64,000 nt of DNA, taken from an uncultured Oscillospiraceae bacterium (GTDB lineage: Bacteria > Bacillota > Clostridia > Oscillospirales > Oscillospiraceae). Location of the stretch: NCBI GenBank assembly GCA_944387035.1, contig CALXDJ010000008.1, forward strand, positions 1-64,000, given 5' to 3'. Shown one piece after another: positions 1 to 64,000 of this stretch (within the stretch, counting starts at the first letter, position 1; every line of letters starts with the position of its first letter). A program made the position numbers and the translations under genes. A model generated the notes under the pieces. The model searched no databases, was not told the DNA's origin, and was given only the letters and a program-made list of their open reading frames with translations.

Positions 1-18
1 GGACAGCTTCCGCTGTCC
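1..18. terminator. hairpin at window edge
   Basis: A perfect 7-bp inverted repeat (GGACAGC ... GCTGTCC, 4-nt loop) opens the window. No clear T tract follows on the plus strand. It could be the tail of a terminator for a gene outside the window. Confidence 0.25.
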
Positions 19-141
19 GCCTGTGTGCCTGACAATTCACAAGGTTCAGAAAATGTACCTATGGGAACTATCAGAAGGCGCGTCCCTTTTTGGCACCTTT
101 CCCGCCTGTCTCCATAGGATGGGAGGAGAGGAGGAGTGCTT

Positions 142-393
142 ATGGAGTATTATCTGATCCTTGCCCGCTCCGTGACTTATGCCCAGCGCATGCAGAAAAC
201 ATTGGATCGGGCAGGTATCCGCTGCCGGATTTTCCGCGCCCCCAGAGATCTGACGGATCTGGGGTGTGCGTATGCTGTTCAAATTGCCGCGGCAGATCTG
301 TCGCTGGCACTGACTGCTCTGCATCGTCAGGCACTGGATCCCATTCGGATCTTTTTGTATCAACGGGGCGTGTACCGGGAGGTGGGGGGATGA
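142..393 (+). CDS. DUF3343 (putative Se/S carrier-like) protein
   Basis: Small 83-residue protein starting MEYYLILARSVTYAQRM, typical of DUF3343, a family described as a putative selenium/sulfur carrier. The ATG at 142 is preferred over the in-frame GTG at 136 because the purine-rich GGGAGGAGAGGAGG at 121-134 is then properly spaced. The stop overlaps the next gene's ATG (ATGA at 390-393), so the two are translationally coupled to the aminotransferase, which could supply the S or Se. The role is inferred from family and context. I see no conserved Cys pair in this copy, so direct carriage of sulfur by a thiol is doubtful. Confidence 0.75.
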   Translation: MEYYLILARSVTYAQRMQKTLDRAGIRCRIFRAPRDLTDLGCAYAVQIAAADLSLALTALHRQALDPIRIFLYQRGVYREVGG

Positions 394-1514
394 TCTATCT
401 GGACAGTGCCGCCACCACGTTTCAAAAACCGCCAACGGTGGCGGCGGCCATGGCGGAGGCCATGGCTACCATGAGCTCCCCGGGCCGGGGCGGCCACCGG
501 GCAGCCATGCTGGCCGCCGACACCGCATTTGCCTGCCGGGAGGCTCTGGCGGAACTGTTTCACCTGTCCAACCCGGAGCAGGTGGTTTTTACCATGAATG
601 CGACCCATGCCCTGAATTTGGCCATCAAAAGTCTGGTTCCTCCCGGCGGCCGGGCGGTGATCTCGGGGTATGAACACAATGCTGTCACCCGGCCCCTGGC
701 GGCACTGGGGGCGCAGGTCCGGGTGGCCCGGGCGCCGCTGTTTGACCCGCCGGCTGTGCTGGAGGCATTTACCCGTCAGATCGCTCCCGATACCCATGCT
801 GTGATTTGCAGCCATGTATCCAATGTCTTTGGGTTTGTTCAGCCAATCGAAGAGATCGCAGCACTGTGCCGCCGGCACGGCATTCCGCTGATTGTGGACG
901 CGTCGCAATCAGCAGGCGTACTGCCGCTGGATATGGCGGCCTTGGGGGCGGCGTTTCTTGCCATGCCGGGACATAAGGGCCTTTATGGCCCGCAGGGGAC
1001 CGGCGTATTGGTGTGCGGAGAGGGGGTTCCCGTGCGGACTTTGCTGGAGGGCGGCACTGGGAGCATGTCCATCCAGCAGCATATGCCGGACTTCCTGCCG
1101 GACCGTCTGGAGGCCGGGACCCACAACATGCCCGGTATTGCCGGCTTGCTGGCAGGGGTGCGCTATGTACAGGAACGTGGGGAGGCCGCCATCTGCCGTC
1201 ATGAGCGGGAGCTGGCCCAAATGGTTGTAAAAGACCTTCAAAAATTAAATGGTGTACAGGTATTTGCCTTGCCGGATTTGCGGGCGCAGACCGGCGTCGT
1301 TTCCTTCCGGATGGAGGGACGGGACGCTGAGGATGTGGGGGCATCTCTGGCAGCAGAGGATATCGCTGTGCGGGCAGGTCTGCACTGTGCGCCGCTGGCT
1401 CACCGCAGTGCCGGAACCCTGGAGACGGGAACGGTGCGGGTAAGCGTTTCTGACTTCAATACCCCTGGGGAGATCACGCATTTGATTGCGGCAGTCAAAG
1501 CCCTGATCTCCTGA
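390..1514 (+). CDS. aminotransferase class V / cysteine desulfurase-like protein
   Basis: A 374-residue PLP enzyme of the class V (NifS/SufS) fold. It begins MIYLDSAATTFQKP, the usual N-terminus of the short EF2568-type subfamily. The PLP lysine is K196 in MPGHKGLYGPQGTG and the candidate sulfur-accepting cysteine is C333 in GLHCAPLAH. Cysteine desulfurases release S from cysteine as an enzyme persulfide; the true substrate of this subfamily (Cys or Sec) is not established. It overlaps the DUF3343 gene by 4 nt, suggesting a donor/carrier pair. No suf or isc scaffold gene is adjacent. Confidence 0.85.
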   Translation: MIYLDSAATTFQKPPTVAAAMAEAMATMSSPGRGGHRAAMLAADTAFACREALAELFHLSNPEQVVFTMNATHALNLAIKSLVPPGGRAVISGYEHNAVTRPLAALGAQVRVARAPLFDPPAVLEAFTRQIAPDTHAVICSHVSNVFGFVQPIEEIAALCRRHGIPLIVDASQSAGVLPLDMAALGAAFLAMPGHKGLYGPQGTGVLVCGEGVPVRTLLEGGTGSMSIQQHMPDFLPDRLEAGTHNMPGIAGLLAGVRYVQERGEAAICRHERELAQMVVKDLQKLNGVQVFALPDLRAQTGVVSFRMEGRDAEDVGASLAAEDIAVRAGLHCAPLAHRSAGTLETGTVRVSVSDFNTPGEITHLIAAVKALIS

Positions 1515-1552
1515 TTTTTCTGAACAGTCCGTGAATTTTCCCCCGGTTTACC

Positions 1553-1581
1553 TTGCAATCTACTGGGAGATTTTATATAAT
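1553..1581 (+). promoter_or_regulatory. sigma-A promoter of the cdaA supra-operon
   Basis: TTGCAA (1553-1558), 17-nt spacer, perfect TATAAT (1576-1581). It lies 38 nt before the cdaA start and is the only strong vegetative promoter I noticed before the long co-directional block. Confidence 0.75.
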
Positions 1582-1619
1582 CTATTTATTCATGGCCTGA
1601 AAGGGATGATGACGTCAAA

Positions 1620-2507
1620 ATGGAATGGTACATTGCAGAAATTCCAGCCGTAATCGGCCGCTATCTGCTGATGATCCAGGTGACGGACGTATTGGATATC
1701 GCGATTATGGCATTCGTGATGTACAAGGTGTTCATCCTGGTACAGAGTACGAAGGCCGCCAGTCTCCTCAAGGGACTGCTGGTCTTTTTCGCGGCACTGG
1801 TGCTGTCTTATCTGCTGCACCTCAACGGCATCAATTATATTCTCAATAAGATGGTGGAGTGGGGCGTGCTGGCCCTGATTATTCTCTTTCAGCCGGAAAT
1901 CCGCCGGGTGCTGGAGCAGATGGGAAGCCGCCGCATCATCGCCTTTTTTACCAATTCGGAAGCGTCCGGGACCACGCTGGAGCAGACCATCGGTCAAACC
2001 GTCCTGGCCTGCACGGAGATGTCTCAGTCCCGCACCGGTGCGCTGATTGTCTTTGAGCGGGAAATCCTGCTGGACGACATGGTCCGCAGCGGCACGGTAC
2101 TGGACGCCGCCGCTTCCAGCGAGCTCCTTAAGAATATCTTCTTTGTCAAGGCTCCCATGCATGACGGCGCCGTCATCATCCGCGGCGGCCGGGTGCTGGG
2201 CGCAGGCTGCATGCTGCCCCTGAGCAAGAATGTGAACTTGTCCCGGGATCTGGGCATGCGCCACCGGGCCGGTATTGGCATGAGCGAAAACTCCGATGCG
2301 GTGGTGGTCATTGTCTCCGAGGAGACCGGGTCCATCTCCGTGGCCATCGGCGGCATGCTCAAGCGGCACCTCAAGCCCGAGACCTTGGAAAACCTGCTGC
2401 GCAATGAGCTGCTGCCCCAGGATCAGGAGGAGTCGAGCAAACAGAAGTTTCCGATTTTGAATCTTCTGCGCGTCAAGAGAAATGGGGGTGCGGACGATGA
2501 AAAATGA
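1620..2507 (+). CDS. cdaA: diadenylate cyclase CdaA
   Basis: Membrane-bound diadenylate cyclase (295 aa) that condenses two ATP into c-di-AMP, a second messenger controlling K+ and osmolyte balance and the cell wall. About three N-terminal hydrophobic segments (residues ~10-75) precede a DisA_N catalytic domain. The signature residues are D182-G183-A184 in MHDGAVIIRGG and R214-H215-R216 in GMRHRAGIG. It overlaps the YbbR-domain regulator by 11 nt, the conserved cdaA-cdaR pairing. In many Firmicutes glmM follows; here glmM is elsewhere (45392-46747, reverse strand). Confidence 0.96.
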   Translation: MEWYIAEIPAVIGRYLLMIQVTDVLDIAIMAFVMYKVFILVQSTKAASLLKGLLVFFAALVLSYLLHLNGINYILNKMVEWGVLALIILFQPEIRRVLEQMGSRRIIAFFTNSEASGTTLEQTIGQTVLACTEMSQSRTGALIVFEREILLDDMVRSGTVLDAAASSELLKNIFFVKAPMHDGAVIIRGGRVLGAGCMLPLSKNVNLSRDLGMRHRAGIGMSENSDAVVVIVSEETGSISVAIGGMLKRHLKPETLENLLRNELLPQDQEESSKQKFPILNLLRVKRNGGADDEK

Positions 2508-3819
2508 GGAAATGACCCCCCGGAAGGCCTTTTATATTGCCCTGTCCATTTTGCTGGCCGCCATTGTGTGGTTTTACGTGGACCAGACCAGCGGCCCCAA
2601 TGGCGGCCCCCAGACCCGGGAGCGCACCATTACGGATATCCCCATCGAGTATACCGGCGAGGCCAGCCTCACCGACCGGGGGCTGATGCTGCTGGAGGAG
2701 GGGACCGACACCACCATCGACCTGACCCTGGAGGGGACCCGGTGGCTGCTGGCCAATCTGGACCGGGACGACATTCGGGTGACGGTGGATCTTTCCAATG
2801 TGGACAGCGCCGGCGTACAGACCCTGGGCTACCAGATCCTGTATACGGACCGCCGGTTTTCCAACAACGCCCTGACCAAAAAGGATGCCAGCATCTATAA
2901 TGCCACCGTCAACATCAGCGAGCTGTACAGCCGGACCGTGGAGGTGCGCTGCGAGCTCATCGGCAATGTGGCCGAGGGGTATTCCGCCGGCCAGATTCAG
3001 CTCTCCCATACCACACTGGATATTGAAGGCCAGCCGGAAGACATTGATCCCGTCAGTTACGCCAAGGTGACCTTTGACATCGGCACCGATGCGGAGGAGA
3101 CGGTTTCCCAGGAGTTGAGCATTCAGTTCTATGATGAAAACGACAACCTGCTGGAGAGCACCGGGATCCACCCGGAGGCGGAGACCATTCAGGCAACCCT
3201 GCCGGTCTTTGTCACCAAGGAACTGTGGCTGAAGATGGACTTCACCAGCGCGCCTGGCGCCCGGGAGCGGAATGTCAACTGCGAGATCCGCCCCGCCACC
3301 ATTACAGTTTCCGGCGATGCAGGCCTTTTGCGGGATGTGGACAGCATCACCCTGGACACCTTTGATCTGCTGAAGTTGGTGGAGGGCGGCGGAACCTACG
3401 TCTATCCCATCACGGTGCCGGAGGGATGCCAGAATCTCAGCGGCGTTACCCGCGCCACGGTACAGCTTTCCTTCAAGGACATGACCTCCGCCTCCGTGAC
3501 CACGGACCGGTTCCGGTATGAAAACGTACCGGATGGAAAGGCAGTGGACATTCTCACCGAGGAGATGACGGTTCAGATTTTCGGAACCGCGGCGGATGTG
3601 GCTGCCGTCACCGGAGGCGATCTGACGGTGGTGGCCGATCTGAGTGATTTCGGCTCCGCCTTGGGAACCTATACGGTGCCGGCCACCATCGAGAATTCTT
3701 CCGGTGTCGATATCGGCATCTCCGGAAGCTATGAAGTCCAGGTGACGATTCGGGAGCCTTCCGACTCCGGATCGGAGGAATCCACGCAGACAACCCCGGA
3801 GGATACTCCGGAAGAGTAA
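2497..3819 (+). CDS. cdaR: YbbR-domain regulator CdaR
   Basis: A 440-residue protein with one N-terminal membrane anchor (RKAFYIALSILLAAIVWFYV) and a long extracytoplasmic beta-rich part consistent with several YbbR repeats. The C-terminal tail is acidic and Ser/Thr-rich. CdaR proteins bind and modulate the CdaA cyclase. The ATG at 2497 is chosen because GGGGGTG sits 6 nt upstream; an in-frame ATG at 2482 lacks this. The start lies inside the 3' end of cdaA, so translation is likely coupled. Confidence 0.92.
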   Translation: MKNEEMTPRKAFYIALSILLAAIVWFYVDQTSGPNGGPQTRERTITDIPIEYTGEASLTDRGLMLLEEGTDTTIDLTLEGTRWLLANLDRDDIRVTVDLSNVDSAGVQTLGYQILYTDRRFSNNALTKKDASIYNATVNISELYSRTVEVRCELIGNVAEGYSAGQIQLSHTTLDIEGQPEDIDPVSYAKVTFDIGTDAEETVSQELSIQFYDENDNLLESTGIHPEAETIQATLPVFVTKELWLKMDFTSAPGARERNVNCEIRPATITVSGDAGLLRDVDSITLDTFDLLKLVEGGGTYVYPITVPEGCQNLSGVTRATVQLSFKDMTSASVTTDRFRYENVPDGKAVDILTEEMTVQIFGTAADVAAVTGGDLTVVADLSDFGSALGTYTVPATIENSSGVDIGISGSYEVQVTIREPSDSGSEESTQTTPEDTPEE

Positions 3820-3834
3820 CACAGGAGAACCATT

Positions 3835-4245
3835 ATGACCCAGATTGCAACGGTTGAACAAATTCTCAATCCCCAATATGCCATTGTTTCCGTTCCCCGC
3901 AAGTCTGCCTGCGGACATGACTGCGAGGAGTGCGCCGGCTGCGGCGTTACCGGCGCGGCGGTCCGCGCCAAGGCGGCCAATCCCATCGGCGCCGCTCCCG
4001 GCCAAAAGGTGGTAGTCCAAAGCGACACGAAAAAAATGCTGCGGATTGTGGCTCTGGTTTATCTGACACCGGTGGTGCTGTTTCTGGCAGGCTATCTGCT
4101 GACAGCCCTGCTGGGGGCCAGTGTGGGCGTGCAGTATTTTACCGCGGCAGTAGGCTTTTTCGCCGGCATTGTGGCTGCGGTGGCCTATGACCGCAAGCTC
4201 CGGGCGCGGGGCGGGCTGTCCTTTACCATCGTGCGGTTGTTCTAA
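3835..4245 (+). CDS. SoxR-reducing system protein RseC family
   Basis: A 136-residue RseC/MucC-like membrane protein. The N-terminal part carries a Cys cluster (CGHDCEECAGCGV, residues ~24-36), followed by two hydrophobic helices (LVYLTPVVLFLAGYLLTALL and a second near residues 100-120) and a basic tail. RseC relatives take part in electron transfer to SoxR or in envelope stress control in Proteobacteria. In Clostridia the family is widespread but its partner is unknown. It sits in the cdaA block, 15 nt after cdaR. Confidence 0.85.
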   Translation: MTQIATVEQILNPQYAIVSVPRKSACGHDCEECAGCGVTGAAVRAKAANPIGAAPGQKVVVQSDTKKMLRIVALVYLTPVVLFLAGYLLTALLGASVGVQYFTAAVGFFAGIVAAVAYDRKLRARGGLSFTIVRLF

Positions 4246-4253
4246 GCGGGACG

Positions 4254-5156
4254 ATGTACGGTTACGTTCGGCCGCCGGCGGGTATCCTGTCTGAGGAGGA
4301 GCTGGAGCGCTTCCGCAGAATGTACTGCGGATTGTGCCACACTCTGGGCCAACGTTATGGCACTGCCGCCCGCTTTATCCTCAATTATGATTTTACCTAC
4401 CTGGCGATCCTGCTCAGCGGGGGCGACGAGGGACCCAGCACCGCAGCGCGGTGCATGGTCAGTCCCCTGAAAAAACGGGACTACCTGTGCACTACCGACG
4501 CCCTGGCTTTGGCAGCGGATGAAAGCGTGATTCTGGCCTATTGGCAGCTGCGGGACGGCGTGGCGGACCACGACTGGCTCCACGGGATGAAGTACCGGAG
4601 CCTGAGCGCTGTTCTGGAGCCGGCGTACCGCAAGGCGTCTGCGGCCCGTCCAGCCTTTGCCGAGAGCACCCGCCGTCAGCTTGCCCATTTGGCGGAACTG
4701 GAGGCGCAGCCCTGCGCCCTGCTGGATCCGCCTGCCGATGCCTTCGCTTCGCTGCTGGGCGCTGCGGCCCAGGAGGTGGACCACCCTGTCCGCCGGCGGG
4801 TACTGGAGCAGATCCTCTACCATTTGGGACGGTGGATCTATCTCATTGACGCCGCGGACGATTTGAAAAAGGACGCCAAAACCGGCAGCTATAATCCTGT
4901 GGCCCTGCGCTATGGCCTGTGGGACGGTGTGTGGACACCGGAATGCCGGAGAGAATTTACCGCGACTTTGGACCATTCGGTCCATATGATTACCACGGCA
5001 CTGGAGCTGTGGGACTTCGGCGTGTGGACACCGGTACTGGAGTCGACCTTTTATACCGGCTTGTTCCATGTTGGAAAATCCGTGCTGGACGGCACGTTCC
5101 GTTCCATCCGGCGCGGTCAGAGAAAGAAACGCAAGAATGGTGAGGAAACCGCATGA
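4254..5156 (+). CDS. DUF5685 family protein
   Basis: A 300-residue protein with the characteristic opening [20 protein letters not shown] and a [12 protein letters not shown] motif close to the N-terminus, as in DUF5685 proteins of Clostridia. Helix-rich, probably cytosolic. Function unknown. The stop overlaps the next gene's ATG by 4 nt, and a DUF5685/J-domain neighbour pair appears common in this group (recalled, not searched), hinting at joint function. The CxxC pair and several conserved Asp/His residues could bind a metal; this is speculation. Confidence 0.8.
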
Positions 5157-5812
5157 ATGATCCCTATCAGGTCCTGGGCGTACCGGAGACCGCAACAGAT
5201 GAAGAAATCAAACGGGCTTACCGGGAGCTGGCACGCAAATACCATCCGGATAACTATCACGATAATCCCCTGGCAGACCTGGCACAGGAAAAGATGAAGG
5301 AGATCAATGCCGCCTACGAGCAGATTACCAAAATGCGCGGCAGCGGCGGACATGGCAGCGGATCCACATCTTCCAGGCAGAGCAGCGGGTATGGTGGTTA
5401 TGGAAGTTATGGCGGCTATGGCGGTTCGACGTACCGCCAGTACGGCGGCTCGTCCAGCTCCGTGCTGCAGCAGGTGCGCATTGCCATCAACACCGGTGAT
5501 CTGAGCCGGGCGGAAGCGCTGCTGGCCAATTACTCCGACCACAACGCCGAGTGGAACTTCCTGCGGGGAGCGGTGTGCTACCGCAGAGGCTGGATGGACG
5601 AGGCCAAGCGCTATTATCAGACGGCCTGTCAAATGGACCCGGGCAACGCGGAATACCGCCAGGCTTTGGAGTTCATGGAGCGGGGAACCCAGTCGGCATA
5701 TCATCCCAACGGGACGCCCTTCGGCACCGATCTGTGCGGCGGAAATCCCTGCTTGACGCTGTGCTGCCTGTACTCACTGTGCAACGGCGGCGGATATGTA
5801 CTTTGCTGCTGA
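5153..5812 (+). CDS. J-domain protein with Cys-rich tail
   Basis: A 219-residue protein with a canonical J domain (residues ~3-65, HPD at 31-33) that should stimulate an Hsp70. A Gly/Ser/Tyr-rich linker follows (~60-105), then a TPR-like helical segment (~110-180), then a C-terminal tail with eight Cys in the last ~28 residues ([11 protein letters not shown] ... VLCC). It lacks the CxxCxGxG zinc repeats of true DnaJ, so it is a specialised co-chaperone. The Cys tail suggests metal binding or redox sensing; neither is demonstrated. Confidence 0.88.
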
Positions 5813-5836
5813 AGGGAAAGGAAAGAGGGAAGCATT

Positions 5837-6718
5837 ATGATTAAAAGCATGACCGGTTACGGACGGGCCCGCGCAATGCTGCACCTGCGGGACATCACCG
5901 TGGAGGTGCGTTCCGTGAATAACCGGTATCTGGATTGTACCGTTAAGATGCCCCGGATGTACGCCTTTGCTGAGGACGCCATCAAGCAGTGCGTGCAGCA
6001 GGCCGTTTCCCGGGGAAAGGTGGATGTGTATATCACCGTGGATGCCTCCGCGGCGGATGTGGCCAAGGTCACGGTCAACCGGGAGCTGGCAGGACAATAT
6101 GCTGCCGCTTTGCGGGAACTGGCTCAGGTCTGCGGCCAGGAAACGTATTCCGTGTCGCCGGAGACCCTCTCCCGGTTTCCGGATGTGCTGACGGTTACCA
6201 AGGCCGATGAGGACCTGGAAACTGTCAGCGCGGATCTTTGCACCGTGCTGCGGGAAGCCCTGGATGCTTACAATGCCATGCGGGCGGTGGAAGGGAAGAA
6301 GCTGGCGGAGGATATTTCCCACCGCCTGGATGTGATTCTGGACAATACCGCCCGGGTGGAACAGCGTTCTCCTGAGACGGTGGCGGAGTACCGGGCCAAG
6401 CTGACGGCCCGGATGCAGGAGGTGCTCCAGAGCGCCACGGTGGATCCCCAGCGGATCTTGACCGAAGCCGCCATCTACGCGGACAAGGTCGCCGTGGATG
6501 AGGAGACGGTCCGCCTGCGCAGCCATGTCGCCCAGCTGCGGACCATGCTGGAATCCGATGAGCCCATGGGCCGGAAGATGGATTTCCTCATTCAGGAGGT
6601 CAACCGGGAGTCCAACACCATCGGCTCCAAGTGCTCCGACGTTGCCATTGCCAAAGTGGTTGTGGATCTCAAGGCTGAGGTCGAGAAGATGCGCGAGCAG
6701 GTCCAGAACGTGGAGTAA
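5837..6718 (+). CDS. YicC family endoribonuclease-like protein
   Basis: A 293-residue member of the YicC/YloC family. It has the hallmark start MIKSMTGYGRA and the C-terminal GRKMDFLIQEVNRESNTIGSK block. YicC proteins have been reported as endoribonucleases acting in RNA decay. It is followed after 3 nt by remA and then gmk, the same order as yloC-remA-gmk-rpoZ in Bacillus subtilis. RBS GGAAAGAGGGAAG lies just upstream of the ATG. Confidence 0.93.
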   Translation: MIKSMTGYGRARAMLHLRDITVEVRSVNNRYLDCTVKMPRMYAFAEDAIKQCVQQAVSRGKVDVYITVDASAADVAKVTVNRELAGQYAAALRELAQVCGQETYSVSPETLSRFPDVLTVTKADEDLETVSADLCTVLREALDAYNAMRAVEGKKLAEDISHRLDVILDNTARVEQRSPETVAEYRAKLTARMQEVLQSATVDPQRILTEAAIYADKVAVDEETVRLRSHVAQLRTMLESDEPMGRKMDFLIQEVNRESNTIGSKCSDVAIAKVVVDLKAEVEKMREQVQNVE

Positions 6719-6721
6719 CGC

Positions 6722-6979
6722 ATGAAACTGATCAATATTGGATTTGGAAACCTGGTCAGTGCGGAGCGCCTAATTGCGGTGGTCAGCCCGGATTCCGCGC
6801 CCATCAAGCGCATGGTTCAGGAGAACCGGGAACGGGGCATGCTGATCGATGCCACCTATGGCCGGAAAACCGCCTCCATCTTCATCATGGACAGCGGTCA
6901 TGTGGTTTTATCCGCCCTGCCGCCGGAGCGGTTTGGCGGAAAAGCGGATCCTGATACGAAAGAGGAGAGAGAGAATTGA
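6722..6979 (+). CDS. remA: RemA-type regulator (DUF370)
   Basis: An 85-residue RemA homologue ([31 protein letters not shown]). In B. subtilis RemA is a ring-forming DNA-binding activator of biofilm matrix and osmoprotection genes. It sits between yicC and gmk as in Bacillus. Its stop overlaps the gmk ATG (TGATG). Regulatory targets in this organism are unknown. Confidence 0.9.
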
Positions 6980-7575
6980 TGAGAAGAGGAAAGACGTTCA
7001 TTATTTCCGGCCCTTCCGGCGTGGGAAAGAGCACGGTGCTGCAGGCCCTCCTGGCGCAAAACGACAACATCTATTTCTCCGTGTCCGCCACGACCCGGGA
7101 GCCGCGTCCCGGTGAGCAGGACGGGGTTCACTATCATTTTATGGACGTGGATACCTTCCGCAAATGGATCGTCAATGACGAATTTCTGGAGTATGCCGAG
7201 TATATCGGCAACTTCTACGGTACGCCCAAAAAGTACGTGGACGCTGCCATGAACCGGGGGAAGGATGTTATTTTGGACATCGAGGTGCAGGGCGCCATCC
7301 AGGTGACCAGCAAACGCCCTGATGTGGTGCGGATCTTCATTGCGCCCCCCAGCTGGGCGGAGCTGGAGCGCCGTCTCAAGGAGCGGGGAACCGACTCGGA
7401 TGAAAAGATCGAAAAGCGGCTGCTGCGGGCCAAGGTAGAATTTCAGACCGCCCATACGTATGATTACTTTGTCATCAACGACACCGTGGACAACGCGGTT
7501 CGCGAATTGTCCGCCATCATGACCGCCGAGCACTGCAAACCCAAGGAGCGTATGGAGGTCATCAGCGGCCGGTAA
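6979..7575 (+). CDS. gmk: guanylate kinase
   Basis: Guanylate kinase (198 aa), phosphorylating GMP to GDP with ATP. The P-loop GPSGVGKST is at residues ~10-18 and a GMP-binding segment follows (SVSATTREPRPGEQDGVHYHF). The ATG at 6979 is chosen over a TTG at 6976 because it overlaps the remA stop by one base and has GAGGAGAGAGAG upstream. Its length matches the family. Confidence 0.97.
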   Translation: MRRGKTFIISGPSGVGKSTVLQALLAQNDNIYFSVSATTREPRPGEQDGVHYHFMDVDTFRKWIVNDEFLEYAEYIGNFYGTPKKYVDAAMNRGKDVILDIEVQGAIQVTSKRPDVVRIFIAPPSWAELERRLKERGTDSDEKIEKRLLRAKVEFQTAHTYDYFVINDTVDNAVRELSAIMTAEHCKPKERMEVISGR

Positions 7576-7629
7576 GACCGCCTTCATTTGTTAATTTTAA
7601 GCCGACAGGCAGATAGGAAGTTGATTATT

Positions 7630-7851
7630 ATGATGCTGTATCCCGCAATGAACAAGCTCACAAGCTATATTCCCAACCGCTATATGCTGGTCAATGTGGT
7701 GGCCCGCCGGGCAAGACAGATCGCCCAGACGGCAGAAAATGAGGGCGAGCACCTGGAGGAAAAGCCGGTGACTCTGGCGATTCATGAGGTGGCAGACGGA
7801 AAGCTGGATGCCAGAAGCATGGATCTGACCATCGAGGAGGAGAACGCATAA
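7630..7851 (+). CDS. rpoZ: RNA polymerase omega subunit
   Basis: A 73-residue omega subunit (MMLYPAMNKLTSYIPNRYML, then VARRARQIA), a small assembly factor bound to the beta-prime subunit. The ATG at 7630 has AGGAAG about 9 nt upstream; an open frame continues back to 7588 but those codons do not look like omega. Position directly after gmk is the usual one. Confidence 0.93.
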   Translation: MMLYPAMNKLTSYIPNRYMLVNVVARRARQIAQTAENEGEHLEEKPVTLAIHEVADGKLDARSMDLTIEEENA

Positions 7852-7874
7852 GCGAAGGCGAAGGAGGGCGAGGC

Positions 7875-10328
7875 ATGGAGACCGCATGGATTGTCAAAGT
7901 CGCGGTCAGCGCCGCGCCCTATTCCATTGATAAGCCCTATGATTACCTGGTTCCTGCCGCTCTGGAAGAGCTGGCCGTGCCGGGGGCCCGGGTCACCGTT
8001 CCCTTTGGCCGGGGCAACCGGACGTCGGAGGGAATTATTCTGGCGGCAGCGCCGGGAGAGAAAAATCCGGGCATTAAGGCAATCTTTGCGGTGCTGGACC
8101 GGGAGCCGGTGCTGGACGCTACGGGGATTGCCCTGGCGCTTTGGATGCGCCAGAGGTATTTCTGTACCCTCTACGAGGCGGTAAAGGCCATTTTGCCCGC
8201 GGGACTGTGGTATCAGCTGCGGGAGGTGTGGCACACAGTTCCGGGGGAGGAGGCGGCCGCTTTGGCCGCTGGAATCCCGGGGGGACAGGCTGTCTGGGAT
8301 GCGCTGACGGCTTCCGGCGGCAGCGCCGATGCGCAGGTGCTGGAAAATGCCTGCGGCGAAGAAACCCAGCGGGTGCTCCGGGCATTGCGTAAAGCGGGGG
8401 CCGTCACCTGTGAGACGGAGGCCAAGCGCAAACTGGGAGACAAAATGCGCCGGATGGTGCAGCTGGCCCTTTCTGCCCAAGAGGCTCTGGCTCTGACACA
8501 GCCGCGCCAGCGCAGTGCGCCCATGCAGTATGAGGTGGTGCAGCTGCTGAGTACGGCTGGAAAGATTTCCGCCGCAGAGCTGTGTTACTTCACCGGTGCA
8601 TCGGCGGCGACGCTGCGTACCATGGAAAAAAAGGGACTTTTGTCCTTTTCGGAAGAGGAGGCGCTGCGGGTCCCGGAGCCCCGGAAGGAAGAGCCTGCCG
8701 CCGGACCGGTGATCCTCAATGACGAACAGCAGGCGGCCCTGGATGCCATGGTGCCCATGCTCCGCAGCGGAAAGCCCGGCGCGGTGCTGCTTCAGGGCGT
8801 CACCGGCAGCGGAAAAACCCAGGTCTATCTTCGCTTGGTTCGGGAAATACTGCAACTGGGGAAGCAGGCCATCGTGCTGGTGCCGGAAATCGTGCTGACG
8901 CCGCAGATGATGCGGCGGTTTTCCTCGTATTTCGGTGAGCGGGTGGCCATGCTGCACAGCGGCCTGCGCCTGACGGAGCGGTACGACCAATGGAAACGAA
9001 TCCGACGGGGAGAGGTTCAGGTGGTGCTGGGAACCCGCTCGGCGATTTTTGCTCCTCTGGAGCATGTGGGACTCATCATCCTGGACGAGGAACAGGAGAG
9101 CAGCTATCAGTCGGAAAATCCCCCCCGCTACCACACCCGGGACATTGCCAAGTTCCTGTGTGCCCGCCATGGTGCCTTGCTGGTGCTGGGCTCCGCCACC
9201 CCGTCGGTGGAGACCGCCTGGGCGGCGGAACAGGGACGGTACACCCGCTTGTTTTTGCACCGGCGCTATCAGAATCATCCGCTGCCCCAGGTGCAGATCG
9301 CAGATCTGCGTCAGGAGATCCGGCGGGGGAACCCAGGACTGCTCAGTGAACCCCTTCGGGAGGAGCTGGCGGAAAACCTGCGCCGGGGAGAGCAGAGTAT
9401 CCTGCTGCTCAACCGCCGGGGCAGCAGCCGCATGCTCCTTTGCGGCGAGTGCGGCTATGTGCCGGAATGTCCCCGGTGCAGCGTGCCGCTGACGTATCAT
9501 TCCGCCAACGGCCGGCTGATGTGCCACTACTGCGGTCATTCCCAGCCGGCGTTTGAGCGCTGTCCGGAGTGCGGCGGCATCATGAAGCACATCGGCTCCG
9601 GTACCCAGAAGGCGGAGGAGGAGCTTCACACGCTCTTTCCTGAGGCCGGGATTTTGCGGATGGATGCCGACACCGCCTCCGGCGGCCATGAGCCTCTGCT
9701 GACGCGGTTTGAGCAGGAGAAGATCCCCATTTTGTTGGGGACCCAGATGGTGGCCAAGGGACTGGACTTTGAAAATGTCACCCTGGTAGGGGTGCTGTCC
9801 GCGGACTTATCCTTGTACGTGGACCATTATCGGGCCGCTGAACGGACTTTCAGCCTGCTGACGCAGGTGGTGGGCCGGGCAGGCCGGGGCGAGCGGACCG
9901 GCCGGGCGGTGATTCAGACCTACACCCCGGAAAACGATGTGATCCAATGCGCTGCCCGGCAGGATTATCAGGGATTCTATGAAAGCGAAATCCGTATGCG
10001 GCGCCTTCGCCGGGAACCGCCCTTTGCGGACCTGTTCACCTTCACCATCTCCGGAACGGAGGAGGGCCGGGTTCTGCGTGCGGCAGCGGGAGTCCGGGAG
10101 GTCCTGCGGCGGACCTTTGCGTGCACAGATGAAAAAACAACGGAGGTGCTGGGCCCGGCGCCGGCGCCCATTGTCCGGGTCAATAACCGGTTCCGATACC
10201 GCTGCCTGCTGGTGGGCCGCAACGATAAAGCCACCCGGGAGCAGGTCAGCCGGATTCTGAAGGAATTTGCAGCAAACCGCGCCAACCGCGGCTTGCATCT
10301 GTTTGTAGACTGCAACACCATGGAGTGA
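7875..10328 (+). CDS. priA: primosomal protein N' (PriA helicase)
   Basis: An 817-residue PriA, the replication-restart helicase that recognises stalled forks and loads the replicative helicase. A 3'-DNA-binding domain occupies about residues 1-100, Walker A GVTGSGKT follows near residue 310, then the DEEQ Walker B motif, the zinc-binding cysteine strand with paired CxxC motifs (CGECGYVPECPRC, CHYCGH, CPECGG), and a RecG-like helicase C-terminal half (VVGRAGRG). Its length is normal for Firmicutes. Confidence 0.97.
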   Translation: METAWIVKVAVSAAPYSIDKPYDYLVPAALEELAVPGARVTVPFGRGNRTSEGIILAAAPGEKNPGIKAIFAVLDREPVLDATGIALALWMRQRYFCTLYEAVKAILPAGLWYQLREVWHTVPGEEAAALAAGIPGGQAVWDALTASGGSADAQVLENACGEETQRVLRALRKAGAVTCETEAKRKLGDKMRRMVQLALSAQEALALTQPRQRSAPMQYEVVQLLSTAGKISAAELCYFTGASAATLRTMEKKGLLSFSEEEALRVPEPRKEEPAAGPVILNDEQQAALDAMVPMLRSGKPGAVLLQGVTGSGKTQVYLRLVREILQLGKQAIVLVPEIVLTPQMMRRFSSYFGERVAMLHSGLRLTERYDQWKRIRRGEVQVVLGTRSAIFAPLEHVGLIILDEEQESSYQSENPPRYHTRDIAKFLCARHGALLVLGSATPSVETAWAAEQGRYTRLFLHRRYQNHPLPQVQIADLRQEIRRGNPGLLSEPLREELAENLRRGEQSILLLNRRGSSRMLLCGECGYVPECPRCSVPLTYHSANGRLMCHYCGHSQPAFERCPECGGIMKHIGSGTQKAEEELHTLFPEAGILRMDADTASGGHEPLLTRFEQEKIPILLGTQMVAKGLDFENVTLVGVLSADLSLYVDHYRAAERTFSLLTQVVGRAGRGERTGRAVIQTYTPENDVIQCAARQDYQGFYESEIRMRRLRREPPFADLFTFTISGTEEGRVLRAAAGVREVLRRTFACTDEKTTEVLGPAPAPIVRVNNRFRYRCLLVGRNDKATREQVSRILKEFAANRANRGLHLFVDCNTME

Positions 10329-10352
10329 TGCAGAAAAGAGGAGGTCATACAC

Positions 10353-10865
10353 ATGGCATTGCGTAAAATTGTAGAACAGGGTGAGGAGTGCCTGACCAAG
10401 GTCTGCCGCCCGGTGACGGAATTCAATCCCCATCTGCATGAGCTGCTGGACGATCTGGCCGAGACATTGGAGGAGGCCAACGGTGCAGGCCTTGCCGCGC
10501 CCCAGGTGGGCGTGCTGCGGCGGGTATGCCTGGTGATGGATGACGAGTCCGGCGAGTACATCGAGCTGGTCAATCCGGAGATCATTGCCCAGAGCGGTGA
10601 GCAGACCGGTCTGGAGGGGTGCCTGAGCGTCCCCGGCAAGTGGGGCATTGTCACCCGGCCCAGCCATGTCCGGGTTCGGGCGCAGGACCGCAACGGCGAC
10701 TGGTTCGAGGTGGAAGGCGATGGCCTGACGGCCCGCTGCTTCTGCCATGAGATCGAGCATCTGGACGGCCATCTGTATACCGAGCATATTGACCGCTTCC
10801 TCACGGAAGAAGAGCTGCGGGAGTACCTGGAGAAGGAAGAACAGGAAGAAAGGGAAGGGAAATGA
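10353..10865 (+). CDS. def: peptide deformylase
   Basis: A 170-residue peptide deformylase removing formyl groups from nascent N-termini. All three signature motifs are present: GLAAPQVG, EGCLSVPG (metal Cys) and HEIEHLDG (HExxH metal site). The C-terminus is Lys/Glu-rich. Its stop overlaps the fmt start by 4 nt, the classic def-fmt pair that handles formyl-methionine at both ends of initiation. Confidence 0.97.
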   Translation: MALRKIVEQGEECLTKVCRPVTEFNPHLHELLDDLAETLEEANGAGLAAPQVGVLRRVCLVMDDESGEYIELVNPEIIAQSGEQTGLEGCLSVPGKWGIVTRPSHVRVRAQDRNGDWFEVEGDGLTARCFCHEIEHLDGHLYTEHIDRFLTEEELREYLEKEEQEEREGK

Positions 10866-11794
10866 CGCCCATGCGCATTCTGTTTATGGGAACGCCGGAG
10901 TTTGCTGTGGCGTCCCTGCGGCGGCTGGTGGAGGATGGACATGAGATCTGCGGCGTCTTCACCCAGCCGGACAAACCCAAAAACCGCGGACATAAGCTGA
11001 CGTTCTCACCTGTAAAGGAATATGCTTTGACACAAAATCTGCCGGTCTACCAGCCCCTGAAGATGCGGGACGGGGAGGCCGAGGCACTGGTGAAGCAGCT
11101 GGCTCCGGAGCTCATTGTTGTGGCGGCCTACGGAAAAATCCTTCCGGAGGAGATTCTCAACACCCCGCCCTACGGCTCCATCAACGTCCACTCCTCGCTG
11201 CTGCCCAAGTACCGGGGCGCGGCCCCCATCAACTGGGCAATACTGGATGGGGAAGCGGAAACCGGCGTTTCCATCATGTATATGGCCAAGGAGCTGGACG
11301 CCGGAGATGTGATTTTGCAGAAGACCACTCCCATCGGGGAACAGGAGGATGCCCAGGCGCTGACCGCGCGGCTGGCGGAGCTGGGAGCCCAGGCCCTGTC
11401 TGAAGCGGTGGAGGCTCTGCGTAATGGAACTGCCAGCCGTACGCCGCAGGATGCGTCCCGGCAGACCTATGCCTCCATGCTCTCCCGGGAGATGTCTCCC
11501 ATCGACTGGAACCGCACCGCCCGGCAGATCAACTGCCAGGTCCGGGGCCTGATTCCCTGGCCCTGCGCCACCACGGAGCTGGCGGGGCAGAGATTCAAGA
11601 TCTATGAAACCGCTTTGGGCCGGGAGACAGCTGCTGCTCCGGGTACGGTGCTCTCCGCCGGAAAGCAGGGCATTGAAGTGGCCTGCGGCGACGGGCGGAG
11701 CCTGTATCTCACGCAGCTTCAGGCTGAGGGCGGCAAACGCATGGCCGCGGCAGCTTATCTGCTGGGTCACCCCATGGAGATTTCATCCAATTAA
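10862..11794 (+). CDS. fmt: methionyl-tRNA formyltransferase
   Basis: A 310-residue enzyme that formylates Met-tRNAfMet using 10-formyl-THF. It contains the N-terminal FMGTPEFAV motif, the catalytic block with VHSSLLPKYRGAAPINWAI, and the Fmt C-terminal domain. The start at 10862 overlaps the def stop (ATGA); an ATG at 10871 is an alternative that removes three residues. Confidence 0.97.
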   Translation: MTPMRILFMGTPEFAVASLRRLVEDGHEICGVFTQPDKPKNRGHKLTFSPVKEYALTQNLPVYQPLKMRDGEAEALVKQLAPELIVVAAYGKILPEEILNTPPYGSINVHSSLLPKYRGAAPINWAILDGEAETGVSIMYMAKELDAGDVILQKTTPIGEQEDAQALTARLAELGAQALSEAVEALRNGTASRTPQDASRQTYASMLSREMSPIDWNRTARQINCQVRGLIPWPCATTELAGQRFKIYETALGRETAAAPGTVLSAGKQGIEVACGDGRSLYLTQLQAEGGKRMAAAAYLLGHPMEISSN

Positions 11795-11806
11795 AGGAGA
11801 TCGTGT

Positions 11807-12544
11807 ATGCCTTACTATTATCCGTCTTACGGCTACAGTGACTTTCTTGCAAACAATATCTATGTCCTGCTGCTGATTCCCATTTTGGCGCTGTCGCTGT
11901 GGGCCCAGTTTCAGGTCAGCGGAAGTTTCCGCCGCTACAGCCAGCAGACCAATCGCCGCCGCATCACCGGTGCGCAGGCGGCGGAAGCGGTGCTGCGGGC
12001 TCACGGTGTCTATGACGTGCCGATCCGGCCCTGCCGGGGAAATCTGACGGATCATTACGATCCCCGGGACAATACGATCTATCTCTCGGAAAACGTCTAC
12101 AACGCCCCTACCATTGCGGCGGTGGGCGTGGCGGCTCATGAGGCGGGACATGCCGTGCAGTATGCGGAAAATTACGGCCCCATCCGTCTGCGCAGCGCCA
12201 TCATTCCCGCCACGCAGCTGGGTTCCAAGTTCTCCTTCATCTTGCTGTTTGCCGGCATTCTGCTCTACAGTCAGGCACTGCTGCTGGGCGGTATTGTGCT
12301 CTTCTCACTGACCACCATCTTCCAGCTGGTGACACTGCCGGTGGAGTTCAACGCCTCCGCCCGGGCCATCGAGACGATCGACGGCCAGATGCTGCTGGAC
12401 AGTGACGAGCTGCCCGGGGCCAAAAAGGTCCTGCGGGCCGCAGCCATGACCTATGTGGCGGCACTGCTGATGTCTGCGCTGCAGCTGCTGCGGTTTGTGC
12501 TGATCTTCCTGGGCCGCAACAACCGGGGAGGTGGACGGGATTGA
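11807..12544 (+). CDS. YugP-like membrane zinc metallopeptidase
   Basis: A 245-residue membrane metallopeptidase of the Zn_peptidase_2/YugP family. The zinc motif is H111-E112-x2-H115 in AAHEAGHAVQ. A short N-terminal hydrophobic segment (~12-30) and two or three C-terminal helices place it in the membrane. Substrate unknown. Its last codons overlap the TTG start of rsmB (TTGA). Confidence 0.88.
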   Translation: MPYYYPSYGYSDFLANNIYVLLLIPILALSLWAQFQVSGSFRRYSQQTNRRRITGAQAAEAVLRAHGVYDVPIRPCRGNLTDHYDPRDNTIYLSENVYNAPTIAAVGVAAHEAGHAVQYAENYGPIRLRSAIIPATQLGSKFSFILLFAGILLYSQALLLGGIVLFSLTTIFQLVTLPVEFNASARAIETIDGQMLLDSDELPGAKKVLRAAAMTYVAALLMSALQLLRFVLIFLGRNNRGGGRD

Positions 12545-13863
12545 GTACTCCTGCCCGATTGACGGCCCTGCGGGTGCTGGAGAGCTGCCGAACCCACGGT
12601 GCCTGGGCGGATGCCGCCCTGAAGGCGCAGCTGAGCCGGGACGGTCTCACCGGCCCGGACGCGGCCTTGTGCAGCCGGATCGTCTACGGCGTGCTGCAAA
12701 ACCAGATGCTGCTGGACTTTTATCTGGCGGCTTATTGCTCCCAGAAGCCGGACCATCTCCAGCCGCCCCTGCTGAATATCTTGCGGATGGGGGCCTACCA
12801 GATCCTGTATCTGGACAAGATCCCGGACAGCGCCGCAGTCAACGAGTCTGTGGAGCTGGCCAAGATTATGAAACGGGGGCAAGCGTCTGGCCTTGTCAAC
12901 GCTGTTCTCCGTAAGGTTTCCAAAAACAAACAGGCACTGCCCGCCCTGCCGGATCGGGACGAGGTGACGGCACTGTCCCTTCGGTACAGCCATCCCAAAT
13001 GGCTGGTCCGGCGGCTGCTGGCCCTGCTGGGGCGGGAGGAGGCGGAGGCCTTCCTGGCTGCCGACAACGCCCCGGCGCCCATTACCGTCCAGGTCAATCC
13101 CCTGCGCACCACCGCCCAGGCCCTTTTGGAGCGGCTGGAGGCGGAGGGAGTATCCGCCCGGATGCATCCTTGGGTGCCGGATTGCCTGGAGCTGACCGGC
13201 ACCGGAGATCTGACCGCTCTGCCCGCCTTCCGGGAAGGAGACTTCCTGGTGCAGGACCCCGCTGCCCGTCTGGTATCCGCTGTGGCGGACATCCAAAGCG
13301 GAGAGCGGGTGCTGGATGTGTGCGCGGCCCCGGGCGGAAAGTCGTTTTCCGCTGCCTTTGCCATGAAGGACCAGGGCCGGATCGTGGCCTGCGACCTCCA
13401 CCAAAACAAACTCCAGCGGATTACCGAAGGCGCCCGGCGCCTGGGGCTTACCTGTATCGAAACTCAGGCGGCGGATGGCCGCGTCAACCGGCCGGAGTGG
13501 CGGGATGTCTTTGATACAGTATTGGTGGACGCGCCCTGCTCGGGTCTGGGCATCATCCGCAAGAAGCCGGACACCCGGTACAAGCGGGCCAACGACCTGT
13601 TTTCTCTGCCGGTGATCCAGTCGGAAATTCTGGATAACGCCGCGTCTTATGTCCGGCCCGGCGGTGTGCTGGTCTATTCCACCTGCACGATTCTGCCCGA
13701 GGAGAATGAACAGGTGACGGATGCCTTTTTGGCCCAGCACCCGGACTTTTCCATGGAGCCGTTTTCCCTGCCCGTCGGGGAGACCGACGGCCGGATCACC
13801 CTGTGGCCCCAGCGCCACGGGACCGACGGCTTTTACATCTGCCGCATGCGGCGGCAAGCTTGA
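12541..13863 (+). CDS. rsmB: 16S rRNA (cytosine-967-C5)-methyltransferase
   Basis: A 440-residue RsmB: an N-terminal NusB-like RNA-binding domain (~1-140) and a C-terminal SAM methyltransferase. The catalytic cysteines are in DAPCSGLGIIRKKPD and YSTCTI; the SAM loop is VCAAPGGKSF. A TTG start at 12541 is supported by GGGGAGGTGG upstream and by the 4-nt overlap with the preceding stop. rlmN follows directly, making an rRNA-modification pair as in B. subtilis. Confidence 0.95.
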   Translation: MSTPARLTALRVLESCRTHGAWADAALKAQLSRDGLTGPDAALCSRIVYGVLQNQMLLDFYLAAYCSQKPDHLQPPLLNILRMGAYQILYLDKIPDSAAVNESVELAKIMKRGQASGLVNAVLRKVSKNKQALPALPDRDEVTALSLRYSHPKWLVRRLLALLGREEAEAFLAADNAPAPITVQVNPLRTTAQALLERLEAEGVSARMHPWVPDCLELTGTGDLTALPAFREGDFLVQDPAARLVSAVADIQSGERVLDVCAAPGGKSFSAAFAMKDQGRIVACDLHQNKLQRITEGARRLGLTCIETQAADGRVNRPEWRDVFDTVLVDAPCSGLGIIRKKPDTRYKRANDLFSLPVIQSEILDNAASYVRPGGVLVYSTCTILPEENEQVTDAFLAQHPDFSMEPFSLPVGETDGRITLWPQRHGTDGFYICRMRRQA

Positions 13864-13874
13864 GAGGACCCCTT

Positions 13875-14918
13875 ATGATCGATTTGAAATCCATGTCCCA
13901 GCAGGAGATCACGGACCTGATGCGCTCCCTGGGCCAGCCCGCCTTTCGGGGCAAGCAGGTGTTTGTCTGGCTGCACAAGGGCGCACGGTCTTTTGAGGAA
14001 ATGACGAATCTCCCCAAGCCCCTGCGGGAAAGCCTCGCCCAAACCTGCCAGCTGACCCCGCCCAAAGTGGCCCGCAAGCAGATTTCCCGGCAGGACGGCA
14101 CCATCAAGTACTTATGGGAACTGGCGGACGGCAACTGCATTGAGTCCGTCCTCATGCGCTATCACCACGGCAACACGGTATGCATCTCCTCCCAGGTGGG
14201 CTGCCGGATGGGCTGCGCGTTCTGCGCATCCACCATTGCCGGAAAGGTCCGCAATCTGACCCCTGCCGAAATGCTGGATCAGGTGCTCTTTACCCAGCTG
14301 GATTCCGGGCTGGAGGTCTCCAACATTGTGCTCATGGGCATCGGTGAGCCCATGGACAATCTGGATGCGGTGCTCAAGTTCCTGGAACTGGTGAACCATC
14401 CCGACGGAATGAACATCGGTATGCGGCATATCTCACTGTCCACCTGCGGCATCATTCCGGGAATCCGGCGTCTGGCGGAGCTGGGACTGCAGCTGACGCT
14501 GTCGGTTTCCCTCCATGCGCCGGACAGTGAGACCCGCTCCAAGATCATGCCGGTGAACCGGGCCTATGACGTGGAGGAGCTGTTTGCCGCCTGCCACGAC
14601 TACTTCCGGAAAACCGGGCGGCGCATTTCCTTTGAGTATGCCATGATCGACGGCGTCACGGATCACGACTGGCAGGCGGACCTGCTGGCCCGGAAGATCC
14701 AGGGCATGCCGGGGCATGTCAATCTGATCCCGCTCAACGACGTGGTGGAAAGCCCGCTCAAACCGTCCAAACGGGTGGCGGCCTTCCAGCGCCGGCTGGA
14801 GTCCCATGGCATCACTGCCACGGTCCGCCGGAGCCTGGGCGGCGACATAGATGCCTCCTGCGGCCAGCTGCGGCGCAAGGCCATGGAAGAGGCGAAGAAA
14901 GGGGAGGATTCCCAATGA
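13875..14918 (+). CDS. rlmN: 23S rRNA/tRNA adenine-C2 methyltransferase
   Basis: A 347-residue radical SAM enzyme that methylates 23S A2503 and tRNA A37. The Fe-S cysteines are C110, C114 and C117 (GCRMGCAFCAST). The GIGEPMDN motif and the late Cys in DIDASCGQL, needed for the ping-pong mechanism, are present. The ATG at 13875 follows GAGAGG; the frame stays open upstream, but that overlaps rsmB. It ends in ATGA overlap with the phosphatase gene. Confidence 0.96.
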   Translation: MIDLKSMSQQEITDLMRSLGQPAFRGKQVFVWLHKGARSFEEMTNLPKPLRESLAQTCQLTPPKVARKQISRQDGTIKYLWELADGNCIESVLMRYHHGNTVCISSQVGCRMGCAFCASTIAGKVRNLTPAEMLDQVLFTQLDSGLEVSNIVLMGIGEPMDNLDAVLKFLELVNHPDGMNIGMRHISLSTCGIIPGIRRLAELGLQLTLSVSLHAPDSETRSKIMPVNRAYDVEELFAACHDYFRKTGRRISFEYAMIDGVTDHDWQADLLARKIQGMPGHVNLIPLNDVVESPLKPSKRVAAFQRRLESHGITATVRRSLGGDIDASCGQLRRKAMEEAKKGEDSQ

Positions 14919-15655
14919 TTCAAGTATGGGGCATGACCGATGTGGGTCTTTGCCGGAAAGAAAATCAGGACGCATACGCATTTTTGGAGCACCCTGTCAC
15001 CGGACACACCATCTGTGTGGTCTGTGACGGCATGGGCGGTCCCGCCGGAGGCAAGATGGCCAGCCGCATCGCGGTGGACACCTTCCTGGCGGAGCTGGAG
15101 AAGGTTCTGACCAAGGGTATGACGCCCCAGCAGCTGCGGGAGGCATCTTCCTATGCGGTGTCTCTTGCCAACAAGGCCATTCGGGAGGCTGCCAAGGACA
15201 CCGAAGAGTATGCCAACATGGGTACAACTCTGGTTTCCGCTGTGACCTATCCCGACGGGGTCGCCGTGATCAACGTGGGCGACAGCCGTGCCTATCACAT
15301 CTCCCAGGCCGGCATCACCCGGATCACCAAGGATCATTCCCTGGTGGAGAGCATGGTGGAGCGGGGGGATATCACCGCCGAGGAGGCCCGCCGCCATCCC
15401 AACCGCAACCTGATTACCCGGGCCCTGGGCCCCGATGCTCTGGTAGAGTGCGACGGCTATCTCTGCGAGCTGCATGTGGGAGAGTATCTCCTGCTTTGTA
15501 CCGACGGCCTCATCGATACCGTGACGGATCAGGAGATGCTCTTTGAAGTCCTCCACGGCGACAGTCCGGACACCTGCCTGGACCGTCTGCTGGCCATTTC
15601 CAAAAGCCGCGGCGCGCCGGACAATGTGACGGCTGTGCTGATGAAAAACGCGTAA
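14915..15655 (+). CDS. stp: PP2C-type Ser/Thr protein phosphatase
   Basis: A 246-residue PPM/PP2C phosphatase, cytosolic, expected to reverse phosphorylation by the adjacent PASTA kinase. It has the metal-binding motifs: D in MTDVGLCRKENQD, VCDGMGGPAGG, VGDSRAYHI, CTDGL and GAPDNVTAVL. It overlaps rlmN by 4 nt and precedes prkC by 12 nt, as in the rlmN-prpC-prkC-rsgA order of B. subtilis. Confidence 0.95.
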   Translation: MIQVWGMTDVGLCRKENQDAYAFLEHPVTGHTICVVCDGMGGPAGGKMASRIAVDTFLAELEKVLTKGMTPQQLREASSYAVSLANKAIREAAKDTEEYANMGTTLVSAVTYPDGVAVINVGDSRAYHISQAGITRITKDHSLVESMVERGDITAEEARRHPNRNLITRALGPDALVECDGYLCELHVGEYLLLCTDGLIDTVTDQEMLFEVLHGDSPDTCLDRLLAISKSRGAPDNVTAVLMKNA

Positions 15656-15667
15656 AGGAGGAGACGT

Positions 15668-17677
15668 ATGGACCCTTATATCGGAAAAATGCTGGACAAC
15701 CGCTATGAGATTCTGGAGCGCATCGGCACCGGCGGCATGGCGGTGGTCTATAAGGCTAAGTGCCATCGTCTCAACCGACTGGTGGCCATCAAGATTCTCA
15801 AAGCGGATCTGGCGCAGGACGAGGACTTCCGCCGTCGGTTCAATGCCGAGTCTCAGGCGGTCGCCCAGCTGTCCCACGCCAACATTGTGTCGGTCTACGA
15901 TGTGTCCCGGGGCGGCGACACGGAGTATATCGTCATGGAGCTCATCGACGGCATCACCCTCAAGCAGTACATGGAAAAGCGGGGGCAGCTGAACTGGCGG
16001 GAATCTCTGCACTTTATCACCCAGATTATGCGGGGATTGAGCCACGCCCACAGCCGGGGCATCGTCCACCGGGATATCAAGCCCCAGAACATCATGGTTC
16101 TGCGGGACGGCAGCGTGAAGGTGGCTGATTTCGGCATCGCCTGCCTGGAAAACTCCGCCCAGACCCTGACCCAGGAAGCCCTGGGCTCCGTTCACTATAT
16201 CTCGCCTGAGCAGGCCCGGGGTGACCGCACCGATGCCCGCAGCGACATCTATTCCGCCGGCGTGGTGCTCTACGAGATGCTGGCCGGACGGCTGCCCTTC
16301 GAAGGGGATTCCGCCGTATCCGTGGCGATCCAGCACTTGAGCTCTATCCCCCTGGCACCCCGGGAGATCAATCCCGAGATTCCGGAGCAGCTGGAGCTGA
16401 TCTGCATGAAGGCCATGGCACCGGATCCGGACCGCCGCTATCCTTCCGCCGACGCCATGATCGCGGATCTGGAGGCCTTCCGGAAAAATCCCGGCATCAA
16501 TCTGGACTTCGAACTCTCCGACCTGCGGCCGGAGGAATCCGATGAGCCGACGCAGCTGCTGCGCACACCCCCTGCCCATGCCGGCGGATCTACCGGCTCT
16601 ATGCGTTCCAACGTACAGAAGGAACGGGAGCGGCGCCGGGATTACGACGATTATGACGACGAACCGCCGCGCCGCCGGGGGAAGCGGAACTCCACCCGGA
16701 CACTGGCTATTGTGGCCGGCGTGCTGGCCGCGTGCTTGGTTGTGGTGCTGTTGTTCAAGTCGATTCTGACCTCTTTCAATAATCCGGTGCAGGATCAGTT
16801 TGCCGTACCCAGCGTCATCGGTATGACGGTGGAGGAGGCGGAGACCTTGCCGGAGGTCAACGGGATCTTCACCATTGACGTTCAGGAGGAGACCGTATAC
16901 AGCGACAAATATAAGGCCGGGGAGATTGTGAAGCAGGACCCCAAGGAAGGGGAGTTCCGCAAGGGCGACAACACGGTGATTCAGGTCTGGGTCAGCGCCG
17001 GTGAGGACATCGGTACCATGATTGATGTGACCAACATGACCTACGCCGCGGCCAAGGTGGAGCTCAAATCCCTCATTGAGCAGTACGATCTGGAGCTGGT
17101 AGAGCCGACGGAAGAGGAGTACGTGTACAGCGATAAGGTGACGGAGAACTATATCATCTCCACGGACCCCGCTGCCGAAGAACCCCTGAAGAAGGGCGAC
17201 ACCATCCACTTTGTCATCAGCAAGGGCCCGGAGATCAAGCAGGTTCCCGTTCCGCAGTTTGTGGGCAAGCAGATCGACCAGGTTCTGGAGGAAGTCAAAG
17301 AACTGAATCTGACCTGCAACGCCGAGGACATCGAGACGGTTTCCAGCGATGAGCCCGGCGGGACCGTGATTTGGCAGAGCATCCCGGTTAATACCATGGC
17401 CGAGGAGTGGGATACCATCAAGTTCCAGGTCAGCGCCGGACTGGCTGAGACTACCATCACCCAGTTCTACGAGCTGCCGGAGCCCCAGGGCGACGCCACC
17501 ACCGTTCACGTGCAGGTATACGTGGGAAATGAGGATGAGCCGCAGTACGACGAGACGGTGAAGTACTCCGACGGCCAGGTGCGGGTCACCCTCTCCGGCT
17601 CCGGGATGGAGAATGTCCGGGTGTATTTCGACGGTGCCCTGGACCAGAGCCAAGGCGGACCGACCTCATTTTCATGA
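15668..17677 (+). CDS. prkC: PASTA-domain Ser/Thr protein kinase
   Basis: A 669-residue Hanks-type kinase. The kinase domain spans ~10-270 (GTGGMAVVYKAK, VAIKIL lysine, HRDIKPQNIM catalytic loop, DFGIA). A charged juxtamembrane segment (~290-345) leads to one membrane helix (~346-366). Three PASTA repeats follow (about 379-445, 450-520 and 520-590), and a C-terminal extracellular tail of ~80 residues. PASTA domains bind muropeptides or lipid II, and in Bacillus PrkC triggers spore germination. The C-terminal tail is not PASTA-like to my eye. Confidence 0.95.
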   Translation: MDPYIGKMLDNRYEILERIGTGGMAVVYKAKCHRLNRLVAIKILKADLAQDEDFRRRFNAESQAVAQLSHANIVSVYDVSRGGDTEYIVMELIDGITLKQYMEKRGQLNWRESLHFITQIMRGLSHAHSRGIVHRDIKPQNIMVLRDGSVKVADFGIACLENSAQTLTQEALGSVHYISPEQARGDRTDARSDIYSAGVVLYEMLAGRLPFEGDSAVSVAIQHLSSIPLAPREINPEIPEQLELICMKAMAPDPDRRYPSADAMIADLEAFRKNPGINLDFELSDLRPEESDEPTQLLRTPPAHAGGSTGSMRSNVQKERERRRDYDDYDDEPPRRRGKRNSTRTLAIVAGVLAACLVVVLLFKSILTSFNNPVQDQFAVPSVIGMTVEEAETLPEVNGIFTIDVQEETVYSDKYKAGEIVKQDPKEGEFRKGDNTVIQVWVSAGEDIGTMIDVTNMTYAAAKVELKSLIEQYDLELVEPTEEEYVYSDKVTENYIISTDPAAEEPLKKGDTIHFVISKGPEIKQVPVPQFVGKQIDQVLEEVKELNLTCNAEDIETVSSDEPGGTVIWQSIPVNTMAEEWDTIKFQVSAGLAETTITQFYELPEPQGDATTVHVQVYVGNEDEPQYDETVKYSDGQVRVTLSGSGMENVRVYFDGALDQSQGGPTSFS

Positions 17678-17691
17678 ATGACGGTGAGCAT

Positions 17692-18579
17692 ATGACACAG
17701 GGACGGATTCAAAAGGCCCTGAGCGGGTTCTATTATGTCAATACCGGTTCCGAACTGCTGACCTGCCGGGCCCGGGGGAAATTCAGGAAGGAAGGCGTCT
17801 CCCCACTGGTCGGCGACCGGGTAGAGGTGCGGGAGCTGGGCGGCGGCGAGGGCTTCGTGGAGAAGATCCTGCCCCGGCGCAATGCCTTTTCCCGGCCGGC
17901 GGTGGCCAATATCGATCAGCTGGTGGTCATCGCCTCCGGGGCGGTGCCCCGGACCGACCCCTTCCTCATTGACCGGGTGGCGGCCATTGCGGCCCTCAAG
18001 TCCTGCGAGGTCATCATCCTGCTCAACAAGAGCGATCTGGACCGGGCGGACAGTCTTTACGAGATTTACCATGCGGCAGGCTTTCCCACCCTGCGTGTCA
18101 GCGCGGAAACCGGAGAGGGGCTGGAGGAGCTCAAGCCCCTCATTGCTGGGAAGTTATCCGCCTTTACAGGGAACTCCGGCGTAGGAAAATCCAGCATTCT
18201 CAATGCCTTGGATCCGGAGTTTCATCTCCAGGTGGGCGAGGTGAGCGACGCGCTGGGACGGGGACGGCATACCACCCGGCATGTGGAGCTGTACCATCTG
18301 GCCTGCGGGGCGGAAGTGGTGGACTCCCCGGGCTTTTCTTCCTTCGAAACGGAGGAGCTGAACCTGGAGCTCAAGCACCATTTGCCCGAGACATTTCGCG
18401 AGTTCCAGCCGTATCTGGACTCCTGCCGGTTTGTTGGGTGCAGTCATACCAAGGAGAAGGGCTGTGCCGTCTTGGAAGCCGTGAAGCGGGGCCAGATCCA
18501 GAAGAGCCGTCACAACAGTTACCTGCGGCTCTATGAGGAGCTCAAGCCTCTGAAGGATTGGCAGGAGACTAAAAAGTAA
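17692..18579 (+). CDS. rsgA: ribosome small subunit-dependent GTPase A
   Basis: A 295-residue circularly permuted GTPase that matures the 30S subunit: an N-terminal OB-fold (~1-70), a permuted G domain (NKSDL G4; GNSGVGKSS P-loop; DSPGF G3) and a C-terminal zinc knuckle (CRFVGCSHTKEKGC). Start uncertain: an ATG at 17674 overlaps the prkC stop (ATGA), while the ATG at 17692 has GGTGAG nearby and gives the usual MTQGRI-type N-terminus. It is the last gene of the cdaA block. Confidence 0.95.
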   Translation: MTQGRIQKALSGFYYVNTGSELLTCRARGKFRKEGVSPLVGDRVEVRELGGGEGFVEKILPRRNAFSRPAVANIDQLVVIASGAVPRTDPFLIDRVAAIAALKSCEVIILLNKSDLDRADSLYEIYHAAGFPTLRVSAETGEGLEELKPLIAGKLSAFTGNSGVGKSSILNALDPEFHLQVGEVSDALGRGRHTTRHVELYHLACGAEVVDSPGFSSFETEELNLELKHHLPETFREFQPYLDSCRFVGCSHTKEKGCAVLEAVKRGQIQKSRHNSYLRLYEELKPLKDWQETKK

Positions 18580-18581
18580 TC

Positions 18582-18618
18582 AAACTGCCGGAGGCATGCT
18601 TCCTCCGGCAGTTTTTTT
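18582..18618 (+). terminator. strong intrinsic terminator after rsgA
   Basis: A perfect 13-bp stem (AAACTGCCGGAGG / CCTCCGGCAGTTT), a 7-nt loop and a 7-T run at 18612-18618. It ends the long block that starts with cdaA. Confidence 0.95.
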
Positions 18619-18672
18619 GCACCCCGGATGGATTTGGTGCTTATACTGGAGAGGAAAGGAGGCGCAGGGCGC

Positions 18673-18831
18673 ATGTTTCATGGAAGGGGAGGCGGCTGCT
18701 GGCTGCTGGGTATGTTCGCAGTGGCTCTGGGGGCCGGAATCCTCATTACGGCAATTTTCCCGGTGGGAGCTCTGTTGTTCCTGGTGGCATTCGTACTCAT
18801 CGCGTGCGGCTGCGCCTGCTGCAGGCGTTAG
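18673..18831 (+). CDS. small membrane protein of unknown function
   Basis: A 52-residue peptide (MFHGRGGGCWLLGMFAVALG at the start). Two hydrophobic stretches are separated by a Pro-Gly turn, and a Cys-rich basic end follows (CGCACCRR). The ATG at 18673 has AAAGGAGG 10 nt upstream. It lies between the rsgA terminator and spoVM, where Bacillus carries rpe and thiN. Location suggests a sporulation or envelope role; nothing in the sequence proves it. Confidence 0.6.
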   Translation: MFHGRGGGCWLLGMFAVALGAGILITAIFPVGALLFLVAFVLIACGCACCRR

Positions 18832-18851
18832 CGGAGAAAGGAGCAGTATCA

Positions 18852-18932
18852 ATGAACATTGTGGTCTGGAAATCCCCCAAGGCTCTGCGGGGCATTCTGC
18901 GGCGGCTGTTCGGCGTCAAAGCCGGGGAGTAA
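18852..18932 (+). CDS. spoVM: stage V sporulation protein M (SpoVM)
   Basis: A 26-codon gene, easily missed. The peptide (MNIVVWKSPKALRGILRRLF, then GVKAGE) has exactly the 26-residue length of B. subtilis SpoVM and its pattern: hydrophobic start, lone Pro at position 9, then a Lys/Arg-rich amphipathic helix ending in a charged tail. SpoVM senses the convex forespore membrane and anchors SpoIVA. A strong AAAGGAG lies 8 nt before the ATG. Synteny agrees: in B. subtilis spoVM follows prpC-prkC-cpgA. sipL-like and spoIVA genes are close by. Confidence 0.88.
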   Translation: MNIVVWKSPKALRGILRRLFGVKAGE

Positions 18933-18938
18933 GATCGC

Positions 18939-18968
18939 GTCATAATGGCGGCCCGCCCGGCATAGAGT
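18939..18968 (+). promoter_or_regulatory. sigma-E-like promoter of sipL-like gene
   Basis: GTCATAAT (18939-18946), 14-nt spacer, CATAGAGT (18961-18968). The sporulation sigma-E consensus is about KMATATT-N14-15-CATACAnT. The -10 octamer and the spacing are identical to those before spoIVA. Confidence 0.75.
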
Positions 18969-19009
18969 GTGGCATGGATGATACAGCCGGGAAAGGAAGG
19001 GCCTCGAAG

Positions 19010-20548
19010 ATGGAACTGGAATTGAAAAAAACAAGCCTGGACGCCTATGAGACAGGCGGAGAACTGACACTAACCCAGGAGGAAACTGCGGAGACGATTG
19101 TACCGGACTATCTGCCGGATATCGCCCGGATCATTGAAACAGAAGGGCGGGTCTTCCTCCACAGCCGGGAACTGCGGGATGGGAAGGCGGAAGTATCCGG
19201 AACGGTGCGGGTCACGGTCCTCTACACGCCGGAAGGGGAGGGCGGTATTCGGACATTGGATTTTTCCATCCCCTTTACGGTTGAGAGCGACAGCCGGGCT
19301 CTGCCGGGCTGCCAGTACTTAGGCGCACAGACCCAGACAGAATTTCTGGAGACCAGAACACTCAACCCGCGCAAAATCTTCACGCACTGCAAGCTGGTGA
19401 CGGTGCTGACCGGATATCAGAAGAGTACCTTGTGTGTGTGCACGGATGCGGAGGCGGAGCCGGCACTGTGCGTGGAAAAGCGCCAGGAGCACCAGCACGC
19501 TGTACTCCTGACCCATATCGCGGAAAAGGACTTCACCTATTCCGGAGAGATGAATCTTTCACCAGGCCGGGATGGAGCGGTGGAACTGCTGGGCAATCGG
19601 GTCAGCGCTGCGGTATCGGAGGCAAAGATTGTAGGCAGCAAGCTGATTTTCAAAGGGGTATTCCATATTACCGTGCTTTACCGCACCGGCTCCAGTCTGT
19701 GCTGTTCGTCTTCGGCGGAACTGCCGTTCTCCCAGATCATGGAGGTAGAGGGCGCGGCGGAAGATCACACCGCGGATGTCCAGATTCAGCTGACCGGCAC
19801 GGATTTGCAGCTGGACAGCGATGACGACGAGGGCCGTCAGATTGCCGTAACACTCTACTTCCATGCCACGGCATTGCTGCGGCAGCAACAGGAGCTGACT
19901 TTGCTGGGAGACCTGTATTCCACTGCCTACGATATGAGTTATGAGGCTGTGCCGGTAAGTCTGACCGGTTTTATGGAGACCATGACCCGGCGGCAGACGG
20001 TACGGGAGGTCTTGGAAATCGGCGTAGAGGCGGAGTCTGTTTTGACGGTGTCTGTATGCTGCGGCGGCGTGCAGGTCAATCGGGAAGGGGAGAATGTGAC
20101 ATTGCGCACCGGCGCCACAGTTCGGGTTCTCTACCAGGATGAAGGCGGCACTCCGCTGGTGGCGGAGCGCTGTCTGGACGTATCCTGTCAGGTGGAGCTG
20201 CCGGAAAGCTGCAAAGTGACGGCCCGGGCGGTCTGCACCGAGGAGGTGCAGACCGGTATCGGGGACCGGGGCATCGAGGTGCGCTTCCCGGTGGACTTTT
20301 GCATCGAGGCCGCAACCCGGACCAAGCGGGTGTGCATCTCCAGCGCCCGGGTCGATACCGACAGTCCCCGGGACATGACGGGAAAGCCGTCCCTGGTTTT
20401 GCGGTGCCTGGGCAAACAGGAGAGTGCCTGGGACCTGGCCAAGGCGTGCAACACCACCATCCGGGATCTGCTCTCAGCCAATCAGCTGGAAAGCGAAGAG
20501 GCAATTCCCAGAGAGAAGCTGCTGCTGATCCCTCGGAAGCGGGCATAA
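19010..20548 (+). CDS. sipL: SipL-like spore coat morphogenetic protein (DUF3794 + LysM)
   Basis: A 512-residue protein with repeated DUF3794/SPOCS-type beta modules through residues ~1-450 and a C-terminal LysM domain (~465-509, with SAWDLAKACNTTIRDLLSAN). This architecture matches Clostridioides difficile SipL, whose LysM domain binds SpoIVA to build the coat base. The ATG at 19010 has AAAGGAAGG 9 nt upstream and sits 41 nt after a sigma-E-like promoter; an in-frame ATG at 18974 is less well placed. spoVM lies just upstream and spoIVA downstream. The gene name is by architecture. Confidence 0.85.
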   Translation: MELELKKTSLDAYETGGELTLTQEETAETIVPDYLPDIARIIETEGRVFLHSRELRDGKAEVSGTVRVTVLYTPEGEGGIRTLDFSIPFTVESDSRALPGCQYLGAQTQTEFLETRTLNPRKIFTHCKLVTVLTGYQKSTLCVCTDAEAEPALCVEKRQEHQHAVLLTHIAEKDFTYSGEMNLSPGRDGAVELLGNRVSAAVSEAKIVGSKLIFKGVFHITVLYRTGSSLCCSSSAELPFSQIMEVEGAAEDHTADVQIQLTGTDLQLDSDDDEGRQIAVTLYFHATALLRQQQELTLLGDLYSTAYDMSYEAVPVSLTGFMETMTRRQTVREVLEIGVEAESVLTVSVCCGGVQVNREGENVTLRTGATVRVLYQDEGGTPLVAERCLDVSCQVELPESCKVTARAVCTEEVQTGIGDRGIEVRFPVDFCIEAATRTKRVCISSARVDTDSPRDMTGKPSLVLRCLGKQESAWDLAKACNTTIRDLLSANQLESEEAIPREKLLLIPRKRA

Positions 20549-20575
20549 GCCGCATCCAGCCCGACAAACAATAAG

Positions 20576-20614
20576 AATGCCCCGGCAGATCAGAAGAGAT
20601 CTGCCGGGGCATGG
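20576..20614. terminator. hairpin between convergent sipL and ABC transporter genes
   Basis: A perfect 15-bp inverted repeat (20576-20590 with 20597-20611; arm ATGCCCCGGCAGATC) with a 6-nt loop. T-rich flanks are weak on both sides, but the position between convergent genes fits a shared terminator. Confidence 0.75.
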
Positions 20615-20631
20615 TTTTGCTGAAAATCCGT

Positions 20632-21417
20632 TTAGTTCTGGGCGTAGCGGGAGAGGAACTGCCGGGTGCGCTCCTCCCGGGGATGCTCGATGACCTGGTG
20701 GGGATCGCCCTGTTCCACGATGACGCCGCCGTCCATAAAAATCACCTGATCCGCCACATCCCGGGCGAAGGCCATCTCATGGGTGACGATGATCATGGTG
20801 GTCCGCTGCTCCGCCAGAGAGCGGATGACCTTGAGCACCTCGCCGGTGAGCTCCGGGTCCAGGGCGGAGGTGGGTTCGTCGAAGCACAAGATATCCGGAT
20901 GCAGCGCCAGAGCGCGGGCAATGGCCACCCGCTGCTGCTGGCCGCCGGAGAGCTGGTGGGGATAGTGATTGGCCCGGTCGGAAAGCCCCATTTTCCCGAG
21001 CAGCTCCCGGCCTTCTGCCTGGATTTCCTCCAGAATGGCCTTTTTGTTCGCCTTGAAGTCCGGCCGCTCCTGACTGAGCAGTTCCTTGGCCAGGGTGACA
21101 TTTTTCAGCGCGGTGTATTGGGGGAAGAGATTGAAGGACTGGAACACCATGCCGAAGTGAAGCCGCTTGCGGCGCACCTCATTTTCTCTCTGCGTGGCGG
21201 GATCGGCGGCATCAAAGAGGGTCTCCCCCTGCACGCAGATGGTGCCGCTGTCCGGCGTTTCCAGAAAGTTCAGGCAGCGCAGAAGGGTGGTCTTTCCGGA
21301 GCCGGAGGAACCGATGATGGACAGCGCCTGGCCTTTTTCCAGTGAGAAGCTGATATCCTCCAGAACCTTGGTGGCGCCAAAATGCTTTTCAATATGCTGC
21401 ACTTCCAAAATTGCCAT
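20632..21417 (-). CDS. polar amino acid ABC transporter, ATP-binding protein
   Basis: A 261-residue ABC ATPase of the GlnQ/HisP type: Walker [10 protein letters not shown], signature LSGGQQQR, Walker [15 protein letters not shown]. It powers import by the adjacent permease and binding protein. RBS GGAGGGAACG lies before the ATG and 15 nt separate it from the permease gene. Substrate specificity cannot be read from this subunit. Confidence 0.93.
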
Positions 21418-21432
21418 GATGTCGTTCCCTCC

Positions 21433-22206
21433 TTACTGAAAGAATGCCAGCTTCTGCTCCAGCTTGCCCAGGAGCACGGTGACCACACCGCTGAAGACCA
21501 GATAATAAATTGCCGTAAAGAACAGGGGCCAGGTGAGACCGGCAATGCCGGAATTTCCCTTCATAAAGGATTCGCCCATCCAGATGACCTCCTGCAGGGC
21601 GATGACCCGGGCCAGGGAGGTGTCCTTGACCAGGGTGATGATTTCGTTGGACATGGGAGGCACGATGCGCTTGATCATCTGCACCAGGGTGATGTGGCGG
21701 AAGATCTGGGACTTGGTCATGCCCAGCACCTGACCGGCCTCTCTCTGGCCGGTGGGCACACCCTGGATGCCGCCCCGGTAGATCTCGGAGAAGTAGCAGG
21801 CATAGTTGATGATGAAGGCCACGCAGACCGCCATCATCCGGCCGGCTTCGCCGCTGGGCCAGTTGAACCATTTCTGGATTCCCGGCACGTAGAACAACGC
21901 GATGATCTGCAGAACCAGCGGGGTGCCCCGAATGATCCATACCATCAGACGGCAGACCAGCCGGATGGGCTGGAAGGCGATGAGCAGCTTGGCGATCTTG
22001 CCCGGTTCACGCTTGTTCCGCCGCAGGTACCAGTGCACCGGGCGGGACAGGGGCGCCAGGCGGCTCATGGAACCGAAGCTGATAATCAGACCCAACGGCA
22101 GGGCCCCGATCAGAGTGATGAAAAACAGCTGCAGGGTTTTCAAAAATCCGCTGTTCAGGGCGGACAAAACGGTCTGGAAGGTGGTGGAGGTGAAAAATTC
22201 CAACAT
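21433..22206 (-). CDS. amino acid ABC transporter permease
   Basis: A 257-residue permease of the HisMQ family with about five membrane helices and the EAA-loop motif (SQIFRHITLVQMIKRIVPPM). It forms the membrane channel with the ATPase encoded immediately downstream. It is separated from the binding-protein gene by 110 nt that contain a strong hairpin. Confidence 0.92.
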   Translation of the reverse strand: MLEFFTSTTFQTVLSALNSGFLKTLQLFFITLIGALPLGLIISFGSMSRLAPLSRPVHWYLRRNKREPGKIAKLLIAFQPIRLVCRLMVWIIRGTPLVLQIIALFYVPGIQKWFNWPSGEAGRMMAVCVAFIINYACYFSEIYRGGIQGVPTGQREAGQVLGMTKSQIFRHITLVQMIKRIVPPMSNEIITLVKDTSLARVIALQEVIWMGESFMKGNSGIAGLTWPLFFTAIYYLVFSGVVTVLLGKLEQKLAFFQ

Positions 22207-22247
22207 GGTATCGTCCTCTCAAGATGTATGTAGTGGAAGGTCAGTCG

Positions 22248-22290
22248 CGGAAAAGCAGAGCACGCTGTGGAGGCGCGCTCTGCTTTTCCG
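22248..22290 (-). terminator. hairpin between binding-protein and permease genes
   Basis: A perfect 14-bp inverted repeat (22248-22261 with 22277-22290, arm CGGAAAAGCAGAGC) with a 15-nt loop that can extend the stem. No long T tract follows in the minus direction. It is positioned to protect or partly terminate the binding-protein mRNA, as in many ABC operons. Confidence 0.6.
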
Positions 22291-22316
22291 AATGTCGGGA
22301 TTGCGGGGAAGGGGAA

Positions 22317-23198
22317 TTACTCCAGAATCACAGCATCCTGAAGGCCGTAGGTGGTAGCCGTCTCCAGCACGGTGCCGTCGGCGACTTTCTCCGCCCAGAA
22401 GGAGTTGAAGGTATCCACCAGGTCGGACCCCTGCCGGAAGCCGACGCCGTACTCCTCGGAAGGCAGGCCCTGGGTATCGTTGAGGTTGAGGCTGTATGCA
22501 AGATCGGCGTAGCTGGTGCCCTCGCCGGTCATCTCGGCAGCCATCAGAACGTCGATGACGGCGGCATCGGACGTGCCGGCGGAAACCTCCATCAGGGCGT
22601 TGGCCTGCGCCTGCACGGGCACGGTGGTGGCGCCCAGGGCCTCGGCGGCATCCTCACCGGCGGAGCCGGATTCCACGGCGATATTCAATCCTTCCAGGGA
22701 GGTCAGGCCCTCAAAGTCCGCAGCCTTGTCAGCAGGGTATACCAGGGTTTGATAGTTGGTGCAGTAGGGAGTGGAGGTGCCCATGGCGGCCAGAACATCC
22801 TCACTCAGGGTCATGCCGTTCCACACGCAGTCAATGGCCCGGGAGTTGAGCTCTTCCACCTTATAGTCCCAGGTGATCTCCTGGAACTCCACATTCACGC
22901 CAAGGCTTTCGGCGAAGGCCTTGGCCATGTCGGCGTCAAAGCCGATCCACTCGTCGCTGCCTTCTTCCTTATAGTCCAAGGGAGCAAAGTAGGTGATGCC
23001 GACCACCAGCGTGCCCTTGTCCTGGACGTAGGCCAGGTCGCTTTCGCTTCCTGTGTTGTCGGCCGGCTCCTCCGTGGTCTGGCCGGCAGTATCGTCCGCC
23101 GGCTCCTCCGTGGTGTCGCTGCCGCCGCAGGCGGCCAGGGAAGCTGTCATGGCCAGGGCCAGTACCAAAGCCAGAATCGTTTTCAGTCTTTTCATCAT
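22317..23198 (-). CDS. amino acid ABC transporter substrate-binding lipoprotein
   Basis: A 293-residue SBP_bac_3 family lipoprotein. Its signal peptide (MMKRLKTILALVLALAM) ends in the lipobox LAAC with lipidated Cys at residue 24, then an acidic Thr/Glu-rich linker. The binding fold starts at VQDKGTLVVGITYFAPLDY. The ATG at 23198 is chosen because GGAGG is 6 nt upstream; the ATG at 23204 touches the SD. It is the first gene of a three-gene uptake operon lying between sipL and spoIVA. Confidence 0.92.
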   Translation of the reverse strand: MMKRLKTILALVLALAMTASLAACGGSDTTEEPADDTAGQTTEEPADNTGSESDLAYVQDKGTLVVGITYFAPLDYKEEGSDEWIGFDADMAKAFAESLGVNVEFQEITWDYKVEELNSRAIDCVWNGMTLSEDVLAAMGTSTPYCTNYQTLVYPADKAADFEGLTSLEGLNIAVESGSAGEDAAEALGATTVPVQAQANALMEVSAGTSDAAVIDVLMAAEMTGEGTSYADLAYSLNLNDTQGLPSEEYGVGFRQGSDLVDTFNSFWAEKVADGTVLETATTYGLQDAVILE

Positions 23199-23248
23199 TT
23201 CCATCCTCCAGACGCGGCGGGATGGGCCCGCCCGTTTAATTCATTAGT

Positions 23249-23277
23249 AGTTTACCATGGTAAATTGAAGATGTAAA
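23249..23277 (-). promoter_or_regulatory. promoter of the amino acid ABC operon with embedded palindrome
   Basis: On the minus strand TTTACA (23272-23277), 17-nt spacer, TAAACT (23249-23254). A perfect 14-bp palindrome, TTTACCATGGTAAA (23251-23264), overlaps the -10 and spacer and looks like a repressor operator. Confidence 0.55.
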
Positions 23278-23349
23278 TGCAAAAACATGCTCAAATAGCG
23301 AAAAAAATTCGAGCTTGTTTTGTGGAAATGGAACAAAAATAGACGGGCC

Positions 23350-23379
23350 GTCATACTTTGCCGGCGGCAGACATAGAGT
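23350..23379 (+). promoter_or_regulatory. sigma-E-like promoter of spoIVA
   Basis: GTCATACT (23350-23357), 14-nt spacer, CATAGAGT (23372-23379), 38 nt before the spoIVA ATG. Its -10 box and spacing are identical to those of the sipL promoter. Confidence 0.8.
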
Positions 23380-23417
23380 GGGAACATGAATATGGAGCGG
23401 AAAAAGGACGGGATGCT

Positions 23418-24893
23418 ATGAATACCACGATCTATCAGAATATCGCCACCCGCACCGCGGGGGATATCTACATTGGCGTGGTGGGACCGGTACGCACCGG
23501 AAAATCCACCTTTATCAAACGGTTCATGGAGACGCAGGTCATTCCCAACATCGAGAATGTCTACCGCCGGGAACGGGCCCGGGATGAGCTGCCCCAGAGC
23601 GGTTCCGGCCGGACCATCATGACTGCCGAGCCCAAGTTCGTACCGGAGGAAGCGGCGCAGATCCAGCTGGAGGGCGGGGCGGCATTTTCCGTGCGGCTGA
23701 TCGACTGCGTGGGCTATATGGTCCGGGGGGCCATCGGGCAGTACGAGGATGATGCGCCCCGCATGGTCACCACACCCTGGTACGACCACGAGATCCCCAT
23801 GACGGAGGCGGCGGAGATCGGCACCCGAAAGGTCATTGCCGAGCACTCCACCATCGGCGTGGTCATCACCACCGACGGCACCATCTCCGATATTCCCCGG
23901 GAGGACTATCTGGAGGCGGAGGAGCGGGTCATCCGGGAACTGCAGGAGCTGGGAAAGCCCTTCATCGTGCTGCTCAATTCCGCCGATCCCAAAGGAGAGC
24001 GGGCCGGGGCCATCGCCCGGGACATCACCTCCCGCTATGAGGTCAACTGCATGGCGGTAAACTGTCTGGAGCTGGACGAGGACGCGGTGGGAGAGATTCT
24101 CAAGGCCGTGCTCTATGAGTTCCCCATGCAGGAGCTGGACCTGTTCCTGCCGCCCTGGGTGGACGCTTTGCCGGCGGACCATCCCATCAAGGCGGGACTG
24201 TACGAAGCCGTGCGCCAGGGGACCGATCAGCTGCATCACATCCGGGAGATCAACGGTGTTATTGCCTCTCTGGGTGAGTGTGAAAACATCAGTGAGGCCA
24301 AGATTACCTCCATTGACCTGGGCACCGGCATTGCCGCCGCCACTCTGGTACTGCCCCGGGAACTGTTCTATCATACGCTTTCGGAACAGTCGGGATTCTC
24401 CGTGGCCGACGACGGCGATCTCATGAGTCTTTTGACCCGGCTGGCAGCCGTCAAGGCGGAGTACGACAAGGTGGCCGGCGCATTGAAGGATGTCCGGGAG
24501 ACGGGATACGGCATCGTAGTGCCCGGCATCGACGAGCTGAAGCTGGAAGAGCCGGAGATCATGAAGCAGGGCGGACGCTACGGCGTCCGGCTCAAGGCCA
24601 GCGCCCCCAGTATCCATATGATCCGGGCAGACATCGAGACGGCGGTTTCGCCCATTGTAGGCAACGAAAAGCAGTCGGAAGATATGGTGAACTATCTGCT
24701 CCAGGAGTTCGAGGGGGATACCAGCAAGATCTGGCAGTCCAATATCTTCGGCCGCAGCTTCCATGAGCTGGTCAGCGAGGATCTGCAGGCAAAGCTCAAG
24801 CGGATGCCTGACGATGCCCGGAAAAAACTCCAGGAAACCCTCACCCGCATCATCAACGAGGGCAGCGGCGGTTTGATCTGCATCATTTTATAA
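23418..24893 (+). CDS. spoIVA: stage IV sporulation protein A
   Basis: A 491-residue SpoIVA (492 in B. subtilis), a cytoskeletal ATPase that polymerises on the forespore surface as the coat basement layer, recruited by SpoVM. The N-terminal P-loop GPVRTGKS is at residues 23-30, with a DCVGYMV switch region near residue 95. The C-terminus is hydrophobic and conserved (GSGGLICIIL), as needed for SpoVM contact. The ATG at 23418 follows AAGGACGGG. Confidence 0.97.
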   Translation: MNTTIYQNIATRTAGDIYIGVVGPVRTGKSTFIKRFMETQVIPNIENVYRRERARDELPQSGSGRTIMTAEPKFVPEEAAQIQLEGGAAFSVRLIDCVGYMVRGAIGQYEDDAPRMVTTPWYDHEIPMTEAAEIGTRKVIAEHSTIGVVITTDGTISDIPREDYLEAEERVIRELQELGKPFIVLLNSADPKGERAGAIARDITSRYEVNCMAVNCLELDEDAVGEILKAVLYEFPMQELDLFLPPWVDALPADHPIKAGLYEAVRQGTDQLHHIREINGVIASLGECENISEAKITSIDLGTGIAAATLVLPRELFYHTLSEQSGFSVADDGDLMSLLTRLAAVKAEYDKVAGALKDVRETGYGIVVPGIDELKLEEPEIMKQGGRYGVRLKASAPSIHMIRADIETAVSPIVGNEKQSEDMVNYLLQEFEGDTSKIWQSNIFGRSFHELVSEDLQAKLKRMPDDARKKLQETLTRIINEGSGGLICIIL

Positions 24894-24926
24894 GGACACG
24901 GCATACTATCAGGACACGGCGCACAG

Positions 24927-24958
24927 CGGCGGGATACCGGTTTGGTATCCCGCCGTTT
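24927..24958 (+). terminator. terminator after spoIVA
   Basis: A perfect 12-bp stem CGGCGGGATACC / GGTATCCCGCCG with a 5-nt loop and short T run. It lies between convergent spoIVA and ogt. Confidence 0.75.
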
Positions 24959-24960
24959 GA

Positions 24961-25458
24961 TTAGGATCCAGCCGCTCGCTGTTCCAGCTCCAGCAAAAAC
25001 CGCTTGCGCTCCAGCCCTCCGGCGTAGCCGGTGAGGCGTCCGTCCGCCCCCAGCACCCGGTGACAGGGAATCAGAATGGAGATGGGGTTGTGCCCCACCG
25101 CGCTGCCTACCGCCCGGGCAGAGGCAGGGGAAAGTCCCAACTCCCGGGCCAGGGTGCCGTATGTAGTCGTGGAACCGTAGGGGATTGCCAGCAGCAAGTC
25201 CCATACCCGGCGTTGAAACGGTGTTCCTGCCGGATCCAGGGGCGGAAGGGGAGGGAGGGGGAGCTCACCGGCAAAATACGCGGCCAGCCATGCCTGGGCC
25301 TGCCGGAGCGCCGGATCATCCGGATTTTCCCGGGTGGGCTCCTGCACTGTGCGGGCATAATATTTCTGTCCCTCCAGCCAAAGTCCGGTCACGGCGCTGC
25401 CGTTTGAGGTGAGCAGCAAATTTCCGACCGGAGAGGGCACCGTCATGCAGTTGGTCAC
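24961..25458 (-). CDS. ogt: methylated-DNA-protein cysteine methyltransferase
   Basis: A 165-residue suicide repair protein that moves O6-alkyl groups from guanine to its own cysteine, in the PCHRVLG motif. An N-terminal ribonuclease-like domain and a C-terminal helix-turn-helix part are present at normal length. A GTG start at 25458 is favoured (AAAGGAG about 9 nt upstream); a TTG at 25467 abuts the SD and an ATG lies at 25446. It is divergent from coaX. Confidence 0.92.
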   Translation of the reverse strand: MTNCMTVPSPVGNLLLTSNGSAVTGLWLEGQKYYARTVQEPTRENPDDPALRQAQAWLAAYFAGELPLPPLPPLDPAGTPFQRRVWDLLLAIPYGSTTTYGTLARELGLSPASARAVGSAVGHNPISILIPCHRVLGADGRLTGYAGGLERKRFLLELEQRAAGS

Positions 25459-25483
25459 GGCAAACAACTCCTTTCACACAAGT

Positions 25484-25512
25484 AGTATACCAATGGGAGG
25501 GGGGACTTGCAA
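25484..25512 (-). promoter_or_regulatory. promoter of ogt sharing its -35 with coaX
   Basis: Minus strand TTGCAA (25507-25512), 17-nt spacer, TATACT (25484-25489). TTGCAA is its own reverse complement and also serves as the -35 of the opposite promoter. Confidence 0.6.
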
Positions 25513-25535
25513 GGGCGGGAAAGACGTGATACCAT
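25507..25535 (+). promoter_or_regulatory. promoter of coaX
   Basis: TTGCAA (25507-25512), 17-nt spacer, TACCAT (25530-25535). The -10 is weak (4 of 6). Divergent to the ogt promoter from the same -35 hexamer. Confidence 0.45.
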
Positions 25536-25570
25536 AGGAGCGGACAACTGTTGCAAGGAGGAATCATCAT

Positions 25571-26341
25571 ATGCTGCTGGCCATTGACGTAGGCAATTCC
25601 AATACATCGGTGGGCCTGTTTGACCAGGAGAAGAACCTGCGGTTTTTGGCTTATCTGGATACGGACAGCCGCAAGACGGCCGATCAGATCAGCATTGACC
25701 TGATGAATCTGTTTACGCTCTATCATTACAGCTATACCGATGTGACGGGCGCGATTTTATGCAGCGTGGTGCCGCCTCTGAATTTCATGATGGAAAAGGC
25801 CCTGACCCGGCTGCTGGGTAAGCCCCCCATGGTAGTGGGCCCCGGCGTCAAGACCGGACTGAATATCCGCCTGTCCGTTCAGACCCAGGTGGGCGCCGAC
25901 ATTGTGGCTGATGCCGTGGCGGCTTTGGAGCGGTTTCAGCCGCCCATCATCACCATCGACATGGGCACCGCCACCACCATCGGCGTGATTTCCGAAGGCC
26001 GCAACTATGAGGGCGGCATGCTGCTGCCCGGAGTGAACGTCTCGCTGGAGGCCCTGAGCCGCCGGGCGGCGCAGCTGCCCGCCATCTCCCTGCAGCATCC
26101 CAAGACCGTCATCGGAAAGAACACCGAGGACTGCATGCGCTCCGGCATTGTGTACGGTACGGCAGGCATGCTGGACGGGATCATCGACCGCATCCGGGGA
26201 GAGTTTCCCGGCAAGGAGGTCAGCGTGGTGGCGACCGGCGGAAACGCTCCGGTCATCGTGCGGTACTGCCGCAACCCCATTGTCTATGACAAATATCTCC
26301 TGATGAATGGCCTGTGGACCATTTACCAGAAAAACCGCTGA
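25571..26341 (+). CDS. coaX: type III pantothenate kinase
   Basis: A 256-residue CoaX, catalysing the first step of CoA synthesis (pantothenate to 4'-phosphopantothenate). ASKHA-fold motifs are visible: MLLAIDVGNSNTSVGLF (phosphate 1), IDMGTATTIGVI (phosphate 2) and VATGGNA. RBS AAGGAGGA precedes the ATG. Unlike in many Firmicutes, no ftsH or hslO gene follows. Confidence 0.96.
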   Translation: MLLAIDVGNSNTSVGLFDQEKNLRFLAYLDTDSRKTADQISIDLMNLFTLYHYSYTDVTGAILCSVVPPLNFMMEKALTRLLGKPPMVVGPGVKTGLNIRLSVQTQVGADIVADAVAALERFQPPIITIDMGTATTIGVISEGRNYEGGMLLPGVNVSLEALSRRAAQLPAISLQHPKTVIGKNTEDCMRSGIVYGTAGMLDGIIDRIRGEFPGKEVSVVATGGNAPVIVRYCRNPIVYDKYLLMNGLWTIYQKNR

Positions 26342-26381
26342 GCAGGTCAAAACCGACTGCATAACCCATCAAGATAGAAAA

Positions 26382-26416
26382 AGAGGCCCGGATCTTGTGA
26401 TCCGGGCCTCTTTTTT
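26382..26416. terminator. bidirectional terminator between coaX and pfk
   Basis: A 13-bp stem AGAGGCCCGGATC / GATCCGGGCCTCT with a 4-nt loop, T6 on the plus side and A-rich (T-rich on minus) on the other side. It serves convergent coaX and pfk. Confidence 0.92.
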
Positions 26417-26431
26417 CCATTGCAACTTGGC

Positions 26432-27670
26432 TTACTTCGCCAGCACCTTCTTCAGGTGAGCAAACCGGGGCAGGGAATCCTGCTTGGGCAGCTTGGGCTC
26501 ACCCTGAATGAGGGGCAGAGCGTAGTCGATGAAGGCCTTCTCCACACCGTCATGGGTGGCGTTGATCCACTCCAGAGGAACCTTCTTCTCCGTGTTGGCC
26601 ACGTCCGTCAGGTTCAGCAGCTTGGTGCGGCAGACATACTTGCCGTCCTCATAGCTGCGCTCGAAGCCTACCATCTTATCGGTAATGCCGTTGACCGCAT
26701 TCTCCACGGCGGCCTTGCCGGCCATATAGCTCTCCTCAATATCCGTCTCGGAAGCCAGATGCGCACCGCAGCGCTGCAGCAGGCTCAGCTCAATGCCGCG
26801 GACCTTGGCGCCGGTCTTCTGCTTGACCGCGTCGGCCAGCAGGGCAGCCAGACCGCCCAGCTGGGCATGGCCGAATCCGTCGGTGGCAGAGGTCTTGGCC
26901 TCGGAGACAAAGGTGCCGTCAGCATAGTGGATGCCCTCGCTGACTGCCACCATGCAGTTGCCCTTCTCCTTATAAATCCGGTCCACATCGTTCAGGAACT
27001 TGTCCATGTTGAAGTCCACTTCCGGCAGGTACACCAGGTCGGGACCGGCACCATAGGCAGAAGCCAGGGCGGCAGCACCGGCCAGCCAGCCGGCATGACG
27101 GCCCATGATCTCGATGATGCACACCAGGCCCGTGTCATACACCCGGGCGTCCTGATACACTTCCATGCAGCTGGTGGCGATGTACTTGGCGGCGGAGGCG
27201 TAGCCGGGGCAGTGATCCGTTCCGAAAAGGTCGTTGTCGATGGTCTTGGGCACGCCCATGACGCGGCACTCATAACCGACCTTCTGCATGTACTTGGAAA
27301 TCTTGTTGCAGGTATCCATGGAGTCGTTGCCGCCGTTATAGAAGAAGTAACGCACATCGTACTTCTTAAAAATCTCCAGAATCCGCTTGTAATCCGTGTC
27401 GTCCACGTCCGGATCCTTCATCTTGTAACGGCAGGAACCCAGTGCGGAGGAGGGCGTGTACTTGAGCAGCTCCAACTCTGCCGGGTCTTCCTGTCCCATG
27501 TCGAACAGGCGGTCGTTCAAAACACCCTTGATGCCGTGCTCCGCACCCAGAACACGGGTAATATTGGGATTTTTCAGTGCCGTATCAATCACGCCGTAGG
27601 CACTGGCGTTGATGACAGAAGTCGGGCCGCCGGATTGGCCGATAATGCATGCGCCTTTGAGTTCACTCAT
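26432..27670 (-). CDS. pfp: 6-phosphofructokinase, probably PPi-dependent
   Basis: A 412-residue phosphofructokinase (fructose-6-phosphate to fructose-1,6-bisphosphate). The substrate loop reads GGNDSMDT, with Asp where ATP-dependent enzymes have Gly (GGDGS), and the catalytic loop reads PKTIDND with Lys where ATP enzymes have Gly. Both changes are hallmarks of pyrophosphate-dependent enzymes. The GQSGGPTSVIN loop and MGRHAGW are also present. The ATG at 27670 follows GGAGGAGG. It diverges from fba, the next glycolytic step. Confidence 0.9.
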   Translation of the reverse strand: MSELKGACIIGQSGGPTSVINASAYGVIDTALKNPNITRVLGAEHGIKGVLNDRLFDMGQEDPAELELLKYTPSSALGSCRYKMKDPDVDDTDYKRILEIFKKYDVRYFFYNGGNDSMDTCNKISKYMQKVGYECRVMGVPKTIDNDLFGTDHCPGYASAAKYIATSCMEVYQDARVYDTGLVCIIEIMGRHAGWLAGAAALASAYGAGPDLVYLPEVDFNMDKFLNDVDRIYKEKGNCMVAVSEGIHYADGTFVSEAKTSATDGFGHAQLGGLAALLADAVKQKTGAKVRGIELSLLQRCGAHLASETDIEESYMAGKAAVENAVNGITDKMVGFERSYEDGKYVCRTKLLNLTDVANTEKKVPLEWINATHDGVEKAFIDYALPLIQGEPKLPKQDSLPRFAHLKKVLAK

Positions 27671-27731
27671 GGGAATTCCTCCTCCAGAATTTTCTTCCTC
27701 GCTATGCGGGCGGTCATGCCGCCTCTCAAAT

Positions 27732-27760
27732 ATCATAGCATTCAAAAAATGAATTGTAAA
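27732..27760 (-). promoter_or_regulatory. sigma-A promoter of pfk
   Basis: Minus strand TTTACA (27755-27760), 17-nt spacer, TATGAT (27732-27737). It sits in a markedly AT-rich patch between pfk and fba. Confidence 0.65.
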
Positions 27761-27763
27761 TAC

Positions 27764-27791
27764 TTGCAATTTATTTTTTTTGTGATATTAT
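27764..27791 (+). promoter_or_regulatory. sigma-A promoter of fba
   Basis: TTGCAA (27764-27769), 16-nt spacer, TATTAT (27786-27791). It gives a leader of about 118 nt that contains a 7-bp inverted repeat GGAAATC / GATTTCC (27799-27805 and 27828-27834). Confidence 0.6.
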
Positions 27792-27915
27792 CATAGAAGG
27801 AAATCGTTTTCTCCTGCGTGAATCGTGGATTTCCGCCAAAGGTGCAGCTGCCCTTTATTTCCATAAAAGGCCAGTCTGCAGCCAAATTATTACAATTTTT
27901 TTGGGAGATGATCGT

Positions 27916-28884
27916 ATGCCACTGGTTACCACTACGGAAATGTTCAAAAAAGCCTATAACGGCGGCTATGCCATCGGTGCATTCAACGTCAACAATATGG
28001 AGATCGTGCAGGGCATCACCGAGGCTGCCAAGGATCTGGAAGCTCCCCTGATTCTGCAGGTATCCAAGGGCGCACGTGCGTATGCCAACCATACATACCT
28101 CATCAAGCTGGTCGAGGCCGCTGTCATCGAGACGGGCCTGCCCATCTGCCTGCACCTGGACCACGGCGACAGCTTTGAGACCTGCAAGAGCTGCATCGAC
28201 GGTGGCTTTACCTCCGTCATGATCGACGCCAGCAGCAAGCCCTTCGCCGAGAACATCGAGATCACCAAGAAGGTCGTCGAGTACGCGCACGATCACGGCG
28301 TGGTGGTTGAGGCTGAGCTGGGTGCTCTGGCCGGCATTGAGGATGAGGTGAAGGTCTCCGCAGAGGAGTCCCATTACACCCGCCCCGAAGAGGTGGAGGA
28401 GTTCGTCTCCAAGACCGGATGCGACTCTCTGGCCATTGCCATCGGCACCAGCCACGGCGCCTATAAGTTCACCGCCGCCCAGTGCACCCGCAACGAAAAG
28501 GGCGAGCTGGTTCCGCCCCCGCTGCGCTTTGACATCCTGGACGAGGTGGTCAAGCGCCTGCCCGGATTCCCCATCGTGCTCCACGGCTCTTCCTCCGTGC
28601 CACAGGAGTTTGTCCGCATGATCAACGAGCACGGCGGCAAGATGCCCGATGCCGTGGGCATTCCCGAAGAGCAGCTGCGCAAGGCTGCCCGCAGCGCGGT
28701 GTGCAAGATCAACATTGACTCCGATCTGCGTCTGGCCATGACCGGCACCATCCGGACGTTCTTCGACGAGCATCCCGACAAGTTCGATCCCCGTGAGTAT
28801 CTCAAGCCCGCCCGTCAGGCGATCAAGGATCTGGTGGCCCACAAGATCGTGGACGTGCTGGGCTGCGATCACAAGGCCTTCTAA
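27916..28884 (+). CDS. fba: class II fructose-bisphosphate aldolase
   Basis: A 322-residue zinc aldolase cleaving fructose-1,6-bisphosphate to DHAP and GAP. The metal and catalytic sites are in LHLDHGDS, the SHGAYKF histidine and the LHGSSSVP loop. The start is ATG 27916 (MPLVTTTEMFKKAYNGGYAI). It is divergent from pfk, so the two consecutive glycolytic steps share one control region. Codon use looks highly adapted, as expected for an abundant enzyme. Confidence 0.96.
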   Translation: MPLVTTTEMFKKAYNGGYAIGAFNVNNMEIVQGITEAAKDLEAPLILQVSKGARAYANHTYLIKLVEAAVIETGLPICLHLDHGDSFETCKSCIDGGFTSVMIDASSKPFAENIEITKKVVEYAHDHGVVVEAELGALAGIEDEVKVSAEESHYTRPEEVEEFVSKTGCDSLAIAIGTSHGAYKFTAAQCTRNEKGELVPPPLRFDILDEVVKRLPGFPIVLHGSSSVPQEFVRMINEHGGKMPDAVGIPEEQLRKAARSAVCKINIDSDLRLAMTGTIRTFFDEHPDKFDPREYLKPARQAIKDLVAHKIVDVLGCDHKAF

Positions 28885-28907
28885 TCAAATCCCGTTGCCG
28901 CTTTTTC

Positions 28908-28937
28908 AAGGAGACGCCGTCAGGCGTCTCCTTTTTT
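28908..28937 (+). terminator. terminator after fba
   Basis: An 11-bp stem AAGGAGACGCC / GGCGTCTCCTT, GTCA loop, followed by a T run. Confidence 0.93.
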
Positions 28938-28944
28938 ATTCCCG

Positions 28945-28974
28945 CGCATGGTTTTCGGTCCGGATGCATAGGGT
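28945..28974 (+). promoter_or_regulatory. sigma-E-like promoter of the amidase-domain gene
   Basis: A CATAGGGT -10 (28967-28974) with a weaker -35 CGCATGGT (28945-28952) 14 nt away. It has the same geometry as the sipL and spoIVA promoters. Confidence 0.5.
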
Positions 28975-29002
28975 GGAGGTGAGCAGGAAAGGAGGAGGCA
29001 CG

Positions 29003-29506
29003 ATGCGTGTTTTTCAAGACTATAACCGTGCTGCTGCGGTGGCCTATGCCCACGCCTGGGCTTACCGGCGCAATCCACGGTACTATAATTATGAGGAGTT
29101 GGGTGGGGACTGCACCAATTTTGCGTCCCAGTGTCTTTATGCCGGCAGCGGCATCATGAACTTCACGCCCACCTGGGGCTGGTACTACCTGGATGCCGAC
29201 CGCAAGGCACCGGCCTGGACGGGAGTACAGTATCTCTGGAATTTTTTGACCCGCACCCGGCAGTCCGTAGGGCCGGTGGGGGAAGCCTGTGCTCTGGAAG
29301 ATCTCCAGCCCGGCGATCTGGTGCAGCTCTCTTTTGACGGGACGACCTTTGGCCATACGCCCTTTGTCATTGCGGTGGAGCAGCCCGTTTCCCCCCAGAC
29401 AGTTTTCGTTGCCGCCCATACCCAGGACGCCGACTACCGGCCGCTGTCCACCTACGTCTACCAAAGTCTGCGCTGCCTGCGGATTACCGGCGTCGTACGG
29501 CCCTGA
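29003..29506 (+). CDS. putative amidase domain protein (Amidase_6)
   Basis: A 167-residue protein with the GGDCTNFASQ signature of the Amidase_6 putative cysteine amidase family, related to NlpC-like papain folds. The Cys is in DCTNF and a candidate His is in FGHTPFVIA. There is no signal peptide. The ATG at 29003 has AAAGGAGGAGG upstream and a sigma-E-like promoter 28 nt before it, so a mother-cell sporulation role is plausible. An SLH-GH18 gene follows. Substrate unknown. Confidence 0.8.
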   Translation: MRVFQDYNRAAAVAYAHAWAYRRNPRYYNYEELGGDCTNFASQCLYAGSGIMNFTPTWGWYYLDADRKAPAWTGVQYLWNFLTRTRQSVGPVGEACALEDLQPGDLVQLSFDGTTFGHTPFVIAVEQPVSPQTVFVAAHTQDADYRPLSTYVYQSLRCLRITGVVRP

Positions 29507-29579
29507 AAATTCATAATCTGTTCACAACTGCTTTCCCCCAAATCAGTATCATGATGCTATCAAGAAAGGGGGAGATTTT

Positions 29580-31244
29580 GTGAAAAAGCTCATTTCCGGT
29601 CTTTTGGCCGTTCTGATGACGGCCGCCCTGGCCATTCCCTCGGCCGGTGCATACAGCGATATTCCCGCAGGAAGCGCATTGTCTGAAGAGGTCTGGAAGG
29701 CTGTGGATCTGGGACTGATGAACGGGTACAGTCCGGATACCTTCGGCTATTCCGACTCCGTCACCCGGGCGCAGTTTGTCACCGTGGTGGGCCGGATGTT
29801 GGGCTGGTTCGATGCCGGACAGCCCGCTCAGGCTTACATTACCCCGCAGATGCAGGTTCCCCAGGATATCGCCACCACATACTGGACCGCCATCAGCGCC
29901 GCCGCCAAGTATGACGCCGTGGATGACACCATCCCGTTCCGCCCCAATGACGCCATCACCCGGGGAGAAATGGCGGAGATTCTGGTGCGGGCGCTGGGAC
30001 TCAAGGGCACTGCCGCCACCGCGGAAAAGGAGAGCAGCCTGCCGTTTCAGGATGTGACCTCCGGTAAGGGGTATGTGGCGGTGGCCTACGCCATTGGACT
30101 GACCAATGGCACTTCGGCTACTACATTTTCGCCTTCGGCCACGGCTACCCGGGCCCAGGCCGCTGCCATGCTGGTGCGGATCTATGAGAAGATCAACCAA
30201 AGCAGCGGATTTGTTCATGGATTCTACGCGCTTTCCTCGTACAGCCAGCTCAGCTCCGCCTCAGGCATGGATGCTGTCAGCGCCGGGTGGAGCCGTATGA
30301 CCTGGGACGGCACCACTGCGCTGCTGGCCACCACCGGCGCCAAAAACAACGAGTATTACGTTCCCACCGGGTACAGTGAGGTTACCGATTACATGCAGTC
30401 TCACCAGGTCCCGCTGCATCTGAGCGTCTTTATGGATACCGGCAGCGGCCTGAAGGAACTGCTTGCTTCCGCCGATGGCCGCAGCCAGGCCATCGCACAG
30501 ATCGTCAACGAGGTGACTGTGACCTATCAGGCCATCGGCCGGAATCCGTACAGCGGCGTCACCATCGATTTTGAGGGTCTGCGCAGCGGCCAGAAGGCTG
30601 ACTTTACCGCCTTCATCCAGGCCCTGGCCAAGGAGCTGGACAAGCTGGGCAAGTCCCTGTACGTCTGCGTCTCTCCGGCGCTCGCCGGCGGCAGCTACTA
30701 TGACGGCTATGACTATCGGGCCATTGGAGACGCGGCAGACAAGGTGATCCTGATGGCCTATGACTACGAGTCCCGGGATGCCAGCTTGTATGTGGGCTCC
30801 TGCATCCGGGATAATCAGACCTTCGCCCAGTCCACGCAGAACGCCCCGCTGGGCCAGGTGTTCTGGTCCCTGATGGCCATTACCGATGATGCCACCGGCG
30901 TCCGGGACCCGTCCAAGGTGCTGCTGGGCATCAGCAGCAAGAACGTGGCCTGGAAGGTGGATGAAAACGACTGCCTGATTTCCGCCAAGCCGGTGTATCT
31001 GTCCAACGATGCGGTGTGGCAGTATCTGCAAAAGGCTCTGGCCGGTGAGGCCGGTACCAGCATGACGGAGCAGTACCTCATCGTATCCTCCGACAGCGGC
31101 GAACGGTACTTCATCTGGCGGGAAGATCCCGCGCTGACCCTGCGCACAGCCAAGCTCCTGGGGATTACCGGGATCTCCATCTGGCGTCTGGGGACCATGC
31201 CCCTGTACAACGGTTGGAGCTGGAAGGGATTGCTCCATACATAA
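29580..31244 (+). CDS. SLH-domain glycoside hydrolase family 18 protein
   Basis: A 554-residue exported protein with signal peptide MKKLISGLLAVLMTAALAIP. Two to three SLH repeats (~25-200) anchor it to the wall. A GH18 barrel (~210-550) carries the DxxE-type catalytic strand GVTIDFEGLRS and an MAYDYES strand. This resembles the YaaH/YdhD-type enzymes that act on muropeptides or spore cortex, but those use LysM; here SLH anchoring suggests a vegetative or exosporium surface. The GTG start at 29580 follows AAAGGGGGA. Confidence 0.88.
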   Translation: MKKLISGLLAVLMTAALAIPSAGAYSDIPAGSALSEEVWKAVDLGLMNGYSPDTFGYSDSVTRAQFVTVVGRMLGWFDAGQPAQAYITPQMQVPQDIATTYWTAISAAAKYDAVDDTIPFRPNDAITRGEMAEILVRALGLKGTAATAEKESSLPFQDVTSGKGYVAVAYAIGLTNGTSATTFSPSATATRAQAAAMLVRIYEKINQSSGFVHGFYALSSYSQLSSASGMDAVSAGWSRMTWDGTTALLATTGAKNNEYYVPTGYSEVTDYMQSHQVPLHLSVFMDTGSGLKELLASADGRSQAIAQIVNEVTVTYQAIGRNPYSGVTIDFEGLRSGQKADFTAFIQALAKELDKLGKSLYVCVSPALAGGSYYDGYDYRAIGDAADKVILMAYDYESRDASLYVGSCIRDNQTFAQSTQNAPLGQVFWSLMAITDDATGVRDPSKVLLGISSKNVAWKVDENDCLISAKPVYLSNDAVWQYLQKALAGEAGTSMTEQYLIVSSDSGERYFIWREDPALTLRTAKLLGITGISIWRLGTMPLYNGWSWKGLLHT

Positions 31245-31276
31245 AGAATTGCGGCTGCACAGTTCCAAATAAAATC

Positions 31277-31313
31277 AAGCACCCCTGCGGATTCTTCCGC
31301 AGGGGTGCTTTTC
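31277..31313 (+). terminator. terminator after the GH18 gene
   Basis: A perfect 14-bp stem AAGCACCCCTGCGG / CCGCAGGGGTGCTT, 6-nt loop, short T run. Confidence 0.9.
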
Positions 31314-31434
31314 TGTCGCCGGCAGCAAGGAACCGTAAAGGGAGCAGGAGGGAGGTCAATTCCCTTTATAGCAATTGTGATCAAAAGCAAAAGCGCAGAT
31401 TTTGCGAGAAAATTCCCTGCGCCAGAACATTTGT

Positions 31435-32448
31435 TCAGGAATCTGCTTTTCGCTTGTTCTTGACGTGGGAGAGGGGATTGGCCCGGGCGGCCACCCGCAG
31501 GGCGTCGTTGTCGATGTGGGTGTAGATCTCGGTGGTGTTGAGGTGATCGTGTCCCAAAACTTCCTGCACAGCCCGGACATCCACGCCGTTTTGCAGCATC
31601 AGTGTGGCGGCGGTGTGGCGCAGCTTGTGGGATGAATATTCCGAGGCATTGATCCCGGCAGCCGCCAGGCGCTTTTTTACCATGGCATGAACCGTAGACC
31701 GGCTGATCCGCTCATTCTGCGCGGAAAGAAACAGCGCGTCAGCATCCCGGCCGGAGATGGGCCGCCGTACCGCCAGATACGCCTGGAGGGCTTCCTGACA
31801 GGCCTCATTGAGATAGATGATTCGAACCTTGTTGCCTTTGCCCAGAACCCGCAGAGCATCCTGCTGGATGTCCCGGAGATTGAGTCCCACCAGTTCGGAG
31901 ATCCGCAATCCGCAGTTGAGGAACAGAGTCAAAATGCAGTAATCCCGCTCCTGATGCTTGCCGTCCACGCTGTTCAAAAGCTGCATGCTTTCACCCAGAG
32001 TCAGGTATTTCGGCAGGGTTTTGCGCAGTTTGGGGGAATCGATATCTTTGACAGGATTTTCACGAAGTAGGTGCATCTTGTTGGTGAGGTAATTATAAAA
32101 GGAGCGGATCGTGGCAATTTTCCGGGCCCGGGACGCGGCATTGAGGCCGTAGTCGGAATTGCGGCTGTTGGGATGCTGGGCACGGTCCCGGGTCAGATAC
32201 GTCATGTAGCCGTAAATATCCGTCAAGGTGACGGAGCTGACAAACTCCAGATCCACATCCATAATATCGATCTCATCCAAATCCAGATCGGCCAGTGCAG
32301 GATCCCGGACACGCTTGAGATAGCGGAAGAAATTTCGCAAGTCCAAAAAGTATTCGTCAACCGTTCGCCGGGAATGCGCTTTGATGGTTTCATGATAAGA
32401 TAAAAAGTCACGCAGAATCTGCGGCGCTTCGGTCCGATAGTCCGTCAT
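31435..32448 (-). CDS. xerC: tyrosine recombinase XerC-like
   Basis: A 337-residue tyrosine recombinase with an N-terminal SAM-like core-binding domain and a catalytic domain. The catalytic residues are Arg in NCGLRISELVGL, HxxR in HKLRHTAA, His in LGHDHLNT and Tyr in TEIYTHI. It is likely the dif-site XerC partner of XerD (52789-53676). The start is unclear: ATG 32448 has no SD, while the frame continues to a TTG at 32544 preceded by GGAGG, giving 32 extra residues unlike XerC proteins. An AT-rich inverted repeat spans that region. Confidence 0.9.
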   Translation of the reverse strand: MTDYRTEAPQILRDFLSYHETIKAHSRRTVDEYFLDLRNFFRYLKRVRDPALADLDLDEIDIMDVDLEFVSSVTLTDIYGYMTYLTRDRAQHPNSRNSDYGLNAASRARKIATIRSFYNYLTNKMHLLRENPVKDIDSPKLRKTLPKYLTLGESMQLLNSVDGKHQERDYCILTLFLNCGLRISELVGLNLRDIQQDALRVLGKGNKVRIIYLNEACQEALQAYLAVRRPISGRDADALFLSAQNERISRSTVHAMVKKRLAAAGINASEYSSHKLRHTAATLMLQNGVDVRAVQEVLGHDHLNTTEIYTHIDNDALRVAARANPLSHVKNKRKADS

Positions 32449-32517
32449 GGGTACGCGGAGGCCCGACAGGGCGATTTGGGGGAAAACGGGCTGAAAAGCG
32501 AAAAACGTCTCCCCTAA

Positions 32518-32549
32518 ATTGAACAAAATTTTTATTTTGTTCAATTTTT
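32518..32549. repeat. AT-rich inverted repeat upstream of xerC
   Basis: Arms ATTGAACAAAAT and ATTTTGTTCAAT (32519-32530 and 32535-32546) pair perfectly around a 4-nt centre in an otherwise GC-rich genome. They lie in the xerC 5' region, overlapping a possible TTG start. This could be an operator or an mRNA hairpin. A related AACAAAA / TTTTGTT pair occurs at 41642-41661. Confidence 0.6.
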
Positions 32550-32650
32550 AGTGGACCTCCAAAACCTCCTTCCTATTCTTACATTCATAAAACAACGGCT
32601 TCAGGTCAAACTAGGACCATGCATTTCTTTGAGAAACGGATGATGATGGT

Positions 32651-32872
32651 ATGAGTTTGATTCCCTGTACCAGTGCGTGTGTGTATCAGAGCGACGGCGT
32701 GTGTACGCTGGAAAGTGCCGCAGCCGCCGGGATGCCGTCACTGGGCGGCGCCTGCGTGCACTTCATTCCCGCGGACGCAGCGCGGCTCGGATCGCCTCAC
32801 CGATATTGCGGACCGCAAGGAGCTCCATGTCTCCAAATGCCCGGGCGTCCAGAGCCCGGTGCGCCGGAATGA
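32651..32872 (+). CDS. small Cys-rich protein overlapping radA 3' end
   Basis: A 73-residue peptide beginning MSLIPCTSACVYQSDGVCTL, with Cys at 6, 10, 18 and 35 spaced C-x3-C-x7-C-x16-C and a CVHFIP segment. This resembles short Cys-rich clostridial proteins often mislabelled hydroxymyristoyl-ACP dehydratase (from memory). The recognisable part is residues 1-40; the last ~37 residues are antisense to radA and may be read-through. No good SD is visible. It could bind a metal or Fe-S cluster. Confidence 0.45.
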   Translation: MSLIPCTSACVYQSDGVCTLESAAAAGMPSLGGACVHFIPADAARLGSPHRYCGPQGAPCLQMPGRPEPGAPE

Positions 32873-34142
32873 CGCAGCGCCGGAATCCCAGGCGCTGGGC
32901 CTCCCGAATCCGCAGCGGCAGCTGACTGACGGTACGCAGCTCGCCGGTCAGACCCACCTCTCCAATGGCCACCAGATCACCGGGCACCGGACGGTCCAGA
33001 TAACTGGATGCCAGGGCCACCACTGCCGCCAGATCCGCTGCGGGCTCGTCCAGCCACAGTCCGCCGATGATGTTCAAATAGGCGTCGCAGGCGGAGACCT
33101 TCAGTCCTCCCCGTTTCTCCAGCACCGCCAGCAGCATGGCCGCCCGGTTATAGTCAAAGCCGTTGCTGGTGCGCCGGGGATTGCCGCCGGAGGCTGTGGT
33201 CACCACCAGGGCCTGGACCTCCGCCAGCACCGGCCGGGCCCCTTCCATCACGCAGGCCACACAGGTGCCCGGGGCGTCGTCCGGCCGGCCGGAGAGCAGC
33301 ATTTGAGAGGGATTCTCCACCTCCGCCAAGCCCTCGTCCTGCATCTCAAAGACGCCGATTTCGTTGGTGGCGCCGAAGCGGTTCTTGGCGGCCCGGAGAA
33401 TCCGGTAGGACGTATGGCGGTCTCCCTCAAAGTAGAGCACACAGTCCACCATGTGCTCCAGAACCTTGGGGCCGGCAATGGACCCCTCCTTATTGACGTG
33501 ACCGATGACAAACACCGTGATCCCCTGCCCTTTTGCCAGCTGCATCAGGGCCATGGTGCACTCCTTGACCTGGGAGATGCTTCCCGCCGGAGACTCCAGG
33601 GCGGGATTGTACAGCGTCTGAATCGAATCCACGATGACCACATCCGGCGTCTCCAGCCGGATCGAATCCAGCATGTCCTCCAGACTGGTCTCGGAGATTA
33701 CCAGCAGATTGGGACTGTCCACATGCAGCCGCCGGGCCCGCAGCTTGAGCTGGTGTTCCGATTCCTCACCGGATACATACAATACCCGGGAAAATTCACA
33801 CAATTTGCTGCAAATCTGCAACATCAGCGTGGATTTGCCAATGCCCGGCGCGCCGCCTACCAGCACCAGCGAGCCCTTCACCGCGCCGCCGCCCAGCACC
33901 CGGTCCAGCTCCCCCATCCCGGTGGGGAAACGGATTTCCTCGTCGCTGGTCAGCTCCGTCACCGGGCAGGCCCGCCGGACGCCGCCCGGTGCTGCCGGAC
34001 GAGCCCGGCTGCCTTTGGAAGCTGTCTTCTCTGCGGGCTGCTCCACAATCGTGTTCCACGCGCCGCAGGCGGGGCACCGCCCCGCCCACTTCGGCATCTC
34101 ATTGCCGCATTCCGTACAGTAAAAAAGCGTCTTTTGCTTCAT
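32763..34142 (-). CDS. radA: DNA repair protein RadA
   Basis: A 459-residue RadA/Sms, a RecA-like helicase promoting branch migration in recombination. The N-terminal zinc finger is CTECGNEMPKWAGRCPACG, the P-loop is GGAPGIGKST, the KNRFG motif is present, and a Lon-protease-like C-terminal domain (~280-455) lacks the protease dyad by family knowledge. RBS GGAGAGG lies 8 nt before the ATG. It is co-transcribed with cwlD, whose stop overlaps the radA start by 4 nt. Confidence 0.96.
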   Translation of the reverse strand: MKQKTLFYCTECGNEMPKWAGRCPACGAWNTIVEQPAEKTASKGSRARPAAPGGVRRACPVTELTSDEEIRFPTGMGELDRVLGGGAVKGSLVLVGGAPGIGKSTLMLQICSKLCEFSRVLYVSGEESEHQLKLRARRLHVDSPNLLVISETSLEDMLDSIRLETPDVVIVDSIQTLYNPALESPAGSISQVKECTMALMQLAKGQGITVFVIGHVNKEGSIAGPKVLEHMVDCVLYFEGDRHTSYRILRAAKNRFGATNEIGVFEMQDEGLAEVENPSQMLLSGRPDDAPGTCVACVMEGARPVLAEVQALVVTTASGGNPRRTSNGFDYNRAAMLLAVLEKRGGLKVSACDAYLNIIGGLWLDEPAADLAAVVALASSYLDRPVPGDLVAIGEVGLTGELRTVSQLPLRIREAQRLGFRRCVIPAHRALDARAFGDMELLAVRNIGEAIRAALRPRE

Positions 34143-34870
34143 GTTGGTTCCTCTCCATACAGGCCCGCCAGCAGCCCCGCCGTCATGGCGGCGGCCAGTC
34201 TGCGCTGGTAGGAATCGTCCTGCAGGCGGGTGGTCTCCGCCTCATTGGACAAAAATCCGCACTCCACCAGCACTCCCGGTGCCTGGGCATTTTTCATGAG
34301 ATACACGGACGAGCCCATAGCCTTGGCTTCCTTGGGCCGCTCCGAATTGATGGCGGTATTCAGCGCGGCCTGTACCGCCTCCGCCAAAGCCTGCGCTCCC
34401 TCCTGCCCATTCCAGAACGCCTGGGCCCCATGGGTTTGGGGCGACGAAGGCAGACTGTTTTGATGGATGCTCAGCAGCACCCCATGCTCCGCGGCGTTGA
34501 CGATGGCAACCCGGTTGCGCAGATCTGAGGATTTCTTCTCCCGGATGGTATTGGCACCGTCACTGTGGATGGAACGGTCATCCTCCCGGGTCATAACCGT
34601 TTTCTGGCCGCAAAAGCGCAGCAGGTCGTTGACCCGCAGGCCAAGCTCCAGATTGATCTGGCTTTCCTCTACACCGCCGGACGAAACCGCACCGCCGTCC
34701 TCACCGCCGTGGCCCGGGTCCACAACCACGGTCACCGGCGTTTCCCCCTGAGGAGCAAACACCGTTGTGTCCGCCGGAGCGCTTCGCCATAGAAAGACCG
34801 CCGCAAGAACCACGCAGCACACGCCGATTGCCGCCCGGCGCAGCGTTGACATCCGAATTGAGATGAACAC
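34139..34870 (-). CDS. cwlD: germination-specific N-acetylmuramoyl-L-alanine amidase CwlD
   Basis: A 243-residue Amidase_3 enzyme with an N-terminal signal anchor (AAIGVCCVVLAAVFLW). Zinc ligands and catalytic Glu are visible in VDPGHGGEDGGA, LSIHQNS and VECGFLSN. CwlD cleaves stem peptides so that muramic-delta-lactam forms in spore cortex. A GTG start at 34870 fits GGGGGTG upstream and a sigma-E start site near 34882; ATG 34852 is the alternative. Family choice (CwlD over other amidases) rests on length, single anchor and the sporulation promoter. Confidence 0.85.
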   Translation of the reverse strand: MFISIRMSTLRRAAIGVCCVVLAAVFLWRSAPADTTVFAPQGETPVTVVVDPGHGGEDGGAVSSGGVEESQINLELGLRVNDLLRFCGQKTVMTREDDRSIHSDGANTIREKKSSDLRNRVAIVNAAEHGVLLSIHQNSLPSSPQTHGAQAFWNGQEGAQALAEAVQAALNTAINSERPKEAKAMGSSVYLMKNAQAPGVLVECGFLSNEAETTRLQDDSYQRRLAAAMTAGLLAGLYGEEPT

Positions 34871-34889
34871 AGGCAACACCCCCGCCAAA

Positions 34890-34919
34890 ACCCTATGTAG
34901 CGGGGCTCATCCCATATGC
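34890..34919 (-). promoter_or_regulatory. sigma-E-like promoter of cwlD
   Basis: Minus strand GCATATGG (34912-34919), 14-nt spacer, CATAGGGT (34890-34897). In B. subtilis cwlD is under sigma-E and sigma-G control, in agreement. Confidence 0.75.
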
Positions 34920-34923
34920 AAGG

Positions 34924-34952
34924 ATTATACCGTCTCCCCTCCGGAAAATCAA
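34924..34952 (-). promoter_or_regulatory. sigma-A promoter upstream of cwlD-radA
   Basis: Minus strand TTGATT (34947-34952), 17-nt spacer, perfect TATAAT (34924-34929). It would give vegetative expression of radA, complementing the sporulation promoter just downstream. Confidence 0.65.
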
Positions 34953-34979
34953 GGCCGGGGACCCCTCCCTGCCCCGGCG

Positions 34980-34987
34980 CATATACT
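34980..34987 (+). promoter_or_regulatory. sporulation-sigma -10-like box before cotJ
   Basis: CATATACT fits the CATAnAnT -10 of sigma-E/sigma-K. No good -35 is seen at 14 nt. A perfect 9-bp inverted repeat GGATTGGGC / GCCCAATCC (34988-34996 and 35013-35021) follows it. Confidence 0.35.
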
Positions 34988-35047
34988 GGATTGGGCGCGA
35001 GGCTCTGCCTTTGCCCAATCCCTTCCAAGGAGGTATCCATCGAGCAC

Positions 35048-35506
35048 ATGGAGACCAAACAAACCACATCCGCCGCTTCCTGCGGCAGCGGGCAGGGCTC
35101 CCTGCCCGGCAGCTGCGGCTCGCTGGCGTTTCCCTACGTGCCCATGCAGGGAACCGATCCGGTGCGGTACAGCCGGATGGAAGCCCTGCAGACCGGCACT
35201 CTCTTCCCGGGTCTGGATCTGCCCTTCAAAGAGGCCATCCAGGCCAAAACCAAGCTGGCCAACACGGCCCTGGTGGAACTGATGGCCCTGGATTTTGCCA
35301 TTGACGAACTGGGACTGTATCTGGTCACCCATTCCCAGGATCAAGAGGCTCTGCAGCTCTACTGGTCCTATATCAATCTGGCCAAGGAGGGCCGCGAGAA
35401 GTATCAGAAGCTCTACGGGCCCCTGCTGCAGACAGACCTGACCCCGGATGAGGGCTTCGCCTGGCTCAAAGATCCCTGGCCCTGGGACGAAGGAGGAAAC
35501 AGCTGA
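35048..35506 (+). CDS. cotJB: CotJA-CotJB fusion spore coat protein
   Basis: A 152-residue protein. Residues ~28-65 (FPYVPMQG ... ALQTGTLFPGLDLPF) match the CotJA pattern. Residues ~72-147 (ALVELMALDFAIDELGLYL to WLKDPWPWDEGG) match CotJB. In Bacillus these are separate genes cotJA and cotJB; here both lie in one uninterrupted frame, whose length equals the sum of the two. The N-terminal 27 residues are Ser/Gly/Cys-rich. AAGGAGG lies 14 nt before the ATG, a long spacing. cotJC overlaps by 1 nt. Confidence 0.85.
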   Translation: METKQTTSAASCGSGQGSLPGSCGSLAFPYVPMQGTDPVRYSRMEALQTGTLFPGLDLPFKEAIQAKTKLANTALVELMALDFAIDELGLYLVTHSQDQEALQLYWSYINLAKEGREKYQKLYGPLLQTDLTPDEGFAWLKDPWPWDEGGNS

Positions 35507-36102
35507 TGTTTGTCTATGAGAAGAAGCTGCAGTACCCGGTCAAGATCAAAAACACCAATCCGCAGCTGGCAGCCCTGATTATTTCACAGTACGGCGGTCC
35601 GGACGGTGAGCTGGGCGCCTCCCTGCGGTATCTGAGCCAGCGGTATTCCATGCCCTACGCCGAGCTCAAGGGCCTGCTGACGGACATCGGCACCGAAGAA
35701 CTGGGCCATCTGGAGATGATCGGCACCATCGTCCATCAGCTCACCCGGAATCTGACGGAAGAGCAGATCCGCTCCGCCGGATTCGCTCCGTATTTCCTGG
35801 ATCACACCACCAGCGTCTATCCCACGGCCGCCTCCGGCTCCCCCTGGAATGCCGCCGGAATCGGCGTCAAGGGCGACGTCATTGCCGACCTTACCGAGGA
35901 TCTGGCTGCCGAGCAGAAAGCCCGGGTTACGTATGACAACATCCTGCGCATGAGTGATGATCCCGACGTCAATGACGCCATCAAGTTCCTCCGGGCCCGG
36001 GAGATCGTCCACTTCCAGCGCTTCGGCGAGGGACTGCGCCTGGCCAAAGACAAACTGGACGAAAAGAATGTCTACTATCTGAACCCTGCCTTTGACAAGT
36101 GA
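35506..36102 (+). CDS. cotJC: spore coat protein CotJC (manganese catalase family)
   Basis: A 198-residue ferritin-like manganese-catalase family protein starting MFVYEKKLQYPVKI. Likely di-metal ligands occur in GTEELGHLEMIGTIVHQL and REIVHFQRFGE. CotJC is an inner coat component interacting with CotJA and may remove peroxide. AAGGAGGAAAC gives a strong SD inside the cotJB end. Start and length are normal. Confidence 0.95.
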   Translation: MFVYEKKLQYPVKIKNTNPQLAALIISQYGGPDGELGASLRYLSQRYSMPYAELKGLLTDIGTEELGHLEMIGTIVHQLTRNLTEEQIRSAGFAPYFLDHTTSVYPTAASGSPWNAAGIGVKGDVIADLTEDLAAEQKARVTYDNILRMSDDPDVNDAIKFLRAREIVHFQRFGEGLRLAKDKLDEKNVYYLNPAFDK

Positions 36103-36129
36103 GGACAGGAGCAGACCCTGCAAGCGATC

Positions 36130-36163
36130 AAAAGAGGCACGCTTTTCAGCGTGCCTCTTTTTT
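36130..36163. terminator. bidirectional terminator between cotJC and ligA
   Basis: Stem AAAGAGGCACGC / GCGTGCCTCTTT with a 6-nt loop and T/A runs on both sides, between convergent genes. Confidence 0.92.
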
Positions 36164-36247
36164 ATAGAACGTTTTTCCTACTGGTAGGGGGCCTCCCTGC
36201 TTGCGGAATACCCTCGCCGGACACCGAAGAAAGACTGGAACAGCCGC

Positions 36248-38239
<1,992 letters not shown>

Positions 38240-38944
38240 TTATCCGTTGTTGAGTATATAGTCCTTCAGGTCCTCCTCGTAGGTCTCCGGTGACGTGCTG
38301 AAATACGTGTACGTATCCGGAACCGTCCCTACGATGATGGTTTCCGCCACCGTGACAGCATTGGAGATCTTGGTGGCGGTGGTGAAGCCCGGCAGCAGAA
38401 TGCTGACGGTCACATCGATATTCAGGATGATTTGGTGTTTGGTCTGATTGATGCCCGCCGAGGAGAAGGCGTTTTCAAACCGGGCCGAGGACGACCCCAC
38501 CGACTCCATCCGGACATTGATCCGGGGCCCGCGGCCCGCCAGCAGAGCGGTACCGGTGAGCGTCCCCACAGGAATGGAGATCTCCCGGGCGGAAACCTGA
38601 TCCACCCGGGTCAAAATGATATCCAGAATATCGGTTTGCAGGCGGTTGAAGGCCGCCATATTACTGTGGACCGCAGTCACACGGCCCTCCGTATCCTTTT
38701 CGAAGGATATGAGCTGTTCATAGCTGATATCGCCCTGCTGAATCGCCTCATCCACGGCCTCGGCCACAATGCGGTTGACGGTGTTGGATACCCGGGTCAC
38801 CGCCAGACTTTCCAACAGAGGCCGCAGCTGTGCCGTGGCATAGAGAATGACAAACAACACCAGCGAGATCAAAAACAGCAACAGGATCCGTACCGCCGCC
38901 CGCCGGTCCATCCGGCGGCGGTAATAGAAAAAGCCTGGTCGCAC
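38240..38944 (-). CDS. yunB: sporulation protein YunB
   Basis: A 234-residue YunB homologue. A basic N-terminus (YYRRRMDRRAAVR) leads to one membrane anchor (ILLLFLISLVLFVILYATA, ~20-39) and an extracytoplasmic domain ending DTYTYFSTSPETY. YunB is a sigma-E-dependent protein needed for normal sporulation, exact role unknown. A GTG start follows a strong GGAGGGAGG. A sigma-E-like promoter sits 20 nt upstream, immediately after the murD stop. Confidence 0.92.
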   Translation of the reverse strand: MRPGFFYYRRRMDRRAAVRILLLFLISLVLFVILYATAQLRPLLESLAVTRVSNTVNRIVAEAVDEAIQQGDISYEQLISFEKDTEGRVTAVHSNMAAFNRLQTDILDIILTRVDQVSAREISIPVGTLTGTALLAGRGPRINVRMESVGSSSARFENAFSSAGINQTKHQIILNIDVTVSILLPGFTTATKISNAVTVAETIIVGTVPDTYTYFSTSPETYEEDLKDYILNNG

Positions 38945-38964
38945 GTGTCCTCCCTCCTTCCGCC

Positions 38965-38994
38965 ATTCTATGCGGAAGGAGCCTGGACTTATTG
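38965..38994 (-). promoter_or_regulatory. sigma-E-like promoter of yunB
   Basis: Minus strand CAATAAGT (38987-38994), 14-nt spacer, CATAGAAT (38965-38972). The -10 matches CATAnAnT fully. It straddles the end of murD. Confidence 0.65.
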
Positions 38995-40365
38995 CAGGCG
39001 GTTCACCACATCCTTAAACACCCGGCCCCGCTCCATAAAGTTGGCAAAGCGATCAAAGGAAGTGCTGGCCGGGGAGAGAATCACCACATCCCCGGGCTGT
39101 GTCCGGCTGCGGGCCAGCGCGGCAGCCTCCTCATAGTCTGCCACGTCGAAGATCTCCAGCCCGGCATAGTTGGGAGCCTGCTCCACCGCCCGGCGGATCA
39201 CTCCGGCGGTAGCGCCGCAGAGAATCAGCAGCTTGACGTGGTCATTGACCACCGGACCCAAGCTGTCGTAGGAGATGCCCTTGTCCTTGCCTCCGGCGAT
39301 GAGCACCACCTTCTCCGGGAAGGACCGCAGTCCCGCAATGGTACGGCTGGGGCTGGAGGCAATGGAATCGTTATACCAGCGCACGCCGTCCAAAGTGCGG
39401 ATCAGCTCGATCCGGTGCTCCACGCCGCCGAAGGTCCGGGCAAAGTCCCGGATGATCTCGTCGGACACCATGCCGTCCACCGCGGCAATGGCCGCCAGAT
39501 AGTTTTCGATGTTGTGCACACCGGGAAGCTGGATGTCCGAGGTGTCCATCACGACCCGTTCTTTTCCATCAGACCGGGCCACCACGCTGGTGCCCCGCAG
39601 AAAGACGCCGTCGGCCACTTCCCGTTGCCGGGAGAACAGCCGCACCCGGCCCAGGGCCTTCTTCGCCAGGGCCGCCGTCACCTCATTGTCCGCATTAAAT
39701 ACGGCAATATCCTGGGCAGACTGGTGTGTAAAGATATTTTCCTTTGCGGCTATATACTCCGCATAATCCTTGTGGACGTCCAAATGATTGGGCGAGAGGT
39801 TCGTCATCACCGCCACATGGGGGCTGGATGTCATGGTCATCAGCTGGAAGGAAGACAGCTCCAGCACCGCCAGATCCTCCGGCTGCATTTGGGGTGTCTG
39901 GGCCAGCAGCGGGTTGCCGATGTTGCCGCCCAGATGGACGGTACGCCCCGCTTTTTTCAGCAGGGAGGCAATGATGGTCGTAGTGGTGGTCTTACCGTCG
40001 CTGCCGGTAACAGCCAGCATCGGGCACGGACAGACCTGGAAAAAGACCTCCATTTCTGAGGTCAGCACACTGCCCCGTTCCACGGCCTGCCGCAGCTGAG
40101 GCAGATCCGGCCGCATGCCGGGCGTCCGGAAGATCACATCCTCCGTCAGATCCTCCAAGTAGTCTGCACCCAGGCGCAGCACGGCGCCCCGGGACTCCAG
40201 CTCACCAGCCAGGGCGCCCAGGGCCGTCCGGTCCTTTTTGTCCCGGGCCGTAACGGCAATGCCCCGTTGGAGCAGCAGTTCAATGAGCGGCTGATTGGAA
40301 ATCCCGATTCCGATCACAGCCACGCGCTTTCCCTCCAAGGAGGTCAGATATTCTTCAAATGTCAC
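38989..40365 (-). CDS. murD: UDP-N-acetylmuramoyl-alanine--D-glutamate ligase
   Basis: A 458-residue Mur ligase adding D-Glu to UDP-MurNAc-L-Ala in the cytosol. The Rossmann-like N-domain starts KRVAVIGIGISNQP; the ATP loop is VTGSDGKTTTT, and the Mur C-terminal domain has the conserved YNDSIASSPSRT. A GTG start at 40365 follows GAGGAG. It stands outside the usual mraY-murD-ftsW cluster, here upstream of yunB and ligA. Confidence 0.96.
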   Translation of the reverse strand: MTFEEYLTSLEGKRVAVIGIGISNQPLIELLLQRGIAVTARDKKDRTALGALAGELESRGAVLRLGADYLEDLTEDVIFRTPGMRPDLPQLRQAVERGSVLTSEMEVFFQVCPCPMLAVTGSDGKTTTTTIIASLLKKAGRTVHLGGNIGNPLLAQTPQMQPEDLAVLELSSFQLMTMTSSPHVAVMTNLSPNHLDVHKDYAEYIAAKENIFTHQSAQDIAVFNADNEVTAALAKKALGRVRLFSRQREVADGVFLRGTSVVARSDGKERVVMDTSDIQLPGVHNIENYLAAIAAVDGMVSDEIIRDFARTFGGVEHRIELIRTLDGVRWYNDSIASSPSRTIAGLRSFPEKVVLIAGGKDKGISYDSLGPVVNDHVKLLILCGATAGVIRRAVEQAPNYAGLEIFDVADYEEAAALARSRTQPGDVVILSPASTSFDRFANFMERGRVFKDVVNRLQ

Positions 40366-40402
40366 GCAGATCGCTCCTCAAATCAAGTTGATATGCAGTT
40401 GC

Positions 40403-40431
40403 ATTATACCGCAAACCCCCTGGAATTACAA
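40403..40431 (-). promoter_or_regulatory. sigma-A promoter of murD
   Basis: Minus strand TTGTAA (40426-40431), 17-nt spacer, perfect TATAAT (40403-40408), 38 nt before murD. Confidence 0.65.
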
Positions 40432-40511
40432 CGCGGAGGCGGAATTTTCTCTCATTTGTGGGGCTGGGAGCAATTCCGGCAATTGCAGATCCCGCACCCG
40501 GGGGCTTGCCG

Positions 40512-40540
40512 TTGACAAGCCGTGCACTTTTTAGTAAAAT
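40512..40540 (+). promoter_or_regulatory. promoter of rnpB
   Basis: Perfect TTGACA (40512-40517), 17-nt spacer, TAAAAT (40535-40540), just before the RNase P RNA. Confidence 0.85.
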
Positions 40541-40547
40541 AGAACCC

Positions 40548-40915
40548 GCGAGGAAAACAGACAGTCGCGTGAGCAGGCCGAAAGGCCGCTTATGAGGAAA
40601 GTCCGGGCTCCACAGGGCAAGGATAACGGGTAACGCCCGCCGAAGGCGACTTCAGGAAAAGTGCAACAGAGAGATACCGCCTCATGTCCCCTTTCGGGGC
40701 CCCGTACGGGGTGAGGTAAGGGTGGAAAGGTGCGGTAAGAGCGCACCCGACGGCTCGAGAGTGTCCGTCGCTGTAAACTCTATCCGGAGCAACACCGTGG
40801 TTGGAAGCATCAAGGCTGGCCCGGCCGCTTCCCAGAGGTGGCTTGAGCGTACTGGCAACAGTGCGTCGAGATAGATGACTGTCAAATACAGAACCCGGCT
40901 TACAGTTTTGCTCGC
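40548..40915 (+). ncRNA. rnpB: RNase P RNA (class A)
   Basis: The catalytic RNA of RNase P, which matures tRNA 5' ends. Conserved core elements appear in order: GAGGAAAGTCCGGGCTC, CAGAGAGATACCGCC, GGTAAGGGTGGAAAGGTGC, AGAGCGCACC, ACTCTATCCGGAGCAACACC and AGATAGATGACTGTCAAATA. Helix P1 closes between GCGAGGAAAAC (40548-40558) and GTTTTGCTCGC (40905-40915) with one mismatch, which sets both ends. A consensus promoter and an intrinsic terminator flank it. Confidence 0.97.
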
Positions 40916-40924
40916 ATGGACATG

Positions 40925-40960
40925 GCCCCGGCTGCGTAATCCGCAGCCGGGGCTTTTCTT
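40925..40960 (+). terminator. terminator of rnpB
   Basis: A 12-bp GC-rich stem GCCCCGGCTGCG / CGCAGCCGGGGC with a TTTTCTT tail. Confidence 0.93.
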
Positions 40961-41027
40961 GCGCTCGCCGGGGTTCCTGCGGGCACACGCTTCAAATGCT
41001 TCTGCCGCGCATTCCCCGGGGGCTTCC

Positions 41028-41441
41028 CTACCGGTCCGCCTCCTGTGCGCCGGATTCCTGCTTCCCTGCCTCCGCAGCCCGATGCTCCTCCTGAAAGCGG
41101 TTGAGATAGTAGATCATCTCCGCGTTCTCCTGCTCCTTCCGGGATGCTGCGAGCTCTTCCCTGCGGCGGGCTGCCTCGCTGTAACGCTGCTGCTTGACTC
41201 GCCAGCGATCCGTATCCCGCCGGATCCCCTGCGCAACAAACAAAAAGGCCATTCGGGTTTCCGGCGGCAGATCCGGCTCCTGTTCGATGAACGATTCCGG
41301 CTCCACTGGGTGGCGGTCTGCCTCCATGGCGTAGCGAAAAAGCAGCAGCATCAGCTTCCCCCGCTGGGCGTCCGAAAGAGCGGTCAGACAGGGGTAATTG
41401 TCAAAGTACAAGAGAAAACTTTTCTTTTGAGATTGCTCCAA
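41028..41441 (-). CDS. DUF6291 domain protein
   Basis: A 137-residue protein with a phage-replication-like N-terminus (SFLLYFDNYPCLTALSDAQRGKLMLLLFRYA) typical of DUF6291, a family often found next to DnaD-like genes in Firmicute phages. The C-terminus is a long charged helix (Arg/Glu/Gln-rich). A TTG start is inferred from GGGGGAGGG upstream. No other phage gene is nearby, so this may be a domesticated or relic gene. A short tandem repeat lies 100-170 nt upstream. Confidence 0.65.
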   Translation of the reverse strand: MEQSQKKSFLLYFDNYPCLTALSDAQRGKLMLLLFRYAMEADRHPVEPESFIEQEPDLPPETRMAFLFVAQGIRRDTDRWRVKQQRYSEAARRREELAASRKEQENAEMIYYLNRFQEEHRAAEAGKQESGAQEADR

Positions 41442-41538
41442 TGTGCATCATCCCTCCCCCTTCTGTCGGTTTGAGCCTGTTTTTATGACGCGTCCATGCA
41501 AAACCGGGGAAGATTTTCAGAATCTTGGTAGATTCTCC

Positions 41539-41612
41539 CGTTAGAGTCAGAGTCAGTGATAGAGTCAGAGAAAGAGTCAGTGTTTCTGTTAGAGTGAGAG
41601 TCAGAGTGTCAG
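41539..41612. repeat. degenerate 6-bp tandem repeat (GAGTCA-like)
   Basis: About 74 bp built from imperfect copies of AGAGTC (GTTAGAGTCAGAGTCAGTGA at the start). One minus-strand frame reads Asp-Ser/Asn-Ser pairs, like the low-complexity linkers of phage DnaD-like proteins, but it is closed by a stop just upstream. Likely an eroded coding linker or simple repeat. Confidence 0.7.
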
Positions 41613-41671
41613 GGCGGCGGCAGGACCGCCTTTAAAAAATAAACAAAAGTTTAGTTTTGTTCAGATTTTAA

Positions 41672-41702
41672 GAAAAAAGAGAAGCGGGAATCCCCGCTTC
41701 TC
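41672..41702 (-). terminator. terminator after yebC
   Basis: A minus-strand 10-bp stem GAGAAGCGGG / CCCGCTTCTC followed by T6. It ends the DUF1858-trmK-nif3-yebC operon. Confidence 0.92.
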
Positions 41703-41714
41703 GCAATGGAACAA

Positions 41715-42449
41715 TCAGTCGTTGTCCCAGTTGTGCCAGACGTTCTGGACGTCGTCGTTGTCCTCCAGCATGTCGATGAGCTTCTGCATGTTCTTCACAT
41801 CGCCTTCGCCGGAGAGCGTGATGTAGTTCTGGGGCACCATTTCGATCTCGGCGTTGACGAAGGTGTATCCCTTCTCCTCCAGGGCCTTGACCACATCGTT
41901 GAAGGCGTCGGGATCGGTGGTGATCTCCAGAACGGTACCATCGGCCTCGAAGTCTGCCGCACCGGCCTCCAGGGCATCCATCATGACGGTGTCCTCTTCC
42001 AGCTCGCCCTCTTCGTTGTCGATGACGATGACGCCCTTCTTGTCAAAGGACCAGCTCACGCAGCCCTGCGCGCCCAGGTTGCCGTTGCACTTGTCGAAGG
42101 CATGACGCACTTCGGGAGCGGTGCGCTGACGGTTGTCGGTCAGAGCCTCCACGATGACGGCCACGCCGCCGGGACCGTAGCCCTCATAGGTGACAGCCTC
42201 GAAGTTGTCGGTGTTGCCGGCACCCAGAGCCTTGTCGATGGTGCGCTTGATGTTGTCGTTGGGCATGTTCACGGCCTTGGCCTTGGCAATGACCGTAGCC
42301 AGGCGGGAGTTGTTGTTGGGATCGCCGGAGCCGCCTTCCTTAACGGCGACGATGATCTCACGGGCGATCTTGGTGAAGGCGGCGGAGCGCTTGGCGTCGG
42401 CCGCACCCTTGGTCTTTTGGATATTATGCCATTTGGAATGTCCGGACAT
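41715..42449 (-). CDS. YebC/PmpR family regulator
   Basis: A 244-residue YebC-family protein (MSGHSKWHNIQKTKGAADAK). These were long annotated as transcription factors; recent work on the family links them to translation of proline-rich stretches. Three-domain length is normal. It is the last gene of a four-gene run, 5 nt after nif3-like. Function should be read as family-level only. Confidence 0.93.
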   Translation of the reverse strand: MSGHSKWHNIQKTKGAADAKRSAAFTKIAREIIVAVKEGGSGDPNNNSRLATVIAKAKAVNMPNDNIKRTIDKALGAGNTDNFEAVTYEGYGPGGVAVIVEALTDNRQRTAPEVRHAFDKCNGNLGAQGCVSWSFDKKGVIVIDNEEGELEEDTVMMDALEAGAADFEADGTVLEITTDPDAFNDVVKALEEKGYTFVNAEIEMVPQNYITLSGEGDVKNMQKLIDMLEDNDDVQNVWHNWDND

Positions 42450-42454
42450 GGTTG

Positions 42455-43237
42455 TTATTCTCCTTCAACATAGTAATGGATCACTTCCCGGTGGGAAGCG
42501 GATTTCTGGATGGACAGGCCGGGGAACTGGGATTGCAGATACTCCACCAGGCGCAGACAGACCGGGTCCTCCGTGGGGAAATGCCCCGCGTCAATGAGGT
42601 TCACCGCCCGGGCGTCCAGGAACTGGTGATAGCTCAGGTCCGCCGTGACGTAGGTATCGCACCCGGCAGCCGCGGCGTCCTTTTCAAACTCGCCGCAGGC
42701 GCCGCCGCCTACCGCCACCCGGTAGACCGGCTTGCCCACGTCGGCGTAGCGCACGCCGTTGCAGCCCAGCGCACGGCAGACGTGCTTTGCAAACTCCGGC
42801 AAGGACATGGGCGCGGGCAGCGTGCCTACCCGGCCCAGGCCGTTTTCACACAGAGGCCCAGGGTCCTCCAGACCCAGAGCAGCGGCCAGGGCGTCGTTGA
42901 CGCCGCCGGGGGCCACATCCAGGTTGGTGTGCATGCAGATGGCGCAGATCCCGTGGCGCAGCAGCTTGCACAGCAGGTGCCCCTGGGGCGTATCGTCCCG
43001 GATGCTCTGCACCGGCAGCCACCGGCAGTTCATGACGGGATGGTGGGCCACAATCAGCTCACAGCCTTTGGCAATGGCCTCGTCCGCCACAGCCTCCGTG
43101 ATGTCCAGAGCCACCAGCACCCGTTCCACCGGGCGCTCCGGGTCTCCCACCAGCAAGCCCACATTGTCCCACTCCATGGCGCCCTCTCCAGGCGCCAGGT
43201 CAAATAGACGCGCTTCGATTTCACCGGCACTGGGCAT
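42455..43237 (-). CDS. Nif3-like dinuclear metal-centre protein
   Basis: A 260-residue Nif3/YqfO family protein forming hexamers with a dinuclear metal site. Metal-binding segments visible: IVAHHPVMN near residue 64 and HTNLDVAPGG near residue 98, and DAGHFPTEDP near the C-terminus. It overlaps trmK by 17 nt. The trmK-nif3 pair is conserved in Firmicutes (yqfN-yqfO). Biochemical role not settled. Confidence 0.93.
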   Translation of the reverse strand: MPSAGEIEARLFDLAPGEGAMEWDNVGLLVGDPERPVERVLVALDITEAVADEAIAKGCELIVAHHPVMNCRWLPVQSIRDDTPQGHLLCKLLRHGICAICMHTNLDVAPGGVNDALAAALGLEDPGPLCENGLGRVGTLPAPMSLPEFAKHVCRALGCNGVRYADVGKPVYRVAVGGGACGEFEKDAAAAGCDTYVTADLSYHQFLDARAVNLIDAGHFPTEDPVCLRLVEYLQSQFPGLSIQKSASHREVIHYYVEGE

Positions 43238-43958
43238 GTCGCCACTCCTCTCTCATCGCCAGCAAGGCGGTAATCACGTCTCTCGTCTCGTCCGCCCGGG
43301 CCCGGGACTTTTCTCCCGTGCCGCGGTTGAGCCCCGCCACCGCCATCTCCAGCCGGACGATCTGCTCAATGAGATAGCGGTCTCCCAGAGGATCGTGGGT
43401 AAGACCCGCGCCGCCGTGAAGCTGTCCCAGGCTCAGGGTCATCTCCCCTGCCCCGGCTTCCATCACCGGGTAGAGCGTGCCCCGGTCCCGGACCAGAGCT
43501 TCCCGGGTGATGGCGTAGCCGTTGTCGGCGAGAAAGGCCCGCAGCTCCCAGGCCCGGGTCATGGGCTGGAGCAGCAACCGGTGCTTTCCGTCCGCCGTCC
43601 AGGGCGCCGCGGCCAAAATGGCGGCAATGGTCTCGCCGCCCATGCCCGCAATGACCACCGTGTCCGCCTCCTCCGGGGCCACGGTATCCAGCCCGGAGCC
43701 AAGGCGGAAATCGATCCGGTCCGCTACGCCCCAGGTCTTGCCCGTGGCGCGGGCCCGGTCCAGGGGGCCGGCACGCAGATCACTGGCAATGGCCGCGCGC
43801 AGCCGCCCGGCCAGCATCAGCCACACCGGCAGGTACGCATGGTCCGTACCGATATCCGCCAGGCGTGCCCCTTCGCTCACCCAGCTGGCCAGCAGGGCCA
43901 GACGGGGCGTCAGTTCCAACTGCTTCAAGAAAAGGTCCTCCTCCGTGGAAGGACGCAT
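43221..43958 (-). CDS. trmK: tRNA (adenine-22-N1)-methyltransferase
   Basis: A 245-residue SAM-dependent enzyme for m1A22 in tRNA. The Rossmann motif ARLADIGTDHAYLPV is followed by VIAGMGGETIAAIL, the NPPY-like equivalent in this family, and a C-terminal coiled helix pair. It overlaps nif3-like, as expected for the yqfN-yqfO pair. Confidence 0.93.
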   Translation of the reverse strand: MRPSTEEDLFLKQLELTPRLALLASWVSEGARLADIGTDHAYLPVWLMLAGRLRAAIASDLRAGPLDRARATGKTWGVADRIDFRLGSGLDTVAPEEADTVVIAGMGGETIAAILAAAPWTADGKHRLLLQPMTRAWELRAFLADNGYAITREALVRDRGTLYPVMEAGAGEMTLSLGQLHGGAGLTHDPLGDRYLIEQIVRLEMAVAGLNRGTGEKSRARADETRDVITALLAMREEWRHAQCR

Positions 43959-43987
43959 ACAGGCTCAGCCCGTATGCGTCCGGATCC

Positions 43988-44194
43988 TCACTGGGGCTTA
44001 TTGGCCTCTTCGTTCACCAGGGCCAGCAGCTTCTCGCAGTCCACGCCGTGGACCATGCAGGCCTCCTCCACGGTCTCGCCGCGGGAAGAGGGGCAGCCCA
44101 GGCAGTGCATGCCGATGGACAGGAAGATGGGCGCGGTGTGGGGGGCAATATCCAGGATATCACCGATGATGGTGTCTTTCGTGATCTGAATCAT
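43988..44194 (-). CDS. DUF1858 domain protein
   Basis: A 68-residue DUF1858 protein with two Cys in GMHCLGCPSSRGE, the family's conserved CxxC. DUF1858 relatives occur with hybrid-cluster or redox proteins; this free-standing copy may sense or bind a metal or nitric oxide. It heads the trmK operon from a good promoter. Role not known. Confidence 0.88.
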   Translation of the reverse strand: MIQITKDTIIGDILDIAPHTAPIFLSIGMHCLGCPSSRGETVEEACMVHGVDCEKLLALVNEEANKPQ

Positions 44195-44229
44195 GGGTAG
44201 ATTCCTCCATTCAAAAATTCGACGGGAGT

Positions 44230-44258
44230 ATTATACTCCATGATTTCCGAAAATTCAA
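44230..44258 (-). promoter_or_regulatory. sigma-A promoter of DUF1858-trmK-nif3-yebC
   Basis: Minus strand TTGAAT (44253-44258), 17-nt spacer, perfect TATAAT (44230-44235). Confidence 0.75.
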
Positions 44259-44300
44259 TAGAAAATCCGGCAAAACCCCGGCATTTCCAGGGAAAACGGG

Positions 44301-44334
44301 AAAAAGAGACGCCCACAGTTGTGGACGTCTCTTT
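44301..44334 (-). terminator. terminator after sigH-zinc ribbon pair
   Basis: Minus-strand stem AAAGAGACGTCCAC / GTGGGCGTCTCTTT with one mismatch, followed by T-rich sequence. Confidence 0.85.
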
Positions 44335-44366
44335 GGACCGCGTTATGAAAAACCGAAGACGGCTCT

Positions 44367-44648
44367 TTATCTCTGCTGGTCGCGCATCTTGGCAAAGCAC
44401 TCGCTGCAGTAGACCGGACGGTCAGACTTGGGCTCGAAGGGCACTCTGGCCTCGCCGCCGCAGGCAGCGCAAACAGCGGTGAAGTACTCCCGGGGACCGC
44501 GGGCGGCGTTCTTGCGGGCGTCGCGGCAGGCCTTGCAGCGCTGGGGCTCGTTCTGGAAGCCGCGCTCGGCGTAGAACTCCTGCTCACCGGCGGTGAACAC
44601 GAACTCCTGACCGCACTCTTTGCACACTAAAGTCTTGTCTTCGTACAT
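44367..44648 (-). CDS. zinc-ribbon protein
   Basis: A 93-residue protein with two zinc-ribbon halves: CKECGQEF ... CKACRDAR and CAACGGEARV ... CSECFAKM, eight Cys in all, arranged as two CxxC/CxxC ribbons. The ATG at 44648 has AGAGAGGG upstream. It follows sigH by 38 nt with no terminator between, so is probably co-transcribed. A nucleic-acid or protein binding role is likely; target unknown. Confidence 0.85.
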   Translation of the reverse strand: MYEDKTLVCKECGQEFVFTAGEQEFYAERGFQNEPQRCKACRDARKNAARGPREYFTAVCAACGGEARVPFEPKSDRPVYCSECFAKMRDQQR

Positions 44649-44686
44649 GATGTTACCCTCTCTTTGAAAAGAAAAATATATTGCGC

Positions 44687-45325
44687 TCAGCGCTTGCTGA
44701 GATCGCCGGAAAGAAGCTGCCGTGCCACCTTGCGCCGAATGCGCTGCACAGCGTTGTCCACGGACTTTGGGGGTTTGCCGACCGTTCCGGCAATTTCCCT
44801 GCATGAAAGACCGTCTAAATAATACCCCAATATCTCCGCTTCAAAATCGGACAACTGTTTCCGGACTCCGGACAAGAGGGCCGCCGTGTGCTCGCGGTCG
44901 ATGAGAAAATCTTCCGGATTGCACTGAGCCAGACTGCTGGTACCAGAGGTGTAGGAATTGCTGTCAAGGTAAGGCGTATCCAAAGGGACCGACTGATTGA
45001 GCGGTGAATGCTTACCGCGCCCTGCGGCACGGAGAACGGAATACAGTCGGCTGCGAATGCAGATTTCCGCGAATGTTCGGAAGGACGCTTCCTTTTCCGC
45101 GTCATACTCCCGGACTGCTTTGATGAGTCCCACCATTCCCTCTTGGGTCAGGTCCTCGCTGTCGCCGCCGATCAAAAAGAACGGACGGGCACAGGTACGT
45201 ACCAGCCTCTGATATCGGGTGACCAGGATCTCCTCCGCCTCACGGCGGCCTTCCGCCGCCAAACGGCACAGAGTCTCATCGGAAAGATCTTCCTGGATTT
45301 GGGTGTTCTCATAAGACTTTCGCAT
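44687..45325 (-). CDS. sigH: RNA polymerase sporulation sigma factor SigH
   Basis: A 212-residue SigH (Spo0H), the transition-state sigma factor that feeds into spo0A and early sporulation. Region 2 (FLIGGDSEDLTQEGMVGLIKA, close to the Bacillus FLIGADREDIVQEGM) and region 4 (LDGLSCREIAGTVGKPPKSV) are clear. No SD precedes the ATG, and the -10 box of a consensus promoter lies only 7 nt upstream, so the mRNA may be leaderless. Confidence 0.94.
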   Translation of the reverse strand: MRKSYENTQIQEDLSDETLCRLAAEGRREAEEILVTRYQRLVRTCARPFFLIGGDSEDLTQEGMVGLIKAVREYDAEKEASFRTFAEICIRSRLYSVLRAAGRGKHSPLNQSVPLDTPYLDSNSYTSGTSSLAQCNPEDFLIDREHTAALLSGVRKQLSDFEAEILGYYLDGLSCREIAGTVGKPPKSVDNAVQRIRRKVARQLLSGDLSKR

Positions 45326-45331
45326 ACATGT

Positions 45332-45361
45332 ATTATACCTGTCTAATCATGGAAATGTCAA
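45332..45361 (-). promoter_or_regulatory. consensus sigma-A promoter abutting sigH
   Basis: Minus strand perfect TTGACA (45356-45361), 18-nt spacer, perfect TATAAT (45332-45337). A start site about 7 nt downstream would fall at or next to the sigH ATG. Confidence 0.8.
45338..45355 (-). other. 18-nt spacer region of the sigH promoter, no Spo0A box seen
   Basis: In B. subtilis sigH is indirectly controlled by Spo0A via AbrB. I see no 0A box (TTTGTCGAA-like) in this short region, so control by promoter strength or other means is likely. Confidence 0.3.
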
Positions 45362-45391
45362 GCAAATGTTCAAAATATCCGGATAAATCCC

Positions 45392-46747
45392 TTAAAATTT
45401 TAGTGATTTTATAAAATCCGCCAGGCGCTGGGCCACCTCCTGGGCGATTTCGGTGGTCTTGGCCTCCACCATCACCCGAATCAGTGCCTCCGTACCCGAT
45501 GCCCGGACCAGCACCCGGCCGGCGCCCGCCAGAGCGTCCTCCTCCTGCTTGACCGCCTGGGCAAGCTCCGCGGAGGCCATGATCTTCTCCTTGACGCCGC
45601 CGCTGTGGGGCACCTCCACATTGAGGAGGACCTGGGGATATACCGCGCATGCCGAGACCAGCTCACTGGCCTTCTGGCCGGACCGGGCGAGCACCTGCAA
45701 AAACTGCAGCGCCGTCACTTCGCCGTCGCCGGTGGTCTCCAGGCCGGTGAAGATCGTGTGGCCGGACTGCTCGCCGCCGATGCGGTAGTCGTGGCGGAGC
45801 ATCTCCTCCAGCACATTGCGGTCGCCCACGGCAGTGCAGATCAGCTCCAGGCCGTGGTTGCGGCAGAACTCATGCAGACCCAGGTTGCTCATGACCGTGG
45901 CCACAATGGTGTTGCCGTTGAGCTCGCCCCGGCGCTTCATATCCAGAGCGCACACCGCCATGACCTTGTCGCCGTCGATGACGCCGCCGGTCTCATCCAC
46001 CAGCAGGCAGCGGTCCGCGTCGCCGTCAAAGGCCACACCCACGTCATAGCCGCCACGGACCACGGCCTGGGCCAGGTCCTCCAGGTGGGTGGAGCCGCAG
46101 CGGTGGTTGATGTTCACGCCGTCGGGGGCGCGGTGGATGAAGTCCGTATGGGCCTGGAAGCGGCCGAAGAGCTCCGGCGCCGTGGCGCTGGCCGCGCCGT
46201 TGGCGCAGTCCACCAGAATCCGCATGCCGTGGAGGTCCTCGGAAATGGTGGAGGCCACAAAGTCGATGTAGTCCACCTTCCGGCGGCCGCCGTCCGACAC
46301 CAGACGGCCGATCTCGCCCCGGGTGCGCAGCTTCATGGGCGCCTCGGAGAGAATCCGGTCCTCAATGCGGCCCTCCACCTCATCGGAGAGCTTGTAGCCC
46401 TGACCGCTGAAGAGCTTGATGCCGTTGTGCTCGTAGGGGTTGTGGCTGGCGGAGATCACGATGCCCGCGTCCGCGCCCTCCTGCCGGGCCAAAAACGCCA
46501 CGGCGGGAGTGGGGATGGTCCCCACGGAGAGTACGTCGCCGCCCACGGACAAAATGCCCGCCGTCAGCGCCGCTTCCAGCATGTCGGAGGAGATGCGGGT
46601 GTCCTTGCCGATGACCACCGTGGGGCGTCCCCCCTTCTCCTCCATCAGCACCGTGCCCACGGCCTGCCCCACGCGGAAGGCCATGTCGGCGGTGAGGTTC
46701 TCCCCCACCACGCCCCGGATGCCGTCGGTTCCAAATAGCTTGCCCAT
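45392..46747 (-). CDS. glmM: phosphoglucosamine mutase
   Basis: A 451-residue GlmM converting glucosamine-6-P to glucosamine-1-P for UDP-GlcNAc and wall synthesis. The phosphoserine is in ISASHNPYEHNGIK, the metal loop is DGDADRC, and the sugar loop is GGEQSGH. The ATG at 46747 gives the standard MGKLFGTDGIRG start, with GAGGTA 8 nt upstream; an ATG at 46753 is too close to the SD. In many Firmicutes it follows cdaA-cdaR; here it is separated. Confidence 0.96.
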   Translation of the reverse strand: MGKLFGTDGIRGVVGENLTADMAFRVGQAVGTVLMEEKGGRPTVVIGKDTRISSDMLEAALTAGILSVGGDVLSVGTIPTPAVAFLARQEGADAGIVISASHNPYEHNGIKLFSGQGYKLSDEVEGRIEDRILSEAPMKLRTRGEIGRLVSDGGRRKVDYIDFVASTISEDLHGMRILVDCANGAASATAPELFGRFQAHTDFIHRAPDGVNINHRCGSTHLEDLAQAVVRGGYDVGVAFDGDADRCLLVDETGGVIDGDKVMAVCALDMKRRGELNGNTIVATVMSNLGLHEFCRNHGLELICTAVGDRNVLEEMLRHDYRIGGEQSGHTIFTGLETTGDGEVTALQFLQVLARSGQKASELVSACAVYPQVLLNVEVPHSGGVKEKIMASAELAQAVKQEEDALAGAGRVLVRASGTEALIRVMVEAKTTEIAQEVAQRLADFIKSLKF

Positions 46748-46800
46748 ATCCATTACCTCATTTTTTCAAAGTTTCAAACATCTGATATCACAGGCGGACA

Positions 46801-47538
46801 CTAGCCCTCCAACAGGTAGTGCAGCATCCGCTCCGGGTTTTCCAAAAAGCGCCGGGTGAGCTGATAGTGCTCCGTCTCCCGGTATTCCGCCATCGTTACG
46901 CCCGCCTCCCCCAGCTGATAGATCCGGGCGCCGGGAAAGGCCATCAGAATGGGCGAATGCGTGGCAATGACAAACTGGGAATCCTTCTTCACCAGCTGGT
47001 CCAGCATGACCATCAGCGTCAGCAGCCGGGCGGGAGACAGCGCCGCCTCCGGCTCGTCCAGCAGATACAGGCCCTGCCCGCCGAAGCGGTGCTCCACCAG
47101 AGAAAGAAAGCTCTCCCCGTGGGACTGGTTGTGCAGGGACACGCCGCCGTAGCTGTCAATCAGCCGGGGACCCGGGGTGGTCTCATCCAGTTCGTCAATG
47201 TGGGTGGCCACGTTGTAAAAACTCTCCGCCCGGAGAAAGAATCCATCTTTGGGATAGCGCCGCCGGGCAGGCGTGAGATACTCGCCCAGAGGCGAGTGGG
47301 TGGCCCGGGTGGAAAAGGAGAAATTCCGGGTGCCGCCCTCGGGGTTGAAGCCGCAGGCCACGGCGATCCCCTCCAGCAAGGTGGATTTTCCGCTGCCGTT
47401 CTCCCCCACCAAAAAGGTGACGGGCGTGTCAAAGCACAGGACGCCGCCCTCCATCAGATACCGCACCGGCGGCAGTCCGCACAGATAGCTCTCCTGCGGC
47501 AGCTGCCGCCGCAGGCGGATAGACGTGAGATATTCCAT
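46801..47538 (-). CDS. AAA family ATPase (SMC/ABC-like, COG3910 type)
   Basis: A 245-residue stand-alone ATPase: P-loop VGENGSGKST near residue 43, an ABC-like SHGESFLSLV signature region, Walker B YLLDEPEAALSP and a C-terminal THSPILMAFPGA histidine switch. Proteins of this type are common in bacteria with no firm function. It lies between glmM and ruvB with no partner nuclease, so I do not call it a defence gene. The ATG at 47538 follows GGGAGGCGG. Confidence 0.85.
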   Translation of the reverse strand: MEYLTSIRLRRQLPQESYLCGLPPVRYLMEGGVLCFDTPVTFLVGENGSGKSTLLEGIAVACGFNPEGGTRNFSFSTRATHSPLGEYLTPARRRYPKDGFFLRAESFYNVATHIDELDETTPGPRLIDSYGGVSLHNQSHGESFLSLVEHRFGGQGLYLLDEPEAALSPARLLTLMVMLDQLVKKDSQFVIATHSPILMAFPGARIYQLGEAGVTMAEYRETEHYQLTRRFLENPERMLHYLLEG

Positions 47539-47566
47539 GATGCCGCCTCCCTGCCCCAACGGCTTG

Positions 47567-48628
47567 TTACAGCGTCAGCTGCTCCATGACGCCTTCCGGC
47601 GCCGCGCCGCCGGGAATGGGACGGTGCAGGTGCCCGTAGGCCTTCTGCGTCACGCAGCGGCCCCGGGGAGTCCGGGTCAAAAAGCCCAGCTGCATCAGGT
47701 AGGGCTCATATACATCCTCCAGCGTGACGGCCTCCTCGCCGATGGTGGCGGCCAGAGTCTCCAGGCCCACGGGACCGCCGTTGTAGTGATCGATGATGGC
47801 CCCCAGCATCCGCCGGTCCACGCTGTCCAATCCCAGCTGGTCCACCTCCAGGGCGCACAGCGCCTCGTCGGCCACCGCCGCCGTGATGACGCCGTCGGCC
47901 TTGACCTGGGCAAAGTCCCGCACCCGCCGGAGCATCCGGTTGGCAATCCGGGGCGTGCCCCGGCTGCGCCGGGCGATCTCATAGGCGCCGTCGGGCTCGA
48001 TCTCCACGTTTAGGATTCCCGCCGAGCGGGTGACGATTCGGGAAAGCTCCTCCGGGGTGTAGAGCTCCAGCCGCAGCGTGACGCCGAAGCGGTCCCGCAG
48101 AGGCGCGGACAGCTGCCCGGCCCGGGTGGTAGCCCCGATCAGGGTGAACTTGGGCAGGTCCAGCCGGATGGAGTTGGCGCTGGGGCCCTTGCCCACGATG
48201 ATGTCCAGAGCATAGTCCTCCATGGCGGGGTACAGGATCTCCTCCACGGAGCGGTTGAGCCGGTGGATCTCGTCAACAAAGAGGATGTCCCCCTCGTTGA
48301 GATTGGTCAAAAGCGCCGCCAGGTCTCCGGGCTTTTCGATGGCCGGGCCGGAGGTGATCCGGATGCCCGCCCCCATCTCCTGGGCGATGATCCCCGCCAG
48401 GGTGGTCTTGCCCAGGCCCGGAGGGCCGTGGAGCAGTACGTGGTCCAACGCCTCCTCCCGCTTGCGGGCGGCCTCGATGAACACAGAAAGATTTTCCTTG
48501 GCCTTCTCCTGGCCGATGTACTCCCGCAGGGTCTTGGGCCGCAGAGAGCCCTCCTGGGCATCCTCCTGCAAAAAGGTCTTGGCCACAATGGGCTCTTCAT
48601 AGATGTCGCTGCCGAAGTCAATGCTCAC
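47567..48628 (-). CDS. ruvB: Holliday junction helicase RuvB
   Basis: A 353-residue RuvB motor of the RuvABC branch-migration complex: Walker A GPPGLGKT, Walker B VDEIHRL, sensor 1 [18 protein letters not shown] and the arginine finger in [12 protein letters not shown], with a winged-helix C-terminus. A GTG start at 48628 follows GGAGGAGGGA. The end of the unknown-protein gene is 4 nt upstream. Confidence 0.97.
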
Positions 48629-48632
48629 GCGC

Positions 48633-49256
48633 TCATCCCTCCTCCGAAAGAACGCTTCCGTCAGAACCGTACTGCACCAGGGTCCGGGGCAGCTGCTCCG
48701 CCCCGTCCAGCACGTACACGTCCAGAATATAGTCCGCCTCCAGGTCCGACCGGCCCACGCCGTCGGCATCGGTGACGGTATAGGAATCCACCGCGCCGGT
48801 GCGGTTGTCGCCGTAGACCACCGCCTCGCACTGGGTCCCGCGCAAAAATCCCCCGGCCTGCCAGCTGCCGGTCATGCCCAGTCCCGTCTCCGGGGCGGAC
48901 TCCATGCCGTCATAGGCCCAGCGCAGGCCGAAGAGCCGCTGTTCAAACACTGCCGTGCAAAGCCCCAGGTCCTCCCGCTCGTAGAGCACCGCCTGGACCC
49001 GGCCCTCCCGGGCGGTCTTGATGACCGTGGCGCCCTGGCCCTGGGACTCCAGCAGGTACGCCGCCAGATCCTCCTGAGAGCCGCCGCAGGTATTGGCGGC
49101 AAAGGCGGTGCGCACCGTCACGCCCAGGCCCAGACCGATGAAGAGCATTCCGATCCCCACCCCCACGGTGAGGATCTGCTTGGCCTGGGCGGTTTTCTTG
49201 GCCTGGGCCGCTGCCAGGGCGGCTTTCCGGGCCTTTGCTTTTTTGTTGCTGTTCAT
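48633..49256 (-). CDS. anchored protein of unknown function between ruvA and ruvB
   Basis: A 207-residue protein not recognised. A Lys/Ala-rich cytoplasmic start ([20 protein letters not shown]) leads to one membrane helix ([21 protein letters not shown], ~27-47) and an extracytoplasmic domain with three Cys. Inserted in the ruvCA-ruvB operon and tightly coupled to ruvB. ATG 49256 follows GGGAAGGCGG. No repair function is evident. Confidence 0.75.
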
Positions 49257-49352
49257 ATTTCCGCCTTCCCGGCCGCAAAACAGGCGAACCCGGCCGCCGG
49301 ACGGAATCATCCCGTCCGGGTGCCCGTGGTGCGCCGCTGCCCCGCGGCCTGG

Positions 49353-49958
49353 TTATTTCACCATCTTCTTGAGACTCTGCCGGATGATCTCCTCCAGAGG
49401 CAGTCCCTCCACGTCCACGCCCTTGAGGGCCATGGACACCTCGGCGCTGGTATAGCCCAGCACCGCCAGAGCCTGGGCGGCCTCGGTGGCCTTGTTGGAA
49501 AAGACCGCCGCGGCCGGAGCGCCCTCGCCGCCGGAAAAGTCCAGCTCGCCGCCGCTCTCCCGGGCCATCTTGTCCTTGAGCTCCAGGATGATGCGCTGGG
49601 CGATCTTCTTGCCGATGCCGGGGGCCGCCGTCAGGGCTTTTTCATCCCCGGTGACGATGGCCATGGCCAAGGACTCCGGCGTTCCCGCCGAGAGCACCGC
49701 CAGGGCCGCCTTGGGACCCACGCCGGAGACTCCGATGAGCAGCTTGAAGGTGGCAAGCTCCTTCTGCGTTGCAAAGCCGTAGAGGTCAAAGACATCCTCG
49801 CCTACGTTGAGGTAGGTGTACAGCTTCCCCCGCTGGCCCTTTTTCAGACTGGCCAGGGTATTGTTGGTGGTCTTGCAGGCATAGCCCACACCGCCGCAGT
49901 CGATCACCGCCAGATAGGGCAGCAGCTCGGCCACGGTACCGTCCAGATAGTAAAACAT
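49353..49958 (-). CDS. ruvA: Holliday junction branch migration protein RuvA
   Basis: A 201-residue RuvA that binds four-way junctions and docks RuvB. An N-terminal OB-fold (MFYYLDGTVAEL), two helix-hairpin-helix motifs (LIGVSGVGPKAALAVL, LTAAPGIGKKIAQRII) and the flexible C-terminal RuvB-binding domain are all visible. It starts 12 nt after ruvC. Confidence 0.96.
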   Translation of the reverse strand: MFYYLDGTVAELLPYLAVIDCGGVGYACKTTNNTLASLKKGQRGKLYTYLNVGEDVFDLYGFATQKELATFKLLIGVSGVGPKAALAVLSAGTPESLAMAIVTGDEKALTAAPGIGKKIAQRIILELKDKMARESGGELDFSGGEGAPAAAVFSNKATEAAQALAVLGYTSAEVSMALKGVDVEGLPLEEIIRQSLKKMVK

Positions 49959-49970
49959 GCGCGTTGCTCC

Positions 49971-50480
49971 TTACACCGTTTCTTTGACGTCGCTGGTCTG
50001 GGGAAGCCGGGAGGTCCGGCTCCGGGCGTGGCACAGTGCCAGGGCCAGAGCGTCCGCCGCGTCGTCGGGCCGGGGCACCGACGCAAGGCCCAGAAGGCGC
50101 CGGGTCATGTCCATGACCTGCCGTTTTTCCGCCTTGCCGTATCCCACCACCGCCAGCTTCACCTGAGAGGGCGTGTACTCATAAAGCGGCACGCCGCACT
50201 TTTCCGCCGCGCACAAAATGACGCCCCGGCCATGGGCCACGGCGATACCGGTGGTGATGTTGGTATTGAAGAACAGCTCCTCAATGGAGATGACGTCGGG
50301 CTTGAGCTTACCGATCAGCTCCTCCATGTCGCAGCTGATCTGATAGAGCCGCCGGGACAGCGGCAGCCCGGCGGGCGTGGTGATGGCCCCATAGGTCACC
50401 ATATGCACCCGCCCCCGCTCCGCCGTAATGAGGCCGAAGCCGATGGTGGCAAAGCCCGGATCGATTCCCAAGATACGCAT
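49971..50480 (-). CDS. ruvC: Holliday junction resolvase RuvC
   Basis: A 169-residue RuvC endonuclease with the RNase H-like fold. Acidic metal ligands are visible: D in MRILGIDPGFATIGFG, E in SIEELFFNTN and the DDAADALALAL motif near the C-terminus. The ATG at 50480 follows CTGGAGGG. It is the first gene of the ruvC-ruvA-unknown-ruvB operon. Confidence 0.96.
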   Translation of the reverse strand: MRILGIDPGFATIGFGLITAERGRVHMVTYGAITTPAGLPLSRRLYQISCDMEELIGKLKPDVISIEELFFNTNITTGIAVAHGRGVILCAAEKCGVPLYEYTPSQVKLAVVGYGKAEKRQVMDMTRRLLGLASVPRPDDAADALALALCHARSRTSRLPQTSDVKETV

Positions 50481-50511
50481 GGCGCTTTCCCTCCAGTTTA
50501 CATTCCGTACC

Positions 50512-50540
50512 AGTATACCAAATCCCGTCCCAAAGCGCAA
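50512..50540 (-). promoter_or_regulatory. promoter of ruvC
   Basis: Minus strand TTGCGC (50535-50540), 17-nt spacer, TATACT (50512-50517). Confidence 0.55.
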
Positions 50541-50692
50541 CAGAAAAAGCGCGGCGGACCGTCTGCGTACTGCGGACACCGCGCGGTGGACTGCGCGGCA
50601 CACAAACCAGCAAAACGACCCACCGGCAGCCCGGCTGAGCCAGCGGCACAAAACCGCGCAGGCGCGGCGGCGAAACGGAGGGAACCCCGGCG

Positions 50693-50729
50693 CAAAAAAG
50701 CCGGGGCCGCCTTTCGAGGCGGTCCCGGC
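50693..50729 (-). terminator. terminator after DUF4179 anti-sigma gene
   Basis: A minus-strand 12-bp stem GCCGGGACCGCC / GGCGGCCCCGGC with one mismatch, followed by T6. Confidence 0.88.
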
Positions 50730-50789
50730 GGGGATGGTTGCAATGTGTTCCGCCGCGGCGGACGTGGAACTTCCGGGCGTACGGCATCT

Positions 50790-52151
50790 TCAGACGATGG
50801 GGATCACCACAGGGACAGGCTCCTGAGAGGTGTGGGAGTACTGGGCCTCCAGCCACACCTCGTCGTCCGTGTAGTCCGGCAGGGGCATCATCAGCTCCGA
50901 CTTTCCGCCCTCCAGGTGGGTGCTCATGCCCATCTGGCGCATTTCGCAGGCGTTGCCCTCCCGGTCATAGAAGGTCATGGCAAAGGGCGTGGACAAAAAC
51001 CCATCGTCCACCAGGCAGGTGATGACCCAGCCCTTGGCCTCCTTCTGGACGCGCTGGAGGGTCACGCCCTCCGGCATCCACTCGGCGCTGCCCGCCGCCA
51101 GGTCAATGTGCACCCGCTCATGGGCCTTTTCCAGCCACCGGGCGCCGGTGATGTGCAGCGTCAGGGAGTCGCAGCGGGCGAAGTACGGGCTCTCCAGCCG
51201 GTAGGAGACCATGGCCGGCGTGTCGGTGTCTCCGCTGGCGATGACGCCGTTGGAGATGGAGCCGAAGCGCTGCCCGTCCTCGTTTTCCAGACAGAAGTCC
51301 AGCCCCTTGAGCCAGGCGGTGTTGTCCCCGTCCCCCTCCACGTTCACCCGCACATGAGTGGGATAGATCTCCACGTCCGTGACGGTGAGGGTCTGGCCGT
51401 CCAGAGTGAACGTCTCATTCACCGCCACATGGCGGCCCGGGGCGGTATCCGCCGGATCAAAGCGCAGATCGAAGGTAAACGTGGCCAGCACGGCGTCCGG
51501 GGCGTGGTCCGGCGGGGTCAGCAGGTCCTCCTCCAGGGAGCTGATGGCGGCGGGAGCCTGGGCTTCCTCTCTGTCCGCCCGCTCTCCGGTGACGGAGAAG
51601 GTCATGGAAAAGGTCTCCGGCACGTCCTCGTCTCCGTAGTCCAGGGCGAAGCGCAGCATGGTTCCGGGGCTTTGCCGGAAATCCGCTCCCAGGATGGAAC
51701 ATGCCTGATGGGGAGAAAACTCCGGCATCTCGGCGGAGAGGCTCTCGTACCCCTCCCCCTCCAGGGTGAAGAACAGATTCACCTGCTTTTGGTCCACGAT
51801 GACATAGTGGACCGTGGCGGTAATGCCGTTTACCGTCTTACTTTGCTCGATAGGCTGGACATAGGCGTTTTCCACCGCGGCCGAGAGGCTGGGCGACCAC
51901 GCCACGGCCTTGGCCAGCTCCCGCAGTACCGGCACGCCGCCGCAGGCGTAGGCAAAGGTGGGGAACAGATTCACCAGCAACACAAAGCCCGCAAAGCAGG
52001 CCGCCAGAGTCCCGGCCGGGATGCCCAGAATCCGGCGCCGGCGGCGCCGGGCCCGGAGCCGGGCCTGCGCCCGCTCCACACATCCGTCCAGAGCCGCGGG
52101 GGTGGACTCCAGCTCCCGCAGCAGGGATTCATACTCCGTATTCCGGTTCAT
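50790..52151 (-). CDS. DUF4179 membrane protein, probable anti-sigma factor
   Basis: A 453-residue protein: an N-terminal cytosolic segment (~1-42, with basic run RARRRRRR), one membrane helix (IPAGTLAACFAGFVLLVNLF, ~43-64), then a DUF4179 domain and a further C-terminal beta-rich extracytoplasmic part. It overlaps the ECF sigma gene by 4 nt. The pairing and topology match anti-sigma factors that hold an ECF sigma at the membrane until an envelope signal. The signal is unknown. Confidence 0.88.
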   Translation of the reverse strand: MNRNTEYESLLRELESTPAALDGCVERAQARLRARRRRRRILGIPAGTLAACFAGFVLLVNLFPTFAYACGGVPVLRELAKAVAWSPSLSAAVENAYVQPIEQSKTVNGITATVHYVIVDQKQVNLFFTLEGEGYESLSAEMPEFSPHQACSILGADFRQSPGTMLRFALDYGDEDVPETFSMTFSVTGERADREEAQAPAAISSLEEDLLTPPDHAPDAVLATFTFDLRFDPADTAPGRHVAVNETFTLDGQTLTVTDVEIYPTHVRVNVEGDGDNTAWLKGLDFCLENEDGQRFGSISNGVIASGDTDTPAMVSYRLESPYFARCDSLTLHITGARWLEKAHERVHIDLAAGSAEWMPEGVTLQRVQKEAKGWVITCLVDDGFLSTPFAMTFYDREGNACEMRQMGMSTHLEGGKSELMMPLPDYTDDEVWLEAQYSHTSQEPVPVVIPIV

Positions 52152-52627
52152 GCGCCATCCTCCTCTCCCAGCTCCAGCCGCAGCAGGGCCAGAGCCTTCC
52201 GCTGCCGGGTGGCCACGGTCCCCTGTGGAATGCCCAGGGCCTGGGCCGTCTCCGATTGGGTGTACCCGGTGAAAAACCGCAGGATCACCACCGCCCGCAA
52301 TTCCTCGGGCAGCCGCCCCACCGCCTCCCGCAGGGGCAGGCCGTCATAGGCGTCCGGTCCGGCGGTGTCCGGCAGGGCGTCCTGACCGCCGGGGTGAAAC
52401 CGATTCCGGCGGCGCAGCTCCCGGTGGCAGGTATTGAGCAGGATCCGGGTCAGCCACGTCTCGAAAAAGGCCGCCTCCCGCAGCTGTCCCAAGGCCCGCA
52501 GGGCCTGGTAGACGGCCTCGTCCACGGCCTCCAGGGCATCGGCCTCCCGGCCCAGGTACAAATACGCCGTGCGGTAGAGCGTCTGCCGCATGGCCTGCGT
52601 CCGGCGGGCAAATTCCTCTTGATTCAT
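52148..52627 (-). CDS. ECF-type RNA polymerase sigma factor
   Basis: A 159-residue sigma-70 family factor with only regions 2 and 4. Region 2: EAVDEAVYQALRALGQLR ... FFETWLTRILLNTCHREL. Region 4: LPEELRAVVILRFFTGYTQSETAQALG, then GIPQGTVATRQRKAL. It resembles SigV/SigW-type envelope-stress sigmas. Directly followed by its DUF4179 anti-sigma partner. RBS AAAGGAGGGGG. Possible self-controlled promoter at 52658-52689. Confidence 0.93.
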   Translation of the reverse strand: MNQEEFARRTQAMRQTLYRTAYLYLGREADALEAVDEAVYQALRALGQLREAAFFETWLTRILLNTCHRELRRRNRFHPGGQDALPDTAGPDAYDGLPLREAVGRLPEELRAVVILRFFTGYTQSETAQALGIPQGTVATRQRKALALLRLELGEEDGA

Positions 52628-52657
52628 CTCTGGCCCCCTCCTTTCCTCGTTCTACCC

Positions 52658-52689
52658 ATTAGAGCCTGCAGGGGCGGCGTTTGTTTTCC
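52658..52689 (-). promoter_or_regulatory. possible ECF-type autoregulatory promoter
   Basis: Minus strand GGAAAAC (52683-52689) and CTCTAAT (52658-52664), 18 nt apart, faintly like TGAAAC / CGTCTA ECF promoters, in the right place for autoregulation of the sigma gene. Weak match. Confidence 0.25.
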
Positions 52690-52712
52690 GGCGGTGAAGA
52701 AAATTTTCCGGG

Positions 52713-52741
52713 CAAAAAAAGGGCACGGCCAAAGCCGTGCC
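52713..52741 (-). terminator. terminator after xerD
   Basis: A minus-strand 8-bp GGCACGGC / GCCGTGCC stem followed by a T7 run. Confidence 0.9.
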
Positions 52742-52788
52742 GAAAACACAACACTTACCATGCCGCCCGTGGAGCGGCGGGAGGTCCG

Positions 52789-53676
52789 TCAGGCCCGGGG
52801 ATGGGCCTTTTGATAGACGTCCTTGAGCTGGTGCTTGATGACATGGGTATAAATCTGGGTGGAGGAAATGTCCGCGTGGCCCAGCATCTCCTGAATGGAG
52901 CGCAGGTCCGCGCCGTTTTCCAGAAGATGAACGGCAAAGGAGTGGCGCAGGGTGTGGGGGGTGATGTCCTTTTCAATGCCCGCCCGCTCCTGGTAGTACT
53001 TGATGATCTTCCAGAATCCCTGGCGGCTCATCCGCTCACCGCTCATATTGACGAACAGGGCCGTCTCCTCACTGTCGGCAATGAGCTGGGGACGAATGGT
53101 ACGCACATAATCGGACAATGCCTTGACCGCCGTGTGGTACAGCGGGATCATCCGCTCCTTGCCCCGGTTGGCGCAGCGCAGGAAGCCTGCCGCCAGATTC
53201 AGGTCCTCCAGATTCAAAGAGATCAGCTCGCTGACCCGGATGCCGGTGGCGTAGAGCAGCTCCAGCATGGCGTGGTCCCGGTACCCCTTGGCGTCCACAC
53301 ACTGGGGCTGCTCCAAAAACAGCTCCACTTCCTTGCTGGTGAGAATCTCCGGATACCGCCGCTCCACCTTGGCCGCCGCCACACCCCGGGCGGGGTTGAC
53401 CGTGAGGATCTGCTCCGACACCAGGAAGTTGTAAAAGGACTTCACCGACGCCAGATACCGCGTTACCGACGCCGCCGACTTTCCCCGGGAGAGCATCCCG
53501 TTCATGTACTCGGTGACCATGGCGTTGTCCGCCTCCCGCAGGGTGCAGTGATGGTCGGTCTGCAGGTATGTCTCAAACTGCTTCACATCCCGCAGATAGG
53601 ACGTAACGGTATTTTGAGAAGCGTGCTTCTCCCCTGTGAGGTACGCGCCGTAGCGCTCCAGATCGCTTGCCGGCAA
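52789..53676 (-). CDS. xerD: tyrosine recombinase XerD
   Basis: A 295-residue tyrosine recombinase (296 in B. subtilis) resolving chromosome dimers at dif with XerC. Catalytic residues: Arg in ATGIRVSELISL, HxxR in HTLRHSFAVHLL, His in LGHADISS and Tyr in TQIYTHV. A TTG start at 53676 is supported by GAGAGGAGGGG five nt upstream; codons further upstream belong to spoIIM. It follows spoIIM by 26 nt; spoIIM and xerD are also near each other in Bacillus. Confidence 0.95.
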   Translation of the reverse strand: MPASDLERYGAYLTGEKHASQNTVTSYLRDVKQFETYLQTDHHCTLREADNAMVTEYMNGMLSRGKSAASVTRYLASVKSFYNFLVSEQILTVNPARGVAAAKVERRYPEILTSKEVELFLEQPQCVDAKGYRDHAMLELLYATGIRVSELISLNLEDLNLAAGFLRCANRGKERMIPLYHTAVKALSDYVRTIRPQLIADSEETALFVNMSGERMSRQGFWKIIKYYQERAGIEKDITPHTLRHSFAVHLLENGADLRSIQEMLGHADISSTQIYTHVIKHQLKDVYQKAHPRA

Positions 53677-53702
53677 GCAGACCCCTCCTCTCTTTTCTCT
53701 AT

Positions 53703-54338
53703 CTAAATCACCGCCCGCTCCAGTGCCAGTGTCAGCAGCCGGGGCGAAAGAAGCAATTCCACACACAATCCCACTGTCAGCGCCGCCAGAACAATGCCCA
53801 GACGAATCCAGCAGCGCCTGCCGTAAACAACCGGCGCCGTATGGCGTCCCCTCCCAAAGGATGCCCGGGCCAGCGCGGCAGACGTTTCCATGGACGCATC
53901 CGCCAGCAGGAAAAAGCAAGGCAGCGTCACGGCACAGCGCACACCCAGCACGGCCAGCGCCAGCACCACGCCGTCACCGCCAAAGGAAGCGGTAAAACAG
54001 CACACAGAAAACGACAGGAAAAACCCGAAGGCCAGCGCCGCGCAGGGCAGCAGCACCACCCCGATGGACGCAAATCCCAGGAAAAACGCCAGCAGCGGAT
54101 AACGGATGTACAGCACCAGTGCTGCCGGCAGGGCAGCGGCCGCGCCGCCGCTTTCTCCGCTCAAACTCAGATATCCCTCCAGATACTGCTTGAGCTCCGT
54201 ACCGGTCTCATCCGGTACCCACTCCAGCACGACCTGTCCCAAAACCACGCCCAATAAAAAGAAAAGCGCCAGGATCAGCAGCCGCCAGAGCGGGGAAGAT
54301 TGTCCCGGAGCAGGAATCCTTCGTTTTTTCCAGTTCAA
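53703..54338 (-). CDS. spoIIM: stage II sporulation protein M
   Basis: A 211-residue polytopic membrane protein with about five helices and a basic N-terminus (MNWKKRRIPAPGQSSP). SpoIIM is the scaffold of the SpoIID-SpoIIM-SpoIIP complex that thins septal peptidoglycan during engulfment. A TTG start at 54338 follows GAGGTGAG. A sigma-E-like promoter lies 18 nt upstream and xerD follows, both as expected. The SpoIID/LytB protein at 57893 is probably not its SpoIID partner. Confidence 0.9.
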   Translation of the reverse strand: MNWKKRRIPAPGQSSPLWRLLILALFFLLGVVLGQVVLEWVPDETGTELKQYLEGYLSLSGESGGAAAALPAALVLYIRYPLLAFFLGFASIGVVLLPCAALAFGFFLSFSVCCFTASFGGDGVVLALAVLGVRCAVTLPCFFLLADASMETSAALARASFGRGRHTAPVVYGRRCWIRLGIVLAALTVGLCVELLLSPRLLTLALERAVI

Positions 54339-54356
54339 ACCGTCTCACCTCGCTTC

Positions 54357-54386
54357 AGCCTATGAACACACACCGGGCTTGATGCG
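54357..54386 (-). promoter_or_regulatory. sigma-E-like promoter of spoIIM
   Basis: Minus strand CGCATCAA (54379-54386), 14-nt spacer, CATAGGCT (54357-54364). spoIIM is sigma-E-dependent in B. subtilis. Confidence 0.65.
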
Positions 54387-54490
54387 AGGCAGTTGACGTA
54401 AACTTGCTTTAAATTTATCATAGAGCAACTTTCCCCGTTTATCAAGGAATTTACCGGAATTTCCATATTTTTTGGCGATTATGACAAAAT

Positions 54491-54515
54491 ATTATGTAAA
54501 CGCAATTATGTAAAC
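54491..54515. repeat. 11-bp direct repeat ATTATGTAAAC
   Basis: Two identical copies, start-to-start 14 bp, in an AT-rich patch upstream of spoIIM. They could be tandem binding sites for a regulator; none is identified. Confidence 0.6.
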
Positions 54516-54694
54516 AAGAGAAACGGGCGCACGAGCCGTGTCTTAAAGCACAGAAAAAAGTGCCGGATTTACGGCGGTTTTTCTTCAAAACCCCCACATT
54601 TGTGGGTTTTGGGAAGGACCTCCCCCGGCGGCATTCCGAGGGAGAGCCGCCCCTCTCCGAAACCCCTTTTGTGAAATTTCACCATAGTTCCCGG

Positions 54695-55102
54695 TCAGCG
54701 GCGCCGCCGCTTCCCACCCCGCTTTCGTCCGCCCAGCAGGCCTGCCAGAAGGCCGCCGGCCAGGGCACATAATATCAGAATGCCGCCATGCTCCGTCCAG
54801 GTAATCCCCTGCCAGGCCAGAGCACCCACCGCGATCAACGCGCAGACGAAGAGAGCCGCGGCCAGCATGGCTCCCGGGAGGCGTCCCATTCCCGCCTGCC
54901 CCGCTGCCAAAAAGGCGCCCACTGCAGAGGAGATCACACACAGTCCCGCTGTAACAGCGAAGGCTACCCCCTCCCCCACTGTGCCCCGGACCAGCAGAGC
55001 TGCCAGCAGCAGATGACCTGCCAGATAGATCCCCAATGACACAGCCAGTGCCCTGCCGAACACCACCCAAGGCTTGCGCGGCGTCCGTTTCCCATTTCCC
55101 AT
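54695..55102 (-). CDS. TIGR04086 family membrane protein
   Basis: A 135-residue membrane protein with about four helices and a basic Arg/Lys-rich C-terminus (GRKRGGKRRRR), the TIGR04086 type found near yajC in Clostridia. The ATG at 55102 has GGGGGAGG 7 nt upstream, which lies in the 3' arm of the yajC terminator. Possible link to Sec-dependent membrane protein handling; function unknown. Confidence 0.82.
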   Translation of the reverse strand: MGNGKRTPRKPWVVFGRALAVSLGIYLAGHLLLAALLVRGTVGEGVAFAVTAGLCVISSAVGAFLAAGQAGMGRLPGAMLAAALFVCALIAVGALAWQGITWTEHGGILILCALAGGLLAGLLGGRKRGGKRRRR

Positions 55103-55153
55103 AAAAAAACCTCCCCCGGAATACGCTTTCAAACAAGCATATTCCGGGGGAGG
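55103..55153 (-). terminator. terminator after yajC containing the downstream SD
   Basis: Minus-strand arms 55135-55153 and 55110-55128 pair over 19 positions with one mismatch, followed by T7 (55103-55109). The 3' arm supplies GGGGGAGG, the SD of the next gene. Confidence 0.9.
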
Positions 55154-55167
55154 CGGATTTTATGACC

Positions 55168-55581
55168 TTATGCCTTGGGTTCTTCTTCCGGGGCGGGGAT
55201 CTCGTCCACGGGATCCTCGGGAAGCTCTTCCTTTTTCTCTTCCAGCTTCTCTTCCAATTTCTCTTCCTTCTCCTTCTTCTTGGAGTCCTTAGAGTCCTTG
55301 GAAGGCTGCTCACCGGTCTGGACGCCCACGTTGGACACGGCCCACTTGGTGAACTCGATGCGCACGCGGTCCTCGCTGGTCTCGATCACGATGGTGTCGT
55401 TGTTCACAGAGACGATCTTGCCTACCACACCGCCGATGGTGGTGATGACATCACCCTTCTTCAGGCTGTCCCGCATTTCCTGAGCCTGCTTCTTCCGCTT
55501 GTTTTCGGGGCGGATCATCAGGAAGTACATCAGCGCGAACAGCACCACCAGCATGAGGATCGTAGAGGTTCCCTGGTCCAT
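55168..55581 (-). CDS. yajC: Sec accessory protein YajC
   Basis: A 137-residue YajC with one N-terminal helix (ILMLVVLFALMYFLMIRPENKRKK) and the conserved KKGDVITTIGGVVGKIVSV fold, part of the SecDF-YajC accessory complex. The C-terminal ~50 residues are an unusual low-complexity Lys/Glu-rich tail that lengthens it beyond the typical ~90-110. tgt lies upstream, as in the tgt-yajC order of many bacteria. Confidence 0.95.
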   Translation of the reverse strand: MDQGTSTILMLVVLFALMYFLMIRPENKRKKQAQEMRDSLKKGDVITTIGGVVGKIVSVNNDTIVIETSEDRVRIEFTKWAVSNVGVQTGEQPSKDSKDSKKKEKEEKLEEKLEEKKEELPEDPVDEIPAPEEEPKA

Positions 55582-55676
55582 GTTTCCATTTCTCCTTTTT
55601 CGTTTGTAAATTGGCAATACAGCTATTATACCAAAGCAAATCGTTTTTGCAAGCCTTTTCTTGCCTTTTTCACCGG

Positions 55677-56810
55677 TTATACCCGCTGCTCCAGCTTTCC
55701 GCTGTACTGCGCCCGGAAGTCGGCAAAGGTGCCCGCGTCCAGATTCTGCCGGATTCGGGCCATGAGCTCATTATAGAAGTAGAGATTGTGCAGCACAGCC
55801 AGCCGCAGGGCCAGCACCTCGTCCGCCTTGAACAGGTGCCGCAGGTATGCCCGGGAAAAGCTCCGGCACACCGGGCACTGGCAGCTTTCGCTGATGGGCC
55901 GGGAGTCCGTGGCGTACTTTTCATTGAGGATGTTCACGGTGCCTTCCCAGGTAAAGAGCTTGCCGTGGCGGCCGTTGCGGGAGGGCATGACGCAGTCGAA
56001 GAAGTCCACGCCCCGGCTGACGGCCTCAATGATGTTGCTGGGCGTGCCCACGCCCATGAGGTAGCGGGGCTTTTCCTTGGGCATGAAGGGCTCCACCACG
56101 TCGATCATCTCATACATAACCTCTGCCGGCTCCCCTACCGCCAGTCCGCCGATGGCAAAGCCGTCGCAGTCGATCTTGGCGATCTCCCGCATGTGCCAGG
56201 CCCGCAGGTCCGCGAACGTGGCACCCTGGTTGATGCCGAAGAGCATCTGGTGGGGGTTCACGGTATCCGGCAGGGCGTTGAGGCGGTCGTGCTCGATCTT
56301 GCACCGCTCCAGCCAGCGCAGTGTCCGCTCACAGCTGGCCTTGGCATACTCGTACCGGGCGGGATTCTCCACGCACTCGTCGAAGGCCATGGCAATGTCG
56401 CTGCCCAGATTGGACTGGATGCGCATGGACTCCTCGGGGCCCATAAAAATCTTACGCCCGTCGATGTGGGAGGAGAAGTACACGCCCTCCTCCTTGATCT
56501 TGCGCAGGGATGCCAGGGAGAACACCTGGAACCCGCCGGAGTCGGTGAGGATGGGACCGTCCCAGTTCATGAAGCGGTGCAGTCCGCCCATCTGCCGCAC
56601 CAGGGCGTCGCCGGGGCGCAGATGCAGATGATAGGTGTTGGACAGCTCAATCTGGCAGCCCACCTCTTTGAGGTCGTGGGCGGAGACGCCGCCCTTGATG
56701 GCCGCCTGGGTGCCCACGTTCATGAACACCGGCGTCTGCACGGTGCCTCCGTGGGCGCAGGAAAATTCGCCGCGCCGGGCGCGGCCCTCGGTTTTGATGA
56801 CTTTGAACAT
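55677..56810 (-). CDS. tgt: tRNA-guanine transglycosylase
   Basis: A 377-residue Tgt exchanging G34 of GUN-anticodon tRNAs for preQ1. The nucleophile is in ILTDSGGFQVFSL and the C-terminal zinc site is CQCPVCRSFSRAYLRHL. Active-site Asp in the FDECVENPA region. queA lies 43 nt upstream, giving the queA-tgt-yajC order of queuosine operons. Confidence 0.97.
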   Translation of the reverse strand: MFKVIKTEGRARRGEFSCAHGGTVQTPVFMNVGTQAAIKGGVSAHDLKEVGCQIELSNTYHLHLRPGDALVRQMGGLHRFMNWDGPILTDSGGFQVFSLASLRKIKEEGVYFSSHIDGRKIFMGPEESMRIQSNLGSDIAMAFDECVENPARYEYAKASCERTLRWLERCKIEHDRLNALPDTVNPHQMLFGINQGATFADLRAWHMREIAKIDCDGFAIGGLAVGEPAEVMYEMIDVVEPFMPKEKPRYLMGVGTPSNIIEAVSRGVDFFDCVMPSRNGRHGKLFTWEGTVNILNEKYATDSRPISESCQCPVCRSFSRAYLRHLFKADEVLALRLAVLHNLYFYNELMARIRQNLDAGTFADFRAQYSGKLEQRV

Positions 56811-56853
56811 GTATGCTCTCCTAGTTTGATGGTGTTCCCCTTCTCCGGGGTGG

Positions 56854-57879
56854 TCAGGAAATAAACATGGCGTCGCCGAAGCTGAAGAAGCGGTAGCGCT
56901 CCCGCACTGCCTCTTCGTAGGCCGCCAGGACGTGTTCCCGTCCGGCGAAAGCGGACACCAGCATGATGAGGGTGCTCTCAGGCAGGTGGAAGTTGGTGAT
57001 CAGGCCGTCCATGACCTTGAACCGGTAGCCGGGATAGATGTAAATGTCCGTCCAGCCGGCGCTGGCGGTCATGGTGCCGTCTTCGGCAGCCCAGCTCTCC
57101 AGCGTGCGGCAGGAGGTGGTGCCCACGCAGATGCACCGCCCGCCGGCAGCTTTCGTACGGTTGATGAGGTCTGCCGTCTCCTGAGAGATCACACAGTACT
57201 CGCTGTGCATCTCATGGTCCGTGATCTCCTCCTCCTTGACGGGGCGGAAGGTACCCAGGCCCACGTGGAGGGTCACATAGCCCACACCCACGCCCATGGC
57301 CTGGATCTTCTCCAGCAGCTCCGGCGTGAAGTGAAGTCCCGCCGTGGGAGCCGCCGCGCTGCCCAAAACCCGGGAGTACACCGTCTGATACCGTTCCCGG
57401 TCCTGCAGCTCTTCCCGGATGTAGGGCGGCAGAGGCATCTTGCCCAGGCGCTCGAGCACCTCCAGGAAGATCCCCTCGTACTCGAAGCGGACCAGCCGGT
57501 TGCCGCCGGGCAGCTCCTCCGTCACCTCCGCCATCAGCTCCCCATCGCCGAAGGACAGCCGGGTGCCGGGCTTCATCTTCCGGCCCGGACGCACCAAACA
57601 CTCCCAGGTCCCCTCTCCCTTGTCGATGAGCAGCAGCACCTCGCAGGCGCCGCCGCCGGGCAGCCGGTGGCCCAGAAGGCGGGCCGGCAGCACCCGGGAG
57701 TCATTGAGAATCAGGCAGTCCCCGGGGCGGAGAAACTCCGGCAGGTCGTGGAAGTGGTGGTGACCCACCGCGCCGCTGAAGCGGTCCAGAGTCATCAGGC
57801 GGGAGGCGTCCCGCTGGGGGATGGGGGTCTGGGCAATGAGCTCTTGCGGCAGGTCATAGTAAAAGTCGCTTGTTTTCAT
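56854..57879 (-). CDS. queA: S-adenosylmethionine:tRNA ribosyltransferase-isomerase
   Basis: A 341-residue QueA that moves the ribose of SAM onto preQ1-tRNA to make epoxyqueuosine. It has the N-terminal [21 protein letters not shown], the [10 protein letters not shown] strand and the [14 protein letters not shown] motif. It follows the SpoIID/LytB gene by 13 nt and precedes tgt. Confidence 0.97.
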
Positions 57880-57892
57880 GGATTGTGGTTCC

Positions 57893-59587
57893 TCACTTAA
57901 TGGTAATGTCGGTATAGTAGAAATTCAAAATATCCCCGTAGTCATACCCCTGCTCCGCCATAGCCTTGGCACCGTACTGGCTCATGCCCACATTGTGGCC
58001 GTTGCCCGTGCCGGTGATGACGAAGGTCCCGGAGGCATTGCGGACATTGGACACACTTCCCAGGCCCACGGTCTGCGTGCCGGAAGAGGTGATGATGCTG
58101 ATGCTGCCGCCGTCCAGAGTGCCCAGCTGGCCGCTGCCGGAGATCACAGATGCTCCGTCCAGGGAATCCAGCGTCTGATTCCCGTTGACGGAATAGCTGC
58201 CGCCGGAGCTTGTGCTTATGCTGCCGCCGGTGGCGCCTCCCACCGTGGCATCACCGGTGCCTCCGGAGATGGTAAAGCGCATACTGCGTACGTTTTTGCC
58301 GTATGTCGTGCTGTAAAAGGCCATGCGGCATGTCTCGCCCTTGACGGTGAGACTGTGGCCGGAGCTGTCCTCAAATGTAACCTTATAGACATTACCCAGC
58401 GGAGTGTACTCAGACACATAGACATTGGTCACATCTCCGATGGAATAGCCGCTGTTTTGGAGGACCCAGGTCAATTCTTCCCGGGTGTACGTGACGGTAT
58501 ACTGGTAGTCCGGAATGGAGGCGGCAGACTCATAGGGGTCCTGCTTGCCCTGCAGGTAGGGCACGTCGCTGCCCCAGACGTTGGCGGCATCCTCCGTGGC
58601 GCCGCCGTCGGAGGAGTGATAGACCGTTTCGGCCAGCTGGCCGTCATAATAGACGCACTCCCCTGCCGTGTTGTCCACGGCTTCGTCACTGCGGGCCGTG
58701 GAGGCATTGACACCGTTGTAAACCTGGCAGTCCGTGGTGTTGCACACATCAAAGCCGTAGGTGGACTGGTGCTTGGTGGTGCGGCAGGCGTAGGTCCGGG
58801 CGCACACCGCCTGGGCCTCCAGAGCCGCCAGGGGCCACTGACCGCTCATCTCATGAGGGATCACGCCCTTGACATAGTCCTCCAGATCCACCACGTTGAT
58901 GACGCTCAGGTTCCCGCCGGTAATCCGGGGATACTCAAATCCGCCCCGGTAGCGGTATCCCTTGAACCAGGTGATGGGCTCCTCGCCCCAGCCCTCCGGC
59001 TGTACGCCCAGGGGCAGAATCCCCCGGTAGTCATACTCAAAGAGAATGTCGGTGGTCCCGGTTACCGTCACGGTGACGGCGGTATCGGATACCTTTTCGG
59101 CATAGCCGCCGTCCATGTCTTCCGCGGCGTCTTCGGCCTCGCTGCGGGAGTCGTAGCACCCGGTGCGCACCACGTACTCGCCGGAGATCCAGGCCACCCA
59201 GCCGTCCAGATCATCGGCGGCGTCCTCTGCCTCCTCCCGGTCCCCGAAGCCGTCCACCTGCACCCGCCAGGGGCCCAGATACCGGAAGGTTCCGGAGGGC
59301 ATATCCCGGGAATAACTGCCGCTTTGAGACATATAAATATCTCCGGCAGCAGTCATGGAAATGGTGGTCTCGTCCGTCTCCAGCAGCGGCTCAAAGTTCC
59401 GGTCCTCATCAAAATATCCGAAGGAATACCCTGACCCCTGGGCATTTTCCAGGTTGGCGGAAAAGAGCGCGCTGGACCCGTATCGCAGCCCGACTTTCAC
59501 CAGATCATTCTCTACGGCGGATGCCGATACGCTGGCACATGCAAAAAATGTCACAACGAACAAAGCGGTAAGCAGCTGTTTTTTCAT
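57893..59587 (-). CDS. SpoIID/LytB domain protein with SPOR-like region
   Basis: A 564-residue exported protein with signal peptide [26 protein letters not shown]-like region (~90-175, with repeated [12 protein letters not shown] / [12 protein letters not shown]) should bind denuded glycan. A SpoIID/LytB lytic transglycosylase-type domain follows (~230 to the end), with [12 protein letters not shown] carrying the likely catalytic Glu and a [15 protein letters not shown] end. A Ser/Gly-rich insert lies at ~445-520. A generic wall enzyme or germination-type protein rather than engulfment SpoIID, since it lacks linkage to spoIIP. Confidence 0.9.
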
Positions 59588-59671
59588 GGAACCTCCCAAC
59601 GGCGCAGCCTTGACGCAGACGGAAAAGTATGCTAATATACATACAAATGTCCGTCTCGCACACACAGTCTC

Positions 59672-59700
59672 TTGGATTCAATACTAAGAGACATTATAGT
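59672..59700 (+). promoter_or_regulatory. promoter of asd
   Basis: TTGGAT (59672-59677), 17-nt spacer, TATAGT (59695-59700). Its -10 overlaps that of the opposite promoter. A 7-bp inverted repeat GTCTCTT / AAGAGAC (59667-59673 and 59686-59692) spans it. Confidence 0.6.
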
Positions 59701-59721
59701 ACAAACAGGCGGCAGATTCAA
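59693..59721 (-). promoter_or_regulatory. promoter of the SpoIID/LytB gene
   Basis: Minus strand TTGAAT (59716-59721), 17-nt spacer, perfect TATAAT (59693-59698). It shares four bases of the -10 with the asd promoter. Confidence 0.65.
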
Positions 59722-59780
59722 CCAAAATTCGACGGCGGATGCCGCAGGGCGTCCGGTCCGCAGAGAAAGCGGGAGGAAGC

Positions 59781-60878
59781 ATGGATATGAAAGAGTACAA
59801 AGTGGGCGTCATCGGCTGCACCGGCATGGTGGGACAGAGATTCATCACTCTGCTGGAGCATCACCCCTGGTTTCACCTGACTGCCGTGGCCGCCAGCAGC
59901 CGCAGCGCCGGCAAGCCTTACCGGGAGGCCGTGGCGGGCCGCTGGGCCCTGGATACCCCCATGCCCGAGGCGGCCGGCGATCTGGTGGTGCTGGATGCCG
60001 AGGCTGACGCCGAGAAGCTGGCCAACATGGTGGATTTTTGTTTCTGTGCCGTGGACATGAAGAAAGAAGAGATCCGGGCCCTGGAGGAGAAGTACGCCAA
60101 GCTGGAGTGCCCCATCGTCTCCAACAACTCCGCCCACCGCTGGACGGAGGATGTCCCCATGGTGGTGCCGGAGATCAACGCCGACCACATCGAAATCATC
60201 GACGCCCAGCGCAAGCGTCTGGGCACCAAGCGGGGCTTTGTGGCGGTGAAGAGCAACTGCTCCCTCCAGAGCTATGTGCCGGCCCTGCATCCTCTGCGCA
60301 AGTACGGGCTGGAGCGGGCGCTGGTGTGCACCTACCAGGCCATTTCCGGTGCCGGCAAGACCTTTGCGCGCTGGCCCGAGATGGTGGATAACTGCATCCC
60401 CTACATCGGCGGCGAGGAGGAAAAGAGCGAGCAGGAGCCCCTCAAGCTCTGGGGCCACATCGAGGGCGGAAAGATCGTCAAGGCCGATGGTCCCGCCATC
60501 ACGGCGCAGTGCTTCCGGGTCGCCTGCCAGGATGGACACATGGCCGCCGTGTTCATGAAGTTTGCCGACGGCAAGGCCCCCTCTATGGATGAGATCAAGG
60601 CCGACTGGGCCGCCTTCCGGGGTCCCGCCCAGGAGCTGAACCTCCCCTCTGCCCCCAAGCAGTTCCTGCACTATTTCGAGGAGGAGAACCGGCCTCAGAC
60701 CAAGCTGGACCGGAACCTGGAGCATGGCATGGCCATCTCCATCGGCCGCCTGCGGCCTGACACCCAGTATGACTACAAGTTCGTGTGCCTGTCCCACAAC
60801 ACCCTCCGGGGCGCCGCCGGTGGTTCGGTGCTGCTGGCTGAGCTGCTGTGCGCCAAGGGCTACATTGACGCCAAGTAA
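59781..60878 (+). CDS. asd: aspartate-semialdehyde dehydrogenase
   Basis: A 365-residue enzyme reducing aspartyl phosphate to aspartate semialdehyde, the branch point to lysine/DAP, threonine and methionine. NADP-loop GVIGCTGMVGQRF and the catalytic Cys in VAVKSNCSLQSY are seen. Length and active-site context match the archaeal/fungal-type asd rather than the ~330-residue common bacterial type. ATG 59781 follows GGGAGGAAG. Confidence 0.94.
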   Translation: MDMKEYKVGVIGCTGMVGQRFITLLEHHPWFHLTAVAASSRSAGKPYREAVAGRWALDTPMPEAAGDLVVLDAEADAEKLANMVDFCFCAVDMKKEEIRALEEKYAKLECPIVSNNSAHRWTEDVPMVVPEINADHIEIIDAQRKRLGTKRGFVAVKSNCSLQSYVPALHPLRKYGLERALVCTYQAISGAGKTFARWPEMVDNCIPYIGGEEEKSEQEPLKLWGHIEGGKIVKADGPAITAQCFRVACQDGHMAAVFMKFADGKAPSMDEIKADWAAFRGPAQELNLPSAPKQFLHYFEEENRPQTKLDRNLEHGMAISIGRLRPDTQYDYKFVCLSHNTLRGAAGGSVLLAELLCAKGYIDAK

Positions 60879-60913
60879 GTCCCGCCGTCCCAGAATCCAT
60901 ATTCTTCATACCA

Positions 60914-60954
60914 AAGAGAGCAGATGCCCCAGTCCGGGCACCTGCTCTCTTTTC
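60914..60954 (+). terminator. terminator between asd and dapA
   Basis: A stem AGAGAGCAG-A-TGCCC / GGGCA-C-CTGCTCTCT with one internal mismatch and a TTTT tail. It should limit read-through into dapA. Confidence 0.88.
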
Positions 60955-60982
60955 ACCCAGCGGAATCAAAGGAGGAATTGTT

Positions 60983-61876
60983 GTGAAGCTTCCAATCTTT
61001 ACAGGCTCCGCCGTTGCAATTGTTACGCCCTTTTCCAAGGGAGGTGTGGACCTGACCGCCCTGGAGCGGCTGCTGGACTTTCAGCTCCAAAACGGGACGG
61101 ACGCAGTGGTGGTGTGCGGCACCACCGGCGAGTCGTCCACCATGTCCTACCGGGAGCGGATGCGCACCATTGAGTTCTGCGTGGAATACGTGGCGGGCCG
61201 GGTGCCGGTGATCGCCGGGTCCGGGTCCAACTCCACGAAAAACGCCGTGATCCTCAGCCGGGACGCCCAGCGCTCCGGTGCGGACGCTCTGCTGGTGGTA
61301 ACCCCCTACTACAACAAAGCCACCCAGGCGGGACTGATCCGCCACTATACCACTCTGGCCGACGCCGTCTCCTGTCCGGTAATCCTCTACAATGTTCCCT
61401 CCCGCACCGGCGTGAACATCGCGCCGGAGACCTGTGCCCGGCTGGCGGAACACCGCAACATCCTGGGCATCAAGGAGGCTTCCGGGGACTTGGGTGCCGT
61501 GCAGCGCATCCGCCGCCTCTGTCCCCCGGACTTTTACATCTGGTCCGGCAACGACGACGAGACCGTTCCCATCTGCGCCCTGGGCGGCAAAGGGGTGATC
61601 TCCGTGGCGGCCAACGTCGTCCCTGCCCAGATGCACCGGCTGGTGGAGCTGTGCCTGCAAAACGACTTTGCTGCCGCCGGAGAATTGCAGATCGCCCTCA
61701 AGCCCTTGTGCGACGCCCTCTTCTGCGAGGTAAACCCCATCCCGGTCAAAACCGCGCTGAACCTCATGGGCTGGGAAGCCGGTCCCCTTCGCCTGCCGCT
61801 GTGCCAGCCCAGCGAGGAACACCTGCAGCTCATTCAAACCACCCTGGCCGAATATGGGCTGATCCCGGAATCTTAA
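60983..61876 (+). CDS. dapA: 4-hydroxy-tetrahydrodipicolinate synthase
   Basis: A 297-residue DapA condensing aspartate semialdehyde with pyruvate, the first committed step to lysine and the DAP of peptidoglycan, and to dipicolinate in spores. The Schiff-base Lys is in LGIKEASGD, the catalytic Tyr in VTPYYNKAT, and the GTTGESSTM phosphate/pyruvate loop is present. A GTG start follows AAAGGAGG. Confidence 0.97.
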   Translation: MKLPIFTGSAVAIVTPFSKGGVDLTALERLLDFQLQNGTDAVVVCGTTGESSTMSYRERMRTIEFCVEYVAGRVPVIAGSGSNSTKNAVILSRDAQRSGADALLVVTPYYNKATQAGLIRHYTTLADAVSCPVILYNVPSRTGVNIAPETCARLAEHRNILGIKEASGDLGAVQRIRRLCPPDFYIWSGNDDETVPICALGGKGVISVAANVVPAQMHRLVELCLQNDFAAAGELQIALKPLCDALFCEVNPIPVKTALNLMGWEAGPLRLPLCQPSEEHLQLIQTTLAEYGLIPES

Positions 61877-61970
61877 ATCCGGGCTGAAACACCCCCTGAT
61901 CAAAACATCCCGCACGCTTCCCCTCCGCGCAAACCGCACCGCATGCGCTCATGCCGGACCGCCCGGACGG

Positions 61971-62168
61971 TCAGGTCCGGTCTGAAACCTCTCCTTCCCG
62001 TTCCAACAGCTGAAGAATCCGGCGCGGAATGGGGGTCGGTCCTCCTGCTGCTTTCCATCCTGCCAAAAATGCTGCCCGAACCACGTCAAACAATGCTGAC
62101 TCCGCCTCGTCATATGCCTGGCGGTCCAGAAATTCCGAGAACGCCTCTTCAAACTCATTCGACATCAT
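61971..62168 (-). CDS. small acidic protein of unknown function
   Basis: A 65-residue protein (MMSNEFEEAFSEFLDRQAYD, then ... FDVVRAAFLAGWKAAGG) not recognised. Acidic N-terminal half, basic/Pro-containing C-terminal half. A good SD AGGAGG lies 9 nt before the ATG. Divergent from the small HTH gene across a 147-nt spacer with an imperfect 20-bp palindrome. Confidence 0.65.
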   Translation of the reverse strand: MMSNEFEEAFSEFLDRQAYDEAESALFDVVRAAFLAGWKAAGGPTPIPRRILQLLEREGEVSDRT

Positions 62169-62240
62169 CCCGAGGTACCTCCTGCATGAATCGTGTTGGC
62201 TGGGTATATTTTACATCCATCTTGTGCAAAATACAACCAA

Positions 62241-62260
62241 ATCTGAGCATATGCCCAGAT
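62241..62260. promoter_or_regulatory. 20-bp palindrome, possible HTH operator
   Basis: ATCTGAGCATATGCCCAGAT is symmetric but for one position pair. It lies between the divergent small acidic gene and HTH gene, 5 nt before a TTGACG that may be the HTH gene's -35. Confidence 0.55.
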
Positions 62261-62315
62261 CAGGTTGACGAAATCCAAAGCCCGTTTGGCTACAATGTTG
62301 CTGGGAGGAGATGGA

Positions 62316-62543
62316 ATGAAAGACCGGTATCACGATATTTATCTGCAGATTGGCCTGAACATCCTGCGCTGCCGTAAGGAGCGGGGCCTGACCCAGGAAC
62401 AGCTGGCAGACCGGACCGGCCACAGCCGCAACCACATCCAGCGAGTCGAGACTGCTTATACCGCTCCCACTCTGGCTACGCTGCTGGACATCGCCCAGGC
62501 ACTGGAAGTTCCTCTGGAAAAACTGCTGGAGATTCCAAAATAA
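62316..62543 (+). CDS. XRE-family HTH transcriptional regulator
   Basis: A 75-residue Cro/CI-type single-domain DNA-binding protein (HTH: RGLTQEQLADRTGHSRNHIQ, then RVE). It may repress its own gene and the divergent small acidic gene through the palindrome at 62241-62260. ATG 62316 follows GGGAGGAG. Targets unknown. Confidence 0.88.
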   Translation: MKDRYHDIYLQIGLNILRCRKERGLTQEQLADRTGHSRNHIQRVETAYTAPTLATLLDIAQALEVPLEKLLEIPK

Positions 62544-62574
62544 ACGGACTGCCGCAACGCGGCAGTCCGTTTTC
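62542..62574. terminator. terminator after the small HTH gene
   Basis: Stem AACGGACTGCCGC / GCGGCAGTCCGTT with a 3-nt loop and TTTT, between convergent HTH genes. Confidence 0.9.
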
Positions 62575-62605
62575 TATATCATGGCCAAGCGGTTTTCGGG
62601 CGGAA

Positions 62606-63238
62606 TCACCGCTTCCCCGCTCCATTCCAAGGAAGGCCGTAGCGGAGGCGTAAAGTCTTTACGCTTTTCACCAAAAATCCCACGGCGGCCAACTGTCCCA
62701 GGAGAATTTCCCATTGTCCCGGGACCCGCTCCAGGCAAAGCGGCAGGAAGAAGGCACAGGCCGCAGCCGCCAAATCCGGAATCAGCAGGGCCCGCAGGTT
62801 TCCGCTCTCCCGGACCAGATACCGCCAGTCCAGCCGCCACTTCCATACCGCCACCGCCAGCAGCACCACCAGCAGCCACCACATGGGCACCGGCGGCTCC
62901 GGCGCCAGGCGGTACTGGTGGTACAGGGAAATCACCGCCAACAGCAAAACCCGGCACATCATCCCAGCCCCCACGGCCATCTGCCTCTCCCGGAGACTCC
63001 GCTCCGCGGTTTTGGCCGCCGGAGTGTCCCCTTCCCCGTCGCACTCGTCCAGCAGCAGATAGTCCGTGGACACGCCGAAAATCCGGCTCACCCCCAGGAC
63101 GTTGGCGGTGTCCGGCACCACCTCCCCCAGCTCCCAACGGGAGACCGCCTGGCGGCTCACCCCCAGCTTTCCTGCCAGGGCTTCCTGACTCATCCCCTTC
63201 TCCCGGCGCAGCCGGTGGAGCTTTTCTCCGAATGTCAT
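62606..63238 (-). CDS. XRE-family HTH regulator with membrane domain
   Basis: A 210-residue protein with an N-terminal HTH (GMSQEALAGKLGVSRQAVSR, then WELG) and a membrane half of about three to four helices (~85-195, e.g. VPMWWLLVVLLAVAVWKW). Membrane-tethered XRE regulators of this layout are common in Firmicutes and may sense envelope signals. Promoter not clear. Function unknown. Confidence 0.88.
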   Translation of the reverse strand: MTFGEKLHRLRREKGMSQEALAGKLGVSRQAVSRWELGEVVPDTANVLGVSRIFGVSTDYLLLDECDGEGDTPAAKTAERSLRERQMAVGAGMMCRVLLLAVISLYHQYRLAPEPPVPMWWLLVVLLAVAVWKWRLDWRYLVRESGNLRALLIPDLAAAACAFFLPLCLERVPGQWEILLGQLAAVGFLVKSVKTLRLRYGLPWNGAGKR

Positions 63239-63279
63239 GCAGGCACCTCCTTTGCCGCCATCATTCTACCAAAAACAGT

Positions 63280-63314
63280 GCGCCGGTTCCACCGCATCTG
63301 GGTGGAACCGGCGC
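63280..63314 (-). terminator. terminator after the ABC-F gene
   Basis: A perfect 14-bp stem GCGCCGGTTCCACC / GGTGGAACCGGCGC with a 7-nt loop; on the minus strand it is followed by a T5 run. Confidence 0.9.
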
Positions 63315-63346
63315 AACCAAACGTGGAAGCGGGCAAATCAGGGCCT

Positions 63347-64000
63347 TTATCCGTTCATCCGGGAGAGCATTTCCGCCCGGGCCCCTTCGATATACTCGTC
63401 ATAGGTGCACATCTTGTCGATGAGCTTGCCGTCGGTGATCTCCATGATCCGGTTGGCAATGGTCTGCACAAACTCATGGTCGTGGCTGGCAAAGAGCACC
63501 ACGCCCTTGAAGTCGATGAGGCCGTTGTTGACGGCGGTGATGGACTCCAGGTCCAGATGGTTGGTGGGCTGATCCAGCACGAGAACGTTGGAGCCGAAGA
63601 GCATCATCCGGGAGAGCATGCACCGCACCTTCTCACCGCCGGAGAGAACCTTGACGGGCTTGAACACATCGTCGCCGGAGAAGAGCATCCGGCCCAGGAA
63701 GGAGCGCTTGAAGGACTCGGTATTCTCGTCGGCGGTGTTGCCGGTGTACTGGCCCAGCCAGTCCACCAGGTTCAGGTCGCAGTCGTTGAAGAAGGCGGAG
63801 TTGTCCAGGGGGAAATAGCTGGTGGTGATGGTGGTGCCCCACTTATAGGTGCCCTCGTCGGGCTCCATCTCGCCCATGAGGATCTTGAAGAGGGTGGTCT
63901 TGGCGATCTCGTCCTCCCCCACGAAGGCGATCTTGTCGCCCTTGTTCACCCGGAAGGAGATGTTGTCCAGCACCTTGCGGCCATCCACGGTCTTGGAAAG
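63347..64000 (-). CDS. ABC-F family ATPase (3' part, truncated by window end)
   Basis: The second nucleotide-binding domain of an ABC-F protein; the N-terminal half lies beyond 64000. Signature VLSGGEKVR and Walker B VLVLDQPTNHLD are typical, but Walker A reads GEDEIAKTTL, with Ala in place of the usual Gly before Lys. ABC-F proteins act on ribosomes, some giving antibiotic resistance, others tuning translation. No membrane segment. It ends near the terminator at 63280. Confidence 0.92.
   Translation of the reverse strand, partial: LSKTVDGRKVLDNISFRVNKGDKIAFVGEDEIAKTTLFKILMGEMEPDEGTYKWGTTITTSYFPLDNSAFFNDCDLNLVDWLGQYTGNTADENTESFKRSFLGRMLFSGDDVFKPVKVLSGGEKVRCMLSRMMLFGSNVLVLDQPTNHLDLESITAVNNGLIDFKGVVLFASHDHEFVQTIANRIMEITDGKLIDKMCTYDEYIEGARAEMLSRMNG

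Follow-up and report, generated by a model that had tools for sequence, protein, structure and literature searches.

Which RNA polymerase sigma factor would read the spore genes spread along this 64,000-nucleotide stretch of DNA (the window), and do they share one promoter element? The preliminary description proposed a matched set of sigma-E promoters before six genes: sipL, spoIVA, cwlD, yunB, spoIIM, and a gene encoding an Amidase_6 protein. Each was said to have a CATAGRNT-type -10 and, exactly 14 nt away, a -35 resembling TCATAMT or GCATATG. Profile matches from TIGR and Pfam bear out all six gene identities. The features concerned are as follows.

18940..18968, + strand: predicted sigma-E-type promoter of sipL; TCATAAT (18940-18946), N14, CATAGAGT (18961-18968)
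19010..20548, + strand: sipL; Pfam SipL PF12673, 88.6 bits, above the Pfam cut-off
23351..23379, + strand: predicted sigma-E-type promoter of spoIVA; TCATACT (23351-23357), N14, CATAGAGT (23372-23379)
23418..24893, + strand: spoIVA; TIGR02836, 705.7 bits
28946..28974, + strand: promoter-like site of the Amidase_6 gene; GCATGGT (28946-28952), N14, CATAGGGT (28967-28974)
29003..29506, + strand: Amidase_6 gene; PF12671, 121 bits
32763-34142: radA-like gene, after cwlD; identified by Pfam domains
34139..34888, - strand: cwlD; TIGR02883, 193.4 bits, below the cut-off of 221.55; Amidase_3 above the Pfam cut-off
34890..34919, - strand: predicted sigma-E-type promoter of cwlD; GCATATG (34919-34913), N15, CATAGGGT (34897-34890)
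34924..34952, - strand: sigma-A-like promoter upstream of cwlD; TTGATT-N17-TATAAT, from a consensus scan
36248-38227: NAD-dependent DNA ligase gene, after yunB; identified by ligase domains
38240..38944, - strand: yunB; TIGR02832, 149.5 bits, cut-off 111.9
38965..38993, - strand: predicted sigma-E-type promoter of yunB; AATAAGT (38993-38987), N14, CATAGAAT (38972-38965); N17 from the ATA core
52789-53676: xerD, after spoIIM; XerD TIGR02225, 357.9 bits
53703..54338, - strand: spoIIM; TIGR02831, 65.6 bits, below the cut-off of 100.2; PF01944 above the Pfam cut-off
54357..54385, - strand: predicted, degenerate sigma-E-type promoter of spoIIM; GCATCAA (54385-54379), N14, CATAGGCT (54364-54357)
54417..54445, - strand: sigma-A-like promoter upstream of spoIIM; TTGATA-N17-TATGAT, from a consensus scan

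The window contains each of the six CATAGRNT octamers (first bases 18961+, 23372+, 28967+, 34897-, 38972-, and 54364-), and sipL and spoIVA indeed share an identical one, CATAGAGT. The proposed spacing and -35 hold in part. A spacer of exactly 14 nt is found for sipL, spoIVA, Amidase_6, and spoIIM (4 of 6), but not for cwlD, where GCATATG stands 15 nt from the -10, nor for yunB, where 14 is obtained only if the -35 is taken as AATAAGT, one base off the ATA-core register. Measured from the ATA core, the cwlD and yunB spacers are one base longer than N16, and the yunB ATA partly overlaps the stop codon of the preceding gene in the window. Likeness to TCATAMT or GCATATG is seen for sipL, spoIVA, and cwlD, but the Amidase_6 site and the window's own spoIIM site lack ATA; the core of the latter is degenerate and reads ATC.

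The octamer alone does occur at chance density, with 8 copies in the window against 7.3 ± 2.7 expected (order-1 Markov). Its placement is unusual: six of the eight fall in the zone from 20 to 100 nt before a called start, which makes up 4% of stranded window positions (binomial P = 1.1e-7, post hoc). These six precede sipL, spoIVA, Amidase_6, yunB, spoIIM, and one non-spore gene (113+). Another (9981-) falls within a gene, and cwlD lies outside the zone, its -10 being just 9 nt before the called TTG start. All six sites have a CATA-type -10 a short way ahead of the gene, and it is conserved in orthologs. Octamer counting was rejected as evidence, given the chance density of CATAGRNT and a genome-wide total of the two-part pattern that equals its reversed control.

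The two-part element behaves differently from the octamer. We built a weight matrix from the sipL and spoIVA orthologs of other genomes (Oscillibacter-type loci), with none from the window. Its rows came from 47 of 48 sipL upstreams and 50 of 58 spoIVA upstreams; the other eight spoIVA upstreams from these loci were without a site. Among approximately 128,000 stranded window positions, the held-out matrix ranks spoIVA 1, sipL 2, yunB 5, cwlD 6, Amidase_6 10, and spoIIM 23. Ranks 3, 4, and 7 fall within genes or antisense and score above several of the six sites.

An ATA-core -35 at a fixed distance is also conserved in the orthologs of five genes, in rows that are relatives of one another and not independent samples. 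ATA-N16-CATA occurs in 60 of 64 sipL orthologs, in 47 of 79 spoIVA orthologs (all loci), and in 19 of 21 same-genus spoIIM orthologs. The extra spacer base of the other two genes is itself conserved, with ATA-N17-CATA in 19 of 28 same-genus orthologs of cwlD and 18 of 25 of yunB. ATA-N10 is found as well in 14 of the 28 cwlD orthologs. The set is not fully matched: ATA-N16 or ATA-N17 is the dominant register for each of sipL, spoIVA, cwlD, yunB, and spoIIM, but cwlD and yunB use one more spacer base.

We find the same element elsewhere in the genome. A scan for CATA-N(6-26)-CATASRNT, which allows C or G at the fifth -10 base, gave 32 matches, a total no higher than that of the reversed-pattern control (36); the matches exceed this control in how their spacings are distributed and in gene context alone. 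Seven matches have a spacer of 16, whereas the 19 remaining spacers, with 17 set aside, share 22 among them. Gene context was examined for 30 of the 32 matches, and for 20 of the 31 matches of a second genome scan. Six of the seven spacer-16 matches stand 30 to 50 nt before a called start, compared with 2 of 20 examined at those 19 spacers (Fisher P = 6e-4; 5.5e-3 without sipL and spoIVA). The fifth -10 base is G in all seven, compared with 12 of 22 in the background. New in-register sites precede spoIIIAA, spoIIID, and genes for a YlmC/YmxH family protein, a LysM-GH18 protein, and a PPIC-type protein, while the second scan found an in-register ATA element at spoIIP. Three canonical sigma-E genes of this genome (spoIIIAA, spoIIID, and spoIIP) thus carry the same element. 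Because the held-out matrix ranks, the register in orthologs, and the genome scan agree, we regard the bipartite element as nonrandom.

The element resembles known sigma-E promoters, with differences. In Bacillus subtilis, the sigma-E -35 is KMATATT and the -10 is CATACANT, with C at the fifth base; here, the -35 is KCATAMT and the fifth -10 base is mostly G. The bipartite form with a fixed spacer is common to both, and cwlD, spoIVA, spoIIM, spoIIP, and the spoIIIA operon are among the B. subtilis sigma-E genes named in PMC517825. For Clostridioides difficile, PMC3789822 reports sigma-E promoters mapped before spoIVA and sipL, places cwlD under sigma-E, lists spoIVA, sipL, spoIIID, spoIIIAA, and cwlD among sigma-E genes, and writes the spoIIID promoter as ATA-N16-CATATATA. 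As in those C. difficile promoters, an ATA -35 is followed by 16 bases and a CATA -10; unlike in them, the fifth -10 base here is mostly G, and the present genome is 60.6% G+C. Our search of the open-licence literature found no paper on Oscillibacter sigma-E promoters or on the gene pairs cwlD-radA, yunB-ligA, and spoIIM-xerD.

Could CATA-like words simply have been picked out before spore genes by chance? The octamer density and the genome-wide pattern total would allow it, but neither the matrix ranks of the six sites, nor the exact register kept across orthologs although spacers vary, nor the spacing peak and gene context in the genome fit this reading, which was already disfavoured and which we consider extremely improbable. 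A CATA-type -10 suits sigma-E and sigma-K alike, so all six sites might instead be promoters of the later mother-cell factor, sigma-K. The AC-N17-CATA of Amidase_6 orthologs matches the AC -35 of a C. difficile sigma-K promoter given in PMC3789822. However, the conserved -35 of sipL, spoIVA, cwlD, yunB, and spoIIM is ATA in fixed register, not AC, and spoIIIAA, spoIIID, and spoIIP carry the same ATA core. Furthermore, only the C-terminal part of sigK is found in this genome, at the end of a contig (C11). Sigma-K control of the entire set is thus very improbable, if less so than chance. As for the sigK model itself, not one genome among 31, nor any of 14 control genomes, attained its curated cut-off.

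Sigma-K is a better candidate for Amidase_6 alone, a reading that splits the six-gene set and is compatible with sigma-E control of the other five. The claim that Amidase_6 belongs with the sigma-E genes is not supported by its orthologs: ATA at spacers 15 to 17 is found in 0 of 18 and 0 of 29 (overlapping sets; the 29 are same-genus). Their -10 is conserved and their -35 is not sigma-E-type; 12 of the 29 have AC-N17-CATANNNT (CAC in 8), like the AC -35 and CATA -10 of sigma-K promoters, while other spacings listed reach at most 5. Against this, AC-N17 is missing from 17 of the 29, the window's own copy has AT in the place of AC, and the held-out sigma-E matrix still places the site 10th. On balance, we somewhat favour the view that the Amidase_6 gene would be read by sigma-K, or by both factors. 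We considered cotJAB as a second sigma-K example and dropped it, since no more than 3 of its 26 orthologs carry AC-N17.

The upstreams of sipL, spoIVA, cwlD, yunB, and spoIIM very probably contain evolutionarily conserved sigma-E-type promoters, as predicted from sequence. The promoter sequences, their in-register conservation, their recurrence before other spore genes of the genome, and an intact sigE gene (TIGR02835, 366.4 bits; cut-off 348.6) are computed observations. From these we infer that the early mother-cell factor sigma-E, with RNA polymerase, would read five separate promoters and fire them in the mother cell, recognizing an ATA-core -35 (KCATAMT), 16 or 17 bases, and then CATA(G/C)RNT. 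Downstream genes of the same transcription units would also be read from these sites. Since each has a sigma-A-like promoter ahead of its sigma-E-type site, the cwlD and spoIIM units are probably expressed in growing cells too. This is known biology, an ordinary sigma-E regulon, now in an Oscillibacter-like genome from a little-studied gut bacterial group. Most gut Oscillospiraceae are uncultured, and a tested promoter model makes it possible to predict their mother-cell regulons from the DNA alone. Such predictions bear on the question of which members are able to sporulate.

SpoIIID, whose consensus is WWRRACARNY, may also bind in these upstreams. Matches at 9 or more of the 10 positions were compared with single-base-shuffled copies, in rows that are related. 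Near spoIVA (39 of 46 versus 24%) and spoIIM (13 of 20 versus 18%) they were more frequent than after shuffling, with a smaller excess for yunB (12 of 25 versus 20%), cwlD (9 of 25 versus 20%), Amidase_6 (9 of 28 versus 15%), and sipL (16 of 44 versus 22%). These putative sites stay a lead, because the best-scoring place before spoIVA differs from the conserved AAGACGGGC block, the rows are related, and shuffling was by single bases.

Three of the promoters head conserved gene pairs that join a spore gene to a DNA-maintenance gene: cwlD-radA, yunB-ligA, and spoIIM-xerD. We tentatively suggest, as a minority possibility, that in this family the sigma-E code has shifted towards G at the fifth -10 base, that tandem sigma-E and sigma-A-like promoters head the three pairs, and that the mother cell makes RadA, DNA ligase, and XerD within its sporulation programme. 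If so, these proteins might help it handle its own chromosome while it engulfs the forespore, for instance, when elements that interrupt sigK are excised. The operon pattern offers a cheap, direct test of whether the sporulating mother cell switches on DNA-maintenance genes.

All six CATAGRNT octamers and gene identities of the preliminary description are borne out by a sequence check and by Pfam and NCBIfam naming of genes called with a codon model. The octamer alone is no proof, because it occurs eight times on the two strands of the window, close to the order-1 Markov expectation of 7.3 ± 2.7. The two further copies, with their ranks under the matrix described below, are:

113 (+), octamer before a Se/S-carrier-like gene, rank 132
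9981 (-), octamer within a gene, rank 254

The proposed constant 14-nt spacer holds for four of the six sites and fails for the rest. Aligned at the ATA core of the -35, the window copies read ATA-N16-CATA for sipL and spoIVA and ATA-N17-CATA for cwlD and yunB; at this core, spoIIM reads ATC and Amidase_6 reads ATG. The six-site observation is real, mostly as first described, and of an ordinary kind.

The suggested weight-matrix check was made with sites from relatives. Upstreams of spoIVA were read from 80 loci (the best 80 of 419 relatives; the nearest, at 95-89% SpoIVA identity, belong to genomes titled Oscillibacter, Dysosmobacter or Oscillospiraceae); among these orthologs the -35 and -10 are kept while the intervening bases vary. 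In Oscillibacter-type loci, an ATA or ATA-like -35 stands in register in 50/58 spoIVA and 47/48 sipL upstreams. A matrix built on those 97 sites (effective number 34.7; none from the window) ranks spoIVA 1, sipL 2, yunB 5, cwlD 6, Amidase_6 10, and spoIIM 23 among about 128,000 window positions; ranks 3, 4, and 7 fall within genes. In seven of eight site-less spoIVA upstreams, read by eye (five from displayed upstreams, the others from the earlier upstream set), spoIVA seemingly follows right after the end of sipL, so that the sipL promoter could serve both genes there.

The register is also seen in orthologs, and more sharply within the genus than across the family. Over all loci, ATA-N16 precedes CATANNNT in 60/64 sipL and 47/79 spoIVA upstreams. 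Family-wide, with one genome per genus, cwlD has ATA-N16 in 11/29 and yunB ATA-N17 in 8/29; spoIIM has ATA-N16 in only 3/24 and ATA-N10 in 5/24, while in 11/24 a related triplet, TAA or TAT, stands at 15. Among same-genus orthologs (29 loci per gene, less those with too short an upstream or an uncertain start), we find ATA-N16 in 19/21 for spoIIM and ATA-N17 in 19/28 for cwlD and 18/25 for yunB. The ATA-N10 of 14/28 same-genus cwlD orthologs belongs to GGGATAAGC, which lies within the spacer (window 34898-34912, -) and is conserved in many of them. The register of Amidase_6 is unlike that of the other genes: 0/29 same-genus orthologs have ATA at spacers 15-17, and AC-N17 occurs in 12/29 and CAC-N17 in 8/29 (18 Amidase_6 upstreams of the all-loci/family set overlap with these 29). 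A C. difficile sigma-K promoter is given as AC with CATATAAT (PMC3789822).

Genome-wide, CATA-N(6-26)-CATASRNT matches 32 times, versus 36 for a reversed control. Spacer 16 holds seven matches, spacer 17 three, and the remaining 19 spacers 22; the peak at 16 has a Poisson probability of 2.0e-4 (6.7e-3 minus sipL and spoIVA). Gene context was examined for the 30 matches with a locus. One spacer-16 match is without a downstream gene; the other six of the seven stand 30-50 nt upstream of a called start (sipL, spoIVA, spoIIIAA, spoIIID, a LysM-GH18 gene, and a PPIC-type gene), versus 2/20 examined at other spacers (triosephosphate isomerase and a nucleosidase; Fisher, 6.1e-4, or 5.5e-3 minus sipL and spoIVA). 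Of the three spacer-17 matches, one precedes cwlD, one lies 28 nt upstream of a YlmC/YmxH-family gene, and one is within a gene. A second scan, in which the fifth -10 base could be A, C, or T, yielded 31 matches versus 25 for its reversed control: six at spacer 16, six at spacer 17, and 19 at nine others. Of the 20 with a locus, two are at spacer 16 (the other four there being without one), 29 nt upstream of spoIIP and 113 nt upstream of rimP. In the window, a 564-aa SpoIID/LytB-domain gene (57893-59587, -; TIGR02669, 241.6 bits) has CATACTTT 44 nt ahead of its called start, at matrix rank 40.

In C. difficile, PMC3789822 reports mapped sigma-E promoters before spoIVA and sipL, sigma-E control of cwlD, and a spoIIID promoter written ATA-N16-CATATATA. 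The sigma-E genes named for B. subtilis in PMC517825 include cwlD, spoIVA, spoIIM, spoIIP, and spoIIIA, and the logos there give spacers of 12 ± 1 (sigma-E) and 15 ± 1 (sigma-K); C. perfringens sporulation gene lists include yunB and ymxH (PMC4433262).

Three sigma-E-type promoters stand before conserved same-strand pairs:

32763-34888 (-), cwlD and radA-like gene; paired in 28/29 genus and 27/29 family loci
36248-38944 (-), yunB and ligA; 28/29 genus, 24/29 family
52789-54338 (-), spoIIM and xerD; 26/29 genus, 24/25 family

At cwlD and spoIIM, sigma-A-like sites lie immediately upstream of the sigma-E-type site. Together, the gene pairs and tandem promoters suggest that sigma-E may add mother-cell transcription to these DNA-maintenance genes.

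A conserved AAGACGGGC(C/T)GT block lies immediately upstream of the spoIVA -35 (window about 23335-23350) in most Oscillibacter-type loci and may be a site for a regulator such as SpoIIID, which represses cwlD and spoIVA in B. subtilis (PMC517825). Eight relatives' loci (L012, L014, L018, L030, L036, L051, L053, and L062) have long spoIVA leaders, the beginning of which can pair back over the ribosome-binding site (z-scores of the three that were folded: -3.7, -1.9, and -2.9); seven loci searched matched no Rfam family, and the window's own spoIVA is without a long foldable leader. Upstream of a fused cotJA-cotJB gene (cotJAB, 35048-35506), itself followed by a cotJC-like catalase gene, GGACCCC-N-CATATACT (34980-34987, +) has a sigma-K-like arrangement; same-genus orthologs do not support that arrangement (AC-N17 in 3/26). 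In C. difficile, sigma-K controls a cotJB2-cotD operon (PMC3789822).

The genome (2.26 Mb in 67 contigs, of which C8 carries the window at 1-64000; G+C 60.6%) has 21 Sigma70_r2 matches, including one SigE by curated cut-offs, one SigG by one of two models, and one nearest SigF but below cut-off; a SigH-like gene in the window (44687-45325) is also below cut-off. Of sigK only the C-terminal part is seen, at the end of contig C11 (G000:C11:73363-73707). The gene appears split in several same-genus genomes, resembling skin-element genomes: its parts share a contig in G085 (22.6 kb between them), G077 (35.4 kb), and G071 (5.0 kb) and are on separate contigs in G063, G080, and G083; 10/31 genomes have a near-full-length stretch. 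There are two break points, at query residues about 73 and 117, both present in G080; the part in our genome begins at a contig end, at the second.
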